Assembly (NCBI RefSeq): GCF_001693815.1
Contig: NZ_MBQD01000027.1
Span: 62,001-126,000, forward strand
DNA from: Tessaracoccus lapidicaptus
GTDB taxonomy: Bacteria > Actinomycetota > Actinomycetes > Propionibacteriales > Propionibacteriaceae
DNA: 64,000 nucleotides
Reading direction: 5' to 3'
A program made the translations under genes and the position numbers. A model generated the notes under the pieces. It had not been told where the DNA came from and did no database searches. It saw only the letters and a program-made list of their open reading frames with translations. Positions 1 through 64,000 of this stretch are shown here, one piece after another; position 1 is the stretch's first letter; each line of letters opens with the position of its first letter.

Positions 1-1
1 C

Positions 2-1615
2 GCAGACCTCGCCGAAGCTGCCCGGCTGCGGGAGCGCACCGACCCCGACTTCACCGACATCGAAATGCGGCAGGGATTCGCGGCCGCCGACCGCTGGGCC
101 GAGACCCCCCACACCCCGCAACGCCTCGCCCAAGTCACGGCAGCAGCGGCAGGATTCTTCGAATCACAGCTACCCGACTCGTGGAGCCATCACTACTTCA
201 CTCAACGCTTCAGGCAGGATCTCGCCGGCAACCCCCGGTTCCGGATCGGCCACGCCCCAGCAGGCTGGACCTCCATGGTCAGCACTCTGCGGAAGCAGGG
301 ATTCAGCACCGACGAGCTGCTCGCCGCGGGAGTGGCAACCACCACCCGCCAGGGCAACGTGATCGACCGATTCCGCGACCGCGCCATCCTCCCCATCACC
401 CACGAAGGCGTCATCGTCGGGTTCGTCGGCCGTCGGCACCCCGACGCCGACGACGACCACGGCCCCAAATACCTCAACAGCCCCGCCAGCGCGCTGTTCG
501 CCAAACGCGACATCCTTTACGGCCACCACCTCCTCACCTCCGAGGCTGTTCCGGTGATCGTCGAAGGCCCTATCGACGCGATCGCCGTCACCCTCGCAGG
601 CCAAGGCACCTACATCGGCGTCGCACCCCTGGGAACCGCGCTGACCCTGGAGCAAACCCTGCTGCTGCGCGGCGGACCCACACCGCTGATCGCCACCGAC
701 GCCGACAAAGCCGGCCACGTCGCAGCCGAGAACGCATTCTGGCTCCTCGCCCAGCACCGCCTCGACCCACGCCGCCTCATCCTCCCGACGGGCGGGGACC
801 CAGCGCAACTGCTCGAACAGCACGGACCCGACGCCCTCCACCACGCCCTGGCCACAGCCACCACGATCCAGGGCGAACAGATGATCCGCGACCGAGTCAC
901 GTTCCTCACCCCCGCCGACGCCACCCGGCAGATCGCCGAGATCCTCGCCGCCCGCCCACCAGCCACATGGCAGCAACACCTAGCTGCCGTGCCGGAGGAG
1001 CAGACCCAGCAGCTGATGACGTGGATCAACGCCTGGACCACCACCCCGATCATGGCCGCCGACCATGCACGAGAGCAGACGCGTGCGATGCGCCGCCGCC
1101 TCGACCAGACCCCTGCCCAGCGCTGGCAGCGCTGGGCAGATCTCACCGAGATGGCCGCGGTGCCCGAATGGCCGCAACTCGCCGACCGGCTCGACGAACT
1201 CCACCACGCCGGGGCTGACACCACAATGCTGGCGAGACGGCTGGCGAAGGTGCCGGCCGCAGTCGCCGCTGCGACTCTGGCGCACCACCGCCCGGGGTCG
1301 GCGGTGGAGGTCGACTGGCGTCCCTGGGCCGAGCTCGTCAATCCCGGGTTGATGACGGATCAGAGGTGGCAGAGCATGCAGACAGACCTGACCCGGCTAC
1401 AAGCCGCCGGCACCGACCTCGCCGCCCTCGCTGCAGCGATGGCTGATCGCGATCCGGAGACAGTGGCGGTGAGCTTGCGTAACGCGCTACGCAACCACGC
1501 CAGCAAGGTCGGTCTCAATATTGGCGCCGATCAACAAGCTTCACCGGTCACTCGAGCCCAGCTCCGAATCGGCGGGCCCGACGAAACGCCGGGGCGCACG
1601 CCTCCCCAGCGATGA
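2..1615 (+). CDS. Toprim-domain primase-like protein, 5' truncated
   Basis: The frame is open from the left edge (codon at base 2), so the gene starts outside the window; the first methionine inside is at 65. A DnaG-like core is visible: DRAILPITHEG and PKYLNSP, then a Toprim segment with the acidic residue in VIVEGPIDAIAVTL and the D-x-D in IATDADKAGH. The last ~250 residues are Ala- and Arg-rich and unrecognised. Toprim primases of this kind make primers on mobile-element DNA. The gene points away from the conjugation cluster at 35-47 kb, and both could belong to one element. Nothing on the same strand is coupled to it; the next gene is separately promoted. Confidence 0.75.
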   Translation, partial: ADLAEAARLRERTDPDFTDIEMRQGFAAADRWAETPHTPQRLAQVTAAAAGFFESQLPDSWSHHYFTQRFRQDLAGNPRFRIGHAPAGWTSMVSTLRKQGFSTDELLAAGVATTTRQGNVIDRFRDRAILPITHEGVIVGFVGRRHPDADDDHGPKYLNSPASALFAKRDILYGHHLLTSEAVPVIVEGPIDAIAVTLAGQGTYIGVAPLGTALTLEQTLLLRGGPTPLIATDADKAGHVAAENAFWLLAQHRLDPRRLILPTGGDPAQLLEQHGPDALHHALATATTIQGEQMIRDRVTFLTPADATRQIAEILAARPPATWQQHLAAVPEEQTQQLMTWINAWTTTPIMAADHAREQTRAMRRRLDQTPAQRWQRWADLTEMAAVPEWPQLADRLDELHHAGADTTMLARRLAKVPAAVAAATLAHHRPGSAVEVDWRPWAELVNPGLMTDQRWQSMQTDLTRLQAAGTDLAALAAAMADRDPETVAVSLRNALRNHASKVGLNIGADQQASPVTRAQLRIGGPDETPGRTPPQR

Positions 1616-1803
1616 GCCCGCGACTGTATGTAATGCCAGTGTTGGTTGATCGCGCTTGGCACTTGGCGAAAGACGAGGCCCATGGCCCCGGGGGGATCGG
1701 AAGATCGAGTCCGTCACGGAGAGATCGCCCATCAGCAGCAGTCCGCTTCGCAGCTCTCCACCCCCACCCGGCCGTTATGTAACGATTCGATAACGGCGTT
1801 TGC

Positions 1804-1859
1804 GTCAAAGCGTTTGACGTTCTTACGGTGATGCAAACGTTTGACTTCAATCGTTTGAC
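1804..1859 (+). promoter_or_regulatory. cluster of three LacI-type operators
   Basis: Three related palindromes lie in 56 bases: GTCAAA-GCG-TTTGAC (1804-1818), CAAACGTTTG (1834-1843) and TCAATCGTTTGA (1847-1858, imperfect). All share the CAAACG/CGTTTG half-site typical of LacI-family operators. They sit directly upstream of the LacI-family gene and overlap the longer possible start of that gene, so autoregulation is likely. Confidence 0.7.
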
Positions 1860-1872
1860 GAGAGGTATGTCG

Positions 1873-2922
1873 ATGGTGACACTCAAGGACATCGCGGCCC
1901 ATGTCGGGGTCTCGATCTCGGCGGTGTCACTCGTCCTCAACGACCGGGGCGAGGGGCGAGTTCGTCCCGACGTGGCCGTCCGGATCCGGACTGTGGCGGA
2001 TGAGCTCGGGTACGCCCCTAATCTCTTGGCCCGCGGACTCAAGACCAACCAGTCACACATCATCGGGCTGCTGTCGGACCAGGTGGCCTCCGTCCCGTTC
2101 GCGGGCCAGATGCTGGGGGGCGCGCAAGTCAGCGCGGCGGAGGAGGATTTCCTTCTCATCGTCGTCGATACCGCCGGCAACCGGGATCTTGACGGGACCG
2201 CGGTCAAGACCCTCTTGCAGCGCAATATCGAGGCGCTCATCGTCGCCACCGACTTCCATCGGGAGGTGGATCTTCCGATGACGCCCCGAGCCATGCCTGT
2301 GGTAGTCCTCGATGGGCTGCCCAGGGATCGCTCGGCCGTCGCGGACTGGGTGATCCCGGATGAGACGGGCGGGGCGTACGCCGCCACCATCCATCTCATC
2401 CTGGCCGGGCATCGACGGATAGCGTTCTGCAACGTCGAGGACGAGCGGTTCGTGGCCCGCACGCTCCGCCGTGCCGGCTACGAGGCCGCTCTGTCCGCCG
2501 CCGGGCTCACGCCCGACCCCGCTCTGATAGTCGATGCCTCCGATCCCAGCACGGCGGCCGGTCGCGTCCAGGCCCGCCGCCTCCTCTCTACGCACGACCG
2601 GCCCACGGCAGTGTTCTGCTTCTCAGACCAGATCGCCTTCGGCTTCTACCAGGTAGCCCAGGAACTGGGCCTGCGGATTCCCGACGACCTCTCGATCATC
2701 GGCTTCGACGACCAGCCGTTCATAGCCGACAGCCTCCTCCCCGGACTCACCACCGTCCGGCTACCCCACCGCGACATGGGCACCTGGGCGGCACGCCAGG
2801 CGATCGCCCGCCTTCGCGGGGACGCGCCGTCGGGCCCGGTGAGCACCCAGATGCCATGTCCGCTAGTGGAGCGCGCATCCGTCGCTCCCCCCAGCCCCGA
2901 AGGAGGCGCCCCACGCACCTGA
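1873..2922 (+). CDS. LacI-family transcriptional repressor
   Basis: A regulator of 349 residues. The N-terminal helix-turn-helix reads VTLKDIAAHVGVSISAVSLV, followed by the hinge helix (YAPNLLARGLKTNQ) and a periplasmic-binding-protein fold effector domain (GLLSDQVASVPFAGQMLGGA, then FCFSDQIAFGFYQVAQELG and IIGFDDQPFI). Start ATG 1873 is chosen because AGAGG at 1861-1865 is correctly spaced. An upstream GTG (1828) would place an operator inside the coding region and adds non-family residues. The divergence-free layout, with a sugar ABC operon directly downstream, suggests it represses that operon in response to the transported sugar. The inducer is not readable from sequence. Confidence 0.93.
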   Translation: MVTLKDIAAHVGVSISAVSLVLNDRGEGRVRPDVAVRIRTVADELGYAPNLLARGLKTNQSHIIGLLSDQVASVPFAGQMLGGAQVSAAEEDFLLIVVDTAGNRDLDGTAVKTLLQRNIEALIVATDFHREVDLPMTPRAMPVVVLDGLPRDRSAVADWVIPDETGGAYAATIHLILAGHRRIAFCNVEDERFVARTLRRAGYEAALSAAGLTPDPALIVDASDPSTAAGRVQARRLLSTHDRPTAVFCFSDQIAFGFYQVAQELGLRIPDDLSIIGFDDQPFIADSLLPGLTTVRLPHRDMGTWAARQAIARLRGDAPSGPVSTQMPCPLVERASVAPPSPEGGAPRT

Positions 2923-2942
2923 TGCCTTCCCACTGAACAGCT

Positions 2943-2964
2943 TCGCCGTCGCTGACGACGGCGA
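2943..2964 (+). terminator. hairpin after the LacI gene
   Basis: A perfect 9-bp stem (TCGCCGTCG / CGACGGCGA) with a 4-base loop, 20 bases after the repressor stop codon. There is no T-run, which is common for actinobacterial terminators. It would separate the repressor from the transporter genes. Confidence 0.5.
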
Positions 2965-3101
2965 CACCGGCTGAGCGCCACACCACTCAGCCCCTATGAC
3001 GGCGCGCCCATCGCGGCGCCCCTCCGCCCATCCCAGAAGCGCCCCCGTGGCCTTGGTCGACCCTGCCCTCAGGGCGACCCCCTTACCCAAGGAGAAATCC
3101 C

Positions 3102-4415
3102 ATGAGCACACGCTCCCCCCTCCGCCGGCTCGGCGCCCTCGCAGCGGCCGCGGCCCTCAGCACCGTCGCCCTCAGCGCCTGCGGCCAGGACCAGCCCGCC
3201 GACCCCGACGCGCCCCGCACATTCACCATCCTCCAGTACGAGGACCCTAATAGCCCCCAGGCCCAGGGGTGGAAGAAGGCGGTGGAATTGTTCGAGGCCG
3301 AGCACCCCAACGTCACCGTCGACTTCCAACAGACGAGCTTCGACGCCATGCGGCAGAACGCGAAGATCACCCTGTCCGGCAACGATGTCCCGGACGTCAT
3401 CGAGTTCAACAAGGGCAACGCCGATGGCGGCCAGCTCGCCGGTCAGGGCCTCCTCGAGCCGCTCACCGAGCAGGTCGAGGAGCGCGGCTGGGACGAGAAG
3501 GTGACCGGCTCCATGGCCGCCTTCGCCCAGTACGACGAGAACGGCATGGCAGGCTCGGGCGACTGGTACGGCATCCCCAACATCGGCGAGTTCGTCATGC
3601 TCTACTACAACAAGGAACTGTTCGCCGAGGCTGGCATCACCGAGGTCCCCACCACCCTGGAGGATTTCGAGGCCGCGATGGATCAGCTGATGGCCGCCGG
3701 CATCCTGCCGATCTCCAGTTCCGCCAATACCAGTCAGGGCTTCAACCAGATGTGGGTGTGGTACTCGCTGGTCTCCGCGGAGGCGTCGCGGGACCAGATC
3801 GACGACTTCATGTTCGTGCGCAACCCCGTCGACTTCAGCGCCGCGCCGTGGGGCACTGGTACGGCCCGCTTCCAGGAGTGGATCGACAAGGGCTACGTCG
3901 GCGACCAGCTGGGCGGGCTGTCCTTCGAGCAGGCCATCGTCAATTTCCTCAGCGGCGACGCCGCCATGGTGATGTGGAATGACCCGCAGTTCGCGCGGAT
4001 CAGCAACGATGCGCAGTTCGACTGGGGCTACTTCACGCTCCCCGGTGCCAACCTGACGATGGGCTCGTCAGGGCATCTGTGGGGCGTCCCGGCCAAGGCC
4101 GAGAACAAGGATCTGGCCTACGACTGGATCGACATCACACTCAGCCAGGAGGTCCAGGACACCATCAGCGCTGCCGGCGGCCTCGCGCTGGCAGGCGACA
4201 CCAGCAAGATCGAGGACGAGGCCTACCGAGGCCTGGCCGAGCGGTTCAACGAGCTGGTCGAGGCCGACACTCTCTCGTTCTACCCCGACTACCCCGTGCC
4301 CGGATTCCTGGACTTCATCCAGAACCACATGCAGGCCATGTCGAACGGCAACGAGACGGCCGACGAGTACATCGCCGCCCTGCAGGAGTTCTACGACGAG
4401 GGCACCCAGTCCTGA
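3102..4415 (+). CDS. sugar ABC transporter substrate-binding lipoprotein
   Basis: A 437-residue family 1 extracellular solute-binding protein. It has a lipoprotein signal (MSTRSPLRRLG, hydrophobic stretch, lipobox LSAC) followed by a binding-protein fold with the recognisable segments NDVPDVIEFNKGNADGGQL and YGIPNIGEFVMLYYNKELF. A good ribosome site (AAGGAGA) precedes ATG 3102. It binds the sugar outside the membrane and delivers it to the two permeases encoded next. No ATPase gene is present here, as is usual for actinobacterial sugar importers that share an MsiK-type ATPase encoded elsewhere. The GH172 enzyme in the operon points to a fructo- or arabinofuranoside as ligand; that is inference. 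Confidence 0.92.
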   Translation: MSTRSPLRRLGALAAAAALSTVALSACGQDQPADPDAPRTFTILQYEDPNSPQAQGWKKAVELFEAEHPNVTVDFQQTSFDAMRQNAKITLSGNDVPDVIEFNKGNADGGQLAGQGLLEPLTEQVEERGWDEKVTGSMAAFAQYDENGMAGSGDWYGIPNIGEFVMLYYNKELFAEAGITEVPTTLEDFEAAMDQLMAAGILPISSSANTSQGFNQMWVWYSLVSAEASRDQIDDFMFVRNPVDFSAAPWGTGTARFQEWIDKGYVGDQLGGLSFEQAIVNFLSGDAAMVMWNDPQFARISNDAQFDWGYFTLPGANLTMGSSGHLWGVPAKAENKDLAYDWIDITLSQEVQDTISAAGGLALAGDTSKIEDEAYRGLAERFNELVEADTLSFYPDYPVPGFLDFIQNHMQAMSNGNETADEYIAALQEFYDEGTQS

Positions 4416-4424
4416 GTGACACCG

Positions 4425-4451
4425 GTCGGGGCGCCCACGCGGCGCCCCGAC
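4425..4451 (+). terminator. intra-operon hairpin between binding-protein and permease genes
   Basis: A perfect 11-bp stem GTCGGGGCGCC / GGCGCCCCGAC with a 5-base loop starts 9 bases after the binding-protein stop. At this place in sugar ABC operons such hairpins usually act as partial terminators or 3'-end stabilisers that let the binding protein be made in excess of the permeases. Confidence 0.6.
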
Positions 4452-4483
4452 CCCACCCGACTCCCCACAGACAGGTCCGTCCC

Positions 4484-5401
4484 ATGCCTCTGACCCGATC
4501 CGTCGCCCGGACATTGCGCCGGCGCGAGCGCTCCTACTGGTGGTACCTGGTGCCGATCGGCATCTCGTTCACCGCCATCGTCCTGCTCCCGTTCGCCATG
4601 AACATCGGCTTCAGCCTCTTCCAGTGGAAGGGCGGTCTGGCCCCGATGCGTTGGTACGGACTCGGCAACTACGTCGACCTGCTGCAGGACGAGCAGTTCT
4701 GGCAGTCCTTCCAGAACTCACTGTTCATGGTCATCGCCATCACGGCCATCCCCACCGCTATCGGCATCCTGCTGGCGGCGATGCTCTTCGACTACCTGGG
4801 CCGGACGTTCGGCTCGCGTGTCGCGTCCTTCCTCCGCGCCACCTACTACCTTCCCCAAATCCTCCCCATCGCGGTGGCCGGCTTCATCTGGAGCTGGATC
4901 CTTGACCCGGCCAACGGCTCGATCAACACGTTCCTCAAGTTGATCGGGGTGGCGAAGCCCCCGGACTGGCTGGGCGATCCCAACCTGGCGATCTACGGCC
5001 TCATGGCCATGCTCGTGTGGCTGCAGCTGGGCTACCCCGTCGTCATCTTCATGGCCGCCCTCTCCCGCGTCAGCCCCGAACTGTACGAGGCGGCCTCCCT
5101 CGACGGTGCCGGCTGGTGGCGCCAGTTTGCCGCCATCACGCTGCCGACGATTCGCCCCGAGATGTTCATCGTGGTCCTTACCGCGACGGTGGCCGCGCTC
5201 AAGGTGTTCGCGCCGGTGCTCATCCTCACCGGCGGGGGTCCCGAGGGCTCAACCGTCGTGCCCTCCTACTACGCCTACCGCAACTTCTTCGAGCTCTCCC
5301 AGGTGGGCTACGGAGCCACCATCGCGACCGTGATGTCGCTTCTCATCTTCGTCATTGCAGCCGTGATGCTCACCTGGCAGCGCCGCAGCGAGCACTCCTG
5401 A
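4484..5401 (+). CDS. sugar ABC transporter permease, MalF/UgpA type
   Basis: A 305-residue inner-membrane permease. About six transmembrane segments begin at YLVPIGISFTAIVLLPFAMN. The cytoplasmic EAA loop is present (YEAASLDGAGWWRQFAAITL), which contacts the ATPase. The frame continues upstream of 4484 only as a shadow of the preceding gene; ATG 4484 gives the family-typical N-terminus. It forms a heterodimer with the product of the next gene to import the sugar bound by the lipoprotein. Confidence 0.92.
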   Translation: MPLTRSVARTLRRRERSYWWYLVPIGISFTAIVLLPFAMNIGFSLFQWKGGLAPMRWYGLGNYVDLLQDEQFWQSFQNSLFMVIAITAIPTAIGILLAAMLFDYLGRTFGSRVASFLRATYYLPQILPIAVAGFIWSWILDPANGSINTFLKLIGVAKPPDWLGDPNLAIYGLMAMLVWLQLGYPVVIFMAALSRVSPELYEAASLDGAGWWRQFAAITLPTIRPEMFIVVLTATVAALKVFAPVLILTGGGPEGSTVVPSYYAYRNFFELSQVGYGATIATVMSLLIFVIAAVMLTWQRRSEHS

Positions 5402-5409
5402 AAGGACCG

Positions 5410-6306
5410 ATGATGACCACCTCCACCACCACCACTCCGGTTGGCGGCCGCCCCGCTGTCGATTCCGCGCCCCGGCGCCGCCGGCGCCACACCCCGATGC
5501 GCTGGGTGGTCCTGGGCGTCGCAGTCCTGGTCTCCGTGATTATGCTCGCGCCGTTCCTGCTCATTGTCCTCAACGCATTCAAGACCAGTGCTGATTACTC
5601 GTCCAACGGCCCCATCGCCTGGCCACAGTCGTTCACAGTCGACGCGTTCCTCCACTACCTGGGACTGGTCAACTTCCCCCGTGCACTATGGAACTCGATC
5701 ATCATCTCCACCGTGGTGGCCTTCGCCGGCGTCGCGCTGGCGCTGGTCAGCTCGTACGGGATCGGCATCGGTCGGGTCAAGGGCAGCGGCCCCATCCTGG
5801 CGGTCCTCCTGCTCGCCACCATGCTCCCGCACGAAGCCCTGATCTACCCCCTGTTCTACGGGGCGCAAGCCACGGGCACGTTCAACACCATCTGGTCTGT
5901 GATCATCGTGTTCACCGTCCTGCAGGCCGCGTTCGGGACCTACCTGCTCGCCAGCGTCATGGGCACGATCCCCAAGGAACTGCTCGACGCGGCCTCCATG
6001 GACGGCGCGACGCGCTGGCAGATCCTCTGGCTCATCATCGTGCCGGTGCTGCGCCCCACACTGTCCGTGCTGTTGGTGTTCTTCTTCATCTGGACCTGGA
6101 ACGAGTTCTACATCCCCGTGGTCCTCCTCGCCGACCAGTCGTCACAGACCGTGCCCATCGCACTGGCCACCCTGCGCGGCCAACACTCCATCGACATCAC
6201 CGTGCTCAACGCGGGCTCGCTGCTGTCCCTGCTGCCGACGCTGGTGTTCTTCCTCATCTTCCAGCGCACCCTCAGCCACGGCGTCACCGCCGGGGCCGTC
6301 AAGTAA
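5410..6306 (+). CDS. sugar ABC transporter permease, MalG/UgpE type
   Basis: A 298-residue permease with six predicted membrane segments, starting around MRWVVLGVAVLVSVIMLAPF after a short basic tail. The EAA loop reads LLDAASMDGATRWQILWLII. AAAGGA at 5401-5406 fits either ATG 5410 or ATG 5413; the second is slightly better spaced. It starts 9 bases after the MalF-type gene and is its partner subunit. It ends before the GH172 gene with a 26-base gap, in one operon. Confidence 0.92.
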   Translation: MMTTSTTTTPVGGRPAVDSAPRRRRRHTPMRWVVLGVAVLVSVIMLAPFLLIVLNAFKTSADYSSNGPIAWPQSFTVDAFLHYLGLVNFPRALWNSIIISTVVAFAGVALALVSSYGIGIGRVKGSGPILAVLLLATMLPHEALIYPLFYGAQATGTFNTIWSVIIVFTVLQAAFGTYLLASVMGTIPKELLDAASMDGATRWQILWLIIVPVLRPTLSVLLVFFFIWTWNEFYIPVVLLADQSSQTVPIALATLRGQHSIDITVLNAGSLLSLLPTLVFFLIFQRTLSHGVTAGAVK

Positions 6307-6332
6307 CCCCTACTCACCCAGAAGGATCACCA

Positions 6333-7430
6333 GTGTTCCACTCCATCTCCATCCCGCAGCCCACGCCCGGCGTGCGCAGCCGCAGCATCAACGCGGAGAA
6401 CCCCACCGGTGCCATCGGCGCCGCCGCCCAGGCCGCGTCGAACCTCGGCCCGGGGCGCAAGGGCTCGGCCTACTACCCCCTCCCCGCGGGCGAGACCCTC
6501 ACGCTCGCCGACATCGAGGGTCCCGGCGTGATCCGCCACATCTGGATCACCGTCGCCGAGACAACCGACGCCGGGCCCTTCGTGCTTCGCGATCTAGTCC
6601 TGCGCGCCTACTGGGACGGCTCCGAACACCCCTCGGTCGAAGTTCCCCTGGGTGACTTCTTCTGCAACGGCTTCGCCACCCGCGCGCTCGTCACCTCCGT
6701 ACCGATCGTTGTAGCCCCCACCCGCGGCATGAACAGCTACTTCCCCATGCCGTTCCGCCAGTCCGCGCGCCTCACCCTGGAGAGCCAGCACGGCGGCGAC
6801 CTTCCCCACGTCTTCTACCAGGTGGACTACACCACCGGCGACGACATCCCAGCCGACGCCGCCTACTTTCACGCGCAATGGAGGCGCTCCAACGGCACCA
6901 CGGCGCTCGGCGAGGACCACGTCATCCTCGACGGCGTGGAAGGGTCGGGCACCTACATCGGCACCTACGTAGCGGTGGCGTCCCTCCAGCGCTACTGGTG
7001 GGGCGAGGGCGAGGTGAAGTTCTTCATCGACGACGACGACCAGTTCCCCACACTCTGCACCACCGGCTTGGAGGACTACGCCGGCGGCGCGTGGGCGTTC
7101 CAGGACGAGCTGCGGGCAGACCCGGAGCCCGAGGTGCTCACCTTCAGCGCCCCCTACTTCGGATACCCCTTCTACTCCGCCCAGGACCGAACCAAGGCCT
7201 CGCCCTTCGCCACCGCCATGCCCCAGATGCACGGCATGTACCGTTGGCACCTGCCCGACCCCATCTTCTTCACCGAGCGGCTGCGCGTCACAGTCCAGCA
7301 GATCGGGGCCTGGGACCACGGCCTGTTCGAGCGCAGCGACGACATCTCCACGACGGCCTACTGGTACCAGACCACACCGCACCAGCCGTTCCCCGGGCTG
7401 CCCTCAGCTCAGGACCGTCGACCCCGATGA
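6333..7430 (+). CDS. GH172 (DUF2961) glycoside hydrolase
   Basis: A 365-residue protein of the DUF2961 family, classified as GH172. Known members are alpha-D-fructofuranosidase, difructose dianhydride I synthase and alpha-D-arabinofuranosidase. Family features include EGPGVIRHIWITV near the N-terminus, VEVPLGDFFCNGF, the central RGMNSYFPMPFRQSARLTLE and the acidic pair region GEGEVKFF ... TGLEDYAGG (Glu225/227 and Glu247), where the catalytic glutamates of the family lie. No signal peptide is seen, so it should act in the cytoplasm on the imported glycan. GTG 6333 is chosen because GAAGGA lies 6 bases upstream. Last gene of the LacI-controlled operon. Confidence 0.88.
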   Translation: MFHSISIPQPTPGVRSRSINAENPTGAIGAAAQAASNLGPGRKGSAYYPLPAGETLTLADIEGPGVIRHIWITVAETTDAGPFVLRDLVLRAYWDGSEHPSVEVPLGDFFCNGFATRALVTSVPIVVAPTRGMNSYFPMPFRQSARLTLESQHGGDLPHVFYQVDYTTGDDIPADAAYFHAQWRRSNGTTALGEDHVILDGVEGSGTYIGTYVAVASLQRYWWGEGEVKFFIDDDDQFPTLCTTGLEDYAGGAWAFQDELRADPEPEVLTFSAPYFGYPFYSAQDRTKASPFATAMPQMHGMYRWHLPDPIFFTERLRVTVQQIGAWDHGLFERSDDISTTAYWYQTTPHQPFPGLPSAQDRRPR

Positions 7431-7587
7431 CGAGGCTGTTGGCGCACGCCGGGACTCTCAGATGAACCGTCTGCCTGCTTAGCTAGGCCTTGCCAAGCGT
7501 GACGTTGCCGCACACTCAGGCGCCCCGGTCACTACCATCAACGCTGGCGGTGAGTGACAAGGTCCGGGCCTTGCCCACCCATCCATC

Positions 7588-7624
7588 GAGCCAAGGTCAC
7601 GGTTGCAGTCCGTGACCTTGGCTC
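7588..7624 (+). terminator. 15-bp perfect hairpin downstream of the GH172 gene
   Basis: Arms GAGCCAAGGTCACGG and its exact complement are separated by 7 bases, 157 bases after the GH172 stop. It could end the sugar operon transcript. The lack of a T-tail and the distance leave other roles, such as a protein-binding site, open. Confidence 0.45.
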
Positions 7625-7869
7625 CGAACTGCCCGCCATCAACTCGAACCGAGTTGTCGTTGGCCGCATCACATTGAGACTCTCGAACGCGGCGAGCAGC
7701 GACGGGTTCATCGTCCGCGACAGCCAGGCCTTCGGGGGCCGGGCGACGACGATCAGCCCGCCCTTGCCGTGGCCTGCGTAATCCGGTCACGCAACTGCTG
7801 GTCGAGGGAGCGTGGCACATAGGGGGGCACCTGATCGTCGGTGACCCAGGAACCCTGACGGAACCCGGT

Positions 7870-7905
7870 TATTACATCTGATTCTCTGGATAATCCGATG
7901 TAATA
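7870..7905. repeat. 36-bp inverted repeat with loxP-like 13-8-13 geometry
   Basis: Arms ATTACATCTGATT (7871-7883) and AATCCGATGTAAT (7892-7904) are complementary with one mismatch around an asymmetric 8-base core (CTCTGGAT); one more base pair extends each arm. The geometry equals that of tyrosine-recombinase crossover sites, but a dimeric repressor site would look similar. No recombinase gene is in the window. Confidence 0.6.
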
Positions 7906-8000
7906 CGCGGGTGGATCTATGTGCGTCAGAGGTAGAGCGGCTTGCCGCCGCCCAGCGAGAACCAATGCCTCGCGGGACTTCCCCGGGTAGGCGATGTGTC

Positions 8001-8017
8001 CTTGACGGAACCTTGAC
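8001..8017 (+). promoter_or_regulatory. tandem CTTGAC box upstream of the beta-propeller gene
   Basis: CTTGAC GGAAC CTTGAC: two identical hexamers, 11-bp period, ending 75 bases before the start codon. It is the cleanest copy of a box found at nine places in the metal island; the spacing is typical for OmpR-family response-regulator dimers. Confidence 0.7.
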
Positions 8018-8092
8018 CGGATGAGCATCGAAAACAGACGAACGAGGCGTCATAGTGGTCCTACATTTCTACATGTTATTAGGAGAAATCAC

Positions 8093-9271
8093 GTGCTCGT
8101 TTCCCACGGCGGTCTGCGCCGCCCCTTGTTCCTCACCGTCTTTGTGATGGCCGCCTTGACGCTGACTGCCTGTGGGCAGGATGCACCGGCTGCCGGTTCG
8201 GCTGCGCCGTTGAGCAGTGCCGCCGCTACGCAGAGCGACGAGGGCGCTGCCGGTGAGGGAGGCACCGGACCTCAGGAGCCGATGGCGATCCGGGGCACGG
8301 TGTGGGTTGCCAGCGAGGACGGTGATTCCTTGTCGGCCATCGACGCGGACACCGGTGTCGTGGTGACCACGGTGAGCGGGATCGAGAGTCCTCACAATGT
8401 TCAGGTGAGCCCTGATGGTGGCACGGTCTGGGCTGTCAGTGGTCACGCCAACGCTGTGGTGGCGCTGGATGCCGCGACGTATGAGCTGTTGGGGACCGCT
8501 CCGACCGGTGTGAGCCCTGCGCATGTGGTCGTTAGTCCTGATGGTGAGCAGGTCCTTGTCACCAACTCGGGGGATGACACGCTGAGCGTCTACGACGCCG
8601 AGTCGCTGGAGCTCCGGGCCACCGTTGACCTCAGTGCCGGGCCGCACGGCCTGCGTCCCACCCCGGACGGTGCGGCGGTGGTCGTGGCCAACACCACAGC
8701 GGGCACTGTCGACGTGGTCGACACTGACACCTATGAAGTCACCGCGACGATCCCGGTCGGGGACTCCCCTCCGCAGGTCGCTGTCGCACCGGACGGGCGG
8801 TACGCCTACGTGAGCCTGGTCGGGTCCAGTTCTGTGGTGAAGGTCGACCTGGTGGAGCAGAAGGTCACGGGATCGGTGTCGGTTCCGTCGCCGCCGGTCC
8901 AGCTGTACCTGACCGCGGACGGGACCCGCTTGCTGTCGGCCGACCAGGGAACCGAGGGCGCCCCTGGCAGTACCGTGTCCGTGATCGACTCGGCCTCCAT
9001 GACCATCGAGGACACCATCGCCGCGGGGGCTGGCCCGCACGGGGTGGTTGTCGAACCGACCGGGCAGCGGGCCTGGGTGACCAACCTCTATGACGACACG
9101 GTCTCCGTGATCGACCTGTCGACCAACCAGACCGTCTCGACTGTGTCTGTGGGCGACAAGCCAAACGGCATCAGCTACAGCCCTCAATCGCCTACGCCCG
9201 GGCCCGCCACTACCAGCGTCACCGTCCCCGACTACGCCACCGGAGCCGAGGGCGGCCACGCGGAGCACTGA
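8093..9271 (+). CDS. YVTN/YncE-type beta-propeller lipoprotein
   Basis: A 392-residue exported lipoprotein: hydrophobic signal with lipobox LTAC, an Ala/Ser/Glu linker, then about seven 40-43-residue propeller repeats with the recurring VSPDG / VTNSGDDTLSVYD type blades. Start GTG 8093 has AGGAG at 8081-8085; the longer frame from 8021 adds a non-secretory N-terminus. It lies behind a tandem CTTGAC box and heads the metal island, ahead of membrane proteins and a two-component system. YncE-like propellers bind DNA or metals in some bacteria; here a role in metal binding or envelope sensing is only inferred. Confidence 0.85.
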   Translation: MLVSHGGLRRPLFLTVFVMAALTLTACGQDAPAAGSAAPLSSAAATQSDEGAAGEGGTGPQEPMAIRGTVWVASEDGDSLSAIDADTGVVVTTVSGIESPHNVQVSPDGGTVWAVSGHANAVVALDAATYELLGTAPTGVSPAHVVVSPDGEQVLVTNSGDDTLSVYDAESLELRATVDLSAGPHGLRPTPDGAAVVVANTTAGTVDVVDTDTYEVTATIPVGDSPPQVAVAPDGRYAYVSLVGSSSVVKVDLVEQKVTGSVSVPSPPVQLYLTADGTRLLSADQGTEGAPGSTVSVIDSASMTIEDTIAAGAGPHGVVVEPTGQRAWVTNLYDDTVSVIDLSTNQTVSTVSVGDKPNGISYSPQSPTPGPATTSVTVPDYATGAEGGHAEH

Positions 9272-9494
9272 CCCGGCTGGGCGACCCTCCATCCTGATCG
9301 ACGGGGCGGTCCTCGAAATGGCAGCCGCTTCTCGGCCCGCAGTTCCACATCCGACATTGGGGGTGACGGAACCGATGCATGGATGGATGTAGAGGGAATC
9401 TTTACTCCGCAGGCGCGAGGATCCTTACACGTGACGGTCAAGCTTGTTGCATCGGGTGGTCACGGGACCACCCACTCGGTCCAGGAGGATAGAC

Positions 9495-9755
9495 ATGATG
9501 GGTTACGGCGGTTTTGGCGGTATGGGGTGGGGCGGCATGGTCGGTATGGTGCTGCTGTGGGCGGTGCTGATCGGTCTGGTGGTGTGGGCGGTGACCAGGC
9601 TCTTGCCAACGCGCCCCTACGGTGGCGGCATGCAGCCCGGGCCGGAGACGCCGGAGGAGATCCTGGATCGTCGGTTCGCCCGCGGCGAGATTGACGTCGA
9701 GACGTATCAGGTGCAGCGGGCTGCGCTGGCCTCGGCCCGGGGTGAACGCCGATGA
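9495..9755 (+). CDS. small membrane protein with SHOCT domain
   Basis: An 86-residue protein. It has a Gly/Met-rich start (MMGYGGFGGMGWGG), one transmembrane segment (VLLWAVLIGLVVWAVTRLL) and a C-terminal SHOCT motif (EEILDRRFARGEIDVETYQ). AGGAGG at 9483-9488 sets ATG 9495. It overlaps the next gene by 4 bases, so the two are translationally coupled. SHOCT proteins of this size are common beside metal-resistance genes in actinobacteria; the function is unknown. Confidence 0.85.
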   Translation: MMGYGGFGGMGWGGMVGMVLLWAVLIGLVVWAVTRLLPTRPYGGGMQPGPETPEEILDRRFARGEIDVETYQVQRAALASARGERR

Positions 9756-10486
9756 CTGGGCGGGGCCTGACTCAGGCCGGCCCACGCTGGCTGGCGTGGC
9801 TGGTGTTGGTGGTCGCGAGCGTGCTGTTCGTAGGCTCGGTGGTCTTGGCCGCTTGGGGAGGTGCTCGCCCTTACCCTGGCGCTGCCGGTGTCGCGCCGAA
9901 CTGGGACGGGCATGGTCCGATGATGGGAGCCAACGGTCGCGGGTGGGTCGGACCGTCGGGCGGAATGATGGGCGCCGGGGGCGGCTCCATGATGAGCGGC
10001 TCCATGATGGGCGGCGGGGTGTGGCTGGCCGGCGACGGCGTCCGGGTCGACACCATCACCCAGGCAAGGGCTCGCGCGACGCAGGCTGCGGCGGTCAGTG
10101 GGCTCATACCGGGCGAGGTGATGCAGTTCACCAACAACTTCTACGTCGAGTTGAGGGACGCCTCCGGTGAGGCCACCACCGAGGTGCTCGTGGACCCGGC
10201 AACCGGCGCGGTGTCCACCGAGTACGGGCCGGCCATGATGTGGAACACCGGCAGCCGGACCGCGGCCATGTCCGCTGATGAGGCCGACACGATCGCCAAC
10301 CGATGGCTGCAGGCAAATGCCGCCGGTGAGACGGCGGCAGGGACGGCCATGGAGTATCCGGGGTACTACACCCTCGACACCGCCTCGGGCGGTACAACAG
10401 TGGGCATGCTGTCGGTCAACGCCACCACCGGGGCGGTCTGGTACCACACGTGGCACGGCGAGTTCGTCGCTGAGGAGGACGCTTGA
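9752..10486 (+). CDS. membrane-anchored Met-rich protein with PepSY-like domain
   Basis: A 244-residue protein: one N-terminal membrane segment (WLAWLVLVVASVLFVGSVVL), then an extracytoplasmic Gly/Met stretch with several MMG motifs (MMGAGGGSMMSGSMMGGG). A PepSY-like region with two repeats follows (TITQARARATQAAA and VLVDPATGAVSTEYG; DTIANRWLQANA and LSVNATTGAVWYH). The methionine cluster suggests Cu(I) binding outside the membrane. Coupled by ATGA to the SHOCT gene and by overlap to the response-regulator gene, it may feed the sensor kinase encoded two genes on; that is inference. Confidence 0.8.
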   Translation: MTGRGLTQAGPRWLAWLVLVVASVLFVGSVVLAAWGGARPYPGAAGVAPNWDGHGPMMGANGRGWVGPSGGMMGAGGGSMMSGSMMGGGVWLAGDGVRVDTITQARARATQAAAVSGLIPGEVMQFTNNFYVELRDASGEATTEVLVDPATGAVSTEYGPAMMWNTGSRTAAMSADEADTIANRWLQANAAGETAAGTAMEYPGYYTLDTASGGTTVGMLSVNATTGAVWYHTWHGEFVAEEDA

Positions 10487-11208
10487 GCGTGGGTTCTGAC
10501 AAGCAGCCGAGCGTCCTGGTGGTCGACGACGAACCCAGCCTGGTCAGGGTGGTGGAGGGCTACCTGACCACGGATGGGTTCACCGTGCGCACCGCCAGCG
10601 ACGGCGAGACGGCGCTCGCACTCGCGCGGGAATCAGAGCCTGACGTGGTTGTGCTCGACCTGGGGCTGCCCGGCATGGACGGCGTCGAGGTGTGCCGGCA
10701 GCTGCGGACGTTCAGCAGCTGCTACGTCCTGATGTTGACCGCGCGCGCCGACGAGGTGGACATGCTCATCGGGCTCGCGGTGGGAGCCGACGACTACGTC
10801 ACCAAACCCTTCTCCGCCCGAGCACTGGTCGCGCGGGTCAGGACGCTGCTACGGCGACCGCGGACCCCAGCCGGCGCCACGGCACAGGAAGCCCCGGAGG
10901 CACGCGTCTTCGGGGACCTGACGGTGGACGTTCCGGCGCGCGAAGTGCGGGTTGCCGGCTCACTGGTGGCGTTGACGCGCACCGAGTACGACCTGCTGGA
11001 GGCGTTGAGCGGGAGTCCCCGCATCGTGTTCACCCGCCAACAGTTGCTCGACCGCGTCTGGAAGGACACGACGGGCTCGGCCGCGAGCGACGAGCACCTT
11101 GTCGACATCCACGTCGGCCACCTGCGTCGCAAGCTCGGTGACGACCCCCGCGACGCCCGCTACGTGCTCACCGTCCGTGGGGTCGGCTATCGGATGGGCC
11201 CGGGATGA
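10483..11208 (+). CDS. OmpR-family response regulator (system 1)
   Basis: A 241-residue regulator. The receiver domain has the acidic pair VVDDE, phospho-acceptor Asp59 (VVLDLGLPGMDG) and the Lys of YVTKPF. The C-terminal winged helix is of OmpR/PhoB type (LTRTEYDLLEALSG, then HVGHLRRKLGDD and VRGVGYRM). Start TTG 10483 follows GAGGAGG; GTG 10489 is an alternative. It is coupled by ATGA to its sensor kinase. It is a candidate to bind the tandem CTTGAC boxes of the island; a close paralogue is encoded at 21433. Confidence 0.92.
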   Translation: MSVGSDKQPSVLVVDDEPSLVRVVEGYLTTDGFTVRTASDGETALALARESEPDVVVLDLGLPGMDGVEVCRQLRTFSSCYVLMLTARADEVDMLIGLAVGADDYVTKPFSARALVARVRTLLRRPRTPAGATAQEAPEARVFGDLTVDVPAREVRVAGSLVALTRTEYDLLEALSGSPRIVFTRQQLLDRVWKDTTGSAASDEHLVDIHVGHLRRKLGDDPRDARYVLTVRGVGYRMGPG

Positions 11209-12338
11209 CCGCCCACCGAAAGGAGCCGCGACTGGCACGACTCGCCCTGGCCCCCCGACTCCTCCTCAACAACGTGCTCGTCATCCTGGCCGGCGCCGGC
11301 ACAGTGCTCGTAGTGGTGCTCCTGGTCACCCCGTCGGTGTTCCAGCTCCACCTGGACAGGGCGGGCGTCGCGACCGACTCAGACGCCCTCCAACACATTC
11401 TCATGGCGGTTCAGGACGCCGTCCTCGTGGCCGTGGGGATCGGCATCGCTGCCGCGGCGTTCACGGCCGCAACAATCAGCTGGGTGGTGGCCCGCCGGCT
11501 CGCCGCTCCTGTGTGGGACGCGGCTGACACCAGCCGTCGACTGGCGGACGGAGACCTGGACGCCCGCGTGCTCGATCCCGGCATGGGCCCCGAGTTCGCC
11601 ACCCTGGCCGCGTCGGTTAACGAGCTGGCCGAGCGACTCCAGGCCACCGAGGACACCCGCCGCGCACTCACCGCCGACCTGGCCCACCAGCTCCGCACGC
11701 CCATCGCCTCCATCGAAGCCACCATCGAGGCCGTCCGCGACGACGTGCTGCCCGCCGACCACCAAACCTGGGACACCCTCGCCGCCCAGAGCACCCGGCT
11801 CCGCCGCCTCGTCGCCGACCTCGAGGTCGTCTCCCGCGCCGAGGAACGTCAACTGCTCCTCAGCGCCGAACCCGTTCCTGTCCCCAGCTTGATCGACGCG
11901 GCCGTTGGGGCGCATTCGGAGTGCTACCGGTCCGCCGGCGTCCGGCTTGACGCCTCCGTCGCTGACAGCACTCCTCGCGTGCTGGTCGACCCCGAACGAA
12001 TCCAGGAAGTCCTCGGCAGCCTGCTCGACAACGCGCTCCGCTGCACCCCGGCCGGCGGCACCGTCACCATGGCCGGTCGGCCCAGCCCGTCCGGGGACGC
12101 GGCGGTCATCACAGTGACCGACACCGGCATCGGCCTCACCCCGGCCGAAGCGGGGCAGATCTTTCGCCGCTTCGCGAAGGCTGCGGACAGCCCTGGCTCC
12201 GGCCTTGGGCTGACCATCGCCCGCGCCATCGTCGAGGCCCACCACGGGACCCTCACCGCGGACAGTGCCGGCCCCGGCACCGGCGCCCGATTCACGATCA
12301 CCCTCCCTGCCAGCGGTTCCCGGCGAACCCGCCACTGA
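11205..12338 (+). CDS. sensor histidine kinase (system 1)
   Basis: A 377-residue membrane kinase. Two transmembrane segments (about residues 18-45 and 68-95) enclose a very short extracytoplasmic loop, followed by a HAMP region, the H-box LTADLAHQLRTPIAS (His161), the N-box DNALRCTPAGG, and G-boxes DTGIGL and SGLGLTIARAIVEAHHG. The small external loop suggests it senses through the membrane or a partner such as the Met-rich PepSY protein upstream. It pairs with the regulator at 10483. Confidence 0.92.
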   Translation: MTAHRKEPRLARLALAPRLLLNNVLVILAGAGTVLVVVLLVTPSVFQLHLDRAGVATDSDALQHILMAVQDAVLVAVGIGIAAAAFTAATISWVVARRLAAPVWDAADTSRRLADGDLDARVLDPGMGPEFATLAASVNELAERLQATEDTRRALTADLAHQLRTPIASIEATIEAVRDDVLPADHQTWDTLAAQSTRLRRLVADLEVVSRAEERQLLLSAEPVPVPSLIDAAVGAHSECYRSAGVRLDASVADSTPRVLVDPERIQEVLGSLLDNALRCTPAGGTVTMAGRPSPSGDAAVITVTDTGIGLTPAEAGQIFRRFAKAADSPGSGLGLTIARAIVEAHHGTLTADSAGPGTGARFTITLPASGSRRTRH

Positions 12339-12763
12339 AGGCAGGCGGAACTAGCAACACCAACTCCCTGAGCCTTGATCCACCCGTGGAGTGGCTCAGC
12401 ATGGTGGAGGGACAGGGGGCGCCTGCTTCTGGCTTGGGATACAGGTGGCTACGACCAGAAAGCTCAGGCCAGGCCCGTCCGGGAGTTGGCCCTAGCGAAG
12501 AGTAGGCTCACCCGAGTCCACGCACCTACCCCGCACGCGGCGAGCACTTCCTCACCCAGATGCAACAAGACACCGACGAGCGCTGAGCCAAGCACCAGGA
12601 TGTCGCCGCCGATCGCCTGCCCAAGCCCCACTCTGAATCGTGGGACCCAGGCCCTCAGACTTCTTGATCAAAAGCGGAGGGGATAGTTGAACGGATCTAT
12701 ACATTGTCGCGGGACAGTGGTCTTATCGGCCGGATCGACCGGCACCGACATGAAGGAGACCAC
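12339..12763. other. non-coding or degenerate stretch
   Basis: About 420 bases without a convincing gene. Short coding-like fragments occur without starts. A single CTTGAT hexamer at 12663-12668, upstream of the small secreted protein gene, lacks the second hexamer of the tandem box. A ribosome site for the next gene lies at the right end. Confidence 0.45.
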
Positions 12764-12979
12764 ATGATCACCACGCGCAAGATCGCTGCCCTCGTTACCG
12801 CCGCCGCGGCGGTGGTCGCGATGACCGCCGCCACCGCCGGAGCGGCCGAGCCCACCACCGGACGCGAGTTCGCCAGCCACGTCCGCATGATGGCCCAGTC
12901 AGACATGGGCTTCGACGGCACGCGCAACCCCGGCATGCATCAGGGATTCTCCGGCATGGAGGCTCACCACTCCTCCTGA
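12764..12979 (+). CDS. small secreted Met/His-rich protein
   Basis: A 71-residue protein with AAGGAG well placed before ATG 12764. A classical signal peptide (MITTRKIAALVTAAAA ... AGAAEP) ends near residue 29. The mature part of about 42 residues holds seven Met/His residues grouped toward the end (HVRMMAQSDMGF and GMHQGF ... MEAHH). No known family is recognised. The composition and position between the sensor kinase and cueP suggest an exported Cu(I)/Ag(I)-binding peptide. A strong terminator follows. Confidence 0.75.
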   Translation: MITTRKIAALVTAAAAVVAMTAATAGAAEPTTGREFASHVRMMAQSDMGFDGTRNPGMHQGFSGMEAHHSS

Positions 12980-13002
12980 CCAGATCGGTCGGCTCGTCAC
13001 GC

Positions 13003-13036
13003 GATCCCCGCCAGGCACCCAGCCCGGGCGGGGATC
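13003..13036 (+). terminator. terminator hairpin after the small secreted protein gene
   Basis: GATCCCCGCC and its exact complement are separated by 14 bases, starting 23 bases after the stop codon. The gene on the other side converges, so the hairpin may stop transcription from both directions. Confidence 0.6.
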
Positions 13037-13163
13037 CCGCTGACTCGAGGCCCGCAACGCCGCATCAGGACGCGACGAGCGATGAAACCAACCCTCACTG
13101 TCACCACCTCACCAACGGTCAGGGATGGCCCCAGGCGCGTCCACGGCGGGCTCACCCCCAGGA

Positions 13164-13778
13164 CTATAGAAGCTGCAACGTAGTCAGGCAGGTGGGGCCC
13201 TCAGCGTCGGAGGAGAAGCGGCTCTCGGCGCGCTTCCCGTCCTTGATGACGACGACCGTGCCCGCCACGTCCTTGGGGATCCAGAAACCGACGAACCCGT
13301 TGGCGTAGGTGGTCGCGTCCTCGTCGACGAGCACCTCACCTGAATCGGTGGTGATCGTCACCTTCACGTCCGCCTCAGCCAATTCCCCTCGGCAGGTGCC
13401 GAGGTTGTGGAAGTAGCACTCATGAGTGGTGGTCTCGTACGGCGCGATCGACAGGTAGAACTCATCACCGTCGAGGGGCATCGAGGCCTCGATGGTGCCG
13501 TCGCTGAGCAGTACCTCGTCGTAGCGCACCGACGCGGCCAGCGGCAGCGGGCGCTGAGCGTCGAGCTGATCCAGCGCCTCCACGACCTCGGCGCCGCTCT
13601 TCCCCACCAACCCGTGCGCCGCAAGCAACGCCCCCGCGTCCCCCGCCGCGACGCTCGGCGCCGCCGTCGACACGGAATCTCGCGGGGTCTCGGCAACCTC
13701 CGGGGTTGAGCAAGCCGACAGCGCCAAGACGGCGGCGAGCGGCACAGCGATACGAATGGTCAGATGATGGCGGCGCAT
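13164..13778 (-). CDS. cueP: CueP-family periplasmic copper-binding lipoprotein
   Basis: A 204-residue lipoprotein: start ATG at 13778 with GGAG upstream, hydrophobic signal and lipobox LSAC. The CueP family is recognised from the C-terminal half: a cysteine cluster HECYFHNLGTCRGE, the segment TYANGFVGFWIPKD, and the terminal DAEGPTCLTTLQLL. CueP binds copper in the extracytoplasmic space and, in Salmonella, links copper handling to superoxide defence. Three conserved cysteines are present. A tandem CTTGAC box lies about 120 bases upstream on this strand. A longer frame from 13859 would add residues in front of the signal peptide and is not preferred. Confidence 0.9.
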   Translation of the reverse strand: MRRHHLTIRIAVPLAAVLALSACSTPEVAETPRDSVSTAAPSVAAGDAGALLAAHGLVGKSGAEVVEALDQLDAQRPLPLAASVRYDEVLLSDGTIEASMPLDGDEFYLSIAPYETTTHECYFHNLGTCRGELAEADVKVTITTDSGEVLVDEDATTYANGFVGFWIPKDVAGTVVVIKDGKRAESRFSSDAEGPTCLTTLQLL

Positions 13779-13900
13779 GGGTCTCCAGGAGCTATGTGTC
13801 TTCAAGGAAGTCGTGGTGTCCGCGATGTACCGCGGCACCGTTTCGGACATGTCGTCCAACCAGAATGCCGCAATCGCTGAGTGCGCTAGTCACACGCTTA

Positions 13901-13917
13901 GTCAAGATTAGATCAAG
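13901..13917 (-). promoter_or_regulatory. tandem CTTGAC box upstream of cueP
   Basis: Read on the minus strand: CTTGAT CTAAT CTTGAC, 11-bp period. It points toward cueP and lies in the divergent region shared with the CmtR-like gene. Confidence 0.65.
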
Positions 13918-13974
13918 AAGATCCCGAGGTGGCGGGGCGAAAGTGACACGATCCTCGTCTGTTAGCATCGTCAC

Positions 13975-14388
13975 ATGACGATAACAAAGACGATCAAGGA
14001 TGTGTCTGAAGTCGGGGATCTGTCGGTGGCGGCTGCCTTCTTCCACGGCTTGTCCGATCCTTCGCGGCTGGCGATTCTTCAACACCTGACGTTGGGCGAG
14101 CATCGGGTGCGGGATCTGACTGCACATCTCGGGTTGGCGCAGTCGACGGTGAGCGCCCACCTGGCGTGTCTGCGAGAGTGCGGCCTCGTGTCGTCGCGGC
14201 CGGAGGGACGCGCGTCGGTGTTCTCGCTGGTGGCGGCCCAGGAACTGCTGGCCATGTTGTCGGCCGCGGAGCGCCTGCTTGAGTCGAGCGGGCAGGCTGT
14301 GGCGCTGTGTCCGAACTATGGGGTCGGCACCACCACGAACCCCTCCCCCGATCTGTTGAAGGCCCACGGGGCGGAGGCCCAGCGATGA
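13975..14388 (+). CDS. ArsR/SmtB-family metal sensor, CmtR-like
   Basis: A 137-residue winged-helix repressor (FFHGLSDPSRLAILQHLTLG; recognition helix LGLAQSTVSAHLACLRECGL). The Cys-x3-Cys in LACLRECGLV plus a cysteine near the C-terminus (VALCPNYG) match the Cd/Pb site of Mycobacterium CmtR. No ribosome site is seen; TAGCAT at 13963-13968 is a possible -10, so the transcript may be leaderless. It overlaps the following P-type ATPase gene by 4 bases, the same arrangement as CmtR with a metal ATPase, and is likely autoregulated. Confidence 0.9.
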   Translation: MTITKTIKDVSEVGDLSVAAAFFHGLSDPSRLAILQHLTLGEHRVRDLTAHLGLAQSTVSAHLACLRECGLVSSRPEGRASVFSLVAAQELLAMLSAAERLLESSGQAVALCPNYGVGTTTNPSPDLLKAHGAEAQR

Positions 14389-16382
14389 ACAGGCCAGCGA
14401 TCAGCGGACGCGAACACGGGAACACCGCAAACAGCGAGAGCGCCTGCGGGTGCGAGGCACCCGCAGGCGCCAGCAGTGATGATGACGACGCGGTGGAGCA
14501 TCTGTGGCAGGTCCGCGACATCCAGTTCGGGCTGGTCTCCGGCGTTTTGCTGCTGGCCGGCTTCGTCTCCGGACTGCTGGGCTGGGAGGTTGCCGAGCTC
14601 GTGCTGAGCGTCGCGGCGCTTCTGGTGGGGGCGTCGACGTTCGTGCCCGGAGCGTTGAAGAGGCTGGCCCGCGGCAAGGTCGGGGTCGGGCTCCTGATGA
14701 CCATCGGCGCAGTCGGCGCAACTGCTCTGGGGCAGATCGAGGAGGCGGCGATGCTGGCCTTCCTGTTCTCCCTGGCCGAAGGTTTGGAGGACTACTCGCT
14801 GGCCAAGACCAGACGCGGGTTGCGGGCGCTGCTGGGTCTGGTTCCGCGTGAGGCGACGATCAGGCGCAACGGTCGGGATGTGGTGCTGAGCCCCGACGAT
14901 CTGGTGGTCGGGGATCTGATGATCGTCAAGCCGGGCGAGCGGGTGGCCACCGACGGTGACATCCGGTCCGGCAGGACGGCGGTGGACACCTCCGCCATCA
15001 CCGGCGAATCGATGCCCGTCGAGGTGGGCCCAGGGGACCCCGTGTTCGCCGGTTCCGTCAACGGCTCCGGCGTCCTCGAGGTCGAGGTCACGGCCGCGGC
15101 CAGGGACAACTCTCTTGCCCGGATCGTGCACATCGTCGAGGCCGAACAGTCACGCAAGGGCGCCACGCAGCGGCTGGCCGACCGGATCGCCACACCACTG
15201 GTCCCGGGCATCCTGATCGCCGCCGCCCTCACCGTCATCGCGGGATTCCTCCTCGGGGAACCGGCGATGTGGCTGCAGCGCGCCCTGGTGATGGTGGTAG
15301 CCGCCTCCCCGTGTGCGCTAGCCATCTCGGTTCCCGTGACCGCGGTGGCGTCCATCGGCGCGGCCAGCCGACGAGGGATCCTGATCAAGGGTGGCGCCGC
15401 ATTGGAGACGCTCGGCAAGGTCCGCACCATCGCCCTGGACAAGACCGGCACCCTGACCCGCAACCAGCCGGCCGTCGCCGACGTCGCACCCGCCGACGGC
15501 TACTCCGCCGCCGAAGTACTCGGCCTGGCCGCCGCCCTGGAGGCGCGAAGCGAACACCCGCTCGCCCGCGCAATCCTGGCAGCCGTCGACGACGTGCGCG
15601 CAGCCGACGAGGTGACCGCCGAGGTCGGTTCCGGGCTCACCGGCCGCCTGGGCGGGCGCGGCCTCAGGCTGGGGCGCCCGGGCTGGATCGACCCCGGCCC
15701 GCTGACGGCGCACGTGACCCGCATGCAGGACGCCGGCGCCACCGCAGTCGTGGTGGAGCTGGACGGCGCCCCCGTCGGGGCGATCGCCGTCCGCGACGAG
15801 CTGCGCCCCGAAGCCCCCGAAGTCATCGCGCAACTCCGCGCGGACGGCTACACCATCGTCATGCTCACCGGCGACAACGAAGCAACCGCCCGAGCCATCG
15901 CCCGGGAAGCCGGGATCAGCGAGGTGTACGCCGACCTGCGCCCCGAAGACAAGTCCGCAATCATCCAACGGCTCCGCAGAACCGGGCTCACGGCCATGGT
16001 TGGCGACGGCGTCAACGACGCCCCCGCGCTCGCCACCGCCGACCTCGGCATCGCGATGGGGGCGATGGGCAGTGACGTGGCCATCGAAACCGCCGCTGTG
16101 GCACTGATGGGCGACGACCTACGGCTACTCCCCCACGCCCTAGACCACGCCCGACGCACCCGTCGCATCATGCTCCAGAACGTGATCCTCTCGATCGCAC
16201 TCATCACGATCCTCATCCCACTTGGGCTCTTCGGAGTGCTCGGGTTGGCGGCCGTTGTCCTGGTCCACGAGGTCGCGGAGGTGTTCGTGATCGGCAACGG
16301 CATCCGGGCAGGGCGCACCACCGCCCTGCCCCCGATCACGACACCTGCCCTTCAGACAGAACAGGAAATGGTGCCAGCATGA
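14385..16382 (+). CDS. P1B-type heavy-metal ATPase, CtpG-like (Cd/Pb/Zn efflux)
   Basis: A 665-residue P-type ATPase. A cysteine pair near the N-terminus (ACGCEAP) replaces an HMA domain. The actuator motif is TGESMPV, the membrane metal motif Ser308-Pro-Cys310 (ASPCALAIS), phospho-acceptor Asp352 in DKTGTLT, nucleotide site SEHPLARA, hinge [10 protein letters not shown] and a final helix with HEVAEVFVIGNG. The SPC motif separates it from the CPC copper pumps; it fits divalent soft-metal export. Coupled by ATGA to the CmtR-like sensor upstream and to a CDF exporter downstream: a cytoplasmic metal-efflux operon. Confidence 0.9.
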   Translation: MNRPAISGREHGNTANSESACGCEAPAGASSDDDDAVEHLWQVRDIQFGLVSGVLLLAGFVSGLLGWEVAELVLSVAALLVGASTFVPGALKRLARGKVGVGLLMTIGAVGATALGQIEEAAMLAFLFSLAEGLEDYSLAKTRRGLRALLGLVPREATIRRNGRDVVLSPDDLVVGDLMIVKPGERVATDGDIRSGRTAVDTSAITGESMPVEVGPGDPVFAGSVNGSGVLEVEVTAAARDNSLARIVHIVEAEQSRKGATQRLADRIATPLVPGILIAAALTVIAGFLLGEPAMWLQRALVMVVAASPCALAISVPVTAVASIGAASRRGILIKGGAALETLGKVRTIALDKTGTLTRNQPAVADVAPADGYSAAEVLGLAAALEARSEHPLARAILAAVDDVRAADEVTAEVGSGLTGRLGGRGLRLGRPGWIDPGPLTAHVTRMQDAGATAVVVELDGAPVGAIAVRDELRPEAPEVIAQLRADGYTIVMLTGDNEATARAIAREAGISEVYADLRPEDKSAIIQRLRRTGLTAMVGDGVNDAPALATADLGIAMGAMGSDVAIETAAVALMGDDLRLLPHALDHARRTRRIMLQNVILSIALITILIPLGLFGVLGLAAVVLVHEVAEVFVIGNGIRAGRTTALPPITTPALQTEQEMVPA

Positions 16383-17299
16383 GCGACACCCACGACCACA
16401 CCCACGCGAAGCCGGGGACCAACCGGACCAGGCTGGCGATCGCGTTCGGGATCACCGCCACCATCCTGATCGCCGAGGTCATCGGCGCATGGTGGACCAA
16501 CAGCCTCGCCCTCCTCGTCGACGCCGGGCACATGCTCACCGACGCCTCCGGCCTCCTGATGGCACTGATCGCCGCCACCCTGACCCTGCGGCCACCCACA
16601 CCAGAGCGGACCTGGGGATACCGACGAGCAGAGGTGCTTGCTGCCGGCGCCCAGTCCGCGATCCTCCTCGCCGTCGGGATCTACGCATTCATCGAGGGCG
16701 TCCGTCGGCTCTTCGACCCGGCAGAGGTCACCGCTGGCGGGCTGCTCGTGTTCGGGATCGTCGGACTCGTCGGCAACATCGTCGCCATGCTCGTCCTGGG
16801 CGCGGGCCGCGCCGCGAACCTCAACATGCGTGCCGCGTTCCTCGAAGTGGTCAACGACGCCCTCGGATCCGTGGCGGTCATTATCAGCGCGATCGTCATC
16901 TCGCTCACCGGATGGACCCGGATCGACGCCATCGCCGGGATGCTGATCGCCGCCCTGATCGTCCCCCGCGCGATCACGATCCTCAAGGAAGCCGGGGGGA
17001 TCCTGCTCGAATCCACCCCCAGAGGCCTGAAGCTCGACGACGTCCGCCGGCACATCCTTCAGGTCCCGCACGTGATCGGGGTGCACGACCTGCACGCCTC
17101 CACCATCGCCACCGGGCTACCGGTCCTCACCGCCCATGTCGTCGTCGACGAATCCTGCTTCACGCAGGGGCACGTCTCCCAGGAACTGCGGGACCTCCAG
17201 ACCTGCGTCGCCGAACACTTCGACGTCAGCGTCGAACACTCCACCTTCCAGATCGAAGCCCCCTCCCATAGCGCACTGGAACGCCACTCACACCACTGA
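16379..17299 (+). CDS. cation diffusion facilitator (CzcD/ZitB-like)
   Basis: A 306-residue CDF exporter with six membrane segments. The metal-site motifs H-x3-D are visible in LLVDAGHMLTDASGL (helix 2) and NDALGSVAVIISA (helix 5). A His-containing N-terminus (DTHDHTHAKPG) and a cytoplasmic C-terminal domain (RRHILQVPHVIGVHDLHA) complete the family plan. It exchanges cytoplasmic Zn/Cd/Co for protons. Overlap of 4 bases with the ATPase gene makes it the third member of the CmtR-controlled operon. Confidence 0.92.
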   Translation: MSDTHDHTHAKPGTNRTRLAIAFGITATILIAEVIGAWWTNSLALLVDAGHMLTDASGLLMALIAATLTLRPPTPERTWGYRRAEVLAAGAQSAILLAVGIYAFIEGVRRLFDPAEVTAGGLLVFGIVGLVGNIVAMLVLGAGRAANLNMRAAFLEVVNDALGSVAVIISAIVISLTGWTRIDAIAGMLIAALIVPRAITILKEAGGILLESTPRGLKLDDVRRHILQVPHVIGVHDLHASTIATGLPVLTAHVVVDESCFTQGHVSQELRDLQTCVAEHFDVSVEHSTFQIEAPSHSALERHSHH

Positions 17300-17442
17300 A
17301 ACAACGCTCATGGGAATCCGGTTGGCCCCGACGAAGGCTGGCAGTCGACGCCGTGAACACGGCGGAAGGACGTAGGATCGGGCATCGCACACCTCCCCGA
17401 GGGCGCCCATCCACCGCCGAGAAATCTCAAGGAAGGTCAGAC

Positions 17443-18036
17443 ATGAGACAGTCAGGGCGCCACCCCTCAGCCCGGTGGGTGAGTCACCTCGCCTTGGTCC
17501 TCACCGTGATGATCCTGACCGGTTGCTCAAGTGGATCGGGCCAGGCGGGAGTGTTTGACTCAGCAGGTTTTCAAGGAGGTGACGGTTCAGTGACCATTAT
17601 CCCTGCTGAGCAGCGGCGATCGGCCCCAGAGCTGGCCGGGGAAACCTTGGACGGTGCACCGCTGACCACTGCAGACTTCCCGGGCCAACTCCTGGTGCTC
17701 AACGTTTGGGGATCATGGTGCGCCCCCTGCCGGTCTGAAGCACCCGCCCTCGTCGAAGCGGCCGCCCAACTGCCGGGGGTGCAGTTCATCGGCATAAACA
17801 CCCGCGACCTCAACCCGGCCCCGGCGCAGGCGTTCGTTCGGGCCTTCGACATCCCCTACCCCAACATCTACGACCCCGACGGTGCGCTCCTGCTCGAGTT
17901 CGGGCAGCTTCCACCTAAGGCTATCCCCAGTACTTTGGTCATCGATTCTGAAGGGCGGGTCGCTGCACGGATACTCGGTGAGACCACCGCCTCGACGTTG
18001 GTCGGCATCATCGAAGACGTCACGGCGGCGGAATGA
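17443..18036 (+). CDS. TlpA/ResA-type thioredoxin-like lipoprotein
   Basis: A 197-residue membrane-anchored thiol-disulphide oxidoreductase. The signal ends in lipobox LTGC; the redoxin domain has WGSWCAPC (CxxC) and the cis-proline loop PPKAIPSTLVID. ATG 17443 follows GGAAGG. It receives electrons from the CcdA-type protein encoded next (4-base overlap) and reduces disulphides outside the membrane. In this island it likely keeps thiols of copper-exposed envelope proteins reduced; substrate is inferred. Confidence 0.9.
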   Translation: MRQSGRHPSARWVSHLALVLTVMILTGCSSGSGQAGVFDSAGFQGGDGSVTIIPAEQRRSAPELAGETLDGAPLTTADFPGQLLVLNVWGSWCAPCRSEAPALVEAAAQLPGVQFIGINTRDLNPAPAQAFVRAFDIPYPNIYDPDGALLLEFGQLPPKAIPSTLVIDSEGRVAARILGETTASTLVGIIEDVTAAE

Positions 18037-18785
18037 TCCCTCTCGAGTCCTGGGTAAGCCAAGCGATGTCATCGTCACTGCTCCTGGGGATCCCTGTCGC
18101 CATGCTCGCCGGTGTCATCTCTTTCGCCTCGCCCTGCGTCTTGCCCCTGCTCCCAGGCTACCTGTCGTTTGCCTCTGGTCTTGGGGCCCACGAGATCACT
18201 CAAGGAACCGGCAACCGACGACTCCTGCTCCTGGGAACCCTGGGATTCGTGCTCGGGTTCGCCGTCGTTTTCGTCCTCACAGGGGCCCTCCTGGGTGGCC
18301 TCGGAGCCGTCCTACTCACCTACGAGCGCATCATCACGATCGCTGCCGGAATCCTGATCATCCTGATGGGGCTGGGCTTCCTCGGCTGGATCCCCCTGCC
18401 CGCGCAGCGACGCCCGCAAACCGCCCGCGCCGGAGCCCTCGCCTCCCCCCTACTCGGGATAGCCTTCGGCCTCGGCTGGACCCCTTGCATCGGCCCCACC
18501 CTGTCTGTGGTTCTCACCCTCGCCCTCAACGAGGGCTCGGCCGCCCGTGGCGGGCTGCTGGCCTTCTGCTACGCAATCGGCCTTGGCCTGCCCTTCCTCG
18601 CCTTCGCGGCTTCGTTCACCACATTCGCTCCCCATTTCGAGTGGCTCAAGCGCCACCAACGCGCCCTGCAGCGTGCCGGTGGTGGGCTGCTCATTGTGGT
18701 TGGGATATCCATGGTCACCGGCCTGTGGGCCATCCTCGTTGCCTACCTGCGACAGTGGGCCTCAACATTCGGGACCATCCTGTGA
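18033..18785 (+). CDS. CcdA-family cytochrome c biogenesis / thiol transporter
   Basis: A 250-residue membrane protein of six segments. Redox cysteines sit in SFASPCVLPLLPGYLSF (helix 1) and LGWTPCIGPTLS (helix 4), the two positions used by CcdA to pass electrons from cytoplasmic thioredoxin to the outside. Overlap with the TlpA-like gene forms a two-gene relay. A second, divergent CcdA is encoded at 20042-21007. Confidence 0.92.
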   Translation: MIPLESWVSQAMSSSLLLGIPVAMLAGVISFASPCVLPLLPGYLSFASGLGAHEITQGTGNRRLLLLGTLGFVLGFAVVFVLTGALLGGLGAVLLTYERIITIAAGILIILMGLGFLGWIPLPAQRRPQTARAGALASPLLGIAFGLGWTPCIGPTLSVVLTLALNEGSAARGGLLAFCYAIGLGLPFLAFAASFTTFAPHFEWLKRHQRALQRAGGGLLIVVGISMVTGLWAILVAYLRQWASTFGTIL

Positions 18786-19424
18786 ACATGGGGCACCCGA
18801 AGGAAACCCTCATCACGTTGGCCAGCACCTCCGATCCCATGCTTCGGGCGCCGGCTCACCTCCGGAGCCACGGGCTGGTGATACCCCAACCCACATGGCC
18901 AGGACGGTGCTCACCGTGGTCAGGGGGTGACCGTGGCGATGCGAAGACGGCGCCCCAGCCACCAGGCCACCACACCGAAGACCGCGAATCCAGCGATGTT
19001 CCAGCTTGCTGCCTCGGCCCAGGGATCGATTTTACCCCGCGTAGCTCCGCCAGGAGGAGGTGAACATCGCGTCTGCACGGACCTCATCGAAGCGCTGGAA
19101 AAGGAATCGCCCAAATGAAAGAGTTCCTCAAGTGCTACCAGTGCGCTGACGCGTCCGACGACCGCTGGGCCCTGCTACTAGGAACTCGCAGCCCTGACGG
19201 CAGGAAGGGGACCGACTTGCCCGTCAACCCAGCTAGACACCTACAGGCACTTGCGCCGCCACACAGGGCTGGGACTGCCAGGCTGATGCCGGCCAGGCAT
19301 AGAGCCCTGATCGGGACACCAACGGCTGCCTCTCGATCAGCCAGCGGGCGAACTCACGTAGAGGTGCTCGCGAAAACTGGAGCGCACCACGCCCGCAGGG
19401 CTGATCCGGTGGACCCCCAAGGCA
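18786..19424. other. stretch without a convincing gene between two converging redox operons
   Basis: About 640 bases. A minus-strand frame ending at 18920 encodes one membrane-like helix (SWNIAGFAVFGVVAWWLGRR) without a credible start and may be a remnant of a small membrane protein. A plus-strand frame from 19115 has a weak ribosome site but low-complexity content and runs into the next gene. Neither is called. Confidence 0.4.
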
Positions 19425-20045
19425 TCACTGGAGGCGCGTGGTGACCTCGTCGAGGAGTTCCTTCGGGTCGAGCCACATGGAGGGGTAGTTGCCATTCCAG
19501 CGTTGGACGCCGTCGCCGTCGATGAGGACGAAGCCGTGGCCGGGCATCCCGGGGTGCATGCCCTTGTCGAGGACGTCGTACGCCTTCGACACGGTCCCGT
19601 CGTCGAGGAGATAGGGGGTGGTGACGCCGAACTGCTGCATGTCGGGCAGGATCTGCTCGGCGCTGTTCATGACGATGGGCAGCACCTCGATGCCCGCCTC
19701 GGCGAATCCGGGGTTCTTCTCGATCTCGGCCATCTGCATGGTGCAGGAGGCGCAGCCGGCGCCTTCGTTGAAATAGATCAGCACCGGGTTGGGTCGCAGG
19801 TCGCTGAGAGTGACGCTGGTGCCGGCTGTGGTGGTGAGGGTGAAGTCGGGTGCGAGGCGCTGGGTGTCGCCCTGCTCGGGGATGGCGGACCACAGCCCGT
19901 AACCGACGACGGCCACGACGATCACAGTGACCAGTGCGCCGATGATCCGGGTCCATGTGCGGCGCGTCTTGTCGCGCTGAGTCTCGGCCTCCTGGCGGGC
20001 TTTGAGTTGCTCGCGCCGTGAGGTTGCGGGGTTCGTGGGGGTCAT
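19425..20045 (-). CDS. membrane-anchored redoxin (TlpA/peroxiredoxin-like)
   Basis: A 206-residue protein: a basic cytoplasmic tail, one membrane anchor (IIGALVTVIVVAVVGYGLWS), then an extracytoplasmic redoxin domain (APDFTLTTTAGTSVTLSDL). The active site is GCASC instead of the usual WCxxC. The C-terminal loop GMPGHGFVLIDGDG carries the cis-proline region. It is the last gene of a leftward operon (glutaredoxin-like, CcdA-like, this gene), coupled by 4 bases to CcdA. Probably the external electron acceptor of that CcdA. Confidence 0.85.
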   Translation of the reverse strand: MTPTNPATSRREQLKARQEAETQRDKTRRTWTRIIGALVTVIVVAVVGYGLWSAIPEQGDTQRLAPDFTLTTTAGTSVTLSDLRPNPVLIYFNEGAGCASCTMQMAEIEKNPGFAEAGIEVLPIVMNSAEQILPDMQQFGVTTPYLLDDGTVSKAYDVLDKGMHPGMPGHGFVLIDGDGVQRWNGNYPSMWLDPKELLDEVTTRLQ

Positions 20046-21007
20046 CGTGGCTCCTGGGAGAGTGTCGTCGGAGTGCTGGCTCCTTCGGGCGCGGGGGTCG
20101 GTGCGAGTTGGGTGTCGCAGCAGTCATGGACGGCGGCGGTGGGCTTGGCGTGTCGGCGGTCGCGAAGGGTGGCGATGACGAACACGGCCACCAGTGCGAG
20201 CAGTGCCAGTCCGAGGACGGCCTCGGGGATAGGGGCGGTGATCGCGATCAGCCAGGCGAAGACCTCGGAGAGCCAGGCGCCCATGCCCACGAGAGGGGCG
20301 TCGGCGCCGGTCATCTCGGTGGCGCCGGCTTGGCCGATCACGAGGATGCCCATGATCACGAACCCGACGGCGACCAGCAGGTTGACGGTGTTGGTGGCCA
20401 GCGTGAAGCGGCCCAGGTTGATCCGGATGGGCTTGGCGCGGAGGCTGCGCATCCTTTCGGGCCGTTTGTCCCACAGCAGTGCCATCACGAACAGCGGGAT
20501 CACCATCCCGAACACGTAGGCCAGACCGAGCACCAGGCCGCCCACGGGCGAGCCGGACAGCGCCGACAGGGTCATCACGCCCGCCAGGACCGGCGCGCAG
20601 CAACTGGAGGCGATGCCGGAAAACACGCCGAGGCTGAAGAAGGTGGCAGTGTCACCGCGTGCGGTGTCAGGCGCCCGGAGGAACGACGGCATCGACCACA
20701 TCGCCCCCGACAACGCCAACAGGCCGAGTCCGATCATCAACAGGCCGCCGGCCCAGTAGAGAACCACGTGGTACTTGGCAATGGCGCCGGCGATCAGGCT
20801 GACGCCCATCGTGATGGGGACCAGAACGAGCGCGAGGCCGGCGGCGAACACGAAGGTCAGCGGGATCAGTCTCCAGCGGCGGTTCTTCGCGGCCGCGGCC
20901 AGGTAGCTGGGGGCGAGGAACACGATGCAGCACGGGGCGAACAGCGCCACCCCGCCGGCGAGGAATGCCGCCAGGATCCCGCCGGCGCTGAGCAGGTCGG
21001 CGCCCAT
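20042..21007 (-). CDS. CcdA/DsbD-family membrane protein, cysteine-rich variant
   Basis: A 321-residue membrane protein of about seven segments. Cysteines occur as pairs: LFAPCCIVFLAPSYL in helix 1 and IASSCCAPVLAGV in the matching helix 4, plus a C-terminal cytoplasmic HDCCD. The doubled cysteines differ from the single ones in the other CcdA of the window (18033). Overlaps or abuts both neighbours in the operon. A role in electron export or in metal/thiol transfer is likely; the extra cysteines could allow metal binding (inference). Confidence 0.85.
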   Translation of the reverse strand: MGADLLSAGGILAAFLAGGVALFAPCCIVFLAPSYLAAAAKNRRWRLIPLTFVFAAGLALVLVPITMGVSLIAGAIAKYHVVLYWAGGLLMIGLGLLALSGAMWSMPSFLRAPDTARGDTATFFSLGVFSGIASSCCAPVLAGVMTLSALSGSPVGGLVLGLAYVFGMVIPLFVMALLWDKRPERMRSLRAKPIRINLGRFTLATNTVNLLVAVGFVIMGILVIGQAGATEMTGADAPLVGMGAWLSEVFAWLIAITAPIPEAVLGLALLALVAVFVIATLRDRRHAKPTAAVHDCCDTQLAPTPAPEGASTPTTLSQEPR

Positions 21008-21309
21008 CAGCGGGCACCGAGGCGGTCGACGAGCCGAGCGAGTTTGCCGCGCGGAATGCGGCCGGCGTGGAAATAGCTGCCCTCCACCAGCGTCAGCGGG
21101 AAGCTCCCAGGCCGGTGCTCGGCGATCAGTGCCTGACCTCGCGGGGACTCCGCCTCCACCGTCGTGAGCCGCAGCAGTCCTGCGCGGTCCAGGGAGTGGA
21201 GGCGCTGGTGGGCGTCGTCGCAGAAGTGGCAGGCCGGGGTGGTGACCAGGGTGACGTCCACCACATCGGTGGGGGCGGCCGCCAAGGCAGGTGCCGGGAT
21301 CTTGTTCAC
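21007..21309 (-). CDS. glutaredoxin-like thiol oxidoreductase
   Basis: A 100-residue protein with a thioredoxin-fold active site TPACHFCDDAHQRL (CxxC), a cis-proline region (GSFPLTLVEG) and the short length typical of glutaredoxin/NrdH-like proteins. GTG 21309 with AGGA upstream is used. No signal peptide, so cytoplasmic. First gene of the operon with the CcdA-like protein, hence a possible cytoplasmic electron donor. A tandem CTTGAC box lies 45 bases upstream. Confidence 0.85.
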   Translation of the reverse strand: MNKIPAPALAAAPTDVVDVTLVTTPACHFCDDAHQRLHSLDRAGLLRLTTVEAESPRGQALIAEHRPGSFPLTLVEGSYFHAGRIPRGKLARLVDRLGAR

Positions 21310-21353
21310 CCTTCCATCCTCAACCCTGTAGATCAGGGAACGGTTCAGGCGGG

Positions 21354-21370
21354 GTCAAGGTTCGGCCAAG
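21354..21370 (-). promoter_or_regulatory. tandem CTTGAC box upstream of the glutaredoxin-CcdA-redoxin operon
   Basis: Minus-strand reading CTTGGC CGAAC CTTGAC, 11-bp period. It lies between this operon and the divergent two-component system 2 (start 21433), so it may serve both. Confidence 0.65.
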
Positions 21371-21432
21371 AACACTCCCCCAGCACCGTGAGGGGGGTGG
21401 GGTGGCGGGCGGGGAGTGTCAATAATGGCTGT

Positions 21433-22140
21433 ATGGCTGAGCCCCGCAGGTCGAGTGTGTTGGTGATCGACGACGAGCGCCCGCTGGCAGGGATCGTCGC
21501 CTCCTACCTCAACAAGGCAGGCTTCGACACCGCCCTGGCCTACACCGGCCCGGACGGCGTCTCCTCGGCGCAAGACCTGGACCCCGACGTCATCATCCTT
21601 GACCTGGGCCTACCCGGCATCGACGGCATCGAGGTGTGCCGCCAGATCCGGCTGTTCTCCGACTGCTACATCCTGATGCTGACCGCCCGGGCCGACGAGG
21701 TCGACAAACTGATCGGCTTGTCGGTGGGCGCCGACGACTACCTGACCAAACCGTTCAGCCCCCGCGAGCTCATCGCCCGCGTCAACACCGTGCTGAGACG
21801 CCCGCGCCGCCAGACCCACGTCGCACAACTGACCGCGCCGCGCGAGTTCGGGCGGCTGCAGGTGGACGCGGAGGGCCGCGACGTGTGGGTCGACGACCAG
21901 CAGGTGGGGCTCACCCGCACCGAGTTCGACATCCTCGACGCACTCTCAGCCCGACCCAACGTGGCGCTGAGCAGGCGGCAGATCATCGACGCGGTGTGGG
22001 GCCCGGGCTGGGCCGGCGACGACCACGTCGTCGACGTCCATGTGGCAAATCTCCGCAAGAAGCTCGACGACCCGCCCGCGGAACCGCGCTACATCCTCAC
22101 CGTCCGCGGAGTCGGATACCGGATGGGACCAGGGCGATGA
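21433..22140 (+). CDS. OmpR-family response regulator (system 2)
   Basis: A 235-residue regulator with receiver signature VIDDERP, phospho-acceptor Asp57 (IILDLGLPGIDG), Lys in YLTKPF, and a winged-helix output domain (LTRTEFDILDALSA; HVANLRKKLDD; VRGVGYRMGPG). It is strikingly similar in order and wording to the regulator at 10483, so the two are paralogues. ATG 21433 has no clear ribosome site and AATAAT lies just upstream, suggesting a leaderless transcript. Coupled by ATGA to its kinase. Confidence 0.92.
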   Translation: MAEPRRSSVLVIDDERPLAGIVASYLNKAGFDTALAYTGPDGVSSAQDLDPDVIILDLGLPGIDGIEVCRQIRLFSDCYILMLTARADEVDKLIGLSVGADDYLTKPFSPRELIARVNTVLRRPRRQTHVAQLTAPREFGRLQVDAEGRDVWVDDQQVGLTRTEFDILDALSARPNVALSRRQIIDAVWGPGWAGDDHVVDVHVANLRKKLDDPPAEPRYILTVRGVGYRMGPGR

Positions 22141-23276
22141 CCAGGCTGCGCGGTCTCGTGGGCCGGATGCGGTGGGGCACCCGCACCTTCCTCACCCAGG
22201 CCCTGGTGGTGGCAGTCGGCGTGATCACCGCCGCCCTGGTCGCTGTGGTGGTCGGGCCCCCACTGTTCCACGAACACCTGCAACAACTCGGTCACGCGAA
22301 CGGAACTGCCGAGATGGGGCATGTGGAGCAGGCGTTCCTCGACGCTGGCGTCAGATCGTTGGGCATCGGACTGGTGGTGGCGCTCACGCTGGCTATCGGC
22401 CTGGCCTGGATCGAGACCAGGCGGCTGCGCCGCCCACTGGAACAACTGACCGCAGCCGCCGCCCAGCTCGAGGCAGGCGACTACACCGCCCGCGTCCCCC
22501 AGAGTGGAACAAGTCCCGAGTTCACGGCCGTCGCCGACGCGTTCAACGACATGGCCAGCCGCCTGGATTCCACCGAGACCAGCCGACGGCGGCTGCTCTC
22601 CGACGTGGCGCACGAGCTTCGCACCCCTCTCGCAACCCTGACCGCTGAGCTGGAGGCCGTCATCGACGACGTGGTCCCCTGGGACCACGACAGCCAACAG
22701 CTGCTCACCCTCCAGGCCGCCCGGCTCAAGAAGATCGCTTCCGACCTGGACGACGTGTCCCGCGCCGAGGAACGCCGATTCACCCTCGACACCCAAACCC
22801 AGGCGGTGTGGGACCTCATCGAGCCCGCCGTCGCCTCCGTCGCCACCCGATACCAGGCCAAGGGAGTCACGTTGTCTGCGGACTCCGACCCGGGCTTCGT
22901 CGCAGCGGATCCGCAGCGGGTGGGACAGATCCTGGGCAACCTCCTCGACAACGCGCTGCGGCACACCCCCATCGGGGGGATCGTGCGCCTCAGCGCGCGC
23001 GAGTCCAGGGATGAGGTGGTGATCATGGTCACCGACACCGGCGATGGCCTCACCCCGGAGCAGCTCTCGAAGGTGTTCGACCGGTTCTACCGCGCTGACA
23101 CGGCACGGGCCCGCGATGCGGGCGGTTCCGGGATCGGGCTGACCATCGCCCGCAGCCTCGCCCTGGCTCACGGCGGCTCACTGACAGCCGCCAGCCCCGG
23201 CCCCGGACACGGCTCGATCTTCACCCTGCACCTGCCCACCGCGCCAGCACCTGAGCGGGTCTTGATCGATTCTTGA
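22137..23276 (+). CDS. sensor histidine kinase (system 2)
   Basis: A 379-residue membrane kinase: two membrane segments (FLTQALVVAVGVITAALVAV and LGIGLVVALTLAIGLAWI) around a short loop containing HEHLQQLGHANGTAEMGHVE, a His/Met/Glu-rich sequence that could bind metal. Then HAMP, H-box LLSDVAHELRTPLAT (His159), N-box DNALRHTPIGG, G-boxes DTGDGL and GSGIGLTIARSLALAHGG. The system-1 kinase has a shorter, metal-ligand-poor loop. Its last bases overlap a tandem CTTGAC box for the next gene. Confidence 0.92.
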   Translation: MTRLRGLVGRMRWGTRTFLTQALVVAVGVITAALVAVVVGPPLFHEHLQQLGHANGTAEMGHVEQAFLDAGVRSLGIGLVVALTLAIGLAWIETRRLRRPLEQLTAAAAQLEAGDYTARVPQSGTSPEFTAVADAFNDMASRLDSTETSRRRLLSDVAHELRTPLATLTAELEAVIDDVVPWDHDSQQLLTLQAARLKKIASDLDDVSRAEERRFTLDTQTQAVWDLIEPAVASVATRYQAKGVTLSADSDPGFVAADPQRVGQILGNLLDNALRHTPIGGIVRLSARESRDEVVIMVTDTGDGLTPEQLSKVFDRFYRADTARARDAGGSGIGLTIARSLALAHGGSLTAASPGPGHGSIFTLHLPTAPAPERVLIDS

Positions 23277-23277
23277 C
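23261..23277 (+). promoter_or_regulatory. tandem CTTGAC box upstream of the DUF305 gene
   Basis: CTTGAT CGATT CTTGAC, 11-bp period, overlapping the end of the kinase gene and lying about 88 bases before the DUF305 start. Confidence 0.65.
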
Positions 23278-23364
23278 CTTACACGGGTTGGCTCTTGAGC
23301 TGATCGTTCATAGCCTCGACGTTAGGACCGGCGGCCCCCGTCGGCCAGGAATGGAGCATCTTTC

Positions 23365-24018
23365 ATGACACGCACTAAGCGGATCACTGCCACTTTGGCG
23401 GGGCTGGTCCTGACGGCCACCCTGGCGGCCTGCGCGGACCAGGGCGCCACTCCCCCGACGGCGACCACCTCCCCGACAGGCAGCACCTCCGCCACGGCCA
23501 CTGAGTCCGAGTCGGCGTCGGCGAGCGCCTCATCTGAGGTGGCCGCCGAGCACAACGACCAGGACACCACGTTCGCGCAGATGATGATCATCCATCACGA
23601 GGGCGCCATCGAAATGTCCCAGCTGGCGATCGAACGCGCCGAAACACCCGAGGTCGTGGCCCTCGCGGAGCGCATCGCCGAGGCACAAGGCCCTGAGATC
23701 GAGGAGATGACCGCCTGGCTCAGCGCCTGGGGTGAAGACGTCTCCCCCGGTGGGCATGGCGGTATGGACATGGGCGGGATGGACATGAACGGCATGAGCC
23801 AGGAGGAGATGATGACCCAACTCGACGGCATGTCCGGCGCCGACTTTGATCAGGCGTTCCTCGAGGCCATGATCGCCCACCACGAGGGTGCGATCGGGAT
23901 GGCCGAGCAGCAGCTGGCCGAGGGCCAGAACCCCGACGCGGTGGCGCTGGCGGAGAAGATCATCGCCGACCAGCAGACTGAGATCACCGAGATGCAGGAG
24001 ATGCTCACCAGCCTCTGA
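23365..24018 (+). CDS. DUF305 (CopM-like) lipoprotein
   Basis: A 217-residue lipoprotein (lipobox LAAC, then an acidic Ser/Thr linker). The DUF305 four-helix fold appears as two repeats with paired histidines, FAQMMIIHHEGAIEMSQLAI and FLEAMIAHHEGAIGMAEQQL. Between them is a Met/Gly/His-rich loop (GGHGGMDMGGMDMNG). DUF305 proteins such as CopM bind Cu(I) outside the cytoplasm. A tandem box upstream and a strong terminator downstream make it a single-gene unit. Confidence 0.9.
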   Translation: MTRTKRITATLAGLVLTATLAACADQGATPPTATTSPTGSTSATATESESASASASSEVAAEHNDQDTTFAQMMIIHHEGAIEMSQLAIERAETPEVVALAERIAEAQGPEIEEMTAWLSAWGEDVSPGGHGGMDMGGMDMNGMSQEEMMTQLDGMSGADFDQAFLEAMIAHHEGAIGMAEQQLAEGQNPDAVALAEKIIADQQTEITEMQEMLTSL

Positions 24019-24043
24019 CCAACCCAGGCGTGCAAGCGATGAG

Positions 24044-24076
24044 GCGCCCGTCCAGCCGTTGTGGCTGGGCGGGCGC
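24044..24076 (+). terminator. terminator after the DUF305 gene
   Basis: A 14-bp G/C-rich stem (GCGCCCGTCCAGCC against GGCTGGGCGGGCGC, one wobble) with a 5-base loop and a TTCGTCGGTTGT tail, 26 bases after the stop. Confidence 0.7.
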
Positions 24077-24118
24077 TTCGTCGGTTGTCCTGGTTGGCGA
24101 ACGCCGTACCTGGCGGGG

Positions 24119-24409
24119 TTAGGCGGCTGGGTTGCTGGCGAGATGCTCGGCGTCGAAGAGGTCCTGGCAACGTCGGCAGCAGAAGTAGAACCGCTGGCCT
24201 TCGACGTCGCGGAACAGTCCCGCCGCCTCCGCGGTGGACTTCAGCGTGCTGGTCCCGCGGACCGTGCAGGTGACCAGCTCGTCGCCTGGGCCCGCCACAA
24301 CGTCATGTTGACAGTGATGGCCCCCACCCTGACCGCCGCCGGCGTGACCGCCGCAGCAGCCTCCCTCCTGCTGGTTCCCGTGCTGGTGTCCATGCTCGTG
24401 ATTGCACAT
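24119..24409 (-). CDS. His/Cys-rich YHS-like metal-binding protein
   Basis: A 96-residue protein. The first 35 residues are rich in His, Cys and Gly (CNHEHGHQHGNQQ and GGCCGGHAGG). The rest resembles a YHS/TRASH metal-binding fold: VTCTVRGTSTLKSTAE ... GQRFYFCCRRCQDLFDA. No signal peptide, so probably a cytoplasmic metallochaperone or metal buffer. Third gene of a leftward unit with the Lgt paralogue and a membrane protein. AAAGGA is about 10 bases before ATG. Confidence 0.8.
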   Translation of the reverse strand: MCNHEHGHQHGNQQEGGCCGGHAGGGQGGGHHCQHDVVAGPGDELVTCTVRGTSTLKSTAEAAGLFRDVEGQRFYFCCRRCQDLFDAEHLASNPAA

Positions 24410-24444
24410 GTGCTTGGTTTCCTTTCATTTCATTGTGGTGTTGA

Positions 24445-24891
24445 TCATCGGGTGGGCGAGGCGCTGTGGTGCCCCTCGTGGTCTTCGGCGCCGGTCGTGC
24501 TGGCGGAAGCGGCCGGTGTGGGGGTGTCTTGTTCGCTGGAGGTGGCGGGGTTGAACAGTGGCCCGATCACGAAGGCGGACAGGGCGAACAGGCCGGTGAA
24601 CACCGCTATGCCAATCGCAGGGGCCTTCCAGGTGCTGAACCGGCGATGCAGCCGTCGCAGCAGGGGGATGCTCAACGCCAACCCGACCACGTAGAGCAGC
24701 GTGTTGCCGAGGAATCCCGTCAGGAGCGCGGCCCCGGCCAGGAACCCGATGTGGTGCATCACGTGCGGCGCCAGGCCCATCAACGCACCGAGGGTGGCCC
24801 GTGTGCCGGCCCAGAGCGCACCCCAGAAGCCGCGACGCCCCCCTGTCACGCCTGGGGTGGTATCGGTGATCGTGTCCATCGCGCCGCTCAC
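24445..24891 (-). CDS. membrane protein with His-rich tail, unknown family
   Basis: A 148-residue protein with about three membrane segments. The first holds the possible metal ligands LAPHVMHHIGFLAGAALLTG; the second is NTLLYVVGLALSIPLLRRL; the third AIGIAVFTGLFALSAFVIGP. The C-terminal tail ends in EDHEGHHSAS. GTG 24891 overlaps the lgt-like stop by 4 bases; ATG 24879 is an alternative. No family is recognised. The His/Met motif in the membrane and the neighbours suggest a role in metal transport or sensing (inference). Confidence 0.7.
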   Translation of the reverse strand: MSGAMDTITDTTPGVTGGRRGFWGALWAGTRATLGALMGLAPHVMHHIGFLAGAALLTGFLGNTLLYVVGLALSIPLLRRLHRRFSTWKAPAIGIAVFTGLFALSAFVIGPLFNPATSSEQDTPTPAASASTTGAEDHEGHHSASPTR

Positions 24892-25688
24892 CGTCCGACC
24901 GGATGGGGGCTGGGGACAGCCGACGAGGGGTCGGCGGCGGAGACGTTTGAGACTGGAGCAGCAGGATGGAACGTGTCTCGGAGGATCAGGGCGGCGCCGA
25001 GGATGATGCTGGCGATGCCGATCAGCTGCGCCTCTGTGAGATCGAGCACGACGTGTGGGTTGATGCGGACCATCTCGGCGAGGAGGCGGGCCGCTCCGCT
25101 GAGCATCAGATAGGACCCGAACACGGCCACCGGCCGCAGTCTGCGGCCCAGCGCCCACAAGATGCCGGCGATCAGGAATGCACCGGCCGCTTCATATAGC
25201 TGGACCGGGTGCACCGGAACGTCGACCGGCACCACTCCGTTGGGGAACGCCATCCCCCAGGGCAGATCGGTGGGCGTGCCGTAGGTGCCGTCCCCGGCCA
25301 GGAAGCAGCCGATCCGGCCGATGCCGTAGGCCACCGACAGCGGCGCCGCCATCGCGCCCGCCACCCGTCCAAGGGGGAGGTCGTGGCGTCGGGTCATCAC
25401 GATCACCGCGATCGACCCGGCGATCAGGCCCCCGTACCAGACGAACCCGGACCCGCCGAACAGGTGCCAACTGAAGTTGTCCCAGTTCGCGATCAGGTAG
25501 TACACCTTCGCGCCGACGAACCCCCACACCGTCGCCCACAAAGCGATCGAGTGCGCCAGCTCCTTGTCGTAACCGATCCGCGTGAACGCGCGCCCCAACA
25601 GGAACGCGCCGACCAGCAGCGCCAGCGCCTTACTCAGCCCATAGGACTGGATCCCCACACCAAATATCGAGAACACCTCAGGCCACAC
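24888..25688 (-). CDS. lgt: prolipoprotein diacylglyceryl transferase paralogue
   Basis: A 266-residue protein of about seven membrane segments with the Lgt plan: GGSGFVWYGGLIAGS, GIGRIGCFLAGDGTYG and VHPVQLYEAAG. In canonical Lgt the third motif reads GRIGNF; here Cys replaces Asn and the following residues differ, as in the Lgt-like paralogues found outside the housekeeping locus. It would lipidate exported preproteins; the island encodes at least four lipoproteins (propeller, CueP, TlpA, DUF305). First gene of a leftward operon with a tandem CTTGAC box about 100 bases upstream. Confidence 0.85.
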   Translation of the reverse strand: MWPEVFSIFGVGIQSYGLSKALALLVGAFLLGRAFTRIGYDKELAHSIALWATVWGFVGAKVYYLIANWDNFSWHLFGGSGFVWYGGLIAGSIAVIVMTRRHDLPLGRVAGAMAAPLSVAYGIGRIGCFLAGDGTYGTPTDLPWGMAFPNGVVPVDVPVHPVQLYEAAGAFLIAGILWALGRRLRPVAVFGSYLMLSGAARLLAEMVRINPHVVLDLTEAQLIGIASIILGAALILRDTFHPAAPVSNVSAADPSSAVPSPHPVGR

Positions 25689-25758
25689 AGCCCACTCCCA
25701 TCATCGAAACTGTTCCAGGCGCGCGACGTGACCGCGGGGCCTCACTGCCCAGTCTCAA

Positions 25759-25825
25759 CCGGTCACCTCAAGCAACGAGCAGGACCCGGACAAGGTTTGG
25801 TCAAGATCCCAGTCCACGTGCCCGG
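25759..25825. repeat. diverged intergenic repeat, copy 1 (copy 2 at 29665-29729)
   Basis: About 65 bases beginning CCGGTCAC and ending CCCGG are recognisably shared with 29665-29729, including CAACGAGyAGGACCCGGACA and the AAGATCC that ends the reverse box. Both copies lie upstream of copper genes and contain a minus-strand tandem box, well kept here and degenerate in copy 2. Confidence 0.6.
25789..25805 (-). promoter_or_regulatory. tandem CTTGAC box upstream of the lgt-like operon
   Basis: Minus-strand reading CTTGAC CAAAC CTTGTC, 11-bp period, pointing toward the lgt-like gene. Confidence 0.65.
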
Positions 25826-25846
25826 ACCCACACCGTAAGGCCGGAT

Positions 25847-25863
25847 CTTGACCGAAGCCTGAC
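25847..25863 (+). promoter_or_regulatory. tandem CTTGAC box upstream of the HMA/P-ATPase gene
   Basis: CTTGAC CGAAG CCTGAC, 11-bp period. With the minus-strand box 42 bases away it forms a divergent regulatory region. The same hexamer pair with the same spacer (CGAAG) recurs at 30129. Confidence 0.65.
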
Positions 25864-25909
25864 CACCTGACCGTGACTTTCGGATTGCACCGTGCCTACC
25901 CTGATGACA

Positions 25910-25924
25910 TACCCCTTTGGGGTG
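25910..25924 (+). promoter_or_regulatory. CsoR-like operator
   Basis: TACCC-CTTTG-GGGTG matches the TACCC-N5-GGGTA palindrome bound by actinobacterial CsoR, with one mismatch in the last base. It lies between the tandem box and the frameshifted copper ATPase gene. Confidence 0.6.
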
Positions 25925-26314
25925 TCGTGGCGGCGCCACGGGTCCACCGCGGCTCGGGTCGTCGAGGAAAGGGCTCTTCGGCGTAGGTCGAAGTCCCGTG
26001 GCGGGTGCGTGCCAAAGTCGAGATTCAAAGGCGGTGATCGACATGGGTTCAAGCGGCAGTTCTTCAGATGGCGCCCGAGCGGATGTGGTGCTCGCGGGAC
26101 ACCGCGATCACCAGAAACCTGCCGTCCACTGCGTCGACCTGTAGCCGGAGCCGCGCGGTGGAGTCGCTGTCGCCCCCGGCCGGTACCGTGACCAGCGAGA
26201 TTCCTTCCCGCCCCGGTCAGGGCGACGGCCTGAGACCCGACGGACGGGCAGGCATCCGCCGAGCCCATCGGCGCACGACCTGTCGGCCGAGCGGCCGGAA
26301 AGGAAGACCCGATC
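25925..26314. other. long leader region before the copper ATPase gene
   Basis: 390 bases without a supported gene. A plus-strand frame at 26043 (34 codons) and a start-less minus-strand frame ending at 26064 look partly coding but cannot be supported. The region may be a long 5' untranslated leader or a degenerate gene. Confidence 0.4.
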
Positions 26315-26821
26315 ATGAAGAGTCAAACCAGGGTCCTAGAGGCCGGTGGCCTGCACTGGGCCACCTCGGAATCAGTGATCGAGAAGACGTTACTAGGGGT
26401 ACCCGGCGTGCTGGCCGTCGAGGCCAGCGCCGTCTCCCAGACCGCGACGGTCACCTACGACCCGAACCAGACCTCGGTCGCCCAACTGGTCGGCTGGGTC
26501 AATGACTGCGGCTACCACTGCACCGGGCAGTCGGTACCTAGCCACACCATGGCGGAACCGGTCTCGACCGACCCCCACATCGGCCACGAACGGCACACCG
26601 GCCACGGGGGTGGGGATGAGGCTGGCGGATCCGCGCAGGCGGTGATGGGCCACGGCGGGCATGGTGGGTCGATGGTGGACATGGTGCGAGACATGCGCAA
26701 CCGTCTCCTGGTCGCCGCGGTCCTGTCGGTGGTCATCTTGTTCTGGTCGCCGATCGGGCGGGAGGTCTGGGGTTCACCGTGCCGGCACCCTTCGGGCTAC
26801 GCGACGACGTCTTCTCTCTGA
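26315..26821 (+). pseudogene. N-terminal part of a frameshifted copper P-type ATPase (HMA-like domain, His-rich linker, first TM)
   Basis: The frame encodes an HMA-like ferredoxin-fold domain (VLEAGGLHWATSESVIEKTL ... VTYDPNQTSVAQLVGWVNDC) in which the usual CxxC is absent and a Cys-x3-Cys (CGYHC) sits at the end of the domain. A linker rich in His and Gly ([24 protein letters not shown]) and one membrane segment ([18 protein letters not shown]) follow. Around 26766 the sense switches to the +2 frame: inserting one C in GAGGTCTGGGG restores [12 protein letters not shown] and joins it to the body at 26779. So this is the start of one gene broken by a 1-base deletion, real or a sequencing error. 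Confidence 0.8.
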
Positions 26822-28710
26822 TCTTGTCCCTGCCGGTGGTGTTCTACTCGGCGTGGATCTTCTTCGACGGGGCCTTCCGGGCGCTCCGCGCGAGGACGCT
26901 GGACATGATGGTCCTGGTGGCGGTCGCGGTCGGGGCAGGCTGGTTGTACAGCGTGGTGGTCACGTTCACCGGCGGGGGTGAGGTCTTCTACGAAGCCGCC
27001 ACGGTCCTGACCACCTTCGTCCTGCTCGGGCACTGGCTGGAGATGCGGGCCCGTGGCGGCGCGACCGACGCTGTGCGCACGCTGCTCGAACTCGCGCCCT
27101 CCCAGGCAGTCGTGCTCCGGGACGGTCAGCCCGTGGAGGTCCCGACCTCCGAAGTCGTCACCGGTGACCTGCTACTGGTACGGCCGGGGGCGAAGATCCC
27201 AGTCGATGCGGTGGTGGAGGAGGGGGAGTCCGAAGTCGACGAGTCGATGGTGACGGGAGAGTCCATGCCGGTGGAGAAGGCGCCCGGCGCGGACGTGATC
27301 GGTGCCTCGATCAACACCACCGGCACCTTGCGGGTCCGCGCCGCAAGAGTCGGCGCGGACACCGCGTTGGCGCAGATCGTCAAGATGGTCCAGGAGGCTC
27401 AGAACTCCAAGGCCCCGGGCCAGCGCCTGGCCGACCGGGCCGCGTTCTGGCTGGTGTTCGTCGCCCTCATCGGCGGCACTGTTACCTTCGCGGTGTGGAT
27501 GCTCGCCGGCGTCGGCGTGGCACAGGCGATGCTCTTCGCCATCACCGTCGTGGTCATCACATGCCCCGACGCCCTCGGTCTGGCGACCCCAACTGCGATC
27601 ATGGTCGGTACCGGGATGGGCGCCAAGCGGGGAGTGTTGTTCAAGAACGCCACCGCCCTCGAGGGGATGGCGAGGATCGACACGGTGGTGATGGACAAGA
27701 CGGGCACCCTGACCAAGGGGGAGCCTGAGGTCACCGACGTTGTCGCGGCGGGGATGGGCGAGGATGAGATGCTGGCCTTGGTCGCTGCCGTCGAACGTGA
27801 GTCTGAACACCCGTTGGCCCGCGCCATCGACCGCCGAGCCGCCGAGCGCGGCGTGCCCGTGCTCTCCGTGAGCGAGTTCCTCAACGTCCCAGGCCACGGT
27901 GCAACTGCCACGGTCGACGGCCGACGTGTCCTGGTGGGGAACCTCCGCCTGATGGCCCGGGAGAACGTCGAGCTCGGCGACCTGGCCGTGAGCCGTGACG
28001 AGTTGGCCGCATCGGGGCGCACCGCGGTGCTCGTCGCGGTGGATGGGCGCGCGGTTGGTGTCATCGCATTGGCCGACGCCGCGCGGGACACTGCTGCTGC
28101 CGCTGTCGCCGCCCTGCACGAGTCCGGGATCGAGGTCGTCATGCTGTCCGGCGACAACGAGGCCACCGCCCTGCGTATCGCTGACCAGCTCGGCATCGAC
28201 ACCGTCATCGCCGAGGTTCTGCCTGGGGACAAGGCGAACAAGATCGCCGAGTTGCAGCAGGCCGGAAAGAGGGTCGCGATGGTGGGTGATGGCGTCAACG
28301 ATGCGCCTGCGTTGGCCCAGGCCGACATCGGTATCGCGATCGGTGCCGGGACGGACGTGGCGATCGAGACTGCGGATATCGTCCTGATGCGCTCCGATCC
28401 TTTGGACGTCTCCGTCGCACTGCGCATCGGCAAGGGAACCGTAGGGAAGGAGCGTCAGAACCTGGCCTGGGCCATCGGTTACAACGTCATCGCGCTGCCG
28501 ATCGCCGCCGGGGTGTTTTACCCCGCTTTCGGTCTGATGCTGCGCCCAGAGATCGCCGCCCTGTCGATGTCGGGCTCCACGGTCATCGTCACCGTCAATG
28601 CCCTGCTGCTCAAACAGCTCAGGCTGCCCGCGCAGCAGGCCCCGGCCGCGCCGCAAGGCCAGGCCCGGGAGCCGGAGCCCACCGCTCCGGTGCCGTCCGG
28701 CATCCGCTGA
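26779..28710 (+). CDS. copper-type P1B ATPase body with CPD motif (downstream part of a frameshifted gene)
   Basis: 643 residues in frame with a GTG that is unlikely to be the original start. Motifs: membrane segments from [20 protein letters not shown], actuator TGESMPV, membrane metal motif Cys262-Pro-Asp264 ([16 protein letters not shown]) instead of CPC, phospho-acceptor DKTGTLT, nucleotide site ESEHPLARA, hinge [10 protein letters not shown]. The C-terminal membrane pair ([20 protein letters not shown] and [15 protein letters not shown]) is the P1B pattern. It exports copper or a related metal; the CPD variation changes one presumed ligand. Controlled by a tandem box and a CsoR-like site upstream. 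Confidence 0.85.
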
Positions 28711-28718
28711 CCAGGGGG

Positions 28719-29655
28719 GTGGGCGTGGACGTCCCCGTTACCCTCACCGGTGCGGCCACCGAACCGATGAGGCCGAGGCCGTTGCGGATGCTGTGGATCA
28801 CAGCGGCCTGGGGGGCGTGCTTCGTCGCGATCGAGTGGGGGCTCCGCGACGCCCCCCTGCTGTGGTTCGCCGCATTGCGGGCCCTGATCGCCGGGGCGGC
28901 CCTGTTGGCCCTCGGCGCCGACTTGCACCGCCCTGTCCCCCGTGGTTGGCGTGCCTGGGGACTCATCACGGTCCTAGGCTTGGTCAACGTCACGGTGGCT
29001 TTCGCCGCGATGTTCGGCGGGGTCGCCGGCGGCGCGACCGGGACCGCCGCGGTGCTGGCCAACGCCCAGCCCCTGCTGATCCTCTTACCCGCCTGGTGGC
29101 TCTACGGCGAGAGGCTCTCCCCCCGGACTTCGGCCGCGCTGGTCGTCGGCTTCGCCGGGCTTGTCGTCGTTGCGCTGCCCGGTGGCGGGGGCGGCGGCGC
29201 GGCATTGTCGCTCCTGTCAGCCGCCGCCGTGACCGCCGGCACCCTGCTCTCCCGGCGGCTGACCGGGCTGGATCTGGTCACGGCCACCGCGTGGCACCTG
29301 CTGATGGGCGCGGCTGGACTGATGGTGTTCGCCGCGGCCGTGGAGGGCTCGCCGGTGATCGCGTGGACTCCCCGTTTCGTCCTCTCGCTGGCGTTCCTGG
29401 CCCTCGTTGGTACCGCAGCGACGACCGTGGCGTGGTTCGCCGAGGCGCGCCGCAGCCAGGCTCGACACGTTGACGGCGTGGACGTTCCTGACTCCGGTCC
29501 TTGGTATCGGGTTGGCCTCCGTCGCATTGGGCGAGCGGCCGGGCGGATGGACCGCCGTCGGGCTCCTCGGCGTGTTGGCGGCCATGTGGATCACCCTTCG
29601 ACCACCGCGCCGGGCCCCCACGCACCCGACGGCTGTCGGCCCCGCCGGCTGGTGA
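28719..29655 (+). pseudogene. EamA-family (DMT) transporter, frameshifted
   Basis: The first 247 residues show a ten-helix drug/metabolite transporter of EamA type (ALRALIAGAALLALGADLHR, LVNVTVAFAAMFGG, WWLYGERLSPRTSA). After TVAWFAEARRS the frame is lost. The expected continuation RLDTLTAWTFLTPVLGIGLA ... ALGERPGGWTAVGLLGVLAA is present in the +1 frame up to a stop at 29655, so one extra base lies near 29455-29462. GTG 28719 starts next to the ATPase stop; ATG 28767 would fit the family better. Exports an unknown small molecule if intact. Confidence 0.75.
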
Positions 29656-29664
29656 GCCACACCG

Positions 29665-29729
29665 CCGGTCACATGAACAACGAGTAGGACCCGGACAGGG
29701 TGCGGTGAAGATCCGCCCACCTGGCCCGG
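29665..29729. repeat. diverged intergenic repeat, copy 2 (copy 1 at 25759-25825)
   Basis: Shares CAACGAGyAGGACCCGGACA and neighbouring sequence with copy 1. The embedded minus-strand box has decayed to CTTCAC CGCAC CCTGTC (29694-29710), and no minus-strand gene follows, consistent with duplication of a promoter region and loss of the unused side. Confidence 0.6.
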
Positions 29730-29730
29730 T

Positions 29731-29747
29731 CTTGTCGGGATCTTGAC
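29731..29747 (+). promoter_or_regulatory. tandem CTTGAC box upstream of the HMA protein gene
   Basis: CTTGTC GGGAT CTTGAC, 11-bp period, 86 bases before the GTG start. Confidence 0.65.
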
Positions 29748-29832
29748 CCCACCCAGACCGGTTCCCGACACCGCGGGGGGCACCATCGAACATGAACACG
29801 CGAAACCGACCAGGAAGAGAGGGTGATTCGAC

Positions 29833-30144
29833 GTGACGACGATGACACAGGCCACCTACGGGGTGCGTGGGCTCAGCTGTTGGCGCTGCATGATCAGCGC
29901 CGTGGAGGCGGTCCGGGCCTTGCCCGGGGTGCATACCGTCGGGATGGATTTGGAGCCGCACGGGGAGTCGCTGTTGACGCTGGCCCCGGCCGGCGCCGTG
30001 ACCAGCGCCCAGGTCCAAGCCACCCTCGACCGCTCCGGGTTCGAACTGACCCGACGCCGGCGCCGGCCCCGACCCAGCCGGCTCCGACATGCCCTCACCA
30101 CAGCCCCTGTGGACGACGGCCGGGAAATCTTGACCGAAGCCTGA
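29833..30144 (+). CDS. HMA-domain copper chaperone-like protein with basic tail
   Basis: A 103-residue protein. Residues 7-72 form an HMA fold with the metal motif [20 protein letters not shown] (Cys-x2-Cys) and the domain end [14 protein letters not shown]. An Arg-rich tail ([13 protein letters not shown]) follows, which is unusual for CopZ-type chaperones and could bind nucleic acid or membrane. GTG 29833 follows AGGAAGAGAGG. It probably shuttles Cu(I) to the ATPase encoded next. The tandem box of that ATPase overlaps its last codons. Confidence 0.85.
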
Positions 30145-30145
30145 C
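30129..30145 (+). promoter_or_regulatory. tandem CTTGAC box upstream of the cupredoxin-ATPase-YHS gene
   Basis: CTTGAC CGAAG CCTGAC, identical over all 17 bases to the box at 25847; overlaps the 3' end of the HMA protein gene. Confidence 0.7.
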
Positions 30146-30191
30146 CTCCTCTGGGTCGTTTCCGGACCTGCGCGGGTCTACGCTGGATACA

Positions 30192-30206
30192 TACCCCCCC
30201 AGGGTA
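30192..30206 (+). promoter_or_regulatory. CsoR-like operator
   Basis: TACCC-CCCCA-GGGTA: perfect half-sites of the TACCC-N5-GGGTA palindrome known for CsoR, 34 bases before the ATPase start codon. csoR itself is the next gene after the ATPase. Confidence 0.75.
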
Positions 30207-30239
30207 CTGGGTGGGAGTCGAGTGGAAGTGGAGATTGTG

Positions 30240-33029
30240 ATGCTCTGGCTGGTCATAGGTGGGGCGGTGGTCCTGACCGGGTTGCTGTTGTGGTTCTTCT
30301 TCGGCCCGAAACGGGCAGGGAAGGTCCGCATCGAAGATGGTGTTCAGGTGGTGGAGGTGACTGTCGACGGGGGCTACAACCCGGGGGTGATCGACGGGGT
30401 GCGTCCGGGGATGCCGGTGCGGATCATGTTCGACCGCCGAGAGGGTGGCGAGTGCACCTCGCGGGTGGTGATGCCGGACTTCAAGGTCAACGCGAGCCTT
30501 CCCGCGTACCGGACCACGGCCGTCGAGTTCACCCCGACTGAGGCCGGCGAGTTCCGCTTCGCATGCGGCATGAACATGGTCTCCGGTCTGATCCGCGTCA
30601 CCGGCGACCCCCACACCGCACCCACCCCCACCACAGCATCGGATCATCAGCACGCGCAGGTGGCCGCCTCCCCGGCAGTGGCCGGTCTTGCGACCGACGG
30701 CGCCGATGATGAGGCGGAGCGGGCTGCGGAGATCCGGGACCTGACCCGGCGGGTGATCATCGGCGCTATCCTCACCGCCCCGGTGCTGATCGCGGTGATG
30801 GCCGTCGAGCTGTTCGGCGCCACCTGGGTGCCTGAGATCTTGATGAGTCCCTGGTTGCAGCTGGCGCTGATTGCGCCGGTGATGCTGTGGTCGGGCTGGC
30901 CGATCCACCGCGTGGGGTGGCGTGCCCTGTCGCACCGCACCGCAGACATGAACTCGCTGATCACGCTCGGCACCGTCGCGGCGTTCGGTTACAGCCTGGT
31001 GGTGACCTTCGCCCCCGGACTACTGCCTGAGGAGCTGCGGCAGGTGTACTTCGAAGCCGTCGGGGTGATCATCACGTTGATCCTGCTCGGCCGGCTCCTG
31101 GAAACCAAAGCCAAGGCCGGCACCGGTGAAGCGATCCGTAAGCTGATCGGTCTGCAGCCCCGCACCGCCCGCGTCCTACGCGAAGATGTGGAGCTGGAGA
31201 TCCCGGTCGAGGACGTCGTGGTCGGGGATGTGATCGTGATCCGCCCCGGGGAGAAGATGCCCGTTGACGGTGAGGTGATTCACGGATCCTCCGCGGTCGA
31301 CGAGTCGATGGTGACCGGGGAGTCGATCCCTGCGGCCAAGACGGTCGGCGACACGATCATCGGCGCAACCATCAACGCCACCGGGGCACTGCGCTATGTC
31401 GCCACCAAGGTCGGCTCCGATACCTTGCTCGCCCAGATCATCAAACTGGTCCGTGAGGCCCAGGGCTCGAAGGCCCCCATCCAACGGCTGGTGGACAAGG
31501 TCTCGAGCTACTTCGTCCCGGTCGTGATCATCATCGCGGTGTGGACGCTGGCGATCTGGCTGCTGGTGGGTCCCCCGCCTGTGTTCGTGTTTGCGCTCGT
31601 CGCCGCCGTCTCGGTCCTGATCATCGCCTGCCCCTGCGCCTTGGGGCTCGCGACCCCGATGTCGATCACCGTGGGCACCGGCAAGGGAGCCGAACACGGC
31701 ATCCTGATCCGCTCCGCTGAAGCGCTGGAAACCGCGCACAAGCTTGATGCGATCATCCTCGACAAGACCGGCACCATCACCAAGGGTGTACCGACCCTCA
31801 CCGACGTCGCCACCGTGGCAGCGTTCGATGAGAACCAGCTCCTCGGCTGGGTCGCCGCTATCGAGAACAGCTCCGAGCACCCCCTGGCGGCGGCGATCGT
31901 CACCGGCGCCACCGACCGCGGTCTCACCCTGGGCGAGGTCACTGACTTCGACTCGGTCACCGGGCAAGGCGTCCGCGGCCACGTCGACGGCCACGACGTC
32001 CTGATCGGCAACCGGCGACTTCTCGACGAAAATGGCATCAGTACCGACACGCTGCGGCCGCTGCATGACGCGCTCGCAGCAGGGGGCAAGACGCCGATGC
32101 TGGTGGCCGTCGACGGGCTCCCCGCGGGAATCGTGGCGGTCGCCGACACCATCAAGGACGGCTCCCCCGCCGCGGTCGCGGCCCTCCAGGCACGCGGCAT
32201 CGAGGTCATCATGATGACTGGCGACAACCGGGCAACCGCCGCCGCGATCGCCTCCCAGGTCGGGATCCGTCGCGTGGTCGCCGAAGTGATGCCCGCCCAC
32301 AAGGCCGCCGAGGTCCGACGGCTCCAGGACGAAGGCAAAATCGTCGGAATGGTCGGCGACGGCATCAACGACGCCCCCGCCCTCGCGCAGGCAGACGTCG
32401 GCTCCGCGATCGGCACCGGCACCGACGTGGCCATCGAATCCTCCGACATCACCCTGATCTCCGGCGCCCTGTCAGGGGTGGTCACCGCCGTTGACCTGTC
32501 CCGGGCCACCATGCGCAACATCAAACAGAACCTGGTGTTCGCGTTCCTGTACAACACCCTCGGCATCCCCATCGCCGCCGGTCTGCTCTACCCCGTCTTC
32601 GGGATCCTGCTCAGCCCCATGGTCGCCGCCGCAGCCATGGCGCTGTCCTCACTGTCGGTGGTCACCAACGCCAACCGGCTCCGCCGCTGGGCACCACACC
32701 CCATCGACCAGACCCCCACCCTCGGCACCCCCGTCACTCCCGTCGTCGAGATCGGCGGCGAGACCCCCACCACCCAGCACCACACCACAGGAAAGGACAC
32801 CCCCATGTTCGGCAAGAAGACCCCCGCCGCCACCCACATCGATCCCGTCTGCGGCATGAAGGTCAAGCCCGCCAGCGCGGCCGCCACCCGCACCATCGCG
32901 GGGACCACGATCTACTTCTGCTCCACCCACTGCGCCGAAGCCTTCGACGCGGACCCCGCCCGCTACGGACACCCCCAGATCGACGGCGAGCACCACCACG
33001 AGCCCACCCCCGCCCCGCACCACCACTAG
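30240..33029 (+). CDS. copA: cupredoxin-CopA (P1B-1) copper ATPase-YHS fusion protein
   Basis: A 929-residue fusion. Residues 2-22 form a membrane anchor; ~30-122 a cupredoxin-like domain with Cys72, Cys109, Met111 and Met113 ([10 protein letters not shown]). Residues ~150-830 are a Cu(I) ATPase: TGESIPA, Cys464-Pro-Cys466, Asp508 in [29 protein letters not shown]-terminal helix pair with [18 protein letters not shown]. Residues 856-929 are a YHS domain ([28 protein letters not shown]) and a His-rich tail. GGAG at 30230-30233 fits ATG 30240; GTG 30237 or 30222 are alternatives. The YHS part is preceded by an in-frame Met (32805) with AGGAAAGGA before it, so it may also be made alone. Cytosolic copper efflux under tandem-box and CsoR control. 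Confidence 0.9.
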
Positions 33030-33058
33030 GCGCCGAACCAGACCAGGTCCAGGACGAC

Positions 33059-33340
33059 ATGACCAGCAACCCACAGCGTCCGGAACTCATCGGCCAACTC
33101 GCCGTGATCGAAGGCCACATCCGCGGCATCGCCCGCATGGTCTATCAGGACGCCAACTGCATCGAGATCCTCACGCAGACCTCAGCAGTCACCGGCTCGC
33201 TGCGCTCAGTCGCCCTGGACCTGGTCGACAACCACCTCCAGCACTGCCTCACCCAGGCCATCGACTCCCCCGACCCCGCCTACCGCGACGCCAAGGTCGC
33301 CGAAGCCTCCACAGCCATCGCCCGCCTCGTCCGCAGCTGA
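33059..33340 (+). CDS. csoR: CsoR-family copper-sensing repressor
   Basis: A 93-residue all-helical repressor of the DUF156 family (LAVIEGHIRGIARMVYQD). The metal ligands of CsoR are visible: Cys in DANCIEILTQ, His and Cys in VDNHLQHCLTQ. Cu(I) binding releases it from TACCC-N5-GGGTA operators, of which two occur upstream of the two copper ATPases in this window. ATG 33059 begins 29 bases after the ATPase stop, so it lies in the regulated operon and should be autoregulated. Confidence 0.93.
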   Translation: MTSNPQRPELIGQLAVIEGHIRGIARMVYQDANCIEILTQTSAVTGSLRSVALDLVDNHLQHCLTQAIDSPDPAYRDAKVAEASTAIARLVRS

Positions 33341-33346
33341 ACCGTT

Positions 33347-33363
33347 CTTGATCAGAGGTTGAC
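33347..33363 (+). promoter_or_regulatory. tandem CTTGAC box upstream of the DUF2933-like gene
   Basis: CTTGAT CAGAG GTTGAC, 11-bp period, 7 bases after the csoR stop and 71 bases before the next start. Confidence 0.6.
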
Positions 33364-33434
33364 CAGCCGCGGACCGGATCTGAATCCGCCCCCGGCACAG
33401 TAGAAGTAGCACCCGCACGAGAGGAACCCGGCCC

Positions 33435-33689
33435 ATGAGCCTCCACAGCCAACACCACCCCACCGACACAGGCCCCGACGCCCCACCCGCGGCCACCGGA
33501 CCCGCCCAGCAGCACCAAGGCCACGGTGGCCACATGTGGCACATGCTCCTGATGTGCCTACCGTTGATCGGGTTCGGCCTGTGGTCCCTGTTCAGCGGAG
33601 GCGGCGCAGGCGCCCTCATCGGAGGCCTCCTCTGCGCAGGCATGATGCTCTTCATGCACGGCCGCCCAGGCGCCGGGCACCGCCACTGA
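33435..33689 (+). CDS. small His-rich membrane protein, DUF2933-like
   Basis: An 84-residue protein: His/Pro/Gln-rich N-terminus (SLHSQHHPTDTG, QQHQGHGGHMWHM) and two membrane segments (LLMCLPLIGFGLWSLFSGG; ALIGGLLCAGMMLFMHGRPG). It ends in GAGHRH. The LLMCLPL start of the first helix resembles DUF2933 proteins that accompany copper genes. Likely binds copper at the membrane surface. Under its own tandem box. Confidence 0.8.
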   Translation: MSLHSQHHPTDTGPDAPPAATGPAQQHQGHGGHMWHMLLMCLPLIGFGLWSLFSGGGAGALIGGLLCAGMMLFMHGRPGAGHRH

Positions 33690-33759
33690 ACTTGGCCGCG
33701 GCGGAGGCTCCGACCCCACCACACAAACCAAGCGAACGCCCAAGGCAAGGGGGGTACCA

Positions 33760-34827
33760 GTGACCAGAAGCGCCGCTCCCCACGGCATCCATCCGTCTGG
33801 TACCACGGCGGCACGACGACGGGACCTGCACACGGCATCTGTCCAGTCAGCCCACCCGTCCCAGGCGACCCCGCACGGAGAGCCTCCCTCGGCGATCGTG
33901 ATCGGCGATCGGTGCATCGACCACAACACGGTGGGCAGGCAGGCCCTCGCCTCGACGTGGGGGTCACCGACCCTGTTCATCGCCCGGCACCTTCGACTGG
34001 AGCATGGGCTGCGCCCCGTGGTCAGCGGCCCCTATGCCTCGGATCTGCTTCCTTTCCTCGACGAGTTCGCCTGCGACCAGGGACCCTCCGGCCAGCGCTC
34101 CTTGTCCTACAGGAACGTGGTCGAGCCGACCAGGCGAACCGAGACCGACCACGTCACCGACCAGCAACGAGTCCAGTACTGGCGCCCCGCCGACCGCCCA
34201 CTCCAGCCCATCGCGTGCCAGCCTCCCGGGGGGCCTTCGACCTGCTCTACTTCTGCCCACTGGTCCCCGACCACGATCGAACCGACGACATCGAGACCAT
34301 CGCCGCGGCACGCCAGGACAGACTCCCCGTCCGCGTGCTCCTGGCCCAAGGCCTGATGCGAACCAGCGGCCCCACGACCCACGACGTCTACCGGCAGGTG
34401 CTGCGTCGCGACATCGATGACGATGAGGCCGCGACGTGGTCCTGCTTCGACCTCGTCGTCTTCTCCGACGACGACCTGACCGACGCCCTCGCCAAGGCCA
34501 CACGCTGGTCAGCAAACGACGCCGCGCGGGACACCGGCTTCGTGGTCACCCAAGGACCACGCGGCGCCACCCTTCTGCCACCACGGCACCGCAACACATA
34601 TCCTGACGCAACCAGTCGCCGACGAACTGGCCCCAGTCGGGGCCGGCGACGTCTTCGGTGCCACCGTGGGACTCGAGTTCCACGCGGCATACGTTGCCGA
34701 AGGCATGGACCGATCCGCGGCACTGCTGCGAGCGGTGGCCAGGGCCACCGAAGCGGCCTCGACATACGTCGGCGCAGGTAGAACCCCTACTGTCCCGGAG
34801 CCCGTCATTGTTAGGGGTTTGCGATGA
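33760..34827 (+). pseudogene. PfkB-like sugar kinase with two frameshifts
   Basis: Three segments in two frames make one protein. The N-terminal segment in the 33760 frame is IVIGDRCIDHNTVG. From about 34222 the sense moves to another frame (GAFDLLYFCPLVPDHDRTDD ... FDLVVFSDDDLTDALAKATR ... VTQGPRGATL). From about 34590 it returns to the first frame (FCHHGTATHILTQPVADELA, PVGAGDVFGATVG). GAGD is the anion-hole/catalytic motif of PfkB/ribokinase-type kinases, and the stop is at 34827. The first slip lies in a run of six G, typical of an indel or sequencing error. GTG 33760 follows AAGGGGGG. The substrate is unknown; a sugar or nucleoside is likely. Confidence 0.65.
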
Positions 34828-35186
34828 CATCCCTGTTCGGGGAGCTGCTGGTGACGACTCGTCGTCCGCGGGCAGCGCCCCGGCGGCGTTCGAGGGGCTG
34901 GGGCAGCAAGTGGACCCAGCGGTACCTCAACGCCTTCCCTACGGGGTGAAGGGGGGCAGCCGTCCGCGTGTAGGTCAGCCGGCGCGACAGGAATGGGCGG
35001 CGGTCCACGACCGTACGGTAGGCCTCGGCCATCGCGGATTGTCGCTGTGCGATCTTGTCGTGGCACCCCTCGGTCATGTGCTGCTAGCGCTTGCCGTCTC
35101 GGAGGTAGGCAGGCGAATCGCGACCCCTGTGTGTCGAGGACTCGTCTAGCGCTGAAGATGTCGGCACTGCTGCGTACCGTCCCACC
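34828..35186. other. intergenic stretch, nothing recognised
   Basis: About 360 bases between the broken kinase gene and a small hypothetical gene. Short frames on both strands have no starts or family features. It separates the metal island from the conjugation cluster. Confidence 0.4.
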
Positions 35187-35420
35187 ATGACCATGAAGCG
35201 ATCTGAGTTTGGGTCTCTCGGCGATCGTCTCGGACGAATGCCAAGGGTTCTCGACGATCAGCGGGTGCGTCATGTTTGGCTCGACAGCACCTGCCCTGCC
35301 TTGGTGGTTGACCGCCGCAAGACCGCCGGCCGCTGGGAAGGGCAGGTGGTGCGGGTCGAGGACGGTGAGTTACTGGTGGGCTGGGTCAGCGGCGACAGGA
35401 TCTCCACCATCGAGCTATAG
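35187..35420 (+). CDS. small hypothetical protein
   Basis: A 77-residue soluble protein, mixed alpha/beta by appearance (VRHVWLDSTCPALVVDRRKT ... WEGQVVRVEDGELLVGWVSG). The C-terminal part looks like a small beta-barrel. No family recognised. ATG 35187 or ATG 35193. It faces the end of the conjugation operon on the other strand. Confidence 0.5.
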   Translation: MTMKRSEFGSLGDRLGRMPRVLDDQRVRHVWLDSTCPALVVDRRKTAGRWEGQVVRVEDGELLVGWVSGDRISTIEL

Positions 35421-35449
35421 CCCTCTCCCCTCAGCGCGACCGAACGCCT

Positions 35450-36010
35450 CTAGAGGGCCCTGAGGGTGACCGACTCCTCACCGTCGTCGGAGGTCAGGTC
35501 GCAATCGTCCCGAAACAGCCGAAGGCGCCGGGCCGCGGCGTCATCGTTGGCGTGGCGGGTGTGGGCGGCGCGGCCGGGCCAGGGCTGGTGCTTCTCCTCA
35601 CAGGCGCGGCGCTGATCCCGGGTCCGGTCGAGGTAACCGGGCAGCGCGTAGCGGTGCCACTCCTCCAACGGCAGCGGCCCGGTGGCTTCGCCGGCCTGGA
35701 ATCTTAGGAACGCCAGGGTGCCGAGTTCCCGGACCAGGGGTGGGTGCTCGGGCCAGCAGGCGGGGGTGTGGTCGGCGGAGTACCAGGCGTGCTGCGCGTT
35801 GAGCCAGAGCACGAACGCGTCGAGCCACGTCCAGCAGTCCCAGCGCAGTTCCGGGTCGGCGATGGTGGTGAGGTCCCAGATCCTGGGCAGGATCTCACCT
35901 GTGGCCATGATCTCCTCAGCGGCCTCTCCCCCGCGGGCGAAAGCTGCAAGGTCGATGTAGGCGGCGAGCATGCGCTGTGTGAGATCGGGAAACGGCAGTA
36001 GCTGAGCCAT
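35450..36010 (-). CDS. conjugation-cluster protein resembling DUF4913
   Basis: A 186-residue soluble protein. The central part (RWDCWTWLDAFVLWLNAQHA ... CWPEHPPLVRELGTLAFLRF ... EEWHRYALPGYLDRTRDQRR) resembles DUF4913 proteins found at the end of actinobacterial transfer operons. Function unknown. It is the last gene of the leftward cluster, 15 bases after the coupling-protein gene. Confidence 0.6.
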   Translation of the reverse strand: MAQLLPFPDLTQRMLAAYIDLAAFARGGEAAEEIMATGEILPRIWDLTTIADPELRWDCWTWLDAFVLWLNAQHAWYSADHTPACWPEHPPLVRELGTLAFLRFQAGEATGPLPLEEWHRYALPGYLDRTRDQRRACEEKHQPWPGRAAHTRHANDDAAARRLRLFRDDCDLTSDDGEESVTLRAL

Positions 36011-36025
36011 AGCGATTCAGGTCCT

Positions 36026-37456
36026 TCAGTCGGTGAGGCCGAGTTGGCGGGCGTAGGAGTGCGCCATGGCGGTTCTCTCCCCCGGGCTCATCAGGCGGGC
36101 GTCGGGGGTGTTGGTGATGAGCCGGCGTGCAGCGTGCTGCTGGTCGAGGAGGCGTTTGCCGGGTTTGCCGTCGATGGCGCGGTGGAGGGTGGCGAGGATC
36201 GGCTTCCCGTTCTCGGCCACCACCAGCGCGGTGCGGGTGGGCAGTTCGCGGAGTTGTTCGGGTCGGATGACGGGGGTGTCTTCGCCGTGGGTGGAGATCG
36301 AGCCATGCTGACCGTGCTGTTGATTCCGTCGGGTGATCCGGCGGGTGCCGAGGAGGTCGCTGATCTCGCGGTTGAACCCGGCGTCTTTGGAGCCGCCGAA
36401 GATGATCAGGCTGTTGGTGAGGTCCTTGATCGCGCGGGCCTGCTGCTCGCCGAAGATGCGGGTGAGCTGGGCCCAGGTTTGGGAGGCCCAGATGAACGAG
36501 ATCCCCAACGCCCGCTCATTGGCCATCCTGGTCGCAAGAGTCGGCAGTGGCGCGGTGGAGGGGAGTTCGTCGAGGCAGGCCAGCATCGGCGGACACAGTC
36601 GGCCGAACCGCCCCTCGTTGGCGAGCTGTAGGGCGGTGTCGAGGACGTGCTCCGCGACGGCGGTCATCAGCGGGGACGCGGAGACGTAGGGGTCTTCGCG
36701 GCCCAGGAGGTAGATGGTGCCGTTTCTGCGGATGAGGTCGGCGATGTCGACGGCTGGGCGGCCTGCGGTGGGGACGCAGCGTTCGCGGCGGTCTCGGGTG
36801 ACGAAGAGGGCGAGGGCTTGGTCGACGGTGGATTTGGTGTTGCCGGCGGTGCGTTCGTCGGTGTTGGTGACCGCGCCGGCGAGGAGACCGGACCAGTTCG
36901 GTTCCGCCATCGGATGCGAGCGGAGAATCTCCGAGGGGAGGGTGGCGGTGCGGGGGTTCGCGGACCATTCGAGGACGTCGTTGAGGGTGTAGCCGGCCAG
37001 GGCTGCGGCGTGGAGGTAGCACTGGATGACTTTCGCGGCTTCGGCGGCGTAGAAGCGAGCGGCGGAGTCGGCCCCGTCTCCCCCACTGCCCAGCGTGCCG
37101 GCGCAAAACGCTTTGGCGCGCTTCTCGGCCACCGTCGCGTCGACGCAGCCGTCGATCGGGTCCCAGATCAACTCCGGCAACCCTGGCGCGGCACCGAACG
37201 GGTCGAGTACCGCCACAGGGCCTCTGGCTTGCCGGGCGGCGAGGGTGAGGAGCAGGTCGTCTGGTTTGGTGAGGGTCACCAGCGCGGCGCCGGGTGCCTG
37301 GAGGAGGGCGGGGGTGAGGATGTCGAGGGTCTTGCCCGATCCTTGGGGGCCGATGACGCCGGCTGTACGGTCCCACGGCTGCCACAACGCCACCCCGACC
37401 GGCACCTTGCTGGTCCCGATCCGCCACCCCACCTCAGTGGGCTCAAACCTGCTCAT
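36026..37456 (-). CDS. VirD4/TraG-type coupling ATPase, soluble part
   Basis: A 476-residue hexameric-type ATPase of the conjugative coupling protein family: Walker A GVIGPQGSGKT near residue 35-44, Walker B LACLDELPS, and the C-terminal TraM-recognition-type region (GISFIWASQTWAQLTRIFGE, NSLIIFGGSKD). It lacks the N-terminal membrane segments, which are encoded by the preceding gene with a 4-base overlap, so the coupling protein appears split in two. It would dock DNA-relaxase complexes to the secretion channel. AGGAAGGGG precedes ATG 37456. Confidence 0.88.
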   Translation of the reverse strand: MSRFEPTEVGWRIGTSKVPVGVALWQPWDRTAGVIGPQGSGKTLDILTPALLQAPGAALVTLTKPDDLLLTLAARQARGPVAVLDPFGAAPGLPELIWDPIDGCVDATVAEKRAKAFCAGTLGSGGDGADSAARFYAAEAAKVIQCYLHAAALAGYTLNDVLEWSANPRTATLPSEILRSHPMAEPNWSGLLAGAVTNTDERTAGNTKSTVDQALALFVTRDRRERCVPTAGRPAVDIADLIRRNGTIYLLGREDPYVSASPLMTAVAEHVLDTALQLANEGRFGRLCPPMLACLDELPSTAPLPTLATRMANERALGISFIWASQTWAQLTRIFGEQQARAIKDLTNSLIIFGGSKDAGFNREISDLLGTRRITRRNQQHGQHGSISTHGEDTPVIRPEQLRELPTRTALVVAENGKPILATLHRAIDGKPGKRLLDQQHAARRLITNTPDARLMSPGERTAMAHSYARQLGLTD

Positions 37457-37893
37457 CGCCGGTACCCCTTCCTGTAGAGGTCGGGGCGGATCACGGCCCG
37501 GTTCGCTCGAAGGCGACCCAGTCCGAGGAGCTGTTCGGCCTGCCCGGTGGTGGCCATGCCCTTGAAGCGGCGGCCTGCCGTGACGCGCAGTGCAAGGACG
37601 ATGGCGGCGGTCAGGCCGGCGATGAACAGCGCCGCGGCGATCAGCCACGCGACCCAGACGTTGGCGGCGCCGTGGGTGGTGAGGCCGGCGTGGAGATCAC
37701 CGGCAAGAATGCCCCAGCTGCTGGTGACCAGCGCGGCCGACGGTGGCCAGTGCCACCCGGCGCCGGCGGCGGCGAGGGTGAGGCTGCGGCCGGCCTGGAC
37801 CGCCACCACGGCCAAAAGGGCGACGGCGGTGAGGGCACCGACGGCGGGTTCCCAGGTCCAGGCGTGGCCGTCTTCATGCTGCGAATCAGTCAT
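37453..37893 (-). CDS. membrane-anchor partner of the coupling ATPase
   Basis: A 146-residue protein with two membrane segments (PAVGALTAVALLAVVAVQAG and WVAWLIAAALFIAGLTAAIV). A cytoplasmic end GQAEQLLGLGRLRANRAVIR is typical of the stretch just before the ATPase domain in full-length actinobacterial coupling proteins. Start ATG 37893 is closest to the family, but AGAGGG is very near it; TTG 37905 is possible. Translationally coupled to the ATPase gene. Confidence 0.75.
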   Translation of the reverse strand: MTDSQHEDGHAWTWEPAVGALTAVALLAVVAVQAGRSLTLAAAGAGWHWPPSAALVTSSWGILAGDLHAGLTTHGAANVWVAWLIAAALFIAGLTAAIVLALRVTAGRRFKGMATTGQAEQLLGLGRLRANRAVIRPDLYRKGYRR

Positions 37894-38166
37894 ACCCTCT
37901 ACCAACCCGGACCAAGCGCGCCTACAGCGTGAGCTCTTTCAGCACATCAGCTACGTGGCCGGGCTGGTTCCTGGGCTGGGGTGCACGGAAGCCTCCGGCG
38001 ATGGGGGGTCGCTGGAGGCTTCCGGCTGGATGGTGTCGATGGACGTCGACACCGCTTTGGGTGTGTGCAGCACGTTACCCGGCCGGTGCGGGGCCGGGAT
38101 ACCTACCATCGGCTGCCCTTCGAGCGGAGCGCCCACCCGCCCGCCGCTGTCGGTTGGGTGGGCTTG

Positions 38167-38706
38167 TCAGGTGGTGATGGCGATGGCGATCCAGCCATGC
38201 GTGCTGTCGGGGTCGAGGATCAGGGTGACGTCGACGACGTCACCGGTGTCGAGGCGGTGGCGGGTGATGATCTGCATCGGATCGACTTCGACCACATGGA
38301 CTGGGCCGTGCTGGATGCCGGCGGCGGGGGTGAAGCGGGGGTCGTCGAAGGCGGCGATCAGCGCCCCTGCTGCCACACCCTCGAGACGCTCACGCCGGAG
38401 CTGCTGGTCGGCGGTCAACCAGCCGACGACGAACGCGGTGGCCGCGGAGACCGCCGCCACGACCTGGACATCCTCGGGCGGCTCGTGGGGATGCGCCTCC
38501 ACCGGCGACGGGGTGGTGTCGAGTTCGCCGACGCCCACCCAGCCCTCGGCTGGGTCGCTCTCCCCCACCGATGCCGGCGAAGTGACTGGGTGGGAAGCGG
38601 GCGTGGTCGTGTGTGGGGTGGGTGCCTGTGTCGGCGTGTCGCTGCAGCCGGCGAGCAGCAGCGCGGCGAGCACTGCGGTGAGGAGGCGGGTGGGGGGTGG
38701 GGTCAT
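38167..38706 (-). CDS. conjugation-cluster lipoprotein
   Basis: A 179-residue lipoprotein (lipobox LLAGC), a Pro/Thr-rich linker, then a domain with VVAAVSAATAFVVGWLTADQ ... RFTPAAGIQHGPVHVVEVDP ... IITRHRLDTGDVVDVTLILD. This resembles the VirB8-like/NTF2-fold periplasmic proteins of Gram-positive transfer systems. Overlaps the M23 hydrolase gene by 4 bases. Structural role in the channel is inferred. Confidence 0.7.
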   Translation of the reverse strand: MTPPPTRLLTAVLAALLLAGCSDTPTQAPTPHTTTPASHPVTSPASVGESDPAEGWVGVGELDTTPSPVEAHPHEPPEDVQVVAAVSAATAFVVGWLTADQQLRRERLEGVAAGALIAAFDDPRFTPAAGIQHGPVHVVEVDPMQIITRHRLDTGDVVDVTLILDPDSTHGWIAIAITT

Positions 38707-40166
38707 GGGGTGATTCCTCGGGTGCGGAACCAGCGGTCAGGATCGGCGGGAATGCCCCCGACACGGACCTCCAGGTGGAGGTGGGGTCCGGTCACGTTCC
38801 CGGTGGCGCCGACCTTTCCGATGACGGTGCCGGCGGAGACGCGTCGGCCAACGGTGACGGTGATGGTGGATTGGTGGGCGTAATAGATGACGGTGCCATC
38901 GGCGGTGGTGAGGGTGGTGAGGTTGCCGTAGGCGCCGGCGGGGCCGGTGCGGGTGATGGTGCCATCGGTGACAGCTTTGATGGGGGTGCCTGTGGGGGCG
39001 GCGAAGTCGAGTCCGGTGTGGGCCTTCTTCCATCGGGGTCCGGTGTCGCCGAAGCGGGAGGTGAGGCGGTACTGGTCGACGGGCAACACCACAGCACCTG
39101 ATCCGATGTTGGTGGTGCCGGTTCCTTGGTTGCCGTGGACGGAGATGTGGACGTGGTCCAGATGCGCGGCGGACGGGTCGGGGCCGGTGTAGCAGGAGGC
39201 CGTCCGGCCGCAGCGTCGCCAGCCCTCGTCGGCGCGTGCGACGGACCAGAGGTGTTCGCGCCAGATCACATAGGTGACGCCGAGTGCGGTGGCGTTGGTC
39301 CGGGCCCATTCCGCGACCTCCGCGCCGAGGGCGATTCCTGCTGGGGAGAAGTAGTTGGGGATCATCACGTCGACCGCGCGACCCGAACCGTGATCTTTCG
39401 GGTCGCCGGGCCTGACACCGAGCAGCGACCTGATCTGCGGCCACCTCTGATGGATGCAGCGCATCACCCGCAGCGCGTCGGGGGTCTGACCCTGCTCAGA
39501 CGGCATCCCGGTCGGTGCACAATCCAGGTCTCCGTCGAGGGTTCCGCAGTTGACGAGGCCGGCTGGTTGGCCGGCGAACAGTGCGACGAGTGTGCGGGCC
39601 AGGCCTTCATGTTTGGCGTAGGCGTCGGGATAGGCCGACACCTGCACCTTCTGCGCCGCCTGGGCGACCGACAGGTGCTGCCAGCCGTCGATGTCCGCGA
39701 GGCCCGGGATGTGCCAGCCGGTCAGGGTGGTGTGACCGAGGTAGAAGGTGCGGGCCTGGTAGGCGTCGTCGGCCAAAATCTGGAGGTTCTCGTGTTGGGT
39801 GGTGCCGTCGGCGTACCAGCCGACCAGGGAGCGTTGCTGGAACAACCCGACATCCCCATCCGAGTTGGGGGTCTGCGCGGCGGGGTGGGCGCCGAGGGCG
39901 GATTCCTGCATCGCGGTCGCGATCCCCACCACCGCCCCCGCCGCACCAACACCAGTGTCGAGGGCGGCCGCGTAGATGATGGCGGCCGAGTTCATCTGCC
40001 CCGGGTCGAGCTCCACGCTGGTGGGGGTTTCACCGGCCCATCCTGCGCAGGTGGCGCTGACTGACTGGGTTTGGTTCTGGGGTCCGGCCAGTGCTCCGGC
40101 GAAGACGATCACCGGTGCCAACGGCAGCGTGAGCGCCGCCCCGATCGCGATCAGTGCCTTGAGCAT
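38703..40166 (-). CDS. conjugative peptidoglycan hydrolase with M23 domain
   Basis: A 487-residue exported protein. The N-terminal signal/anchor is IAIGAALTLPLAPVIVFAGA. A lytic-transglycosylase-like region (GIATAMQESALGAHPAAQTP ... GDVGLFQQRSLVGW) follows, then a middle domain with a catalytic-type HGSGRAVDVMIP and LDHVHISVHG. The C-terminal M23/LytM endopeptidase domain has HTGLDFAAPTGTPI and HLHLEVRVGG. It opens the cell wall for the transfer channel. Coupled by ATGA to the VirB4-like gene upstream. Confidence 0.88.
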   Translation of the reverse strand: MLKALIAIGAALTLPLAPVIVFAGALAGPQNQTQSVSATCAGWAGETPTSVELDPGQMNSAAIIYAAALDTGVGAAGAVVGIATAMQESALGAHPAAQTPNSDGDVGLFQQRSLVGWYADGTTQHENLQILADDAYQARTFYLGHTTLTGWHIPGLADIDGWQHLSVAQAAQKVQVSAYPDAYAKHEGLARTLVALFAGQPAGLVNCGTLDGDLDCAPTGMPSEQGQTPDALRVMRCIHQRWPQIRSLLGVRPGDPKDHGSGRAVDVMIPNYFSPAGIALGAEVAEWARTNATALGVTYVIWREHLWSVARADEGWRRCGRTASCYTGPDPSAAHLDHVHISVHGNQGTGTTNIGSGAVVLPVDQYRLTSRFGDTGPRWKKAHTGLDFAAPTGTPIKAVTDGTITRTGPAGAYGNLTTLTTADGTVIYYAHQSTITVTVGRRVSAGTVIGKVGATGNVTGPHLHLEVRVGGIPADPDRWFRTRGITP

Positions 40167-41650
40167 CAGGTGTGGAGTTTCTGGTTGGTGTCGGTCAGGG
40201 GCTGCTCGAGGTCGGGGTGGAGGGTCAGAGCGACCTTGTGGAGGCGGGGGCCTACTGCGATGAGGGCTCGGCCTTTGCCGCCCATGGCCCAGGCGGTGAC
40301 GATGTCGCGGGCGATCGGGCCGAGGTCGAGGAGTTGCTCCAGGTCGTCGGCGACCTCGGCGTCCTGGCCGAAGAGGACCTTGATGTCGCCGAGGTGGAGG
40401 AGGTCTTTGGCGATCTGCTGCGCCTGCGACCCGGCATGCCCCGCACCCAGGTAGTCGGAGGGTTTGTGGGCGTTGGCGATCTCAATATCGCCATGCGAGC
40501 GTGACAGGCGCAGGTCGGCGTCGAAGGAGGACACGGCGCCGGTGCCGAGGCGGAGTTGTCGCCAGACCTCGTCGCGGACGTTGATTCTGCGCCGGCCGGA
40601 GACTTGGCGCATGGCGGTGCCCCAGGAGTTGAGACACATCAGCGCCATGCCGACGGCGTCGTCACCCAATGGCATCAGCCTCGACAGCGACAGGGATTGG
40701 ATCGGCGCAGTCCAGTCGATGGCCACGGTGGTGGGAGCATCGAAGATGCCTGCGAACACACCCGAGATCAGCTGCGCCACCGCGTCCCGCAGCAGTCTCG
40801 TGTCGTCGAGGAACGTGTGCCGGTCCGGGTAGCGCAGCTCGGCGATCAGGTGGTCGCTGGGTGAGTGGAGTTGATGCCACACCTGCGGGATCACGATCGG
40901 CCGCAGCTCGCGCGAATCGGTGTTGGCGTGGGTCAGCTCGTGGAGGACGGCTTTCAGGACCTGCTCCTCCGTCGGCCCCACCGCGACCTTCCCCTCCCCC
41001 ACACTCTGAGACCCGATCAGCGAACGCAGCAGGACCAGCCAGCGGCCGAAGATGACCGCAGAACGCCGCTCCTGCTCATCGCGGTCGAGGTGTCCCCAGT
41101 TGGTGGCCAGCGGTCCGGGGTCGAGGGGGTTGAGGCGGGTGGGCATGCCGGGGCCGATGGCGAAGGGTTCGACGCCGAAGTGGCGGCACATCAGCTCGTA
41201 CTCGTCCTTCGGATCCCCCAGGATCAACGCCTGGTACCCGAACGCGAACATGCGATTCAAGAAGGCCTTCACCCACGCGGATTTCCCTCGGCCGGGTTTC
41301 CCGAACACGAAGATGTTCGGATTGGTGACCGGTATCGAGTCGTTGAGGACCCAGCCGTGGGGGTCGACGTAGAAGGTGGCACCGTTGCTCATGTCGGTAC
41401 CCATCGCCGCCCCCGTCGGCGGTAAAGGGCTGGCGGTGAGGAAGGGCCAGAACACCCCGGCCTGGTCGGAGGTCATCTGGTACCGCTTCACCGCAGGCCG
41501 AGACGCCACCCACCCCGCCCCCACGGCCGGCTTCCCGCGCCAGGACGGGGCGGAGGTGAACTCGCGGGCAGGCTTTGGCTGCTCTGGTGAGGGTCTCGTG
41601 GGGAGGTCGTGGCCGAAGTCCGCGAGCAGGCGGTTGATGCTGCGGGCCAT
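40166..41650 (-). CDS. VirB4-like conjugative ATPase
   Basis: A 494-residue AAA-type ATPase: Walker A VFGKPGRGKSAWVKAF, then EALILGDPKDEYE-like Walker region (YQALILGDPKDEYELMCRHF), and a C-terminal arginine-finger region (MCLNSWGTAMRQVSGRRRIN). It powers channel assembly. Start ATG 41650 overlaps the stop of the SCO6880 gene; the longer frame upstream is a shadow of that gene. ATGA overlap with the M23 gene downstream. Confidence 0.87.
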   Translation of the reverse strand: MARSINRLLADFGHDLPTRPSPEQPKPAREFTSAPSWRGKPAVGAGWVASRPAVKRYQMTSDQAGVFWPFLTASPLPPTGAAMGTDMSNGATFYVDPHGWVLNDSIPVTNPNIFVFGKPGRGKSAWVKAFLNRMFAFGYQALILGDPKDEYELMCRHFGVEPFAIGPGMPTRLNPLDPGPLATNWGHLDRDEQERRSAVIFGRWLVLLRSLIGSQSVGEGKVAVGPTEEQVLKAVLHELTHANTDSRELRPIVIPQVWHQLHSPSDHLIAELRYPDRHTFLDDTRLLRDAVAQLISGVFAGIFDAPTTVAIDWTAPIQSLSLSRLMPLGDDAVGMALMCLNSWGTAMRQVSGRRRINVRDEVWRQLRLGTGAVSSFDADLRLSRSHGDIEIANAHKPSDYLGAGHAGSQAQQIAKDLLHLGDIKVLFGQDAEVADDLEQLLDLGPIARDIVTAWAMGGKGRALIAVGPRLHKVALTLHPDLEQPLTDTNQKLHT

Positions 41651-43155
41651 CACTGGTGCCTGGTGGTGAGGCTGACCCCCAGCGGGAGGGTGGCGGTGAC
41701 GAAGGCCAGGTCCTGGGACATGTCGAGGCGCTGCGGGGCCATGCCGCCGCGGCGGATCGCCGCCTCCAGCCGGCGGCCGAACTCTGCCACCGGAGCCGTC
41801 GCGGGGACGGTGACCGAGCAGAGCGCGTAGGGGTGGCTCATGGTGGCGCCCATCGCGAGCTGCACCTCGACCCGGTCCAGTTTCGCCTGCCGGCGGTGGT
41901 CCTTGGCGCCGCTGCGGACCCCGAGCCGGTCCTTCAACCCCTGACCGAGGCTCTGACCGAACTCCTGCTGCGCCGCCTTCCGATCCGCGGCCGACTGCTT
42001 CTCGATCGGGAAAACGACCGACACACTCCGCCGCTCCACAGCCTCGCTGGGGGCCAGGACGTGTCCCCAGCCGCCCATCGTCGCGCCACGCTCGGGAAGC
42101 TTCACCGTCGAAGTGACCGTCGCCCACGCATCATGCGCATAATGCCGAACAGCGGTGTACGCCTGGGACGGGCCGGCCAACGCCCACGGCACGGAAGCGT
42201 TGACCGAAGCGTCTGCGTTGGCGTCGTGGGCGGCGGCAACGAGGCCGGCGCGGTCGCCGGGGGCGAACCCGAGACGGACCACCTGGGCGAGCTCCGGCGA
42301 GGTGAGCCATTCGATGTCGCGTGCGCCCATGGGGCCGGTGACCACTGCTCCGATCTCGGCGGCCAGGGAGAGGAGGGTGTTCATCCGGCCGTCGGTGGCG
42401 CCGCCCATGTGTCTGGCCTCGCGGCTAAGCCGGTTGTCGGGGATGACGAGGGTGATGAATGCTTCGGTGCGGACCCCTGCCTGGGACCAGCGCAGGTGCT
42501 CGATCTGCGTGGCCACCGAGGTGACGGGCGCATCCACGGTGAGGTTGGCGCGCAGCCACAGTTCCCGCTCCGTGCAGTCATCCGGTGTGGTGCGCACCAT
42601 CAGGTGGACCTCTGAGATCAACTCCCCCCGCGCCGCGGCGTCCAGCAGCTCAGTCAGCCCGTCGGCGTACCGGTTACACAGGGCGTCGGTGGCCATCGCG
42701 ATCCCGTCATGCTCGATCCGGGCGGTAATCGCCCACGTCCGCGCCGCGCGGTGCTTGATCACCGCGATCCGACGCTGGGCCAGGCCCACCGGTGGGCCGT
42801 CGAGGACTTCGACGCCGGTCAGGGCTCCGGGCATGTCGAGCTCGTCCAGGTCGCGGAGGGTGCCTGTGGCGGCCTTCGATCGGAAGGTGAGCCAACCGTT
42901 CAGGCCGGCGATGGCGAACGCGGCGGCGGCGACGAGCCAGCCGACGGCGGGGCGGCCGCCGAGGGGGACGACGGTGAGGAACAGCAGCAGCAGCCACACC
43001 GGCACCCACGCCACCCCGGCCAGCCAACGCTGTGAGCTGATCGCCATCCACGCCGGGAACGTCGCCACCGACAGGAACAGCAGCTGGGGGACAGTCAGGC
43101 CCCAGATCACGCCGGCCTTCGGGGTGGTGAACGCGTCAAAGGTTCGTGCCGCCAT
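41650..43155 (-). CDS. SCO6880-family type IV secretion protein
   Basis: A 501-residue protein matching the actinobacterial SCO6880 family: two N-terminal membrane segments (VIWGLTVPQLLFLSVATFPA; GVAWVPVWLLLLFLTVVPLG), then a long cytoplasmic region with IEHDGIAMATDALCNRYADG and FPIEKQSAADRKAAQQEFGQ. It combines features of PrgI and of the VirB4 N-terminal domain and works with the VirB4-like ATPase downstream. Overlaps the TrbL-like gene by 20 bases. Confidence 0.87.
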   Translation of the reverse strand: MAARTFDAFTTPKAGVIWGLTVPQLLFLSVATFPAWMAISSQRWLAGVAWVPVWLLLLFLTVVPLGGRPAVGWLVAAAAFAIAGLNGWLTFRSKAATGTLRDLDELDMPGALTGVEVLDGPPVGLAQRRIAVIKHRAARTWAITARIEHDGIAMATDALCNRYADGLTELLDAAARGELISEVHLMVRTTPDDCTERELWLRANLTVDAPVTSVATQIEHLRWSQAGVRTEAFITLVIPDNRLSREARHMGGATDGRMNTLLSLAAEIGAVVTGPMGARDIEWLTSPELAQVVRLGFAPGDRAGLVAAAHDANADASVNASVPWALAGPSQAYTAVRHYAHDAWATVTSTVKLPERGATMGGWGHVLAPSEAVERRSVSVVFPIEKQSAADRKAAQQEFGQSLGQGLKDRLGVRSGAKDHRRQAKLDRVEVQLAMGATMSHPYALCSVTVPATAPVAEFGRRLEAAIRRGGMAPQRLDMSQDLAFVTATLPLGVSLTTRHQ

Positions 43156-44626
43156 TGTGGTCCTCCGCTTCTCTCACAGCCACAGGTGGCTGCGCCGCAC
43201 GCTGCGGCTGGGTTGATGTCGTCGCGGCACCCACCTGCGACGGATGAGGCTGCGCTGGATGAGGTGCGCGGCGGATGTCGCCGGCCGGGTCGTACGGGTA
43301 GGACGGGTCCCCGGCCCCCATGCCGGAGGTGGTGTCGTTGACCAGGCCCGTGGCGCGGGCGCCGACCTGCTGGAACCCGTCGACGAGCTTCTTCGCGCCG
43401 AGGATCACCCCCGCCGCCACCACCCCCACCGGACCAGCCACGGCACCCACCCCAGCAACAGCCCCCGTGGCAGCAGCGCCACCGGCAGAAGCACCACCCG
43501 CGGCCGCGCCACCAGCACCAGCCGCACCAGCGGCGGACCCACCAGCGCCGCCGCTCGCCGCAGCTCCCCCGGCTGCGCCAGGGGTGAGGCTGGAGCTCTG
43601 TGCCGCGGCCGCACGGCTCGCCGTGGCGGACTCCCCCGCACCAACCACTCCCCCACTTCCCCCACCACCTCCGCTGCTGCGAGTCACGGTGGTGTGGGCG
43701 TGGCCGGCGGCCGAGGAGGCGCCGGTGGTGCCGGCCAGGCCGGCGCGGAACGAGGCGCCGCTGGTGGTGCCCGGGTCCACGAAGGCCAGCAGCCGGAACA
43801 GGGCCACCGGGGAGAGGGCCGCGACGGCGATCATCACCACGGATGGCAGCGCCAGCGCCACGGCTTCCTGTGCAGAGTCCTCCAAACCGAGAGAGACGCC
43901 GGTGGCGAGCTGCACCCCCAACCCCAGCATCAGGGTCATCAGCAGTGGTGCGATGGCGGCGGCGTGGAACCAGCGAAACGCCTTCCAGAACCATGATTCG
44001 AACGGCTTGAACATCAGTCCGGCTGCGGCGATCGGGGCGGTGGCGGCGATCACGATCAGCGACACCGCCCGGCCCAGCATCACCACCAGATGCGCCAACG
44101 CGGCCAGCCACAGCACCAACCCCAGCAACAGCAACACCGTGGCCGTCGTGGCGGTCATCACCCCTTCGGTGAAGTCCAGACCCGTCGGCTCCCACTCGGC
44201 CAGATCCGCTGTGCCCAGCAGCTGGATGCGCAGTGCCGTGTTGAGGCCCTCGACGGCAGTCACCAGCGCGGCGCCGTAGGTGTACCAGAGCGTGCACACC
44301 AGCAGAAACTTCACCGCACCGAAGATCGCACCGCCGAGGGAGAGGGCGTCTCGGCGGAGGACGGTGCCGACCAGCTGCACGATCAGCAGCATCAGGGCCA
44401 GCGAGAGGCCGAGCCAGAGGGTGACGCCGTAGACCGACCACAGCGCCGACGACTCGTCAGGGTTGAGGTTGGGGGTGAGGAACCAGTCCCCGAGCTGCAG
44501 GATCGCGCGCATCACCCACAACCCAGCGCCCCACACCGCCAGGCAGATCGCCACCCACGCATCCACCACTATCTGACCACCGGCTGCGGCCAGGTCGCCG
44601 AACATCTCCCCGATCTGCTCCCACAT
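43136..44626 (-). CDS. TrbL/VirB6-like polytopic channel protein
   Basis: A 496-residue protein with about seven membrane segments in the first 290 residues (GVTLWLGLSLALMLLIVQLV, TATTATVLLLLGLVLWLAAL, SVVMIAVAALSPVALFRLLA). A long Gly/Ala/Ser-rich C-terminal tail and a Pro/Gln-rich end follow. The plan fits the VirB6/TrbL inner-membrane channel subunit. Start ATG 44626; longer frames upstream overlap the previous gene. The low-complexity tail has strong opposite-frame shadows that are not genes. Confidence 0.82.
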   Translation of the reverse strand: MWEQIGEMFGDLAAAGGQIVVDAWVAICLAVWGAGLWVMRAILQLGDWFLTPNLNPDESSALWSVYGVTLWLGLSLALMLLIVQLVGTVLRRDALSLGGAIFGAVKFLLVCTLWYTYGAALVTAVEGLNTALRIQLLGTADLAEWEPTGLDFTEGVMTATTATVLLLLGLVLWLAALAHLVVMLGRAVSLIVIAATAPIAAAGLMFKPFESWFWKAFRWFHAAAIAPLLMTLMLGLGVQLATGVSLGLEDSAQEAVALALPSVVMIAVAALSPVALFRLLAFVDPGTTSGASFRAGLAGTTGASSAAGHAHTTVTRSSGGGGGSGGVVGAGESATASRAAAAQSSSLTPGAAGGAAASGGAGGSAAGAAGAGGAAAGGASAGGAAATGAVAGVGAVAGPVGVVAAGVILGAKKLVDGFQQVGARATGLVNDTTSGMGAGDPSYPYDPAGDIRRAPHPAQPHPSQVGAATTSTQPQRAAQPPVAVREAEDHNGGTNL

Positions 44627-44627
44627 C

Positions 44628-45401
44628 TCAGGCGTCCCGCCACGTGAGCCAGCCAGCTTTGAGGGCGAGTTCGGTGCCCGGCCACGTAGACGGCCCCGGC
44701 ACCGGATGCGCTCCCTCGGCGATGACCCACCGGCCATCGATCCAGGTCATCCGTTCGCAGTGCCCGTAGGCCAAGCGGGCCTGGTCGCGGAACGTGTAGG
44801 TGATCTCCACCAACACACACACCACATGCCAGTTGTCGCCGTCGGAGCCCTTCACCTGACCGGCCGACGGGATCACGGTCAGCGAAGCCCCCGTCTCCAG
44901 ACCTGCCGGCATTCTCCCGGCGGTCAGGAACGATTGGATCAATCCCAACACCGGCCACGACCCCGCCGAGCCCGTCGGGTCCTCGAACCAGGACTGCTGC
45001 ACCCGCTGCACATGGGCCAGGTCCATCGACCCGAGGACGGAGACCAGGATCTCCCCCAACTGCCCCACCGCACCCTCCGGCGTCTTCGGGTAGCCCGTCG
45101 GGATCCCCTCCGCACCGATCTGGTCCACCAGGGGGATGTCGATCGTCGGCAGCTGACCGAGGGCAGGGGTGCCGCCCGTCGCATCCGACCGCGACACCGC
45201 CAGCATCGGGGCGGCTGCGATCTCATCGCGCACGGAGACCTCGCCAGCCGGCAGCAAGTCGACGACCTGATCCCTCGTGCGGGTGGTTGGGTCATCGGCA
45301 ACGGCGAAGTAGACGGCGAACCCCAGGCCGGAGAGCAGTACCAGCCCCACCAACGTGACGCCGGCCAGCAGGGTCAGGTACGCGCGATCGGGCCTGATCA
45401 T
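44628..45401 (-). CDS. conjugation-cluster membrane-anchored protein
   Basis: A 257-residue protein: one N-terminal membrane segment (AYLTLLAGVTLVGLVLLSGL), then an extracytoplasmic domain that ends in EITYTFRDQARLAYGHCERM-TWIDGRWVIAEGAHPVP. The final strand pattern resembles NTF2-like periplasmic transfer proteins. No named family assigned. It sits between the pilin-like and VirB6-like genes. Confidence 0.72.
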   Translation of the reverse strand: MIRPDRAYLTLLAGVTLVGLVLLSGLGFAVYFAVADDPTTRTRDQVVDLLPAGEVSVRDEIAAAPMLAVSRSDATGGTPALGQLPTIDIPLVDQIGAEGIPTGYPKTPEGAVGQLGEILVSVLGSMDLAHVQRVQQSWFEDPTGSAGSWPVLGLIQSFLTAGRMPAGLETGASLTVIPSAGQVKGSDGDNWHVVCVLVEITYTFRDQARLAYGHCERMTWIDGRWVIAEGAHPVPGPSTWPGTELALKAGWLTWRDA

Positions 45402-45403
45402 GA

Positions 45404-45736
45404 CTAGCGGGTGACGCAGCCGTCGCCGAGGAATCCCGACAGGATGCCCGGGATCACGAGATAGAGCAGGGCGGCGCCGAGGACGACGAACACCCCGATC
45501 AGGCCGCCCTTCGACACGTGCGGCATCGAGAACACCTTGCCCAGGATCACCGCCGCCACCGCGGCCAGGACGCCCGCGGGGAATGCCACCCACACCAATG
45601 CCCAGGAGAACCAGCCCAGGAACTCATCCACCAGCACCTGCGCTCCCGACGGGGCGACCGGGCACACCATCCCGCGCCCCTCCGCAGGCAAAAACCCACC
45701 CACCGATCTGGCCATGGCAGCGAATTGAACGATCAT
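45404..45736 (-). CDS. VirB2/TrbC-like small membrane protein
   Basis: A 110-residue protein with two hydrophobic segments (WALVWVAFPAGVLAAVAAVI; GVFVVLGAALLYLVIPGILS), a central positive loop (FSMPHVSKGG) and a cysteine near each end (MVCPVAP, GDGCVTR). Size and topology match the VirB2/TrbC pilin class. ATG 45736 overlaps the ParA-like gene by 4 bases. Confidence 0.7.
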   Translation of the reverse strand: MIVQFAAMARSVGGFLPAEGRGMVCPVAPSGAQVLVDEFLGWFSWALVWVAFPAGVLAAVAAVILGKVFSMPHVSKGGLIGVFVVLGAALLYLVIPGILSGFLGDGCVTR

Positions 45737-46485
45737 GACAGTTCCTTCACACGCGACGCGATGACGCCGACCGCGGACTGCAGCCGACGCGGAAGCGGAT
45801 CGGCGGTGACCCCACCGACCCGAAGACTCGAACACTCCGGCACCAGCACCAGCCGCCCAGCCGCAGTCGCACGCCTGATAGAGGGCCCGAGGACGCCACA
45901 GACGGGCTTCGGCAGCGAGCGCCCCGTCACCGCTGTGATCACCGGCACCACGTCAAAGGAGGATTCGAGCTGGTCCAGGCGCGCCTCGAGGCGCCTCACG
46001 CTCGGCACCGAGCAAGCGGCCACCGCCACCAGCACCCCCGGCCGGGTGGCGGCCAGGTCGTCTGGCCACAGTCCCAGGTCCATGACCGTGAGCCCGTCCG
46101 CCTCGGACGCGGGGAGCATCACCGCACCCGGGTCGGCGCGCCGTTGCAGCTGTACGCCGCCGCGAGAGCCGATGATCCAGCCCTGCCGAGTGCCGAGTTC
46201 GGCCGACGACGCGGCCGCCAACCCTGACAGGCCAGGAGCGCTGAACTCCACCAGGCGTGAAGCACCGAGCGCTTCAGCCACAGCCAACGCCACCACCGTC
46301 GCGCCGACGCCCCCAGCCACACCGACCACCGCCACCGCCGCAGTGGTGCTCAGCGTCGCCGTCACAGCCCCGTCTCTGGGGGTGTTCGCTGCTGGCTCGC
46401 TGCGGGTGGTGGTGGTGAAGGTGCCCTCCTGGAGGGCCGCGTACGCGGCGCGCAGTTCGGCCAGGGAGAAGCCGGTGACTGTCAC
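45733..46485 (-). CDS. ParA/MinD-like P-loop ATPase
   Basis: A 250-residue protein with a deviant Walker A GVAGGVGATVVALAVAEAL (GGVGAT in place of GGxGKT) and a Walker B-like VMDLGLWPDDL. The fold suggests ParA/MinD/CpaE proteins, though the signature lysine of the P-loop is replaced by Ala. It may position or regulate the transfer machine. GTG 46485 overlaps the small gene upstream by 4 bases. Confidence 0.75.
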   Translation of the reverse strand: MTVTGFSLAELRAAYAALQEGTFTTTTRSEPAANTPRDGAVTATLSTTAAVAVVGVAGGVGATVVALAVAEALGASRLVEFSAPGLSGLAAASSAELGTRQGWIIGSRGGVQLQRRADPGAVMLPASEADGLTVMDLGLWPDDLAATRPGVLVAVAACSVPSVRRLEARLDQLESSFDVVPVITAVTGRSLPKPVCGVLGPSIRRATAAGRLVLVPECSSLRVGGVTADPLPRRLQSAVGVIASRVKELS

Positions 46486-46649
46486 TTGCGCTCCAAGGCC
46501 GACTTCAGGCGAGCCGGGGGAATCTCCAGCAGGCGCCGACGCGCGTCCAGCGCCTGCCGTAGCCGCTGGGACCAGAGCACCAGCTGATCACAGGCCTCCG
46601 CCTCGCCCTTCGCCACAACAATGAGCTGCTGCGTCTCGTCATCCGACAT
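46482..46649 (-). CDS. small conjugation-cluster protein
   Basis: A 55-residue, mostly helical, charged protein (MSDDETQQLIVVAKGEAEAC; LRQALDARRRLLEIPPARLK). Coupled by GTGA to the ParA-like gene, which supports it as a real gene. Start ATG 46649 is tentative. No family. Confidence 0.5.
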   Translation of the reverse strand: MSDDETQQLIVVAKGEAEACDQLVLWSQRLRQALDARRRLLEIPPARLKSALERK

Positions 46650-46778
46650 GACCGCCACGTCCCTTCCGACCGTCTTGACACCCAAGAACCCGCACCCGCA
46701 CCGGCCAGCGCGTCGACATACTCAGGCACTCTGGAACTCGGCGCTTGATGAATGTGTCCGCAGTCGAGGGGCGGATCA

Positions 46779-47552
46779 TCAGGCGGCAGCACCGTTGCGG
46801 GCCGCGGCCCGGAGCACCCCCAGAGCCTTCCTGGCGCGGTACTGCACCTGGTCCGCGGTGTGCCCCGGTCCCACCACCTGCAGACACGCTGCCCGGGCCG
46901 TCAGGCCAGCGCTCCCCCGCGCCGCGATCCCGTCATCGGTCGCGGTCACCGCCAGCGCCACCAGCAGGTCCATGTCCTCACGGCTCAGCCCGGCCTCGCT
47001 CAACGCCCACCAGTACACGTCGCTGCTCTTCAACGAGTCCCGGTCCTGGTCCCGTGCGATCCGCTCCAACACCTCCGGAACGACCGCAGCCCGTTCACGC
47101 CACACCCGCTCGGCCGACTGCCCCCAGCCGAACTCCCGATCCAACGCACGTCCGACCCGTCGAGCCACACCTTGCGGGATCCATCCCTTCAACGGGTCAT
47201 CCCACGGATACTCAGCCACCTCAGCCCACAGATAACCGGCCGCCACGTCCTCTACATGCCGCGCGTCCTGCGTGTTGCGGGAACGGGTCGCCACCACTGC
47301 CTCACACGCCGGCAGAAGCAGATGCACCAGCACCGCGGTGGCGTCCACCCGAGAGTCATCGAGCCGAGTCAACCGGCCCAGAGCCAGCAGAACCTCCCGA
47401 TCCTCACGCCACTCAGCCTCGCCCCGCCACGTCGCCACATCACGGCACGACCCGAACCGCGACAACACCGGCTCACCGATCGTCCACACCTCCCAATGCT
47501 CGTCCGCGGCATCCAGGAGGTGGTCGATGTTCAAGGCGGCGCGCACGCTCAT
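46779..47552 (-). CDS. uncharacterised protein at the head of the conjugation cluster
   Basis: A 257-residue soluble protein, mostly helical (AALNIDHLLDAADEHWEVWT; FGWGQSAERVWRERAAVVPE). The C-terminal part RAACLQVVGPGHTADQVQYR-ARKALGVLRAA looks like a helix-turn-helix. No family assigned. AGAGGA precedes ATG 47552. It may be the regulator of the transfer operon; that is inference from position. Confidence 0.65.
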   Translation of the reverse strand: MSVRAALNIDHLLDAADEHWEVWTIGEPVLSRFGSCRDVATWRGEAEWREDREVLLALGRLTRLDDSRVDATAVLVHLLLPACEAVVATRSRNTQDARHVEDVAAGYLWAEVAEYPWDDPLKGWIPQGVARRVGRALDREFGWGQSAERVWRERAAVVPEVLERIARDQDRDSLKSSDVYWWALSEAGLSREDMDLLVALAVTATDDGIAARGSAGLTARAACLQVVGPGHTADQVQYRARKALGVLRAAARNGAAA

Positions 47553-47769
47553 CTCGGGGTCCTCTCGCGTAGGTTCACACCGCAGAACCTCGCGTCCCCA
47601 CATCCCCCTTTCCCTACCCCCCACCCACCCCGCAGACCCTCAAGAACCTCGGGGACACGGCTCTGACTAGGATCGAGAAACTCACCCCCCGTCACCGGGC
47701 CATCTCGCGGCAGGACACGATGGGGAGCCGGAAAGGGCGCGGGGCCGCGGTCACCCTGCCTGGTTGATA

Positions 47770-48903
47770 GGCGCCACCAGTGTCGCCGCGGTGCACGGAA
47801 GCCTTACCACGACGGCGGAGAACGTGGATCTCCGCGAGATGAGAAGCGGATCCGGCTGTTGACCCAGGAGATTCGAGATCCCGCGCCTCGCAGCGGCGTG
47901 GTGTCGCAGGCCAACCGGCGGCCGAACACGATGTACCCACTCGCGCGAAGCCGGGCTGTGGACCGGGTCGACTACAGATGGCGCGCCGCGTTCGGCTCGC
48001 CGCGAGCCCTACTGCCGGCTCGACCCGGGGGACCTTCCTCGGCCTCCGAGTAGCCGGCCCGAACATCAGCGGGCGGCCGCCGTCGATCACCGCGATGACG
48101 AGCTGAGTCCTCGGCTGGTGGAGCTCTCGGAGGCGAACTACCGCGTTTACGGAGCTCCGAAGATGTGGAAGACCGCGGTGCGGGCAGGCATCGGGATCGG
48201 CGGGATCAGACCTCCCGGCTGATGCGGGCTGCGGGGATCGAGGGTGCCCGACGTTCGAAGCGGGTGACCACGACTCGGCGGGATCCTGTGGCCTCACGCC
48301 ACCCGGACCTGGTGAAGCGGGAGTTCACCGCCACGGCACCGAACCGGTTGTGGGTCACCGACCTCACGTTCGTGCCGACCTGGGCCGGTGTCGCCTACGT
48401 GTGCTTCATCATCGACGCCGTTCTCGAGGATGATCGTCGGCTGGCGGGTTACTCCACACATGCGCACCGAGATGGTCCTCGACGCGATCGAGATGGCCCG
48501 CTGGCCCAGGGGCCATCACCACGGCGATCTGCGTTGTCACAGCGACGCGGGCAGCCAGGTCACCTCCATCCGCTACGGCGAGCGACTCGCGGAGATCGGC
48601 GCAACCCCGTCGATCGGACCGTCGGCGACTCGTTCGACAACGCTCTGGCCGTGACAGTCAACGGCTACGACAAGACCGAACTGGCCTGCGGGCCCGCCCG
48701 GTCCGGTCCATGGAAAAGCGTCGGGGACCTCGAGCTCGCGACCCTCGGATGGGTGAACTGGCACAGCACCAACACGCCTTCACGGATACCTCGGCGACCT
48801 ACCACCCGCCGAGTTCGAGAACGCGTTCTATGCTGAACCAACCGACCATCAACAGTTGGTCGGGATCAAGTAGGCGAGTCTCCATCAAACCCAGTGCGGT
48901 TCA
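47770..48903 (+). pseudogene. degenerate IS3-family insertion sequence
   Basis: An OrfA-like tail (LREMRKRIRLLTQEI, VSQANRRPNTMYPL) is followed by a broken OrfB. OrfB shows EANYRVYGAPKMWKTA, SRLMRAAGIEGARRSKRV, the integrase core start NRLWVTDLTFVPTWAGVAYV, HSDAGSQVTSIRYGERLAEI in a second frame, VGDSFDNALAVTVNGY in a third, and NTLHGYLGDLPPAEFENAFY at the end (stop 48871-48873). At least three frame changes make it non-functional. The right terminal repeat (48876-48903, ending GTGCGGTTCA) matches the TGAACC-type ends of IS3 elements. The left end was not found. Confidence 0.8.
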
Positions 48904-49134
48904 CTATGGTGCTCAACGACCAGTCCTCCACAAGCGTCCCCGGCGGGCTTCAGTGGCACCTCACCGGCGTCTACACTCTGGGCTATCCAGGTCGTCGCGG
49001 AGCATAATTGGGGCGCACTTCTATGGGTCGGCGAAGGCTCCAAGGCCGAGCGGCTATTCGCTTGGACCTATGAGGAGGGCTTCACCGCTGAGGCCGCGCA
49101 CAAGGCCGCTCGACTTGCCAAGCTGAGGAGGCGG

Positions 49135-49815
49135 TTGACGGGAACCGAAGACGAGAGGCTGTCCACGGGTATGGCCGCGACCGTGGCAATTTTCGGCGCG
49201 GCCATCTTCACCCAGAACCTTGCCTGGATCATCGCCCTCCCTATCGTCGCTGCAGGTGTGATGAAGCTCACGTCCGCTTTGTCGGCACCAGGAGCAGTCG
49301 GACCCCGGGAGATCGATGCCTTAACGAACCGCCTGCTCAAGACCGAACGCGAGTTCAGGAACACCAGCTACTTCACTGCCCTGGCGATCCGCCACCATCT
49401 TCTCCATCCACTCAACGACCACCAGGCCACCACGATCCATACGCTGGCGGGCGCCTTCGAAAGCGTGGGTAATCGAGTCGAGCAACTCCGGGGTCCGAGC
49501 CGTGACGATGCCCGAGCCGCGCTGCGCTCCCTGGCCGCCACATATGACGGGCGCTACGAGATCTCAAATGGAATCGCCGCCGCCCTCAGTGCTCTGTCGA
49601 CCTCCGTCGACAGAGCACTGGCAGCTGAAAGGGCGGTCCAGAGTGCGGTGGAGGCCCCGGTGCTGGAGGCCAAGGTGCAGCGGCGCGCCGACCAGATTCG
49701 GGATTCTCGGAACGAAGCCCTTCTGCTCATCCAGCATGCAATTGACCGCCTCGACCTTGACGCGCAAACCTCTGACGCAACCAGCGCGTACCTCAACATA
49801 CGAAGGCCCGACTGA
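49135..49815 (+). CDS. hypothetical membrane protein, 5' end probably lost to an IS insertion
   Basis: A 226-residue protein from TTG 49135: one to two membrane segments (ATVAIFGAAIFTQNLAWIIA-LPIVAAGVMKL) then a long helical domain (LRSLAATYDGRYEISNGIAA ... RDSRNEALLLIQHAIDRLDL). Coding character continues upstream without a stop back to the IS3 end (WGALLWVGEGSKAERLFAWT, FTAEAAHKAARLAKL), with no start codon. The original gene was therefore likely longer and cut by the IS. Function unknown. Confidence 0.6.
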   Translation: MTGTEDERLSTGMAATVAIFGAAIFTQNLAWIIALPIVAAGVMKLTSALSAPGAVGPREIDALTNRLLKTEREFRNTSYFTALAIRHHLLHPLNDHQATTIHTLAGAFESVGNRVEQLRGPSRDDARAALRSLAATYDGRYEISNGIAAALSALSTSVDRALAAERAVQSAVEAPVLEAKVQRRADQIRDSRNEALLLIQHAIDRLDLDAQTSDATSAYLNIRRPD

Positions 49816-49943
49816 TCCTCTTGCGATAACTCCTGCCCAGCTCTGCGAGGTCGAGTTTGTGGCCGTGGCGCGGTGCAATGGGCCGGACAGCATGAGGCGG
49901 CGCTCCGGAGGCGAACGGGACGATAGCGAGGGGGGGAGGGGCG

Positions 49944-50670
49944 CTACTCGCAGGCGAGGCCGTCGCCGTCGCCGCGGTGGCCGGTGCCGTGGGCGAACCA
50001 GTTGTAGATCTCTGCCTCGGCGGGATTGCCGGCGCGGAAGGGTCCGGTCGGGTGACCGAGGGCGTTATTCTTCAGCTTGGTGCAGGACGAGTGCTGCCTC
50101 CACCACGGCACCTCAGCACCCACCGCGACGCCCTGGCCCCCGGTCAGTGGGGCGATGCTGGCTTGCGGCCTAGCCTGGCAGGACGTGGTGATCACTGCGC
50201 CGTCCGTGCCGGCCTCGGCGATCTGAGCGGCGTGGTAGGCCGCTTCTTGGGGGTGGTGGGGGCAGCCGTCGGTGGAGTCGAAGCGTGCGATCGCGTTGCC
50301 CGCCTGCAGTTGCGCCAGGCCAAGGTCGATCGACGCCGTCGGAGGTGATGACGTGGCGGAGGAGCCGGTCGTACCGGTCGCGGTCGTTCTGCCCCTCGGG
50401 CAACGTGAGGGTTAGCGGGTCGCCGACCGTCAGCAGGCCGGCGATGGTGGACGATGCTTCGTCGTGGCCGCATTCTCCGCGTTCGGGGGTGTCGATCCCG
50501 ATGATCCGGACGATGCCCGCGGTGGTCCCAATCGTGTCGCCGTCCACGAAAGCGGTGGACTCTGCGACTTTCGGACCCGCCCGATCGGTGGCGACGGGGT
50601 CGCAGCCGGCCACCGCTAATGCCACCAGCATCGTCAGCCCTGCCAGCTGCGACGCGCGTGCCCCCTTCAC
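49944..50670 (-). pseudogene. thermonuclease-family (SNase) lipoprotein, frameshifted
   Basis: GTG 50670, lipobox LAVAGC, then the nuclease core FVDGDTIGTTAGIVRIIGID-TPERGECG with the Asp/Arg/Glu residues of the SNase active site, and NDRDRYDRLLRHVITSDGVD. The frame is lost near 50340; in another frame follow LGLAQLQAGNAIARFDST and, up to the stop at 49944, an excalibur-type calcium motif (YNWFAHGTGHRGDGDGLACE). One small indel separates the two halves. If repaired it would be an exported nuclease with an excalibur tail. Confidence 0.75.
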
Positions 50671-50827
50671 GTATCCGACTCTATGCCACCGTCGAGCCCA
50701 CTTCGGCGCGAGGGGGGCTGACTCAAGCCCGTCCGTCACAGGTAAGGAACTCCTCGGGTGATCCCGAAGCGGCGCCGGCAGTGTGCAGAGGATGAGCCGC
50801 GAGGCAGGGTAGTCAGCCCTCGCACAT

Positions 50828-51334
50828 CTAATAGACGTCACGACGAAGTTGCGTCCACCACTCAAGTTTCTCTGCGTAGCGCATTGCGGCGAAAGCGCCG
50901 CTGCTGCTCGGCAACACGAAAACCCGACTCGTCCCGATCCTCCACGGCTGCTCCCCCAATCTAACGGTCTTGCCAGAGCTGAGGCGGAGCTCTCGGCCCG
51001 CCGAACGCCCTGCTGTGAGTCCATTGAATGCCACCCACCTCGGAGCTTGACTGATGAGTTCTCGCGCCACGGCCGTCGAGTACCCGAAGTCGAGGCCACG
51101 GTCATGACTCTGAGCGCGATCCTTGACCAAGTCGGTGATACCGATCCCATAGTCCAACACGGTGGCATCCTCCGCGGGCGTCAGAAGGGACGGAGTGAAA
51201 CCAGCGTCAAACAGCAGTTGCCAGAACTTGTTGCCGCGCCCGGCGTAGTAATGGCCGAGGTCCGCCGAGGCGGATGAAACCGCCGTACCGCAGAAGACAA
51301 CGTCGAGGTCTGGACGGAGCAGGTCTGGAAGCAT
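50828..51334 (-). CDS. mug: mismatch-specific uracil/thymine-DNA glycosylase (Mug)
   Basis: A 168-residue glycosylase of the UDG superfamily, Mug/TDG branch: VVFCGTAVSSASADLGHYYA, NKFWQLLFDAGFTPSLLTP, YGIGITDLVKDRAQSHD and VFVLPSSSGAFAAMRY. In Mug proteins the first motif usually reads GINPG; GTAVSS is a common actinobacterial form. It removes mismatched U or T opposite G. Start ATG 51334. It stands divergent from a second glycosylase-like gene. Confidence 0.85.
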   Translation of the reverse strand: MLPDLLRPDLDVVFCGTAVSSASADLGHYYAGRGNKFWQLLFDAGFTPSLLTPAEDATVLDYGIGITDLVKDRAQSHDRGLDFGYSTAVARELISQAPRWVAFNGLTAGRSAGRELRLSSGKTVRLGEQPWRIGTSRVFVLPSSSGAFAAMRYAEKLEWWTQLRRDVY

Positions 51335-51645
51335 GGGACCATCCTCGCTGCAGTCGGTGACCAATCGGCTTCTTTGCTTACATCCCCCACGTGTCCGGTG
51401 TGCAGGCCGGACCCATTTCCGTTCAAGCGCACGCACGGATGCTAGCTTGCTAGCCGGATGCCTGAACCCCATCGATCTCTGGAACCCTCTGTCGATCGTC
51501 GTCCCGAGAGCGGCATGAGCGCGCGCCTATTGCTCCCCCTCCGGCGCCAGATCTAAGCGGTCGCGGCGTGGGTTCACGGCCATGGGATTCGACCCGAGCA
51601 TTGATCTTCGTCAGTCAGGTTCGGTCATGTGGCAATATTCGCGGA

Positions 51646-52404
51646 GTGTCGAGCCGTCTTGCCGCCGTGGAGTTCTGGGACAGGGAGATCGGTCGGTGGG
51701 TGGAGGGTGACCATCGCCTACACCCCGATCTCGAACGTTGGCGTGCGACCTACTCCGGTCGGGGAGCCGGCACAGTCGATCTGACCGTGATGCCCGAGCC
51801 GTACATCGGACCGCTGGCCGGCTCGGCCACACCAGCCCTAGTCATGCTGGGACTCAATCCCGGGGCGCCCGCGCCAGCGTTCCAAAGCATGGACGGCATC
51901 TACACCCAACGGGTCCGCGAAACGTCTTACGGCAACTGGGCCAGCAGCGGCCCCTACACCGACGCCACGTGGCAACAGGCCCATGGACGCAACCGCTACC
52001 ACCACAACCGGCTCGCGTTCGCTCGACGACTGCACAACGACGACACGATCCAGAACCACGATCTTCTCTACATCGAGCTCTATCCGTTCCACTCCAAGGC
52101 CGTCACCGCCGCGATTACTCCCCCCGCCGACCTGCTCACCCGGTTCATCCTCGATCCCATCAGCGAGCTCGAGACTCCATTTGTCTTCGCCTTCGGCAAG
52201 CCCTGGCTTCGGGCCGCCTCACGCCTCGGACTCAGCGACGGGAACCAACTGCCAGTCAATTGGGCAACCGCCAGCCGCACAGCCCACATCTTCCCGCTGA
52301 TCCGCAACCAGCGGCTGGTAGTCATCACCCAGGCCGGCTACGCCGGTCCACCCGGCGCCACCGACACCGAGGCGCTGGCCGCAGCGCTGCACAGCCAGGC
52401 CTAA
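51646..52404 (+). CDS. putative DNA glycosylase-like protein (possibly anti-phage Brig1-like)
   Basis: A 252-residue soluble protein with the UDG-superfamily-like first motif ALVMLGLNPGAPAPAF, a long insertion with GIYTQRVRETSYGNWASSGP and RYHHNRLAFARRL, a second motif LLYIELYPFHSK and a strand PFVFAFGKPWLRAASRLGLS. The ELYP-HSK wording is what I recall from glycosylase-like proteins proposed to act against phage with modified DNA (Brig1 type); this is memory of a pattern, not a search. GTG 51646 gives the conserved length. Divergent neighbour of mug. Confidence 0.55.
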   Translation: MSSRLAAVEFWDREIGRWVEGDHRLHPDLERWRATYSGRGAGTVDLTVMPEPYIGPLAGSATPALVMLGLNPGAPAPAFQSMDGIYTQRVRETSYGNWASSGPYTDATWQQAHGRNRYHHNRLAFARRLHNDDTIQNHDLLYIELYPFHSKAVTAAITPPADLLTRFILDPISELETPFVFAFGKPWLRAASRLGLSDGNQLPVNWATASRTAHIFPLIRNQRLVVITQAGYAGPPGATDTEALAAALHSQA

Positions 52405-52674
52405 ACAGCGGAACCTCACGACCAACGCGCCCCGGCGCGGAGCAACCACACAGCAGAGTGGCGCTGCCCCGTGTGATGCCCAACCCACTCCTTGTGAGCG
52501 TCATCGCTCAGAAACGGGTCGAGGGCAACAGACCTTGACTGGCTCAAGCAAGAGGACAGTGCTCGGGCATAGCCACTGTTGACGACGCCCGAATTTGATG
52601 CCGTAACGACGGGGTGGTCAGAGTCATCACCCCGCACGGCGATTGTTGCTCGGTTCCCGCAGGCGGATGAGTGG
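52405..52674. other. intergenic, nothing recognised
   Basis: 270 bases between the glycosylase-like gene and the small zinc-ribbon gene on the other strand; no gene or clear hairpin. Confidence 0.4.
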
Positions 52675-52932
52675 TTACTCATGCGTCGCGACAGCAGAAT
52701 TCTGGGCACTGCTAGCGGTGACGTGCCAGCCCCCGCATGACTCACACTCGTAGGCGCGGACCTCGCATCGTCTCGTAGTGGCGCCGAGCAGGCATGCCCG
52801 TGTCCGCGCGTTGGCGGCGGCGTGCAGAAAGCAGATCGCCTCGGCGTGATCTCTGAAGCGCCTCTTCCCGTACCGCGGGCACACTTGGTGAATCCGTCGG
52901 GCTGCGCGCCGTCGAGTCTTCGATGTCATCAT
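52675..52932 (-). CDS. small zinc-ribbon-like protein
   Basis: An 85-residue basic protein. A first half with VCPRYGKRRFRDHAEAICFL (codon-like Cys/Tyr pattern of phage and plasmid zinc ribbons) is followed by VRAYECESCGGWHVTASSA, a Cys-x2-Cys with a following Trp-His. The layout is that of short actinobacterial proteins that turn a table-like Cys motif and GGWH end into a zinc site. Function unknown; nucleic-acid binding is possible. Confidence 0.65.
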   Translation of the reverse strand: MMTSKTRRRAARRIHQVCPRYGKRRFRDHAEAICFLHAAANARTRACLLGATTRRCEVRAYECESCGGWHVTASSAQNSAVATHE

Positions 52933-53102
52933 TCTTCCCCCGTCAAGGACCTGCCCACCTCAGAACGCCCGGAAGCCCCGTACAGCGCTACATGGGTCTG
53001 TGCGCTGAGGAACAAGACAACTGGGAGAGCGTTTAGGGACTCGCGGCTACGATTTCCAGTGCATCAAAATCGAAACGTCGGCCCCTATCTGCGCATCGCA
53101 AC

Positions 53103-53136
53103 GAACGGCCCGCCCCCCTATGGGGACGGGCCGTTC
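53103..53136 (-). terminator. terminator hairpin after the nhaC gene
   Basis: GAACGGCCCG and CGGGCCGTTC form a 10-bp perfect stem extended inward by C/G pairs; it starts 16 bases after the nhaC stop on the minus strand. Confidence 0.65.
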
Positions 53137-53151
53137 ATCGTCGGTTGTTGA

Positions 53152-54669
53152 TCAGGCGTTGATGGCTGCCTGTGGGTTGTTGAGGAACATGTCCTGCTCC
53201 GCTGGGGTGATGCGCTTGATTCCCAGACCCGTGAAGGCCCAGATGGCGGCGAAGATCATGCCTGCCCAGTTGAGAACTGCCCACGGTGCGTAATCGAGAG
53301 TCGCGACACCGAGCGTCCCAGCCATGTATGCGCCGGCTGCAGTCCATGGGATGAGCGTCTCGGTGACGGTGACCGAGTCCTCCAGTGTGCGCGAAAGCAC
53401 CTTGGGGTGCAGGCCACGTTTGATGTAAGCCTCGCGTAGCATCTCACCGGGCATGACGATGGAGACCTGGCCGTTGCAGGTGGTCGCGATGGTCACCAGA
53501 CAAATGGCGATGGTGGACAGGATGAGACTCGACGTGGACTTGGCCACGTTCATCAGCTTCTCCACGATGAGGTCGAGAGCCCCGGTGCGGGCCACCACGC
53601 CGGCGAAGGACAGGGCGCAGAAGGCGATCAGCAACGTGCCCATCATCGAGCTCATGCCTCCCCGCTCCAGGAGGCGCGAGACCTCAGCCGGGGCGCCGCT
53701 GGCGTCCAGTCCGATCGCCTCGAGCATGCTGAGGTCAAAGCCACTGAGGGTGGCCTGCACCGCGTTGGCGAAGGTTTGACCTTGGAAGATGACGGCGTTG
53801 ATGAGCGCCACGACCGAGGCCAAGATCATCACGGGCACCGTGGGTTTGCGCATCATCGAGCCCACGAGCACGATCAGCAGCGGCAGCAGCAGCAGGACAT
53901 TCCAGTTGAAGGCCTGGTCGAGGAACCCGTTGATCAGCGAGACGGATTCGAGGTTTCCACCAGCCCCAGCCGCACTCCGCCCAGCCGTGGCGAACACCAC
54001 GATGCTCAGCAGATAGGCGGGACCGGTGGTCCAGATCATGTTGCCGATGTGGGTGTAGAGGTTCACCCCGGTCGTCAGTGCGGCCAGGTTCGTGGTGTCG
54101 GACAGGGGCGACATCTTGTCGCCGAAATAGGCACCCGCCACGACGGCACCTGCGACCAGCGCAAGGTTGGCGTCGAGGCCGATGGCCACGCCCATGAAGG
54201 CGACACCAATGGTGCCGGCCGAACCCCAGGACGTGCCAGTGGCGAGCGACACGATCGAGGTGACCAGGAGGGCCGTCAGTGCCAGCCACTCGGGTGAGAT
54301 GATCTCCAGCCCGTAGTAGATGATCATCGGGATGGTGCCGCCAATCATCCACGCCCCAATGAGGAAGCCGACGGAGATGAGGATGAGGAAGGCGGGCATG
54401 ACCTTGGCGAGCTTCTCCGAGATCGCGGCCATGATTTCGTCGAAGGACCAACCCAAATAGATGGCTACAAAGCCAGCCACGAATGTCGCGGCCACGATGA
54501 GGGGTTCCGCGGCCAGCCCCAGCCAGATGTAACCAACGGCTAGGAAGACGACCATTGCCGCGATCGGCAGGAGTGCCAACCCAAGGGTTGGCACTCGTCT
54601 GGTCTTCGTCGTTCCGGGTTCGGGCGCGGACGGATGGTCGATGAACGGGTCGTTGACCTCAGCGGACAT
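53152..54669 (-). CDS. nhaC: NhaC-family Na+/H+ antiporter
   Basis: A 505-residue protein of about eleven membrane segments with NhaC/YuiF motifs: IYLGWSFDEIMAAISEKLAK, TSWGSAGTIGVAFMGVAIGL, GAYFGDKMSPLSDTTNLAAL, GQVSIVMPGEMLREAYIKRG and LEDSVTVTETLIPWTAAGAY. It exchanges Na+ (or a small organic ion) for protons; NhaC relatives also exchange malate/lactate or similar. It lies downstream of a MalY/PatB gene (42-base gap) in one unit, so an amine or amino-acid substrate is also possible. Confidence 0.9.
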   Translation of the reverse strand: MSAEVNDPFIDHPSAPEPGTTKTRRVPTLGLALLPIAAMVVFLAVGYIWLGLAAEPLIVAATFVAGFVAIYLGWSFDEIMAAISEKLAKVMPAFLILISVGFLIGAWMIGGTIPMIIYYGLEIISPEWLALTALLVTSIVSLATGTSWGSAGTIGVAFMGVAIGLDANLALVAGAVVAGAYFGDKMSPLSDTTNLAALTTGVNLYTHIGNMIWTTGPAYLLSIVVFATAGRSAAGAGGNLESVSLINGFLDQAFNWNVLLLLPLLIVLVGSMMRKPTVPVMILASVVALINAVIFQGQTFANAVQATLSGFDLSMLEAIGLDASGAPAEVSRLLERGGMSSMMGTLLIAFCALSFAGVVARTGALDLIVEKLMNVAKSTSSLILSTIAICLVTIATTCNGQVSIVMPGEMLREAYIKRGLHPKVLSRTLEDSVTVTETLIPWTAAGAYMAGTLGVATLDYAPWAVLNWAGMIFAAIWAFTGLGIKRITPAEQDMFLNNPQAAINA

Positions 54670-54711
54670 GGCGGAGCTCCTTAGGGGTGGTGTAGCTGGG
54701 TAGGGGTTCTG

Positions 54712-55839
54712 TCAGACGCGGCTGAGGAGACGGTTCATTGCCTCCTCGAACTGGCTATGAGGGCAGGCCAGGTTGAACCGGAGGTAGCCTCCGTACTCAG
54801 ATCCGAAGTCGGTGCCATAGCTGGGCACCACATGCGCCTCGTCCGTGATGAATCGTTTGAGATCCTCCTCGGACCCGGCTCCCCGCGCATCGACCCAGGC
54901 GAGGAAGGTGCCCTGCGGCTCGACCAACCGAACGCCGTCGAACCGGTCGACCGTACGCCTGAGCGTCTCGAGGTTCACGGCCACGATGGCTTCCACCTCG
55001 GCCAGCCAGTCGTCGGATTCGCGGTAGGCCGCGCGTGTGGCGGCGTCGGAGAAGAAGGACGGATTGTGGAACCCGGCGGCACGCAGCCCCGTCTCAAGGC
55101 ACTCACGAAGGACGCCGTCGGGCACGATCACGTGGGTGGTTTCGAGCCCGGGAATGTTGAACGTCTTCGCCGGCGAAGTGAAGGTGAACGTGCGACCCGA
55201 GACGCTTGGCGCGACGTCGAGCAGGAAGCGATGCCGTTGACCGGGATGGGTGAAGTCGGCGTGTACGTCGTCCGACATGACGATCACGTCGTGGGCCTCC
55301 GCGCGGTCGGCCAGCCAGAGCAAGTCCTCTTCCCCCCACACCTTCCCCACAGGGTTGTGAGGGTTGACGAGCAATAGGCCGGCGGCTTGGGCGAGCGCCG
55401 CATCCGTGGCGTCGCGATCGAGCTCGTAGCCATGGGGGGTCTGAATCAGGGGCACACGCACGGCCTCTCGTTGGTTGAGGCCGATCGCGTTCTCCAAGGG
55501 GCTGTAGGAGGGGGTGAACAAGACGATGCCATCGCCAGGGCGGGTGTGTGCACCCAAGATCAGCGCAACGACCTGCACGATGCGATGCGCCGCCACGATG
55601 TGCTCGCGGGGTACCGACCAGCCGTGGCGCCTGCCGAGCCATTCCACCGGGAGATCAACGTGATCGGGGGGGAGATCGGTATAGCCGAAGAGGCCTTCAG
55701 CCGCGCGACGAGCGACTGCATCCCGGATCGCAGGGGAACACTCGATGTCCATGTCCGCCACCGAGAGCGCGATATACGGGAGCCCCTCGTCAATGGGAAG
55801 CCCATCCCATTTCGACGACTGCGTGCCTCGGCGCGCCAT
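54712..55839 (-). CDS. MalY/PatB-type PLP enzyme (cystathionine beta-lyase-like)
   Basis: A 375-residue fold-type I aminotransferase. The N-terminal SVADMDIECSPAI is typical of MalY/PatB; the aromatic/acceptor motif is LLLVNPHNPVGKVW, then VIVMSDDVHADFTH, the Schiff-base lysine in FTSPAKTFNIPGLETTH, and a C-terminal substrate Arg in YLRFNLACPHSQ. It cleaves cystathionine or related C-S bonds. ATG 55839 with AGAGGG upstream. It is the first gene of the unit with nhaC. Confidence 0.9.
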   Translation of the reverse strand: MARRGTQSSKWDGLPIDEGLPYIALSVADMDIECSPAIRDAVARRAAEGLFGYTDLPPDHVDLPVEWLGRRHGWSVPREHIVAAHRIVQVVALILGAHTRPGDGIVLFTPSYSPLENAIGLNQREAVRVPLIQTPHGYELDRDATDAALAQAAGLLLVNPHNPVGKVWGEEDLLWLADRAEAHDVIVMSDDVHADFTHPGQRHRFLLDVAPSVSGRTFTFTSPAKTFNIPGLETTHVIVPDGVLRECLETGLRAAGFHNPSFFSDAATRAAYRESDDWLAEVEAIVAVNLETLRRTVDRFDGVRLVEPQGTFLAWVDARGAGSEEDLKRFITDEAHVVPSYGTDFGSEYGGYLRFNLACPHSQFEEAMNRLLSRV

Positions 55840-55989
55840 GACCACCCTCTTTGGTTCATGTTAAAAACAAACTTGTCGCATCGTAACATCACGCCTACTG
55901 GGGGTGATGGGGGGGGTCGATGTGCCAGGAGCTATACCGCCTCCCTCGGCGGTACAAGCGTGGAAGCCACGGTGCCGCGCGCCAGTGCG

Positions 55990-56370
55990 GCGATGATCCG
56001 GTACCGGCAACAGGCACGCCGCCGCGTCCTCGAGAGGGATCTTCCGCGGCGGGAACCACAGATCACACTGCGCCGCGTCCCCGGCCTCCCACTCGAGCCG
56101 GTCCGCCGGGTCGACGCGCTGCTGCTCCGGACGCAACCTGGCCACGTTCTCCCTGAACCAGGTGATCGACCCCGTCCAACCGACCCGCTCCGCCAGCACC
56201 GTCGCCGGCATGTCCGGCGTCGCGGCAAGCAGCGCCTTCACCCTCGGCTCGACTACCACAAACGACGTCTCCGACGGGCGACGCACATACACCGGCGGCG
56301 AGGTCGACGCGACCGCCTTCACCACCGTCGTCCGCGAGATCCCCAACCGCCTGGCGATCGCCGCATGCAT
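55990..56370 (-). pseudogene. istA: truncated IS21-family IstA transposase
   Basis: Only the N-terminal ~125 residues remain: helix-turn-helix AIARRLGISRTTVVKAVAST, then MPATVLAERVGWTGSITWFR and the start of the catalytic domain VDPADRLEWEAGDAAQCDLW-FPPRKIPLEDAAACLLP. After that the sequence breaks into unrelated residues. The first catalytic Asp region is present but the rest of the DDE domain and IstB are missing. Confidence 0.75.
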
Positions 56371-56390
56371 GGAATTACCACCGGATCTTC

Positions 56391-56531
56391 ACTATTCCCG
56401 CGCAGTCCGCAGGGTCGGTCATCGGCCGTCACGGTCGCACCGTGCGAAAACTAGAAGAGGAAACCGGCGCGCGAATCAGCATCGACGCTGCGGGCGGGGA
56501 CTGTACGTTTTCCGGTGTAACTCCGATGTAG
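56391..56531 (+). pseudogene. orphan KH-domain fragment
   Basis: An open frame without a start encodes 46 residues containing a type I KH signature: IPAQSAGSVIGRHGRTV followed by RKLEEETGARISIDAAG, with the GxxG loop as GRHG. It lies between the IS21 remnant and the IS481-like element and stops 2 bases before the latter. It looks like a piece of an RNA-binding protein gene cut on both sides by insertion elements. Confidence 0.5.
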
Positions 56532-56532
56532 G

Positions 56533-58244
56533 TGTGAAGTCTCACGAGATCGTGGACGGTTCTGTCTCGGGACATCGTGCACAGTGAGTCTCACGACATC
56601 GTGGGCACTGGGTGCGGGTGTGGGGTTTGGGCATGGACTTCAACCACGTGCCCGCGGACGTGCGGTGGGCGATCGCGAACTGGCCCGATGATGCCGAGCG
56701 GGGTGCGGTCACGCGCTTCTGCGAGCGGCACCAGATCAGTCGGGCGGTGTTCTACAAGATCCGTCGCCAGGCCGGTGAGGTCGGTCCGGTCGGCGCGACA
56801 GAGCCGGGCTCACGGCGCCCCCATCACAGCCCGAACCGGACCGACGAGCAGTTGATCGAGCACGCGCTCGCCGTCCGAGCTTGGCTTACCGAGCAGGGGC
56901 TGGACGCCGGCCCCTTGTCCGTGCTCGCCCGGATGCGCTGCCAGGGGCTGAACCCGCCCTCAAGGGCCACACTGGCTCGTGTGTTCGCTGCCGCTGGCGT
57001 GTCCAAGCCGGAACCGCGTAAGCGGCCGCGGGCGGCGAACCGCCGGGTCGTCTACCCGGCCCCGAACTGCTGCTGGCAGATAGACGCGTTCGCCTGGTCG
57101 CTGGCCGATGGCACCAGCGTGTCGATTCACCAGGTCATCGACGACCACTCCCGGATGGCCACCGCAAGCCTCGTCGCCGACGGCGAGACAGCCAGAGCCG
57201 CAGTGTTGGTCGTGTCTACCGCGATCCGCCGCTGGGGCGTCCCACAGCGGCTGCTCTCCGACAACGGGTTGGCGTTCAACCCCACCCGCCGCGGGTTCAC
57301 CGGCAAGCTGGTCGACTACCTGCTCGACCTCGGGGTCAAGCCCATCACCGGCAAACCGGACCGGCCGACAACCCAGGGCAAGAACGAACGATTCCACCAG
57401 ACGCTGCAGAAGTGGCTCAACGCCAGGCCACCAGCGAAGACAATCGAGGCCCTGCAGGCACTGGTCGACGAGTTCGACCGCTACTACAACAACGAACGAG
57501 CCCATCAAGCACTCGACGGCAAGACCCCGGCCGAGGCGTGGGCCGCCACCCCGGCCGCACCCGAACCGACGCCCGAACCCCGCCTCCTGCAAATCCCGCC
57601 CTCGGCGCGCGCCACGACCACCCCGACCACCACCGAGACGACCACCACCGAGACGACCACGATCGCTACCAGAACGCGGCTCACCCTCCACCCGGCAACA
57701 GGAGAGGCCATCGTCAAGGTCAGACCCAACGGGCAGATCAAGACGCTCGGCTGCCTGTTCTACGTGGCCACCAGCCGGGCCGGGCAGCATGTCCACGTGA
57801 CCTGGACCCCCGCCGCCGTGGAGATCATCGACCTCAACGGCGAGGTCATCAACACCTACCCTCGGCCCGCAACGACCGGCATGTACTACGGGCCCCGCAA
57901 CCCACAGCAGGGCACCCCGATGAAGACCACCCGCCAGAACCCCTCCGCCGGGATCAGCGGGACAGCCATGCGCACCGTCACCAAAGGCGGCTACGTCGGA
58001 GCCCTCGCCTCCAAGTTCTACGCCGGCTACAAGCGTCGAGGCGAGCACGTCGCGATCAGCTGGGATGCCGGCACCGTCACCCTCACCGACGCACAAGGAC
58101 ACACAATCGCGACCTACGAGAAGCCCGCGACCCGCCACGGCTGGCACGGCCCCACCCAGAACCGACCGTCCACGAACTCATGAGACACCCGACCGTCAAC
58201 GATGTCCCGAGACACAACCGTCCACGATCTCGTGAGACATCACA
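56533..58244. mobile_element. complete IS481-like insertion element
   Basis: 46-bp terminal inverted repeats (56533-56578 and 58199-58244), starting TGTGA and ending TCACA, with two mismatches. Each end holds three GTCTC-type repeats of 24-27 bp (starts 56539, 56564, 56588; and on the other strand 58238, 58213, 58186). A single transposase gene fills the space. No target duplication is visible at the flanks. Confidence 0.85.
56633..58183 (+). CDS. IS481-family DDE transposase with C-terminal extension
   Basis: A 516-residue transposase. The N-terminal helix-turn-helix is FCERHQISRAVFYKIRRQAG. The DDE core contains WQIDAFAWSLADGTSV (first Asp), RLLSDNGLAFNPTRRGFTGK (second Asp) and GKNERFHQTLQKWL (Glu), then YYNNERAHQALDGKTPAEAW. 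A ~200-residue C-terminal extension, with a Thr/Glu-rich linker and two beta-rich repeats (VKVRPNGQIKTLGCLFYVAT, then KGGYVGALASKFYAGY), is the DNA-end-binding part of some IS481 members. ATG 56633; GTG 56612 possible. The gene looks intact. Confidence 0.88.
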   Translation: MDFNHVPADVRWAIANWPDDAERGAVTRFCERHQISRAVFYKIRRQAGEVGPVGATEPGSRRPHHSPNRTDEQLIEHALAVRAWLTEQGLDAGPLSVLARMRCQGLNPPSRATLARVFAAAGVSKPEPRKRPRAANRRVVYPAPNCCWQIDAFAWSLADGTSVSIHQVIDDHSRMATASLVADGETARAAVLVVSTAIRRWGVPQRLLSDNGLAFNPTRRGFTGKLVDYLLDLGVKPITGKPDRPTTQGKNERFHQTLQKWLNARPPAKTIEALQALVDEFDRYYNNERAHQALDGKTPAEAWAATPAAPEPTPEPRLLQIPPSARATTTPTTTETTTTETTTIATRTRLTLHPATGEAIVKVRPNGQIKTLGCLFYVATSRAGQHVHVTWTPAAVEIIDLNGEVINTYPRPATTGMYYGPRNPQQGTPMKTTRQNPSAGISGTAMRTVTKGGYVGALASKFYAGYKRRGEHVAISWDAGTVTLTDAQGHTIATYEKPATRHGWHGPTQNRPSTNS

Positions 58245-58294
58245 AACAACAATGAGATACACCGTTAACTTGACAGACCCGGACTAGGACGGCG

Positions 58295-59251
58295 TCACTC
58301 GCGGTCGAGGATCGAGACCATCTCCGAGGCGAGCGCGACGTCAAGGATCAGGCTGTTGGCGAGACCGGCTCGTACGGCGCCGATGACGGTTCCCGCCTTG
58401 GCCGCACCCTCGGCGGCCACGATGATTCGGGGCACGATCCGGAGTTCCTCGGCGCTGATGCCGATCAGTCGACGCAGCGGCGGGACGTCGAGCACCTCAC
58501 CGGAGCGGGTCACGAAGATGCCGGCCACCTCCCCCTCAACGCCTGCGGCCTCGAGTTGGGCTTGGGTCTCCTCATCCAGCTGAGCTCGGAGCTGGCTGGT
58601 GGCAGGGTTCCAAGACCCGACCGACAGCATGGCAATGGTCAACTCGGCGAACAGGTCCAGTGCACGGCGGATCTGCGACTGCTCGCGCATCATGCGTGCC
58701 GCCTCTGCACTGTCGGTGACGAGCGGGGCCATGATGGGGAACGCTTCCCCTCCGGAGCGGAGAGCCGCCCTGCGGAGGATCTCGATCGGGGAGATCGCGA
58801 GGTCAGTTCCGACCGACCCGGTGAGTTGAACCACCCTGACCGGTGGCAGGTCGACGAGGTACTCGGTCATGGCTGCCAGAGTCCGGCCCCAGGACAGGCC
58901 CAGCACGTCGTGGGGGGCGATGCGGTTGGCGAGAAACCCGGCGGCCGCCGCAGCAACCTGGCGCCGCGAGCTTGCCGCGTCCCCCGTCGGGATCACCAGG
59001 CACTCGCGGAGCCCGAGCCGGTATCGCAGTGTCGTTGCCAGAGTGTCCTCCGGCTGGGGGTTCTCGTTGATCGAGATGGTGACCACTCCCAACTCCCGAG
59101 CCAGATCCAGCAGCCGCGCCACCCGGAAGCGCGAGATGCCCAAGGCTTGCCCCACCTGGATCTTGGTCAGGTCATCCAGGTAATAGGCGCGGGCCACGTT
59201 GACCATCAGGGAATGCTGGTCGACAAGCTCAGCTTCGTCGTCATTGCTCAT
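58295..59251 (-). CDS. SorC/DeoR-type sugar-responsive transcriptional regulator
   Basis: A 318-residue regulator: N-terminal helix-turn-helix YYLDDLTKIQVGQALGISRF-RVARLLDLAREL and a SorC effector domain (LGLSWGRTLAAMTEYLVDLP, VRVVQLTGSVGTDLAISPIE, IGISAEELRIVPRIIVAAEG). The effector is normally a phosphorylated sugar. ATG 59251 lies inside a 16-bp palindrome, so it should repress itself. It is divergent from the sugar ABC operon. Confidence 0.9.
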   Translation of the reverse strand: MSNDDEAELVDQHSLMVNVARAYYLDDLTKIQVGQALGISRFRVARLLDLARELGVVTISINENPQPEDTLATTLRYRLGLRECLVIPTGDAASSRRQVAAAAAGFLANRIAPHDVLGLSWGRTLAAMTEYLVDLPPVRVVQLTGSVGTDLAISPIEILRRAALRSGGEAFPIMAPLVTDSAEAARMMREQSQIRRALDLFAELTIAMLSVGSWNPATSQLRAQLDEETQAQLEAAGVEGEVAGIFVTRSGEVLDVPPLRRLIGISAEELRIVPRIIVAAEGAAKAGTVIGAVRAGLANSLILDVALASEMVSILDRE

Positions 59252-59259
59252 ATGAGCAA
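59244..59259. promoter_or_regulatory. SorC-type operator 1
   Basis: Perfect 16-bp palindrome TTGCTCATATGAGCAA overlapping the regulator start codon. Confidence 0.75.
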
Positions 59260-59326
59260 GAATCCCTGAGACATTTCGACTTGTCAAGATGCCAGAAGCT
59301 CATTAGAGTGTGCTGCGCGGGCGAAG

Positions 59327-59342
59327 TTGCTCATATGAGAAG
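59327..59342. promoter_or_regulatory. SorC-type operator 2
   Basis: TTGCTCATATGAGAAG: the same palindrome with two mismatches at one end, 83 bp from operator 1 (about eight helical turns) and just upstream of the permease start. A repressor tetramer could loop between the two. Confidence 0.7.
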
Positions 59343-59362
59343 GAATGACTCGAGGAGGCGTC

Positions 59363-60412
59363 GTGAAAAGCAGGTTCAAGGTCCCAGATGAGCTGGGCAT
59401 CGTAGGTGTGCTCATAATCGTCGCGGTGGCGATGGCTCTCATGTCACCGAGCTTCCGGAGCGGCGGGAACCTGTCCGTGCTGCTGGAGAACGGGGTGGTC
59501 GTCGCGTTCCTGGCACTGGGCCAGACGTTCGTCCTGTTGACCGGTGGGATCGACCTCTCCGTCGGATCCAACATCGCCCTCACCGGGATGCTCGCGGCGC
59601 TGACAATGGCCGCCGGGTTCCCCTGGTGGGTCGCGGTGATCGTGGCGCTGCTCGTCGGCATTGCGGTGGGCCTGTTCAACGGCCTGATCGTCCACTACAT
59701 GAAGCTACCGCCGTTCATCGTCACCTTCGCGACGTTCGGCATCACAGCGTCCATCCCGAAGATCCTCACCAACGCCCAGTCCGTCAACATTGCCGACCCG
59801 ATGTTCGCCGTCATCGGCCGGGGCTCATTGGCAGGTATCCCCACACCCGTGATCCTCGTGGTCATCGCGCTCCTCATCTTCATGTTCGTGCTTCACCGCA
59901 CCCCGTACGGCGTCCACCTCTACGCGGTGGGTGGCAACAAAGAGACCAGCAGGCTGGCCGGCATCAACATCGCTCGGGTGACCATCTCCGCGTACGTGGT
60001 CAGCGGCATCTGCGCGGCCTTCGGTGGTCTCATCACCATGAGCCGCCTGATGGTGGGATACCCCAGCGCCGGGTCGGGCAACGAGCAGTTCTACTCCATC
60101 GCCTCGTCGGTGGTGGGCGGCGTGAGTCTGTTCGGCGGCTCCGGGACGATCCTCGGCGCCTTCATCGGAGCCATCCTCATCGCCACCGTGTCGAACGGCA
60201 TGAACGTGCTCGGGGTGCCGAGCTTCTGGCAGCCGCTGGTCATCGGCGTGATCATCCTTGGCGGCGTCACCCTCGACGGCTACCGCCGTGCGGCCGCCGC
60301 GAGGCACAGCGGATTGCGCCGGATCCGCCGCAACCGCAACAAGGACAACCCGCCCGAATCCGCGGCGGAGCCGATGCCAGCGCCAGCGGGCAAGACCCCC
60401 GGCTCAAGCTGA
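59363..60412 (+). CDS. sugar ABC transporter permease, RbsC type
   Basis: A 349-residue permease of the ribose/xylose/galactose class with about nine membrane segments (LGIVGVLIIVAVAMALMSPS, FLALGQTFVLLTGGIDLSVG, SSVVGGVSLFGGSGTILGAF). The GIDLSVGS motif is diagnostic. GTG 59363 with GAGGAGG just upstream is preferred over ATG 59345, which lies next to the operator. First gene of the SorC-controlled operon. Confidence 0.92.
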   Translation: MKSRFKVPDELGIVGVLIIVAVAMALMSPSFRSGGNLSVLLENGVVVAFLALGQTFVLLTGGIDLSVGSNIALTGMLAALTMAAGFPWWVAVIVALLVGIAVGLFNGLIVHYMKLPPFIVTFATFGITASIPKILTNAQSVNIADPMFAVIGRGSLAGIPTPVILVVIALLIFMFVLHRTPYGVHLYAVGGNKETSRLAGINIARVTISAYVVSGICAAFGGLITMSRLMVGYPSAGSGNEQFYSIASSVVGGVSLFGGSGTILGAFIGAILIATVSNGMNVLGVPSFWQPLVIGVIILGGVTLDGYRRAAAARHSGLRRIRRNRNKDNPPESAAEPMPAPAGKTPGSS

Positions 60413-60497
60413 CCCGCCCTCCCACCCACTCCCCAGACACGCAGCCGCCACCGCTGGCCCTGCGCACCAATCCTCACCACATCAAGGAGACCCCACC

Positions 60498-61529
60498 ATG
60501 AGGACAATCACCCTGGCCGCCATCGGCCTCTCCGCCCTGGCCCTCACTGCCTGCAGCACGGGCGTGACCCCCACTGCCGCACCCCAGGACACCGCCTCCG
60601 CCAGCGGCAGCGCCGACGCGGGCGCCGGCATCTACCTCACCGACATCCCCCGCCCCGAGGCCTGCGAGAGCGACTCGCCCTTCATCGCAGTGTCCCTGCC
60701 CAACCTCACCAACCCGTACTACGTGTTCATGAAGAAGGGCTTCGAGGAAGCGGGCGCAGAGGCCGGCCTCAAGGTCGAAGTCCAGGTCGCCGACAATGAC
60801 GACGCCGCCCAGCTCGCCCAGGTGCAGGCCATGCTGCAGCGCCAGCCTTGCGCCTTGGCCCTCAACCCGGTCAAGTCGGCTCCCGCGGCCGCCATCGCCA
60901 AGGCCGCCAACGATGCGGGCGTCCCCGTCTTCACCGTCAACGTCACGGTCGACGAGGAGGCGATGCTCTCGCAGGGCGCCAAGATCGTGCAGTACCTCGG
61001 CGCGGACAACGTCGCCGGCGGCCGCCAGTCGGCCGAGCTCGCGCTGGAGCACATGGGCGCTGACGCCGAAATGAAGATCGGCTTCGTGTCGGAGCCTGAC
61101 GAGATTCCGGTCGTGTTGCGCGACCAGGGCTTCCGTGACGGCATCGCCTCCAACCCGAACGCAGAGGTGGTGGCCACAGTCGACGGCAACGTCAAGCCCG
61201 ACGACAGCCTCAAGGTGACCCAGGAGATGCTCCAGGGCAACCCGGACATCAACGTGATCTTCGCGTCCACCGGCCCAGCCTCCTACGGCGCCATCCAGGC
61301 TGTGATGGGCAGCGGCCGCGACGTCAAGGTGTACGGCTTCTGCGCCGAGGGGGAGGCCACCACAGACGTCTACCCCGGTTGCGTCGCCCAGGAGCCGCAG
61401 CTGTACGGCCAACTGGTCATCGAGGAGATCACCGCCTGGCTCGGGGGCGAGACCCCGGAGCAGGAGATCCTGCAGCCGCTGAAGGTCTTCTCGAACGGCG
61501 AGAAGCCCGCCGACAACGAGCTCGGCTGA
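60498..61529 (+). CDS. sugar-binding lipoprotein, RbsB type
   Basis: A 343-residue lipoprotein (lipobox LTAC) with a Ser/Ala linker and a periplasmic-binding-protein 4 fold (IAVSLPNLTNPYYVFMKKGF, LALNPVKSAPAAAIAKAAND, VIFASTGPASYGAIQAVMGS). AAGGAG precedes ATG 60498. Works with the flanking permease and ATPase. The pocket is not close enough to known ones to name the sugar. Confidence 0.92.
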   Translation: MRTITLAAIGLSALALTACSTGVTPTAAPQDTASASGSADAGAGIYLTDIPRPEACESDSPFIAVSLPNLTNPYYVFMKKGFEEAGAEAGLKVEVQVADNDDAAQLAQVQAMLQRQPCALALNPVKSAPAAAIAKAANDAGVPVFTVNVTVDEEAMLSQGAKIVQYLGADNVAGGRQSAELALEHMGADAEMKIGFVSEPDEIPVVLRDQGFRDGIASNPNAEVVATVDGNVKPDDSLKVTQEMLQGNPDINVIFASTGPASYGAIQAVMGSGRDVKVYGFCAEGEATTDVYPGCVAQEPQLYGQLVIEEITAWLGGETPEQEILQPLKVFSNGEKPADNELG

Positions 61530-61557
61530 ACCACCACACGACGAAAGGGAGATGGAG

Positions 61558-63081
61558 ATGGCAACGGATAACACAGGCTGGAGGGCCGAAGGGATCGTCA
61601 AGGTCTATTCGGGAATCCAGGTACTCAAGGGCGTCTCCATCTCCCTGCGTCCGGGAGAGGTGATCGGACTCGTCGGTCACAACGGCGCGGGCAAATCAAC
61701 CCTCCTCAAGTGCCTCAGCGGGGCGGTCACGCCCGAGGCGGGGACAATCTCACTCGACGGTGAAGCACTCACCCTCACCAGCCCGCAGGACGCTCTGCAC
61801 CGCGGCATCTCCACCGTCTACCAGGAACTCGCCCTGCTGCCCAACCTGACGGTCACGGAGAACATCTTCCTCGGCGAGGAACTCACCAAGGGAGGAACGC
61901 TGGATCGGCGGGGCATGCGCGAGGTGGCGCGCGATCTGACCCGCCAGTTCAACCTCGAGGTTGACGTGGACCGTCGGCTCGGCGACTACCCCGTTGCGAC
62001 CCGCCAGCTCCTCGAGATCGCGGTTGCCACGCACCGCGACGCGAAGTACCTGCTCCTCGACGAGCCGACGACTGCCCTGGAGAGCGCCCAGGTGGAGCAG
62101 TTCCTCGCCCTTGTCCGCGAGCTCTCCAAGGATCGCGGCCTCGGCATTCTCCTCATCGACCACAAGATGAGCGAGCTCTATGCCGTAGCCGACCGCATCG
62201 TCGCCCTGGTCGACGGCGAGGTGAGGATCGATGCCGACGTGGCAAGCGTGTCGGAGGAGGCCATCGTGGAGGCGATCACCGGTGAGCCGGCCACCACCGT
62301 CGGGGCCGACCACCAGGTCACCCTTGATCGCGACGAACCCACCTCACCGCCCGGAGACGTGGTCCTCAAGGTGGAGAATCTGCGCAACAAGGACCTCGAG
62401 GATGTCTCCCTGACCGCGCACGCCGGACGGGTGCTCGGCATCTACGGCCTGATCGGCTCGGGCCGCACCGAGTTCCTTCGGACACTGATCGGCCTCGGCG
62501 CCGTCGACTCGGGCAGTATCGAGCTGTTCGGGGCGCCCTACACGCCGAAGAGCCCCGCCGACGCGCAGCGCCGTGGCATCGCCTACCTCACCGAGGAACG
62601 CAAGATCGACGGGATCATTCCACTGCGCGACAGCGTGTCGAACGCCGTGCTGCCCGTGATCAACCGCTACTCGAGGTACGGATTGCAGCTGCAGCCCGGC
62701 CGGCTTCGCGCCGCGGGAAACGAGTACATGGACACCATGCGGGTCCGCGGAAGCCGCACAGCTCCCGTGGCCAGCCTCTCTGGCGGCAACCAGCAGAAGG
62801 TCCTCCTGGCCAGGGTCCTGGCGCAGCACCCCAAGGTCCTGCTCCTCGACGAGCCGACAAAGGGCGTCGACATCGGCGTCAAGGTCGAGATCCACCGAAT
62901 GTTGCGTGCCCTCGCCGCCGAGCAGGGTCTCACCGTCATCGTCGTCTCCTCCGAGGAGGAGGAAGTGCTGGCGGTGGCCGACGATGTGGTCATCTTCAGC
63001 GACGGCTACTGCTCGGGCGAGACCCAGCACGCCGCGGGACTGACCGACGCGGACCTGCGCAAGGCCGCCTGGTCCCACTGA
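61558..63081 (+). CDS. sugar ABC transporter twin ATPase, RbsA/MglA type
   Basis: A 507-residue protein with two ABC domains. Domain 1: Walker A GHNGAGKSTLL, signature region LGDYPVATRQLLEIAVATHR (degenerate LSGGQ), Walker B LLLDEPTTAL. Domain 2: degenerate Walker A YGLIGSGRTEFL, signature VASLSGGNQQKVLLARVLAQ, Walker B VLLLDEPTKGVDIG. AAAGGGA fits ATG 61558 better than ATG 61552. Energises the RbsC-type permease. Confidence 0.93.
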   Translation: MATDNTGWRAEGIVKVYSGIQVLKGVSISLRPGEVIGLVGHNGAGKSTLLKCLSGAVTPEAGTISLDGEALTLTSPQDALHRGISTVYQELALLPNLTVTENIFLGEELTKGGTLDRRGMREVARDLTRQFNLEVDVDRRLGDYPVATRQLLEIAVATHRDAKYLLLDEPTTALESAQVEQFLALVRELSKDRGLGILLIDHKMSELYAVADRIVALVDGEVRIDADVASVSEEAIVEAITGEPATTVGADHQVTLDRDEPTSPPGDVVLKVENLRNKDLEDVSLTAHAGRVLGIYGLIGSGRTEFLRTLIGLGAVDSGSIELFGAPYTPKSPADAQRRGIAYLTEERKIDGIIPLRDSVSNAVLPVINRYSRYGLQLQPGRLRAAGNEYMDTMRVRGSRTAPVASLSGGNQQKVLLARVLAQHPKVLLLDEPTKGVDIGVKVEIHRMLRALAAEQGLTVIVVSSEEEEVLAVADDVVIFSDGYCSGETQHAAGLTDADLRKAAWSH

Positions 63082-63117
63082 CACCATCACCGACACACCA
63101 CACGGAAGGCACCACCC

Positions 63118-63786
63118 ATGACCGAGCACGACGGCATCCTTGCGGTCGCCCGAGAGCGCATCGCACTCGAGGCCAACGGCATCGCCATGCTGGCGGACGA
63201 ACTCGACGAGTCCACCGTGACCGCCGCCCGGCTCATCCTCGGATGCACCGGGAAGCTGTTCGTCAGCGGCTCGGGCACCTCCGGAACGATCGCTCGCCGC
63301 ATGGCCCACATCTTCGCCGTCACCGGAACGCCCGCGATCTTCCTGCCCGCCATGGACGCGCTCCACGGCACGCTGGGCGTGGTGACGACGGGCGACATTC
63401 TCATCGTCATCTCCAAGGGCGGCGGCTCGGACGAGATCAACGATCTGGTGACCAGAGCGCAGGACAGGGGCGCCGCGGTCATCGCGCTGACCGTCACCCC
63501 GGATACTCCCATGACCCGCAAGGCCGACCTCACGGTTGTCGCCGGCCGCACGCCGGACGTGGACCTGGGCGGCATGATCGCCATGGGTTCCACCCTCATC
63601 CATGCCGCCTGGGGAGACGCGGTGGCGACCGTTCTGATGCAGGCGCGCGGCTACTCCTGGGGCGCGGTGCATCACACCCATCCAGGAGGTGCCGTCGGGG
63701 CCCAGACATCGCTGCCAGAGGCGCTTCCCGGAGTCCGCCTCGAGCCACTGTCGATCGACGCCCTGCGAGTCGGGGTCTCACGATGA
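63118..63786 (+). CDS. SIS-domain sugar-phosphate isomerase-like protein
   Basis: A 222-residue single SIS domain: GKLFVSGSGTSGTIARRMAH (phosphosugar loop), VTTGDILIVISKGGGSDEIN and DLGGMIAMGSTLIHAAWGDA. The size is that of 6-phospho-3-hexuloisomerase/KdsD-like proteins. It probably isomerises the sugar phosphate made by the kinase encoded next (4-base overlap). The exact substrate is unknown. Confidence 0.85.
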   Translation: MTEHDGILAVARERIALEANGIAMLADELDESTVTAARLILGCTGKLFVSGSGTSGTIARRMAHIFAVTGTPAIFLPAMDALHGTLGVVTTGDILIVISKGGGSDEINDLVTRAQDRGAAVIALTVTPDTPMTRKADLTVVAGRTPDVDLGGMIAMGSTLIHAAWGDAVATVLMQARGYSWGAVHHTHPGGAVGAQTSLPEALPGVRLEPLSIDALRVGVSR

Positions 63787-64000
63787 GGCGGGTCGTTGCG
63801 GGGGTCGACAGCTCGACCCAGTCGTGCAAGGTGGAGTTGCGGTCCGTGCCCGGTTTCGAACTGGTCGCCAGCGGATCGGCTCCTCATCCGCAGGTGTCTC
63901 CTCCGTCGAGCGAACAGGACCCCGAGGCTTGGTGGCAGGCCTTCCTCAGCGCGTTCCGCCACGCCTTGGCAGCGGCCGGCGACGTTGAGGTAGCGGCCAT
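63783..64000 (+). CDS. FGGY-family sugar kinase (xylulokinase-like), 3' truncated by window end
   Basis: The first 72 residues are visible: VAGVDSSTQSCKVELR is the N-terminal phosphate-binding loop of FGGY kinases of the xylulokinase group, and DPEAWWQAFLSAFRHALAAA the following helix. ATG 63783 overlaps the SIS gene (ATGA). With the isomerase it gives an import-phosphorylate-isomerise pathway for a five- or six-carbon ketose. Confidence 0.85.
   Translation, partial: MRRVVAGVDSSTQSCKVELRSVPGFELVASGSAPHPQVSPPSSEQDPEAWWQAFLSAFRHALAAAGDVEVAA

Follow-up and report, generated by a model that had tools for sequence, protein, structure and literature searches.

Nine promoters in a copper island of Tessaracoccus lapidicaptus share a tandem box, CTTGAC-N5-CTTGAC, which very probably makes up the high-affinity portion of the RR2 operator. 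RR2 is an OmpR-family response regulator that would be activated by copper through its kinase HK2, and the repressor CsoR may act in addition at two ATPase promoters. The boxes keep an 11-bp phase, stand at a nearly constant distance from a -10-like hexamer, precede a set of copper genes and co-occur with RR2-type regulators. The island lies in the window, by which we mean the whole stretch of DNA that was analysed, 64,000 nucleotides long (C27:62001-126000 of a 3.09-Mb, 27-contig genome).

Boxes and promoters of the copper island

A pattern scan of the window recovered all nine boxes listed by the earlier note, on the strands and at the coordinates given in Table 1. The description of these as one and the same hexamer pair holds strictly for 8001 alone, seven boxes (13901, 21354, 23261, 25789, 25847, 29731 and 30129) carrying one mismatch and that at 33347 two. 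All nine are oriented toward genes, as had been claimed, that at 25847 from a distance of about 450 bp (to its HMA gene), and the one of the glutaredoxin-CcdA-redoxin operon lies upstream of the divergently oriented RR2 gene, 62 bp from its start. A search of Rfam gave no matches in 7000-36000. Because the -10-like hexamer of the propeller gene occupies 8051-8056, its start presumably lies near GTG 8093 rather than at 8021.

Table 1. Promoter sites and genes of the copper island, in window coordinates.
Position	Strand	Feature	Remark
8001..8017	+	CTTGAC-N5-CTTGAC box, 0 mismatches; propeller lipoprotein promoter	pattern scan
8051..8056	+	-10-like hexamer CATAGT	33 nt after box 8001
8093..9271	+	beta-propeller lipoprotein	ORF listed from 8021
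10483..11208	+	RR1, response regulator	paralogous to RR2
11205..12338	+	HK1, sensor kinase of RR1	
13164..13859	-	CueP-family copper protein	
13901..13917	-	box, 1 mismatch; cueP promoter	-10-like CATTCT at 13862-13867
19425..21309	-	glutaredoxin-like, CcdA-like, redoxin operon	first two are weak Pfam matches
21316..21321	-	-10-like GAGGAT	glutaredoxin-CcdA-redoxin operon
21343..21370	-	box 21354-21370, 1 mismatch, with third repeat at the 21343 end	glutaredoxin-CcdA-redoxin operon
21433..22140	+	RR2, OmpR-family response regulator	proposed box reader
22137..23276	+	HK2, sensor kinase	short loop between two membrane segments
23261..23277	+	box, 1 mismatch; DUF305 promoter	-10-like TAGCCT at 23311-23316
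23365..24018	+	DUF305 protein	
24888..25688	-	Lgt-like protein	
25789..25805	-	box, 1 mismatch; lgt-like operon promoter	-10-like GAGACT at 25751-25756
25847..25863	+	box, 1 mismatch; HMA and Cu-ATPase A promoter	-10-like TACCCT at 25897-25902
25910..25924	.	CsoR-type palindrome TACCCC-TTT-GGGGTG	directly past -10 of 25847 promoter
26315..28710	+	HMA protein and Cu-ATPase A	
29731..29758	+	box 29731-29747, 1 mismatch, with weak third repeat; small HMA protein promoter	
29781..29786	+	-10-like CACCAT	small HMA protein promoter
30129..30145	+	box, 1 mismatch; Cu-ATPase B promoter	-10-like TACGCT at 30179-30184
30192..30206	.	CsoR-type palindrome TACCCC-CCC-AGGGTA	directly past -10 of 30129 promoter
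30231..33029	+	Cu-ATPase B	cupredoxin-like and YHS domains
33059..33340	+	CsoR-family repressor	PF02583
33347..33363	+	box, 2 mismatches; DUF2933-like gene promoter	-10-like CACAGT at 33396-33401
33435..33689	+	DUF2933-like small protein (earlier reader's name)	no Pfam or NCBIfam match

Allowing a single mismatch, the pattern occurs eight times in the 64 kb, against 0.14 expected, and none of 100 shuffles reaches eight. With at most two there are 14 matches against 4.15 expected (0 of 100 shuffles reach 14), consisting of the nine boxes, two matches, at 21343 and 29742, where a listed box is extended by a third 11-bp repeat, and three more at 35133, 45734 and 53528. At three mismatches the excess in the window is gone (44 against 43 by chance) and this loose pattern was discarded, so that the case for the box rests on its near-perfect copies and the pattern by itself does not establish 33347. 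That site is backed by its -10-like hexamer and by the profile matches described below, with E-values of 0.014 for the partly circular profile and 0.38 for the blind one. The repeated box looks like a real switch site.

The random genome-wide density that the earlier note had named as evidence against a regulon is not what we find, either by pattern counts or by profile searches. The genome holds 16 matches with at most one mismatch, against 6 with the reversed pattern: the eight of the window, three on contigs C2 and C21 that accompany copper genes, and five elsewhere (C5 once, C11 and C22 twice each) that look like background, C5 perhaps excepted. The C21 box (C21:150780) lies upstream of a second cueP, while those at C2:8564 and C2:9088 are copies of the redoxin and DUF305 promoters and resemble 21354 and 23261. 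The RR2 copy on C2 stops at the start of the DUF305 box and lacks the DNA-binding domain, and the queries used found no kinase in the 20-kb C2 stretch; any regulator of the C2 boxes would therefore have to come from another locus.

A 43-position profile built from 47 sites, 10 of them from this genome and the search thus partly circular, returned 13 places at E ≤ 1, namely the nine window boxes, the three other copper-gene boxes and C5:13861. A blind profile from 40 sites of other genomes, with those of its own genome excluded, returned 11 places in 3.09 Mb, 10 of them copper promoters: seven of the nine boxes, the three copper-gene boxes and again C5:13861, which scores as a true site in the absence of an obvious copper gene. 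Boxes 13901 and 25847 were not among the blind matches at E ≤ 1. Both searches scored 150 of about 1,400 first-look candidates (150 of 1,356 in the blind search).

Downstream of the box, a hexamer of the form xAnnnT, noticed by eye and then computed, begins at an offset of 32 or 33 in all nine window sites. The same holds for 36 of 48 non-redundant copper-gene sites (10 from the T. lapidicaptus genome and 38 from other genomes), compared with a mean of 2.8 and a maximum of 9 for shifted windows, and 14 non-redundant sites without a labelled gene, a small set, had no such -10. Base counts over the 48 sites give A at +50 in 26, T at +54 in 28, A at +37 in 30 and C at +22 in 32. A matrix of the repeat unit peaks at 0, +11 and +33 (5.0 sd), with a weak peak at +22 (3.6 sd) that is scarcely above stray rises at +5 and +53 (3.3 sd) and at +6 and +17 (2.6 sd). 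The third and fourth repeats are degenerate, their mean unit scores being negative, and three promoters (L198, L205 and L206) have an exact CTTGAC at +33. In the aligned sites of relatives, conservation around the boxes chiefly picks out the repeats and the -10.

From these alignments the box appears to be the strong half of a series of 11-bp-phased repeats that in relatives reaches to the -10, and the 17 bp are only the stronger part of the whole site. We read the anatomy as four repeats that would be bound by two regulator dimers, the second of them over the -35 region; the third repeat, at +22, is the weakest part of this two-dimer reading.

Regulators and target genes in relatives

The suggestion that one or both of the island's two-component systems read the box is supported, by comparison of genomes, for the pair at 21433 and 22137. 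A domain search identifies RR2 as an OmpR-family receiver with a winged-helix output, paired with a HisKA kinase, and a search of solved structures returned general OmpR-family relatives alone. Of 293 genomes sampled from the order, 95 have a match to RR2 at 1e-60. Within ±1.5 kb of RR2 and 29 relatives we count 32 boxes and no reversed-pattern controls, with at least one box in 20 of the 30 loci (one of these being the window's own), and in 40 loci of 12-20 kb around RR2-like regulators 75 boxes against 6 controls. A hexamer scan at 11-bp spacing is led by CTTGAC in 18 of 19 box-bearing loci (2 reversed), a lead that is circular since these loci were grouped with their boxes known. The part of the suggestion that involves both systems found no support: RR1 has the helix type of regulators that stand beside another box, described below, and 24 of the 28 box-bearing loci among the 40 contain no regulator at least 70% identical to RR1. 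RR2 is thus the likely reader on these comparisons, and RR1 probably does not read the box. No locus was found that has a close RR1 relative without an RR2-type gene.

Some loci depart from this pairing. A paralogue on contig C24 of the T. lapidicaptus genome has the RR2 type of helix, but the 19 kb extracted there contain no box; the L101 regulator has such a helix and no box within 1.5 kb, and L065 has a one-mismatch box, yet a regulator just 36% identical to RR2. A single-protein scan of genome contigs, with at least 80 loci, gave four close regulators (49-62%) among the matches listed; of these, L015, L016 and L018 have no box at up to one mismatch and L017, a Nitriliruptorales MAG, has the helix GHVVAVHVANLRGKL and three boxes.

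The genes behind the boxes were labelled by tblastn with the window proteins and the C2 multicopper oxidase, so that the labels follow the window's copper-island set. Over 60 loci, four pairs of which overlap, 100 of 115 boxes lie at most 900 bp before a labelled gene on the same strand. The targets are the glutaredoxin operon (24), ATPase B (18), DUF305 (15), HMA (12), CueP (9), Lgt (9), propeller (5), DUF2933-like (4), oxidase (3) and ATPase A (1). In a set of 43 loci, from which L125 and the box-less L149-L159 were left out and in which the overlapping pair L137/L206 remains, 92 of 107 boxes are at most 900 bp upstream of a copper-island homologue (14.6% for random positions) and 81 at most 300 bp (6.0% for random positions); 15 have no labelled gene.

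Over the 293 genomes, exact TCTTGAY-N4-YCTTGAC is found in 85, largely as TCTTGACG forms that include other families and that we take to be coding background. By an eye count, 26 genomes contain the TCTTGAYC form; all belong to family f1, and six of them have no regulator match at 1e-60, although with nine candidates scored per genome such absences are unsafe. G119 and G139, without a match at that threshold, do have the box at copper genes; in G121, G005, G012 and G282 no box at copper genes was found by the queries used.

CTTGA and CTTCA boxes

Sister regulators, including the kin of Corynebacterium glutamicum CopR, stand beside CTTCA in place of CTTGA, units that differ by one letter. In 11 box-less loci a hexamer scan at 11-bp spacing is led by CGACCG (10; reversed 7), followed by TGAAGA (8; reversed 0) and GCCGCC (8; reversed 7), and at 12 bp, a whole number of codons, some GC-rich hexamers occur in all 11 loci. 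TGAAGA-N5-TGAAGA with at most one mismatch has 17 sites in 16 loci against none reversed, and 3 sites in 429 kb of RR2-type loci. The window has no such site at up to one mismatch; at two mismatches it has three, the 13901 and 23261 boxes read on the opposite strand and a match at 61061 that lies outside the island.

With two plasmids added there are 19 TGAAGA sites. Read as TCTTCA, 11 of the 19 have a labelled gene ahead (DUF305, oxidase, HMA, CueP, glutaredoxin, propeller and, once, the regulator itself); read as TGAAGA, 6 do, 5 of these being the regulator, and some sites have genes in both directions, some in neither. In the TCTTCA direction xAnnnT follows at 33-34 nt in 12 of 18 non-redundant sites, against a shifted mean of 0.5 and at most 3, and because the pattern frame is shifted by one base this is the same -10 distance as at the CTTGAC sites.

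On a tree of 59 regulators, near-copies dropped, the CTTGAC label needs 9 changes compared with a shuffled mean of 18.4. For the helix counts 6 rows from multi-regulator loci and 8 rows without a box were left out, leaving 45; three of the six, of RR1 type, owed their CTTGAC label solely to an adjoining RR2-type gene and would have countered the trend. In raw counts that ignore kinship, V at helix position 2 occurs in 28 of 33 CTTGAC rows and in 0 of 12 CTTCA rows; for A at position 8 the counts are 30 of 33 and 1 of 12. L160 and L224 are exceptions, with HL... helices and a CTTGAC box, and L204 and L205 had been fetched on account of their boxes. Corrected for kinship, the comparison of helix and box letter comes down to two supported independent pairs, which are too few. 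The RR1 helix, HLVDIHVGHLRRK, belongs to the class of the regulators beside CTTCA boxes.

We tentatively propose, with confidence just short of even, that one copper-regulator family switched its operator letter between CTTGA and CTTCA several times while keeping targets, 11-bp phase and -10 distance, and that both helix types can share a cell, as RR2 and RR1 would. If true, this would be a natural series in which a response regulator and its multi-promoter regulon switch specificity together; matched sets of regulators and operators could be compared in which specificity and the entire regulon changed at once.

Proposed signal and mechanism, and known systems

The HK2 loop, FHEHLQQLGHANGTAEMGHVEQAF (FHEHL...MGHVEQAF), contains four His and one Met between membrane segments judged by eye. 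Its FHxH motif is present in 31 of 50 listed kinases by an eye count with two rows incomplete; HK1 (FQLHL) and HK1-type kinases (FQLH) have Gln in place of the first His, and most kinases beside CTTCA boxes (L149-L154, L159 and L211) have another residue there. Together with the gene set, the HK2 loop points to copper as the probable signal, silver also being possible. The palindromes at 25910 and 30192, two of 10 rows of a loose window scan, we take as candidate CsoR operators from their likeness to the consensus TACCCC/GGGGTA, and several related ATPase promoters have a similar ATACCCC sequence past the -10. The CsoR gene and these palindromes suggest a second, cytoplasmic input.

In the mechanism we propose, the short His-rich loop of HK2 would detect extracytoplasmic copper and the kinase would phosphorylate RR2, whose phosphorylated dimers would assemble head to tail on the 11-bp-phased repeats. 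The first dimer would occupy CTTGAC-N5-CTTGAC and the second the degenerate repeats at +22 and +33, where it would take the place of a poor -35; about 11 bp separate the end of the last repeat from the -10. In this way RNA polymerase would be recruited to the nine island promoters and, in trans, to the C2 and C21 copies. At the two Cu-ATPase promoters CsoR would repress from the palindrome beside the -10, such that full export would need both signals. This provides an operator and promoter model for the copper islands of a whole bacterial family, whose regulons become readable from sequence, and, if confirmed, a case of two-input control of copper export genes by two-component activation and CsoR repression.

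Among the alternatives, an improbable one that still outranks the rest is that RR1 (10483) reads the box, or that RR1 and RR2 do so jointly, as a shared system or as mixed dimers. The two proteins share 56-57% identity, RR1 is encoded inside the island behind box 8001, its close relatives (L128, L129, L146 and L147) always occur with an RR2-type gene and CTTGAC boxes, and the single regulator of L160, a locus with one box, is nearer to RR1 (63%) than to RR2 (59%). However, the RR1 helix is of the CTTCA class, for which the window has no box at up to one mismatch, and most box-bearing loci do without a close RR1 relative. Upstream of RR1's own operon there is a ATCTTTAC...ATCnTTAC pair, which is present in the window and in L146, not in L147.

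It is far less probable that the box is something other than an operator read by an OmpR-family regulator. TTGAC resembles the -35 core, and the hexamers might be ordinary sigma-70 -35 elements of plain promoters, repeated by chance; however, the -10-like hexamer follows the box by 32-33 nt at all nine sites, which places the second TTGAC too far away for a -35 role, and the 11-bp doubling is conserved among relatives. Equally hard to credit is a one-component copper regulator, be it CsoR, whose gene and palindromes are at hand, or a MerR/CueR-type protein encoded elsewhere: the palindromes lie apart from the box and at two of nine promoters, whereas the box is a direct repeat that tracks an OmpR-family gene. 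The least credible reading is that the copies are functionless simple duplications of promoter DNA. The earlier note argued against duplication for most copies; for the pair 25847/30129 duplication is possible because the 17-mers are identical; the C2 copies are likewise similar to 21354 and 23261. The flanks are otherwise unlike, 55 of 94 sites being left after thinning of pairs at least 55% identical outside the hexamers, most copies share no flanking DNA, and conservation is concentrated on repeats and -10.

The proposed RR2 operator of phased repeats has parallels in known systems. RR2 is like the proteobacterial regulators CusR, CopR and SilR (TIGR01387) in belonging to the OmpR family and lying with metal genes, but scores 163.3 bits, below the cut-off of 279.2, and the CusR site is palindromic. 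The geometry resembles that of PhoB and the pho box, with 11-bp direct repeats of which the last lies about 10-11 bp before the -10; RR2 reaches 191 bits against a cut-off of 296 for the PhoB model, and the genes here are copper genes and the units CTTGAC. CsoR systems share with the island the CsoR gene and the TACCCC...GGGGTA-like palindromes at two ATPase promoters, but the palindrome is separate from the box and leaves the other seven promoters unexplained.

The nearest parallel is CopRS of C. glutamicum, which likewise has an OmpR-family regulator and a short-loop kinase beside copper genes and an 11-bp direct repeat. CopR is reported to have a proven direct repeat of 11-bp period with CTTCA (unit TGAAGA) and one site in its genome (PMC3353115, PMC3140484), compared with nine sites in one island and three elsewhere here, and the short loop of CopS carries three His and two Met (PMC3140484), much as HK2 has a short extracytoplasmic loop with several His between segments judged by eye. 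The half-site described there is CTTCA (TGAAGATTTnnTGAAGATTT) where we find CTTGA, and the CopR half-site pair was not found in the window at up to one mismatch. The island thus appears to be a CopR-like copper regulon with an operator changed by one base, probably related to CopRS and working like it. Among the titles listed by limited literature searches none concerned a CTTGAC box at copper genes, and in one paper the hexamer is a primer. As far as such searches show, three things are new: the unit with its one-letter difference, the promoter model of repeats plus -10, and the size of the regulon. The cop region of pLEW279b is reported to have 97% DNA likeness to that of C. glutamicum (PMC3140484, PMC3353115). 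Its regulator is 56.3% identical to RR2 and has the recognition helix RIVDVHIGNLRRK, where RR2 has HVVDVHVANLRKK.

Box type, sensor loops and range

By eye, the sensor kinases beside CTTGAC boxes, at loci of the type of the response regulator RR2, have the first histidine of the short FHxH loop; in kinases beside the one-letter variant, the CTTCA box (L149-L154, L159 and L211), this histidine is mostly absent. CTTGAC boxes are also present in a Nitriliruptorales MAG (L017) whose regulator carries an RR2-type helix, so that their range may extend beyond the family, and one of them precedes a DUF302-like protein (named by eye). Cryobacterium sp. Y11 has a CTTGAC box with one mismatch (L065 11360), and the nearby regulator there is only a distant one (36%).

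Further sites in the same genome

The promoter-profile match on contig C5 is a possible 13th site; its neighbourhood, read by eye, continues from the His-rich protein to a 4Fe-4S membrane protein. A second, partial island copy lies on contig C2 (L009 8618-9103), where the boxes are retained, the RR2 copy is without its DNA-binding domain and the DUF305 box follows directly. No kinase was found in this 20-kb stretch of C2.

Features of the window and of C5
Feature	Position	Remark
ATCTTTAC...ATCnTTAC-like pair	window 9271-9752	upstream of RR1 operon
ArsR-type regulator, P-type ATPase, cation-diffusion transporter	window 13975-17299	ATPase and transporter named by eye
Box-to-HMA-gene gap	window 25864-26315	about 450 bp
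ORFs resembling a coupling protein (TraG type) and a peptidoglycan hydrolase	window 36026-40166	adjoin island; by eye
Profile match	L011 4880 = C5:13861	between secreted hypothetical protein and divergent His-rich protein

Other elements in and beside the island

The ATCTTTAC pair is possibly the site of the paralogous regulator RR1: a similar pair occurs in L146, and none was seen in L147. The ArsR-type regulator, ATPase and transporter genes are without a box amid copper genes. The TraG-type and hydrolase-like ORFs, as judged by eye, suggest a conjugative element. In L135 and L146 a DUF2933-like gene (by eye) occupies the space between box and HMA gene; that of the window is located elsewhere, with its own box (33347).
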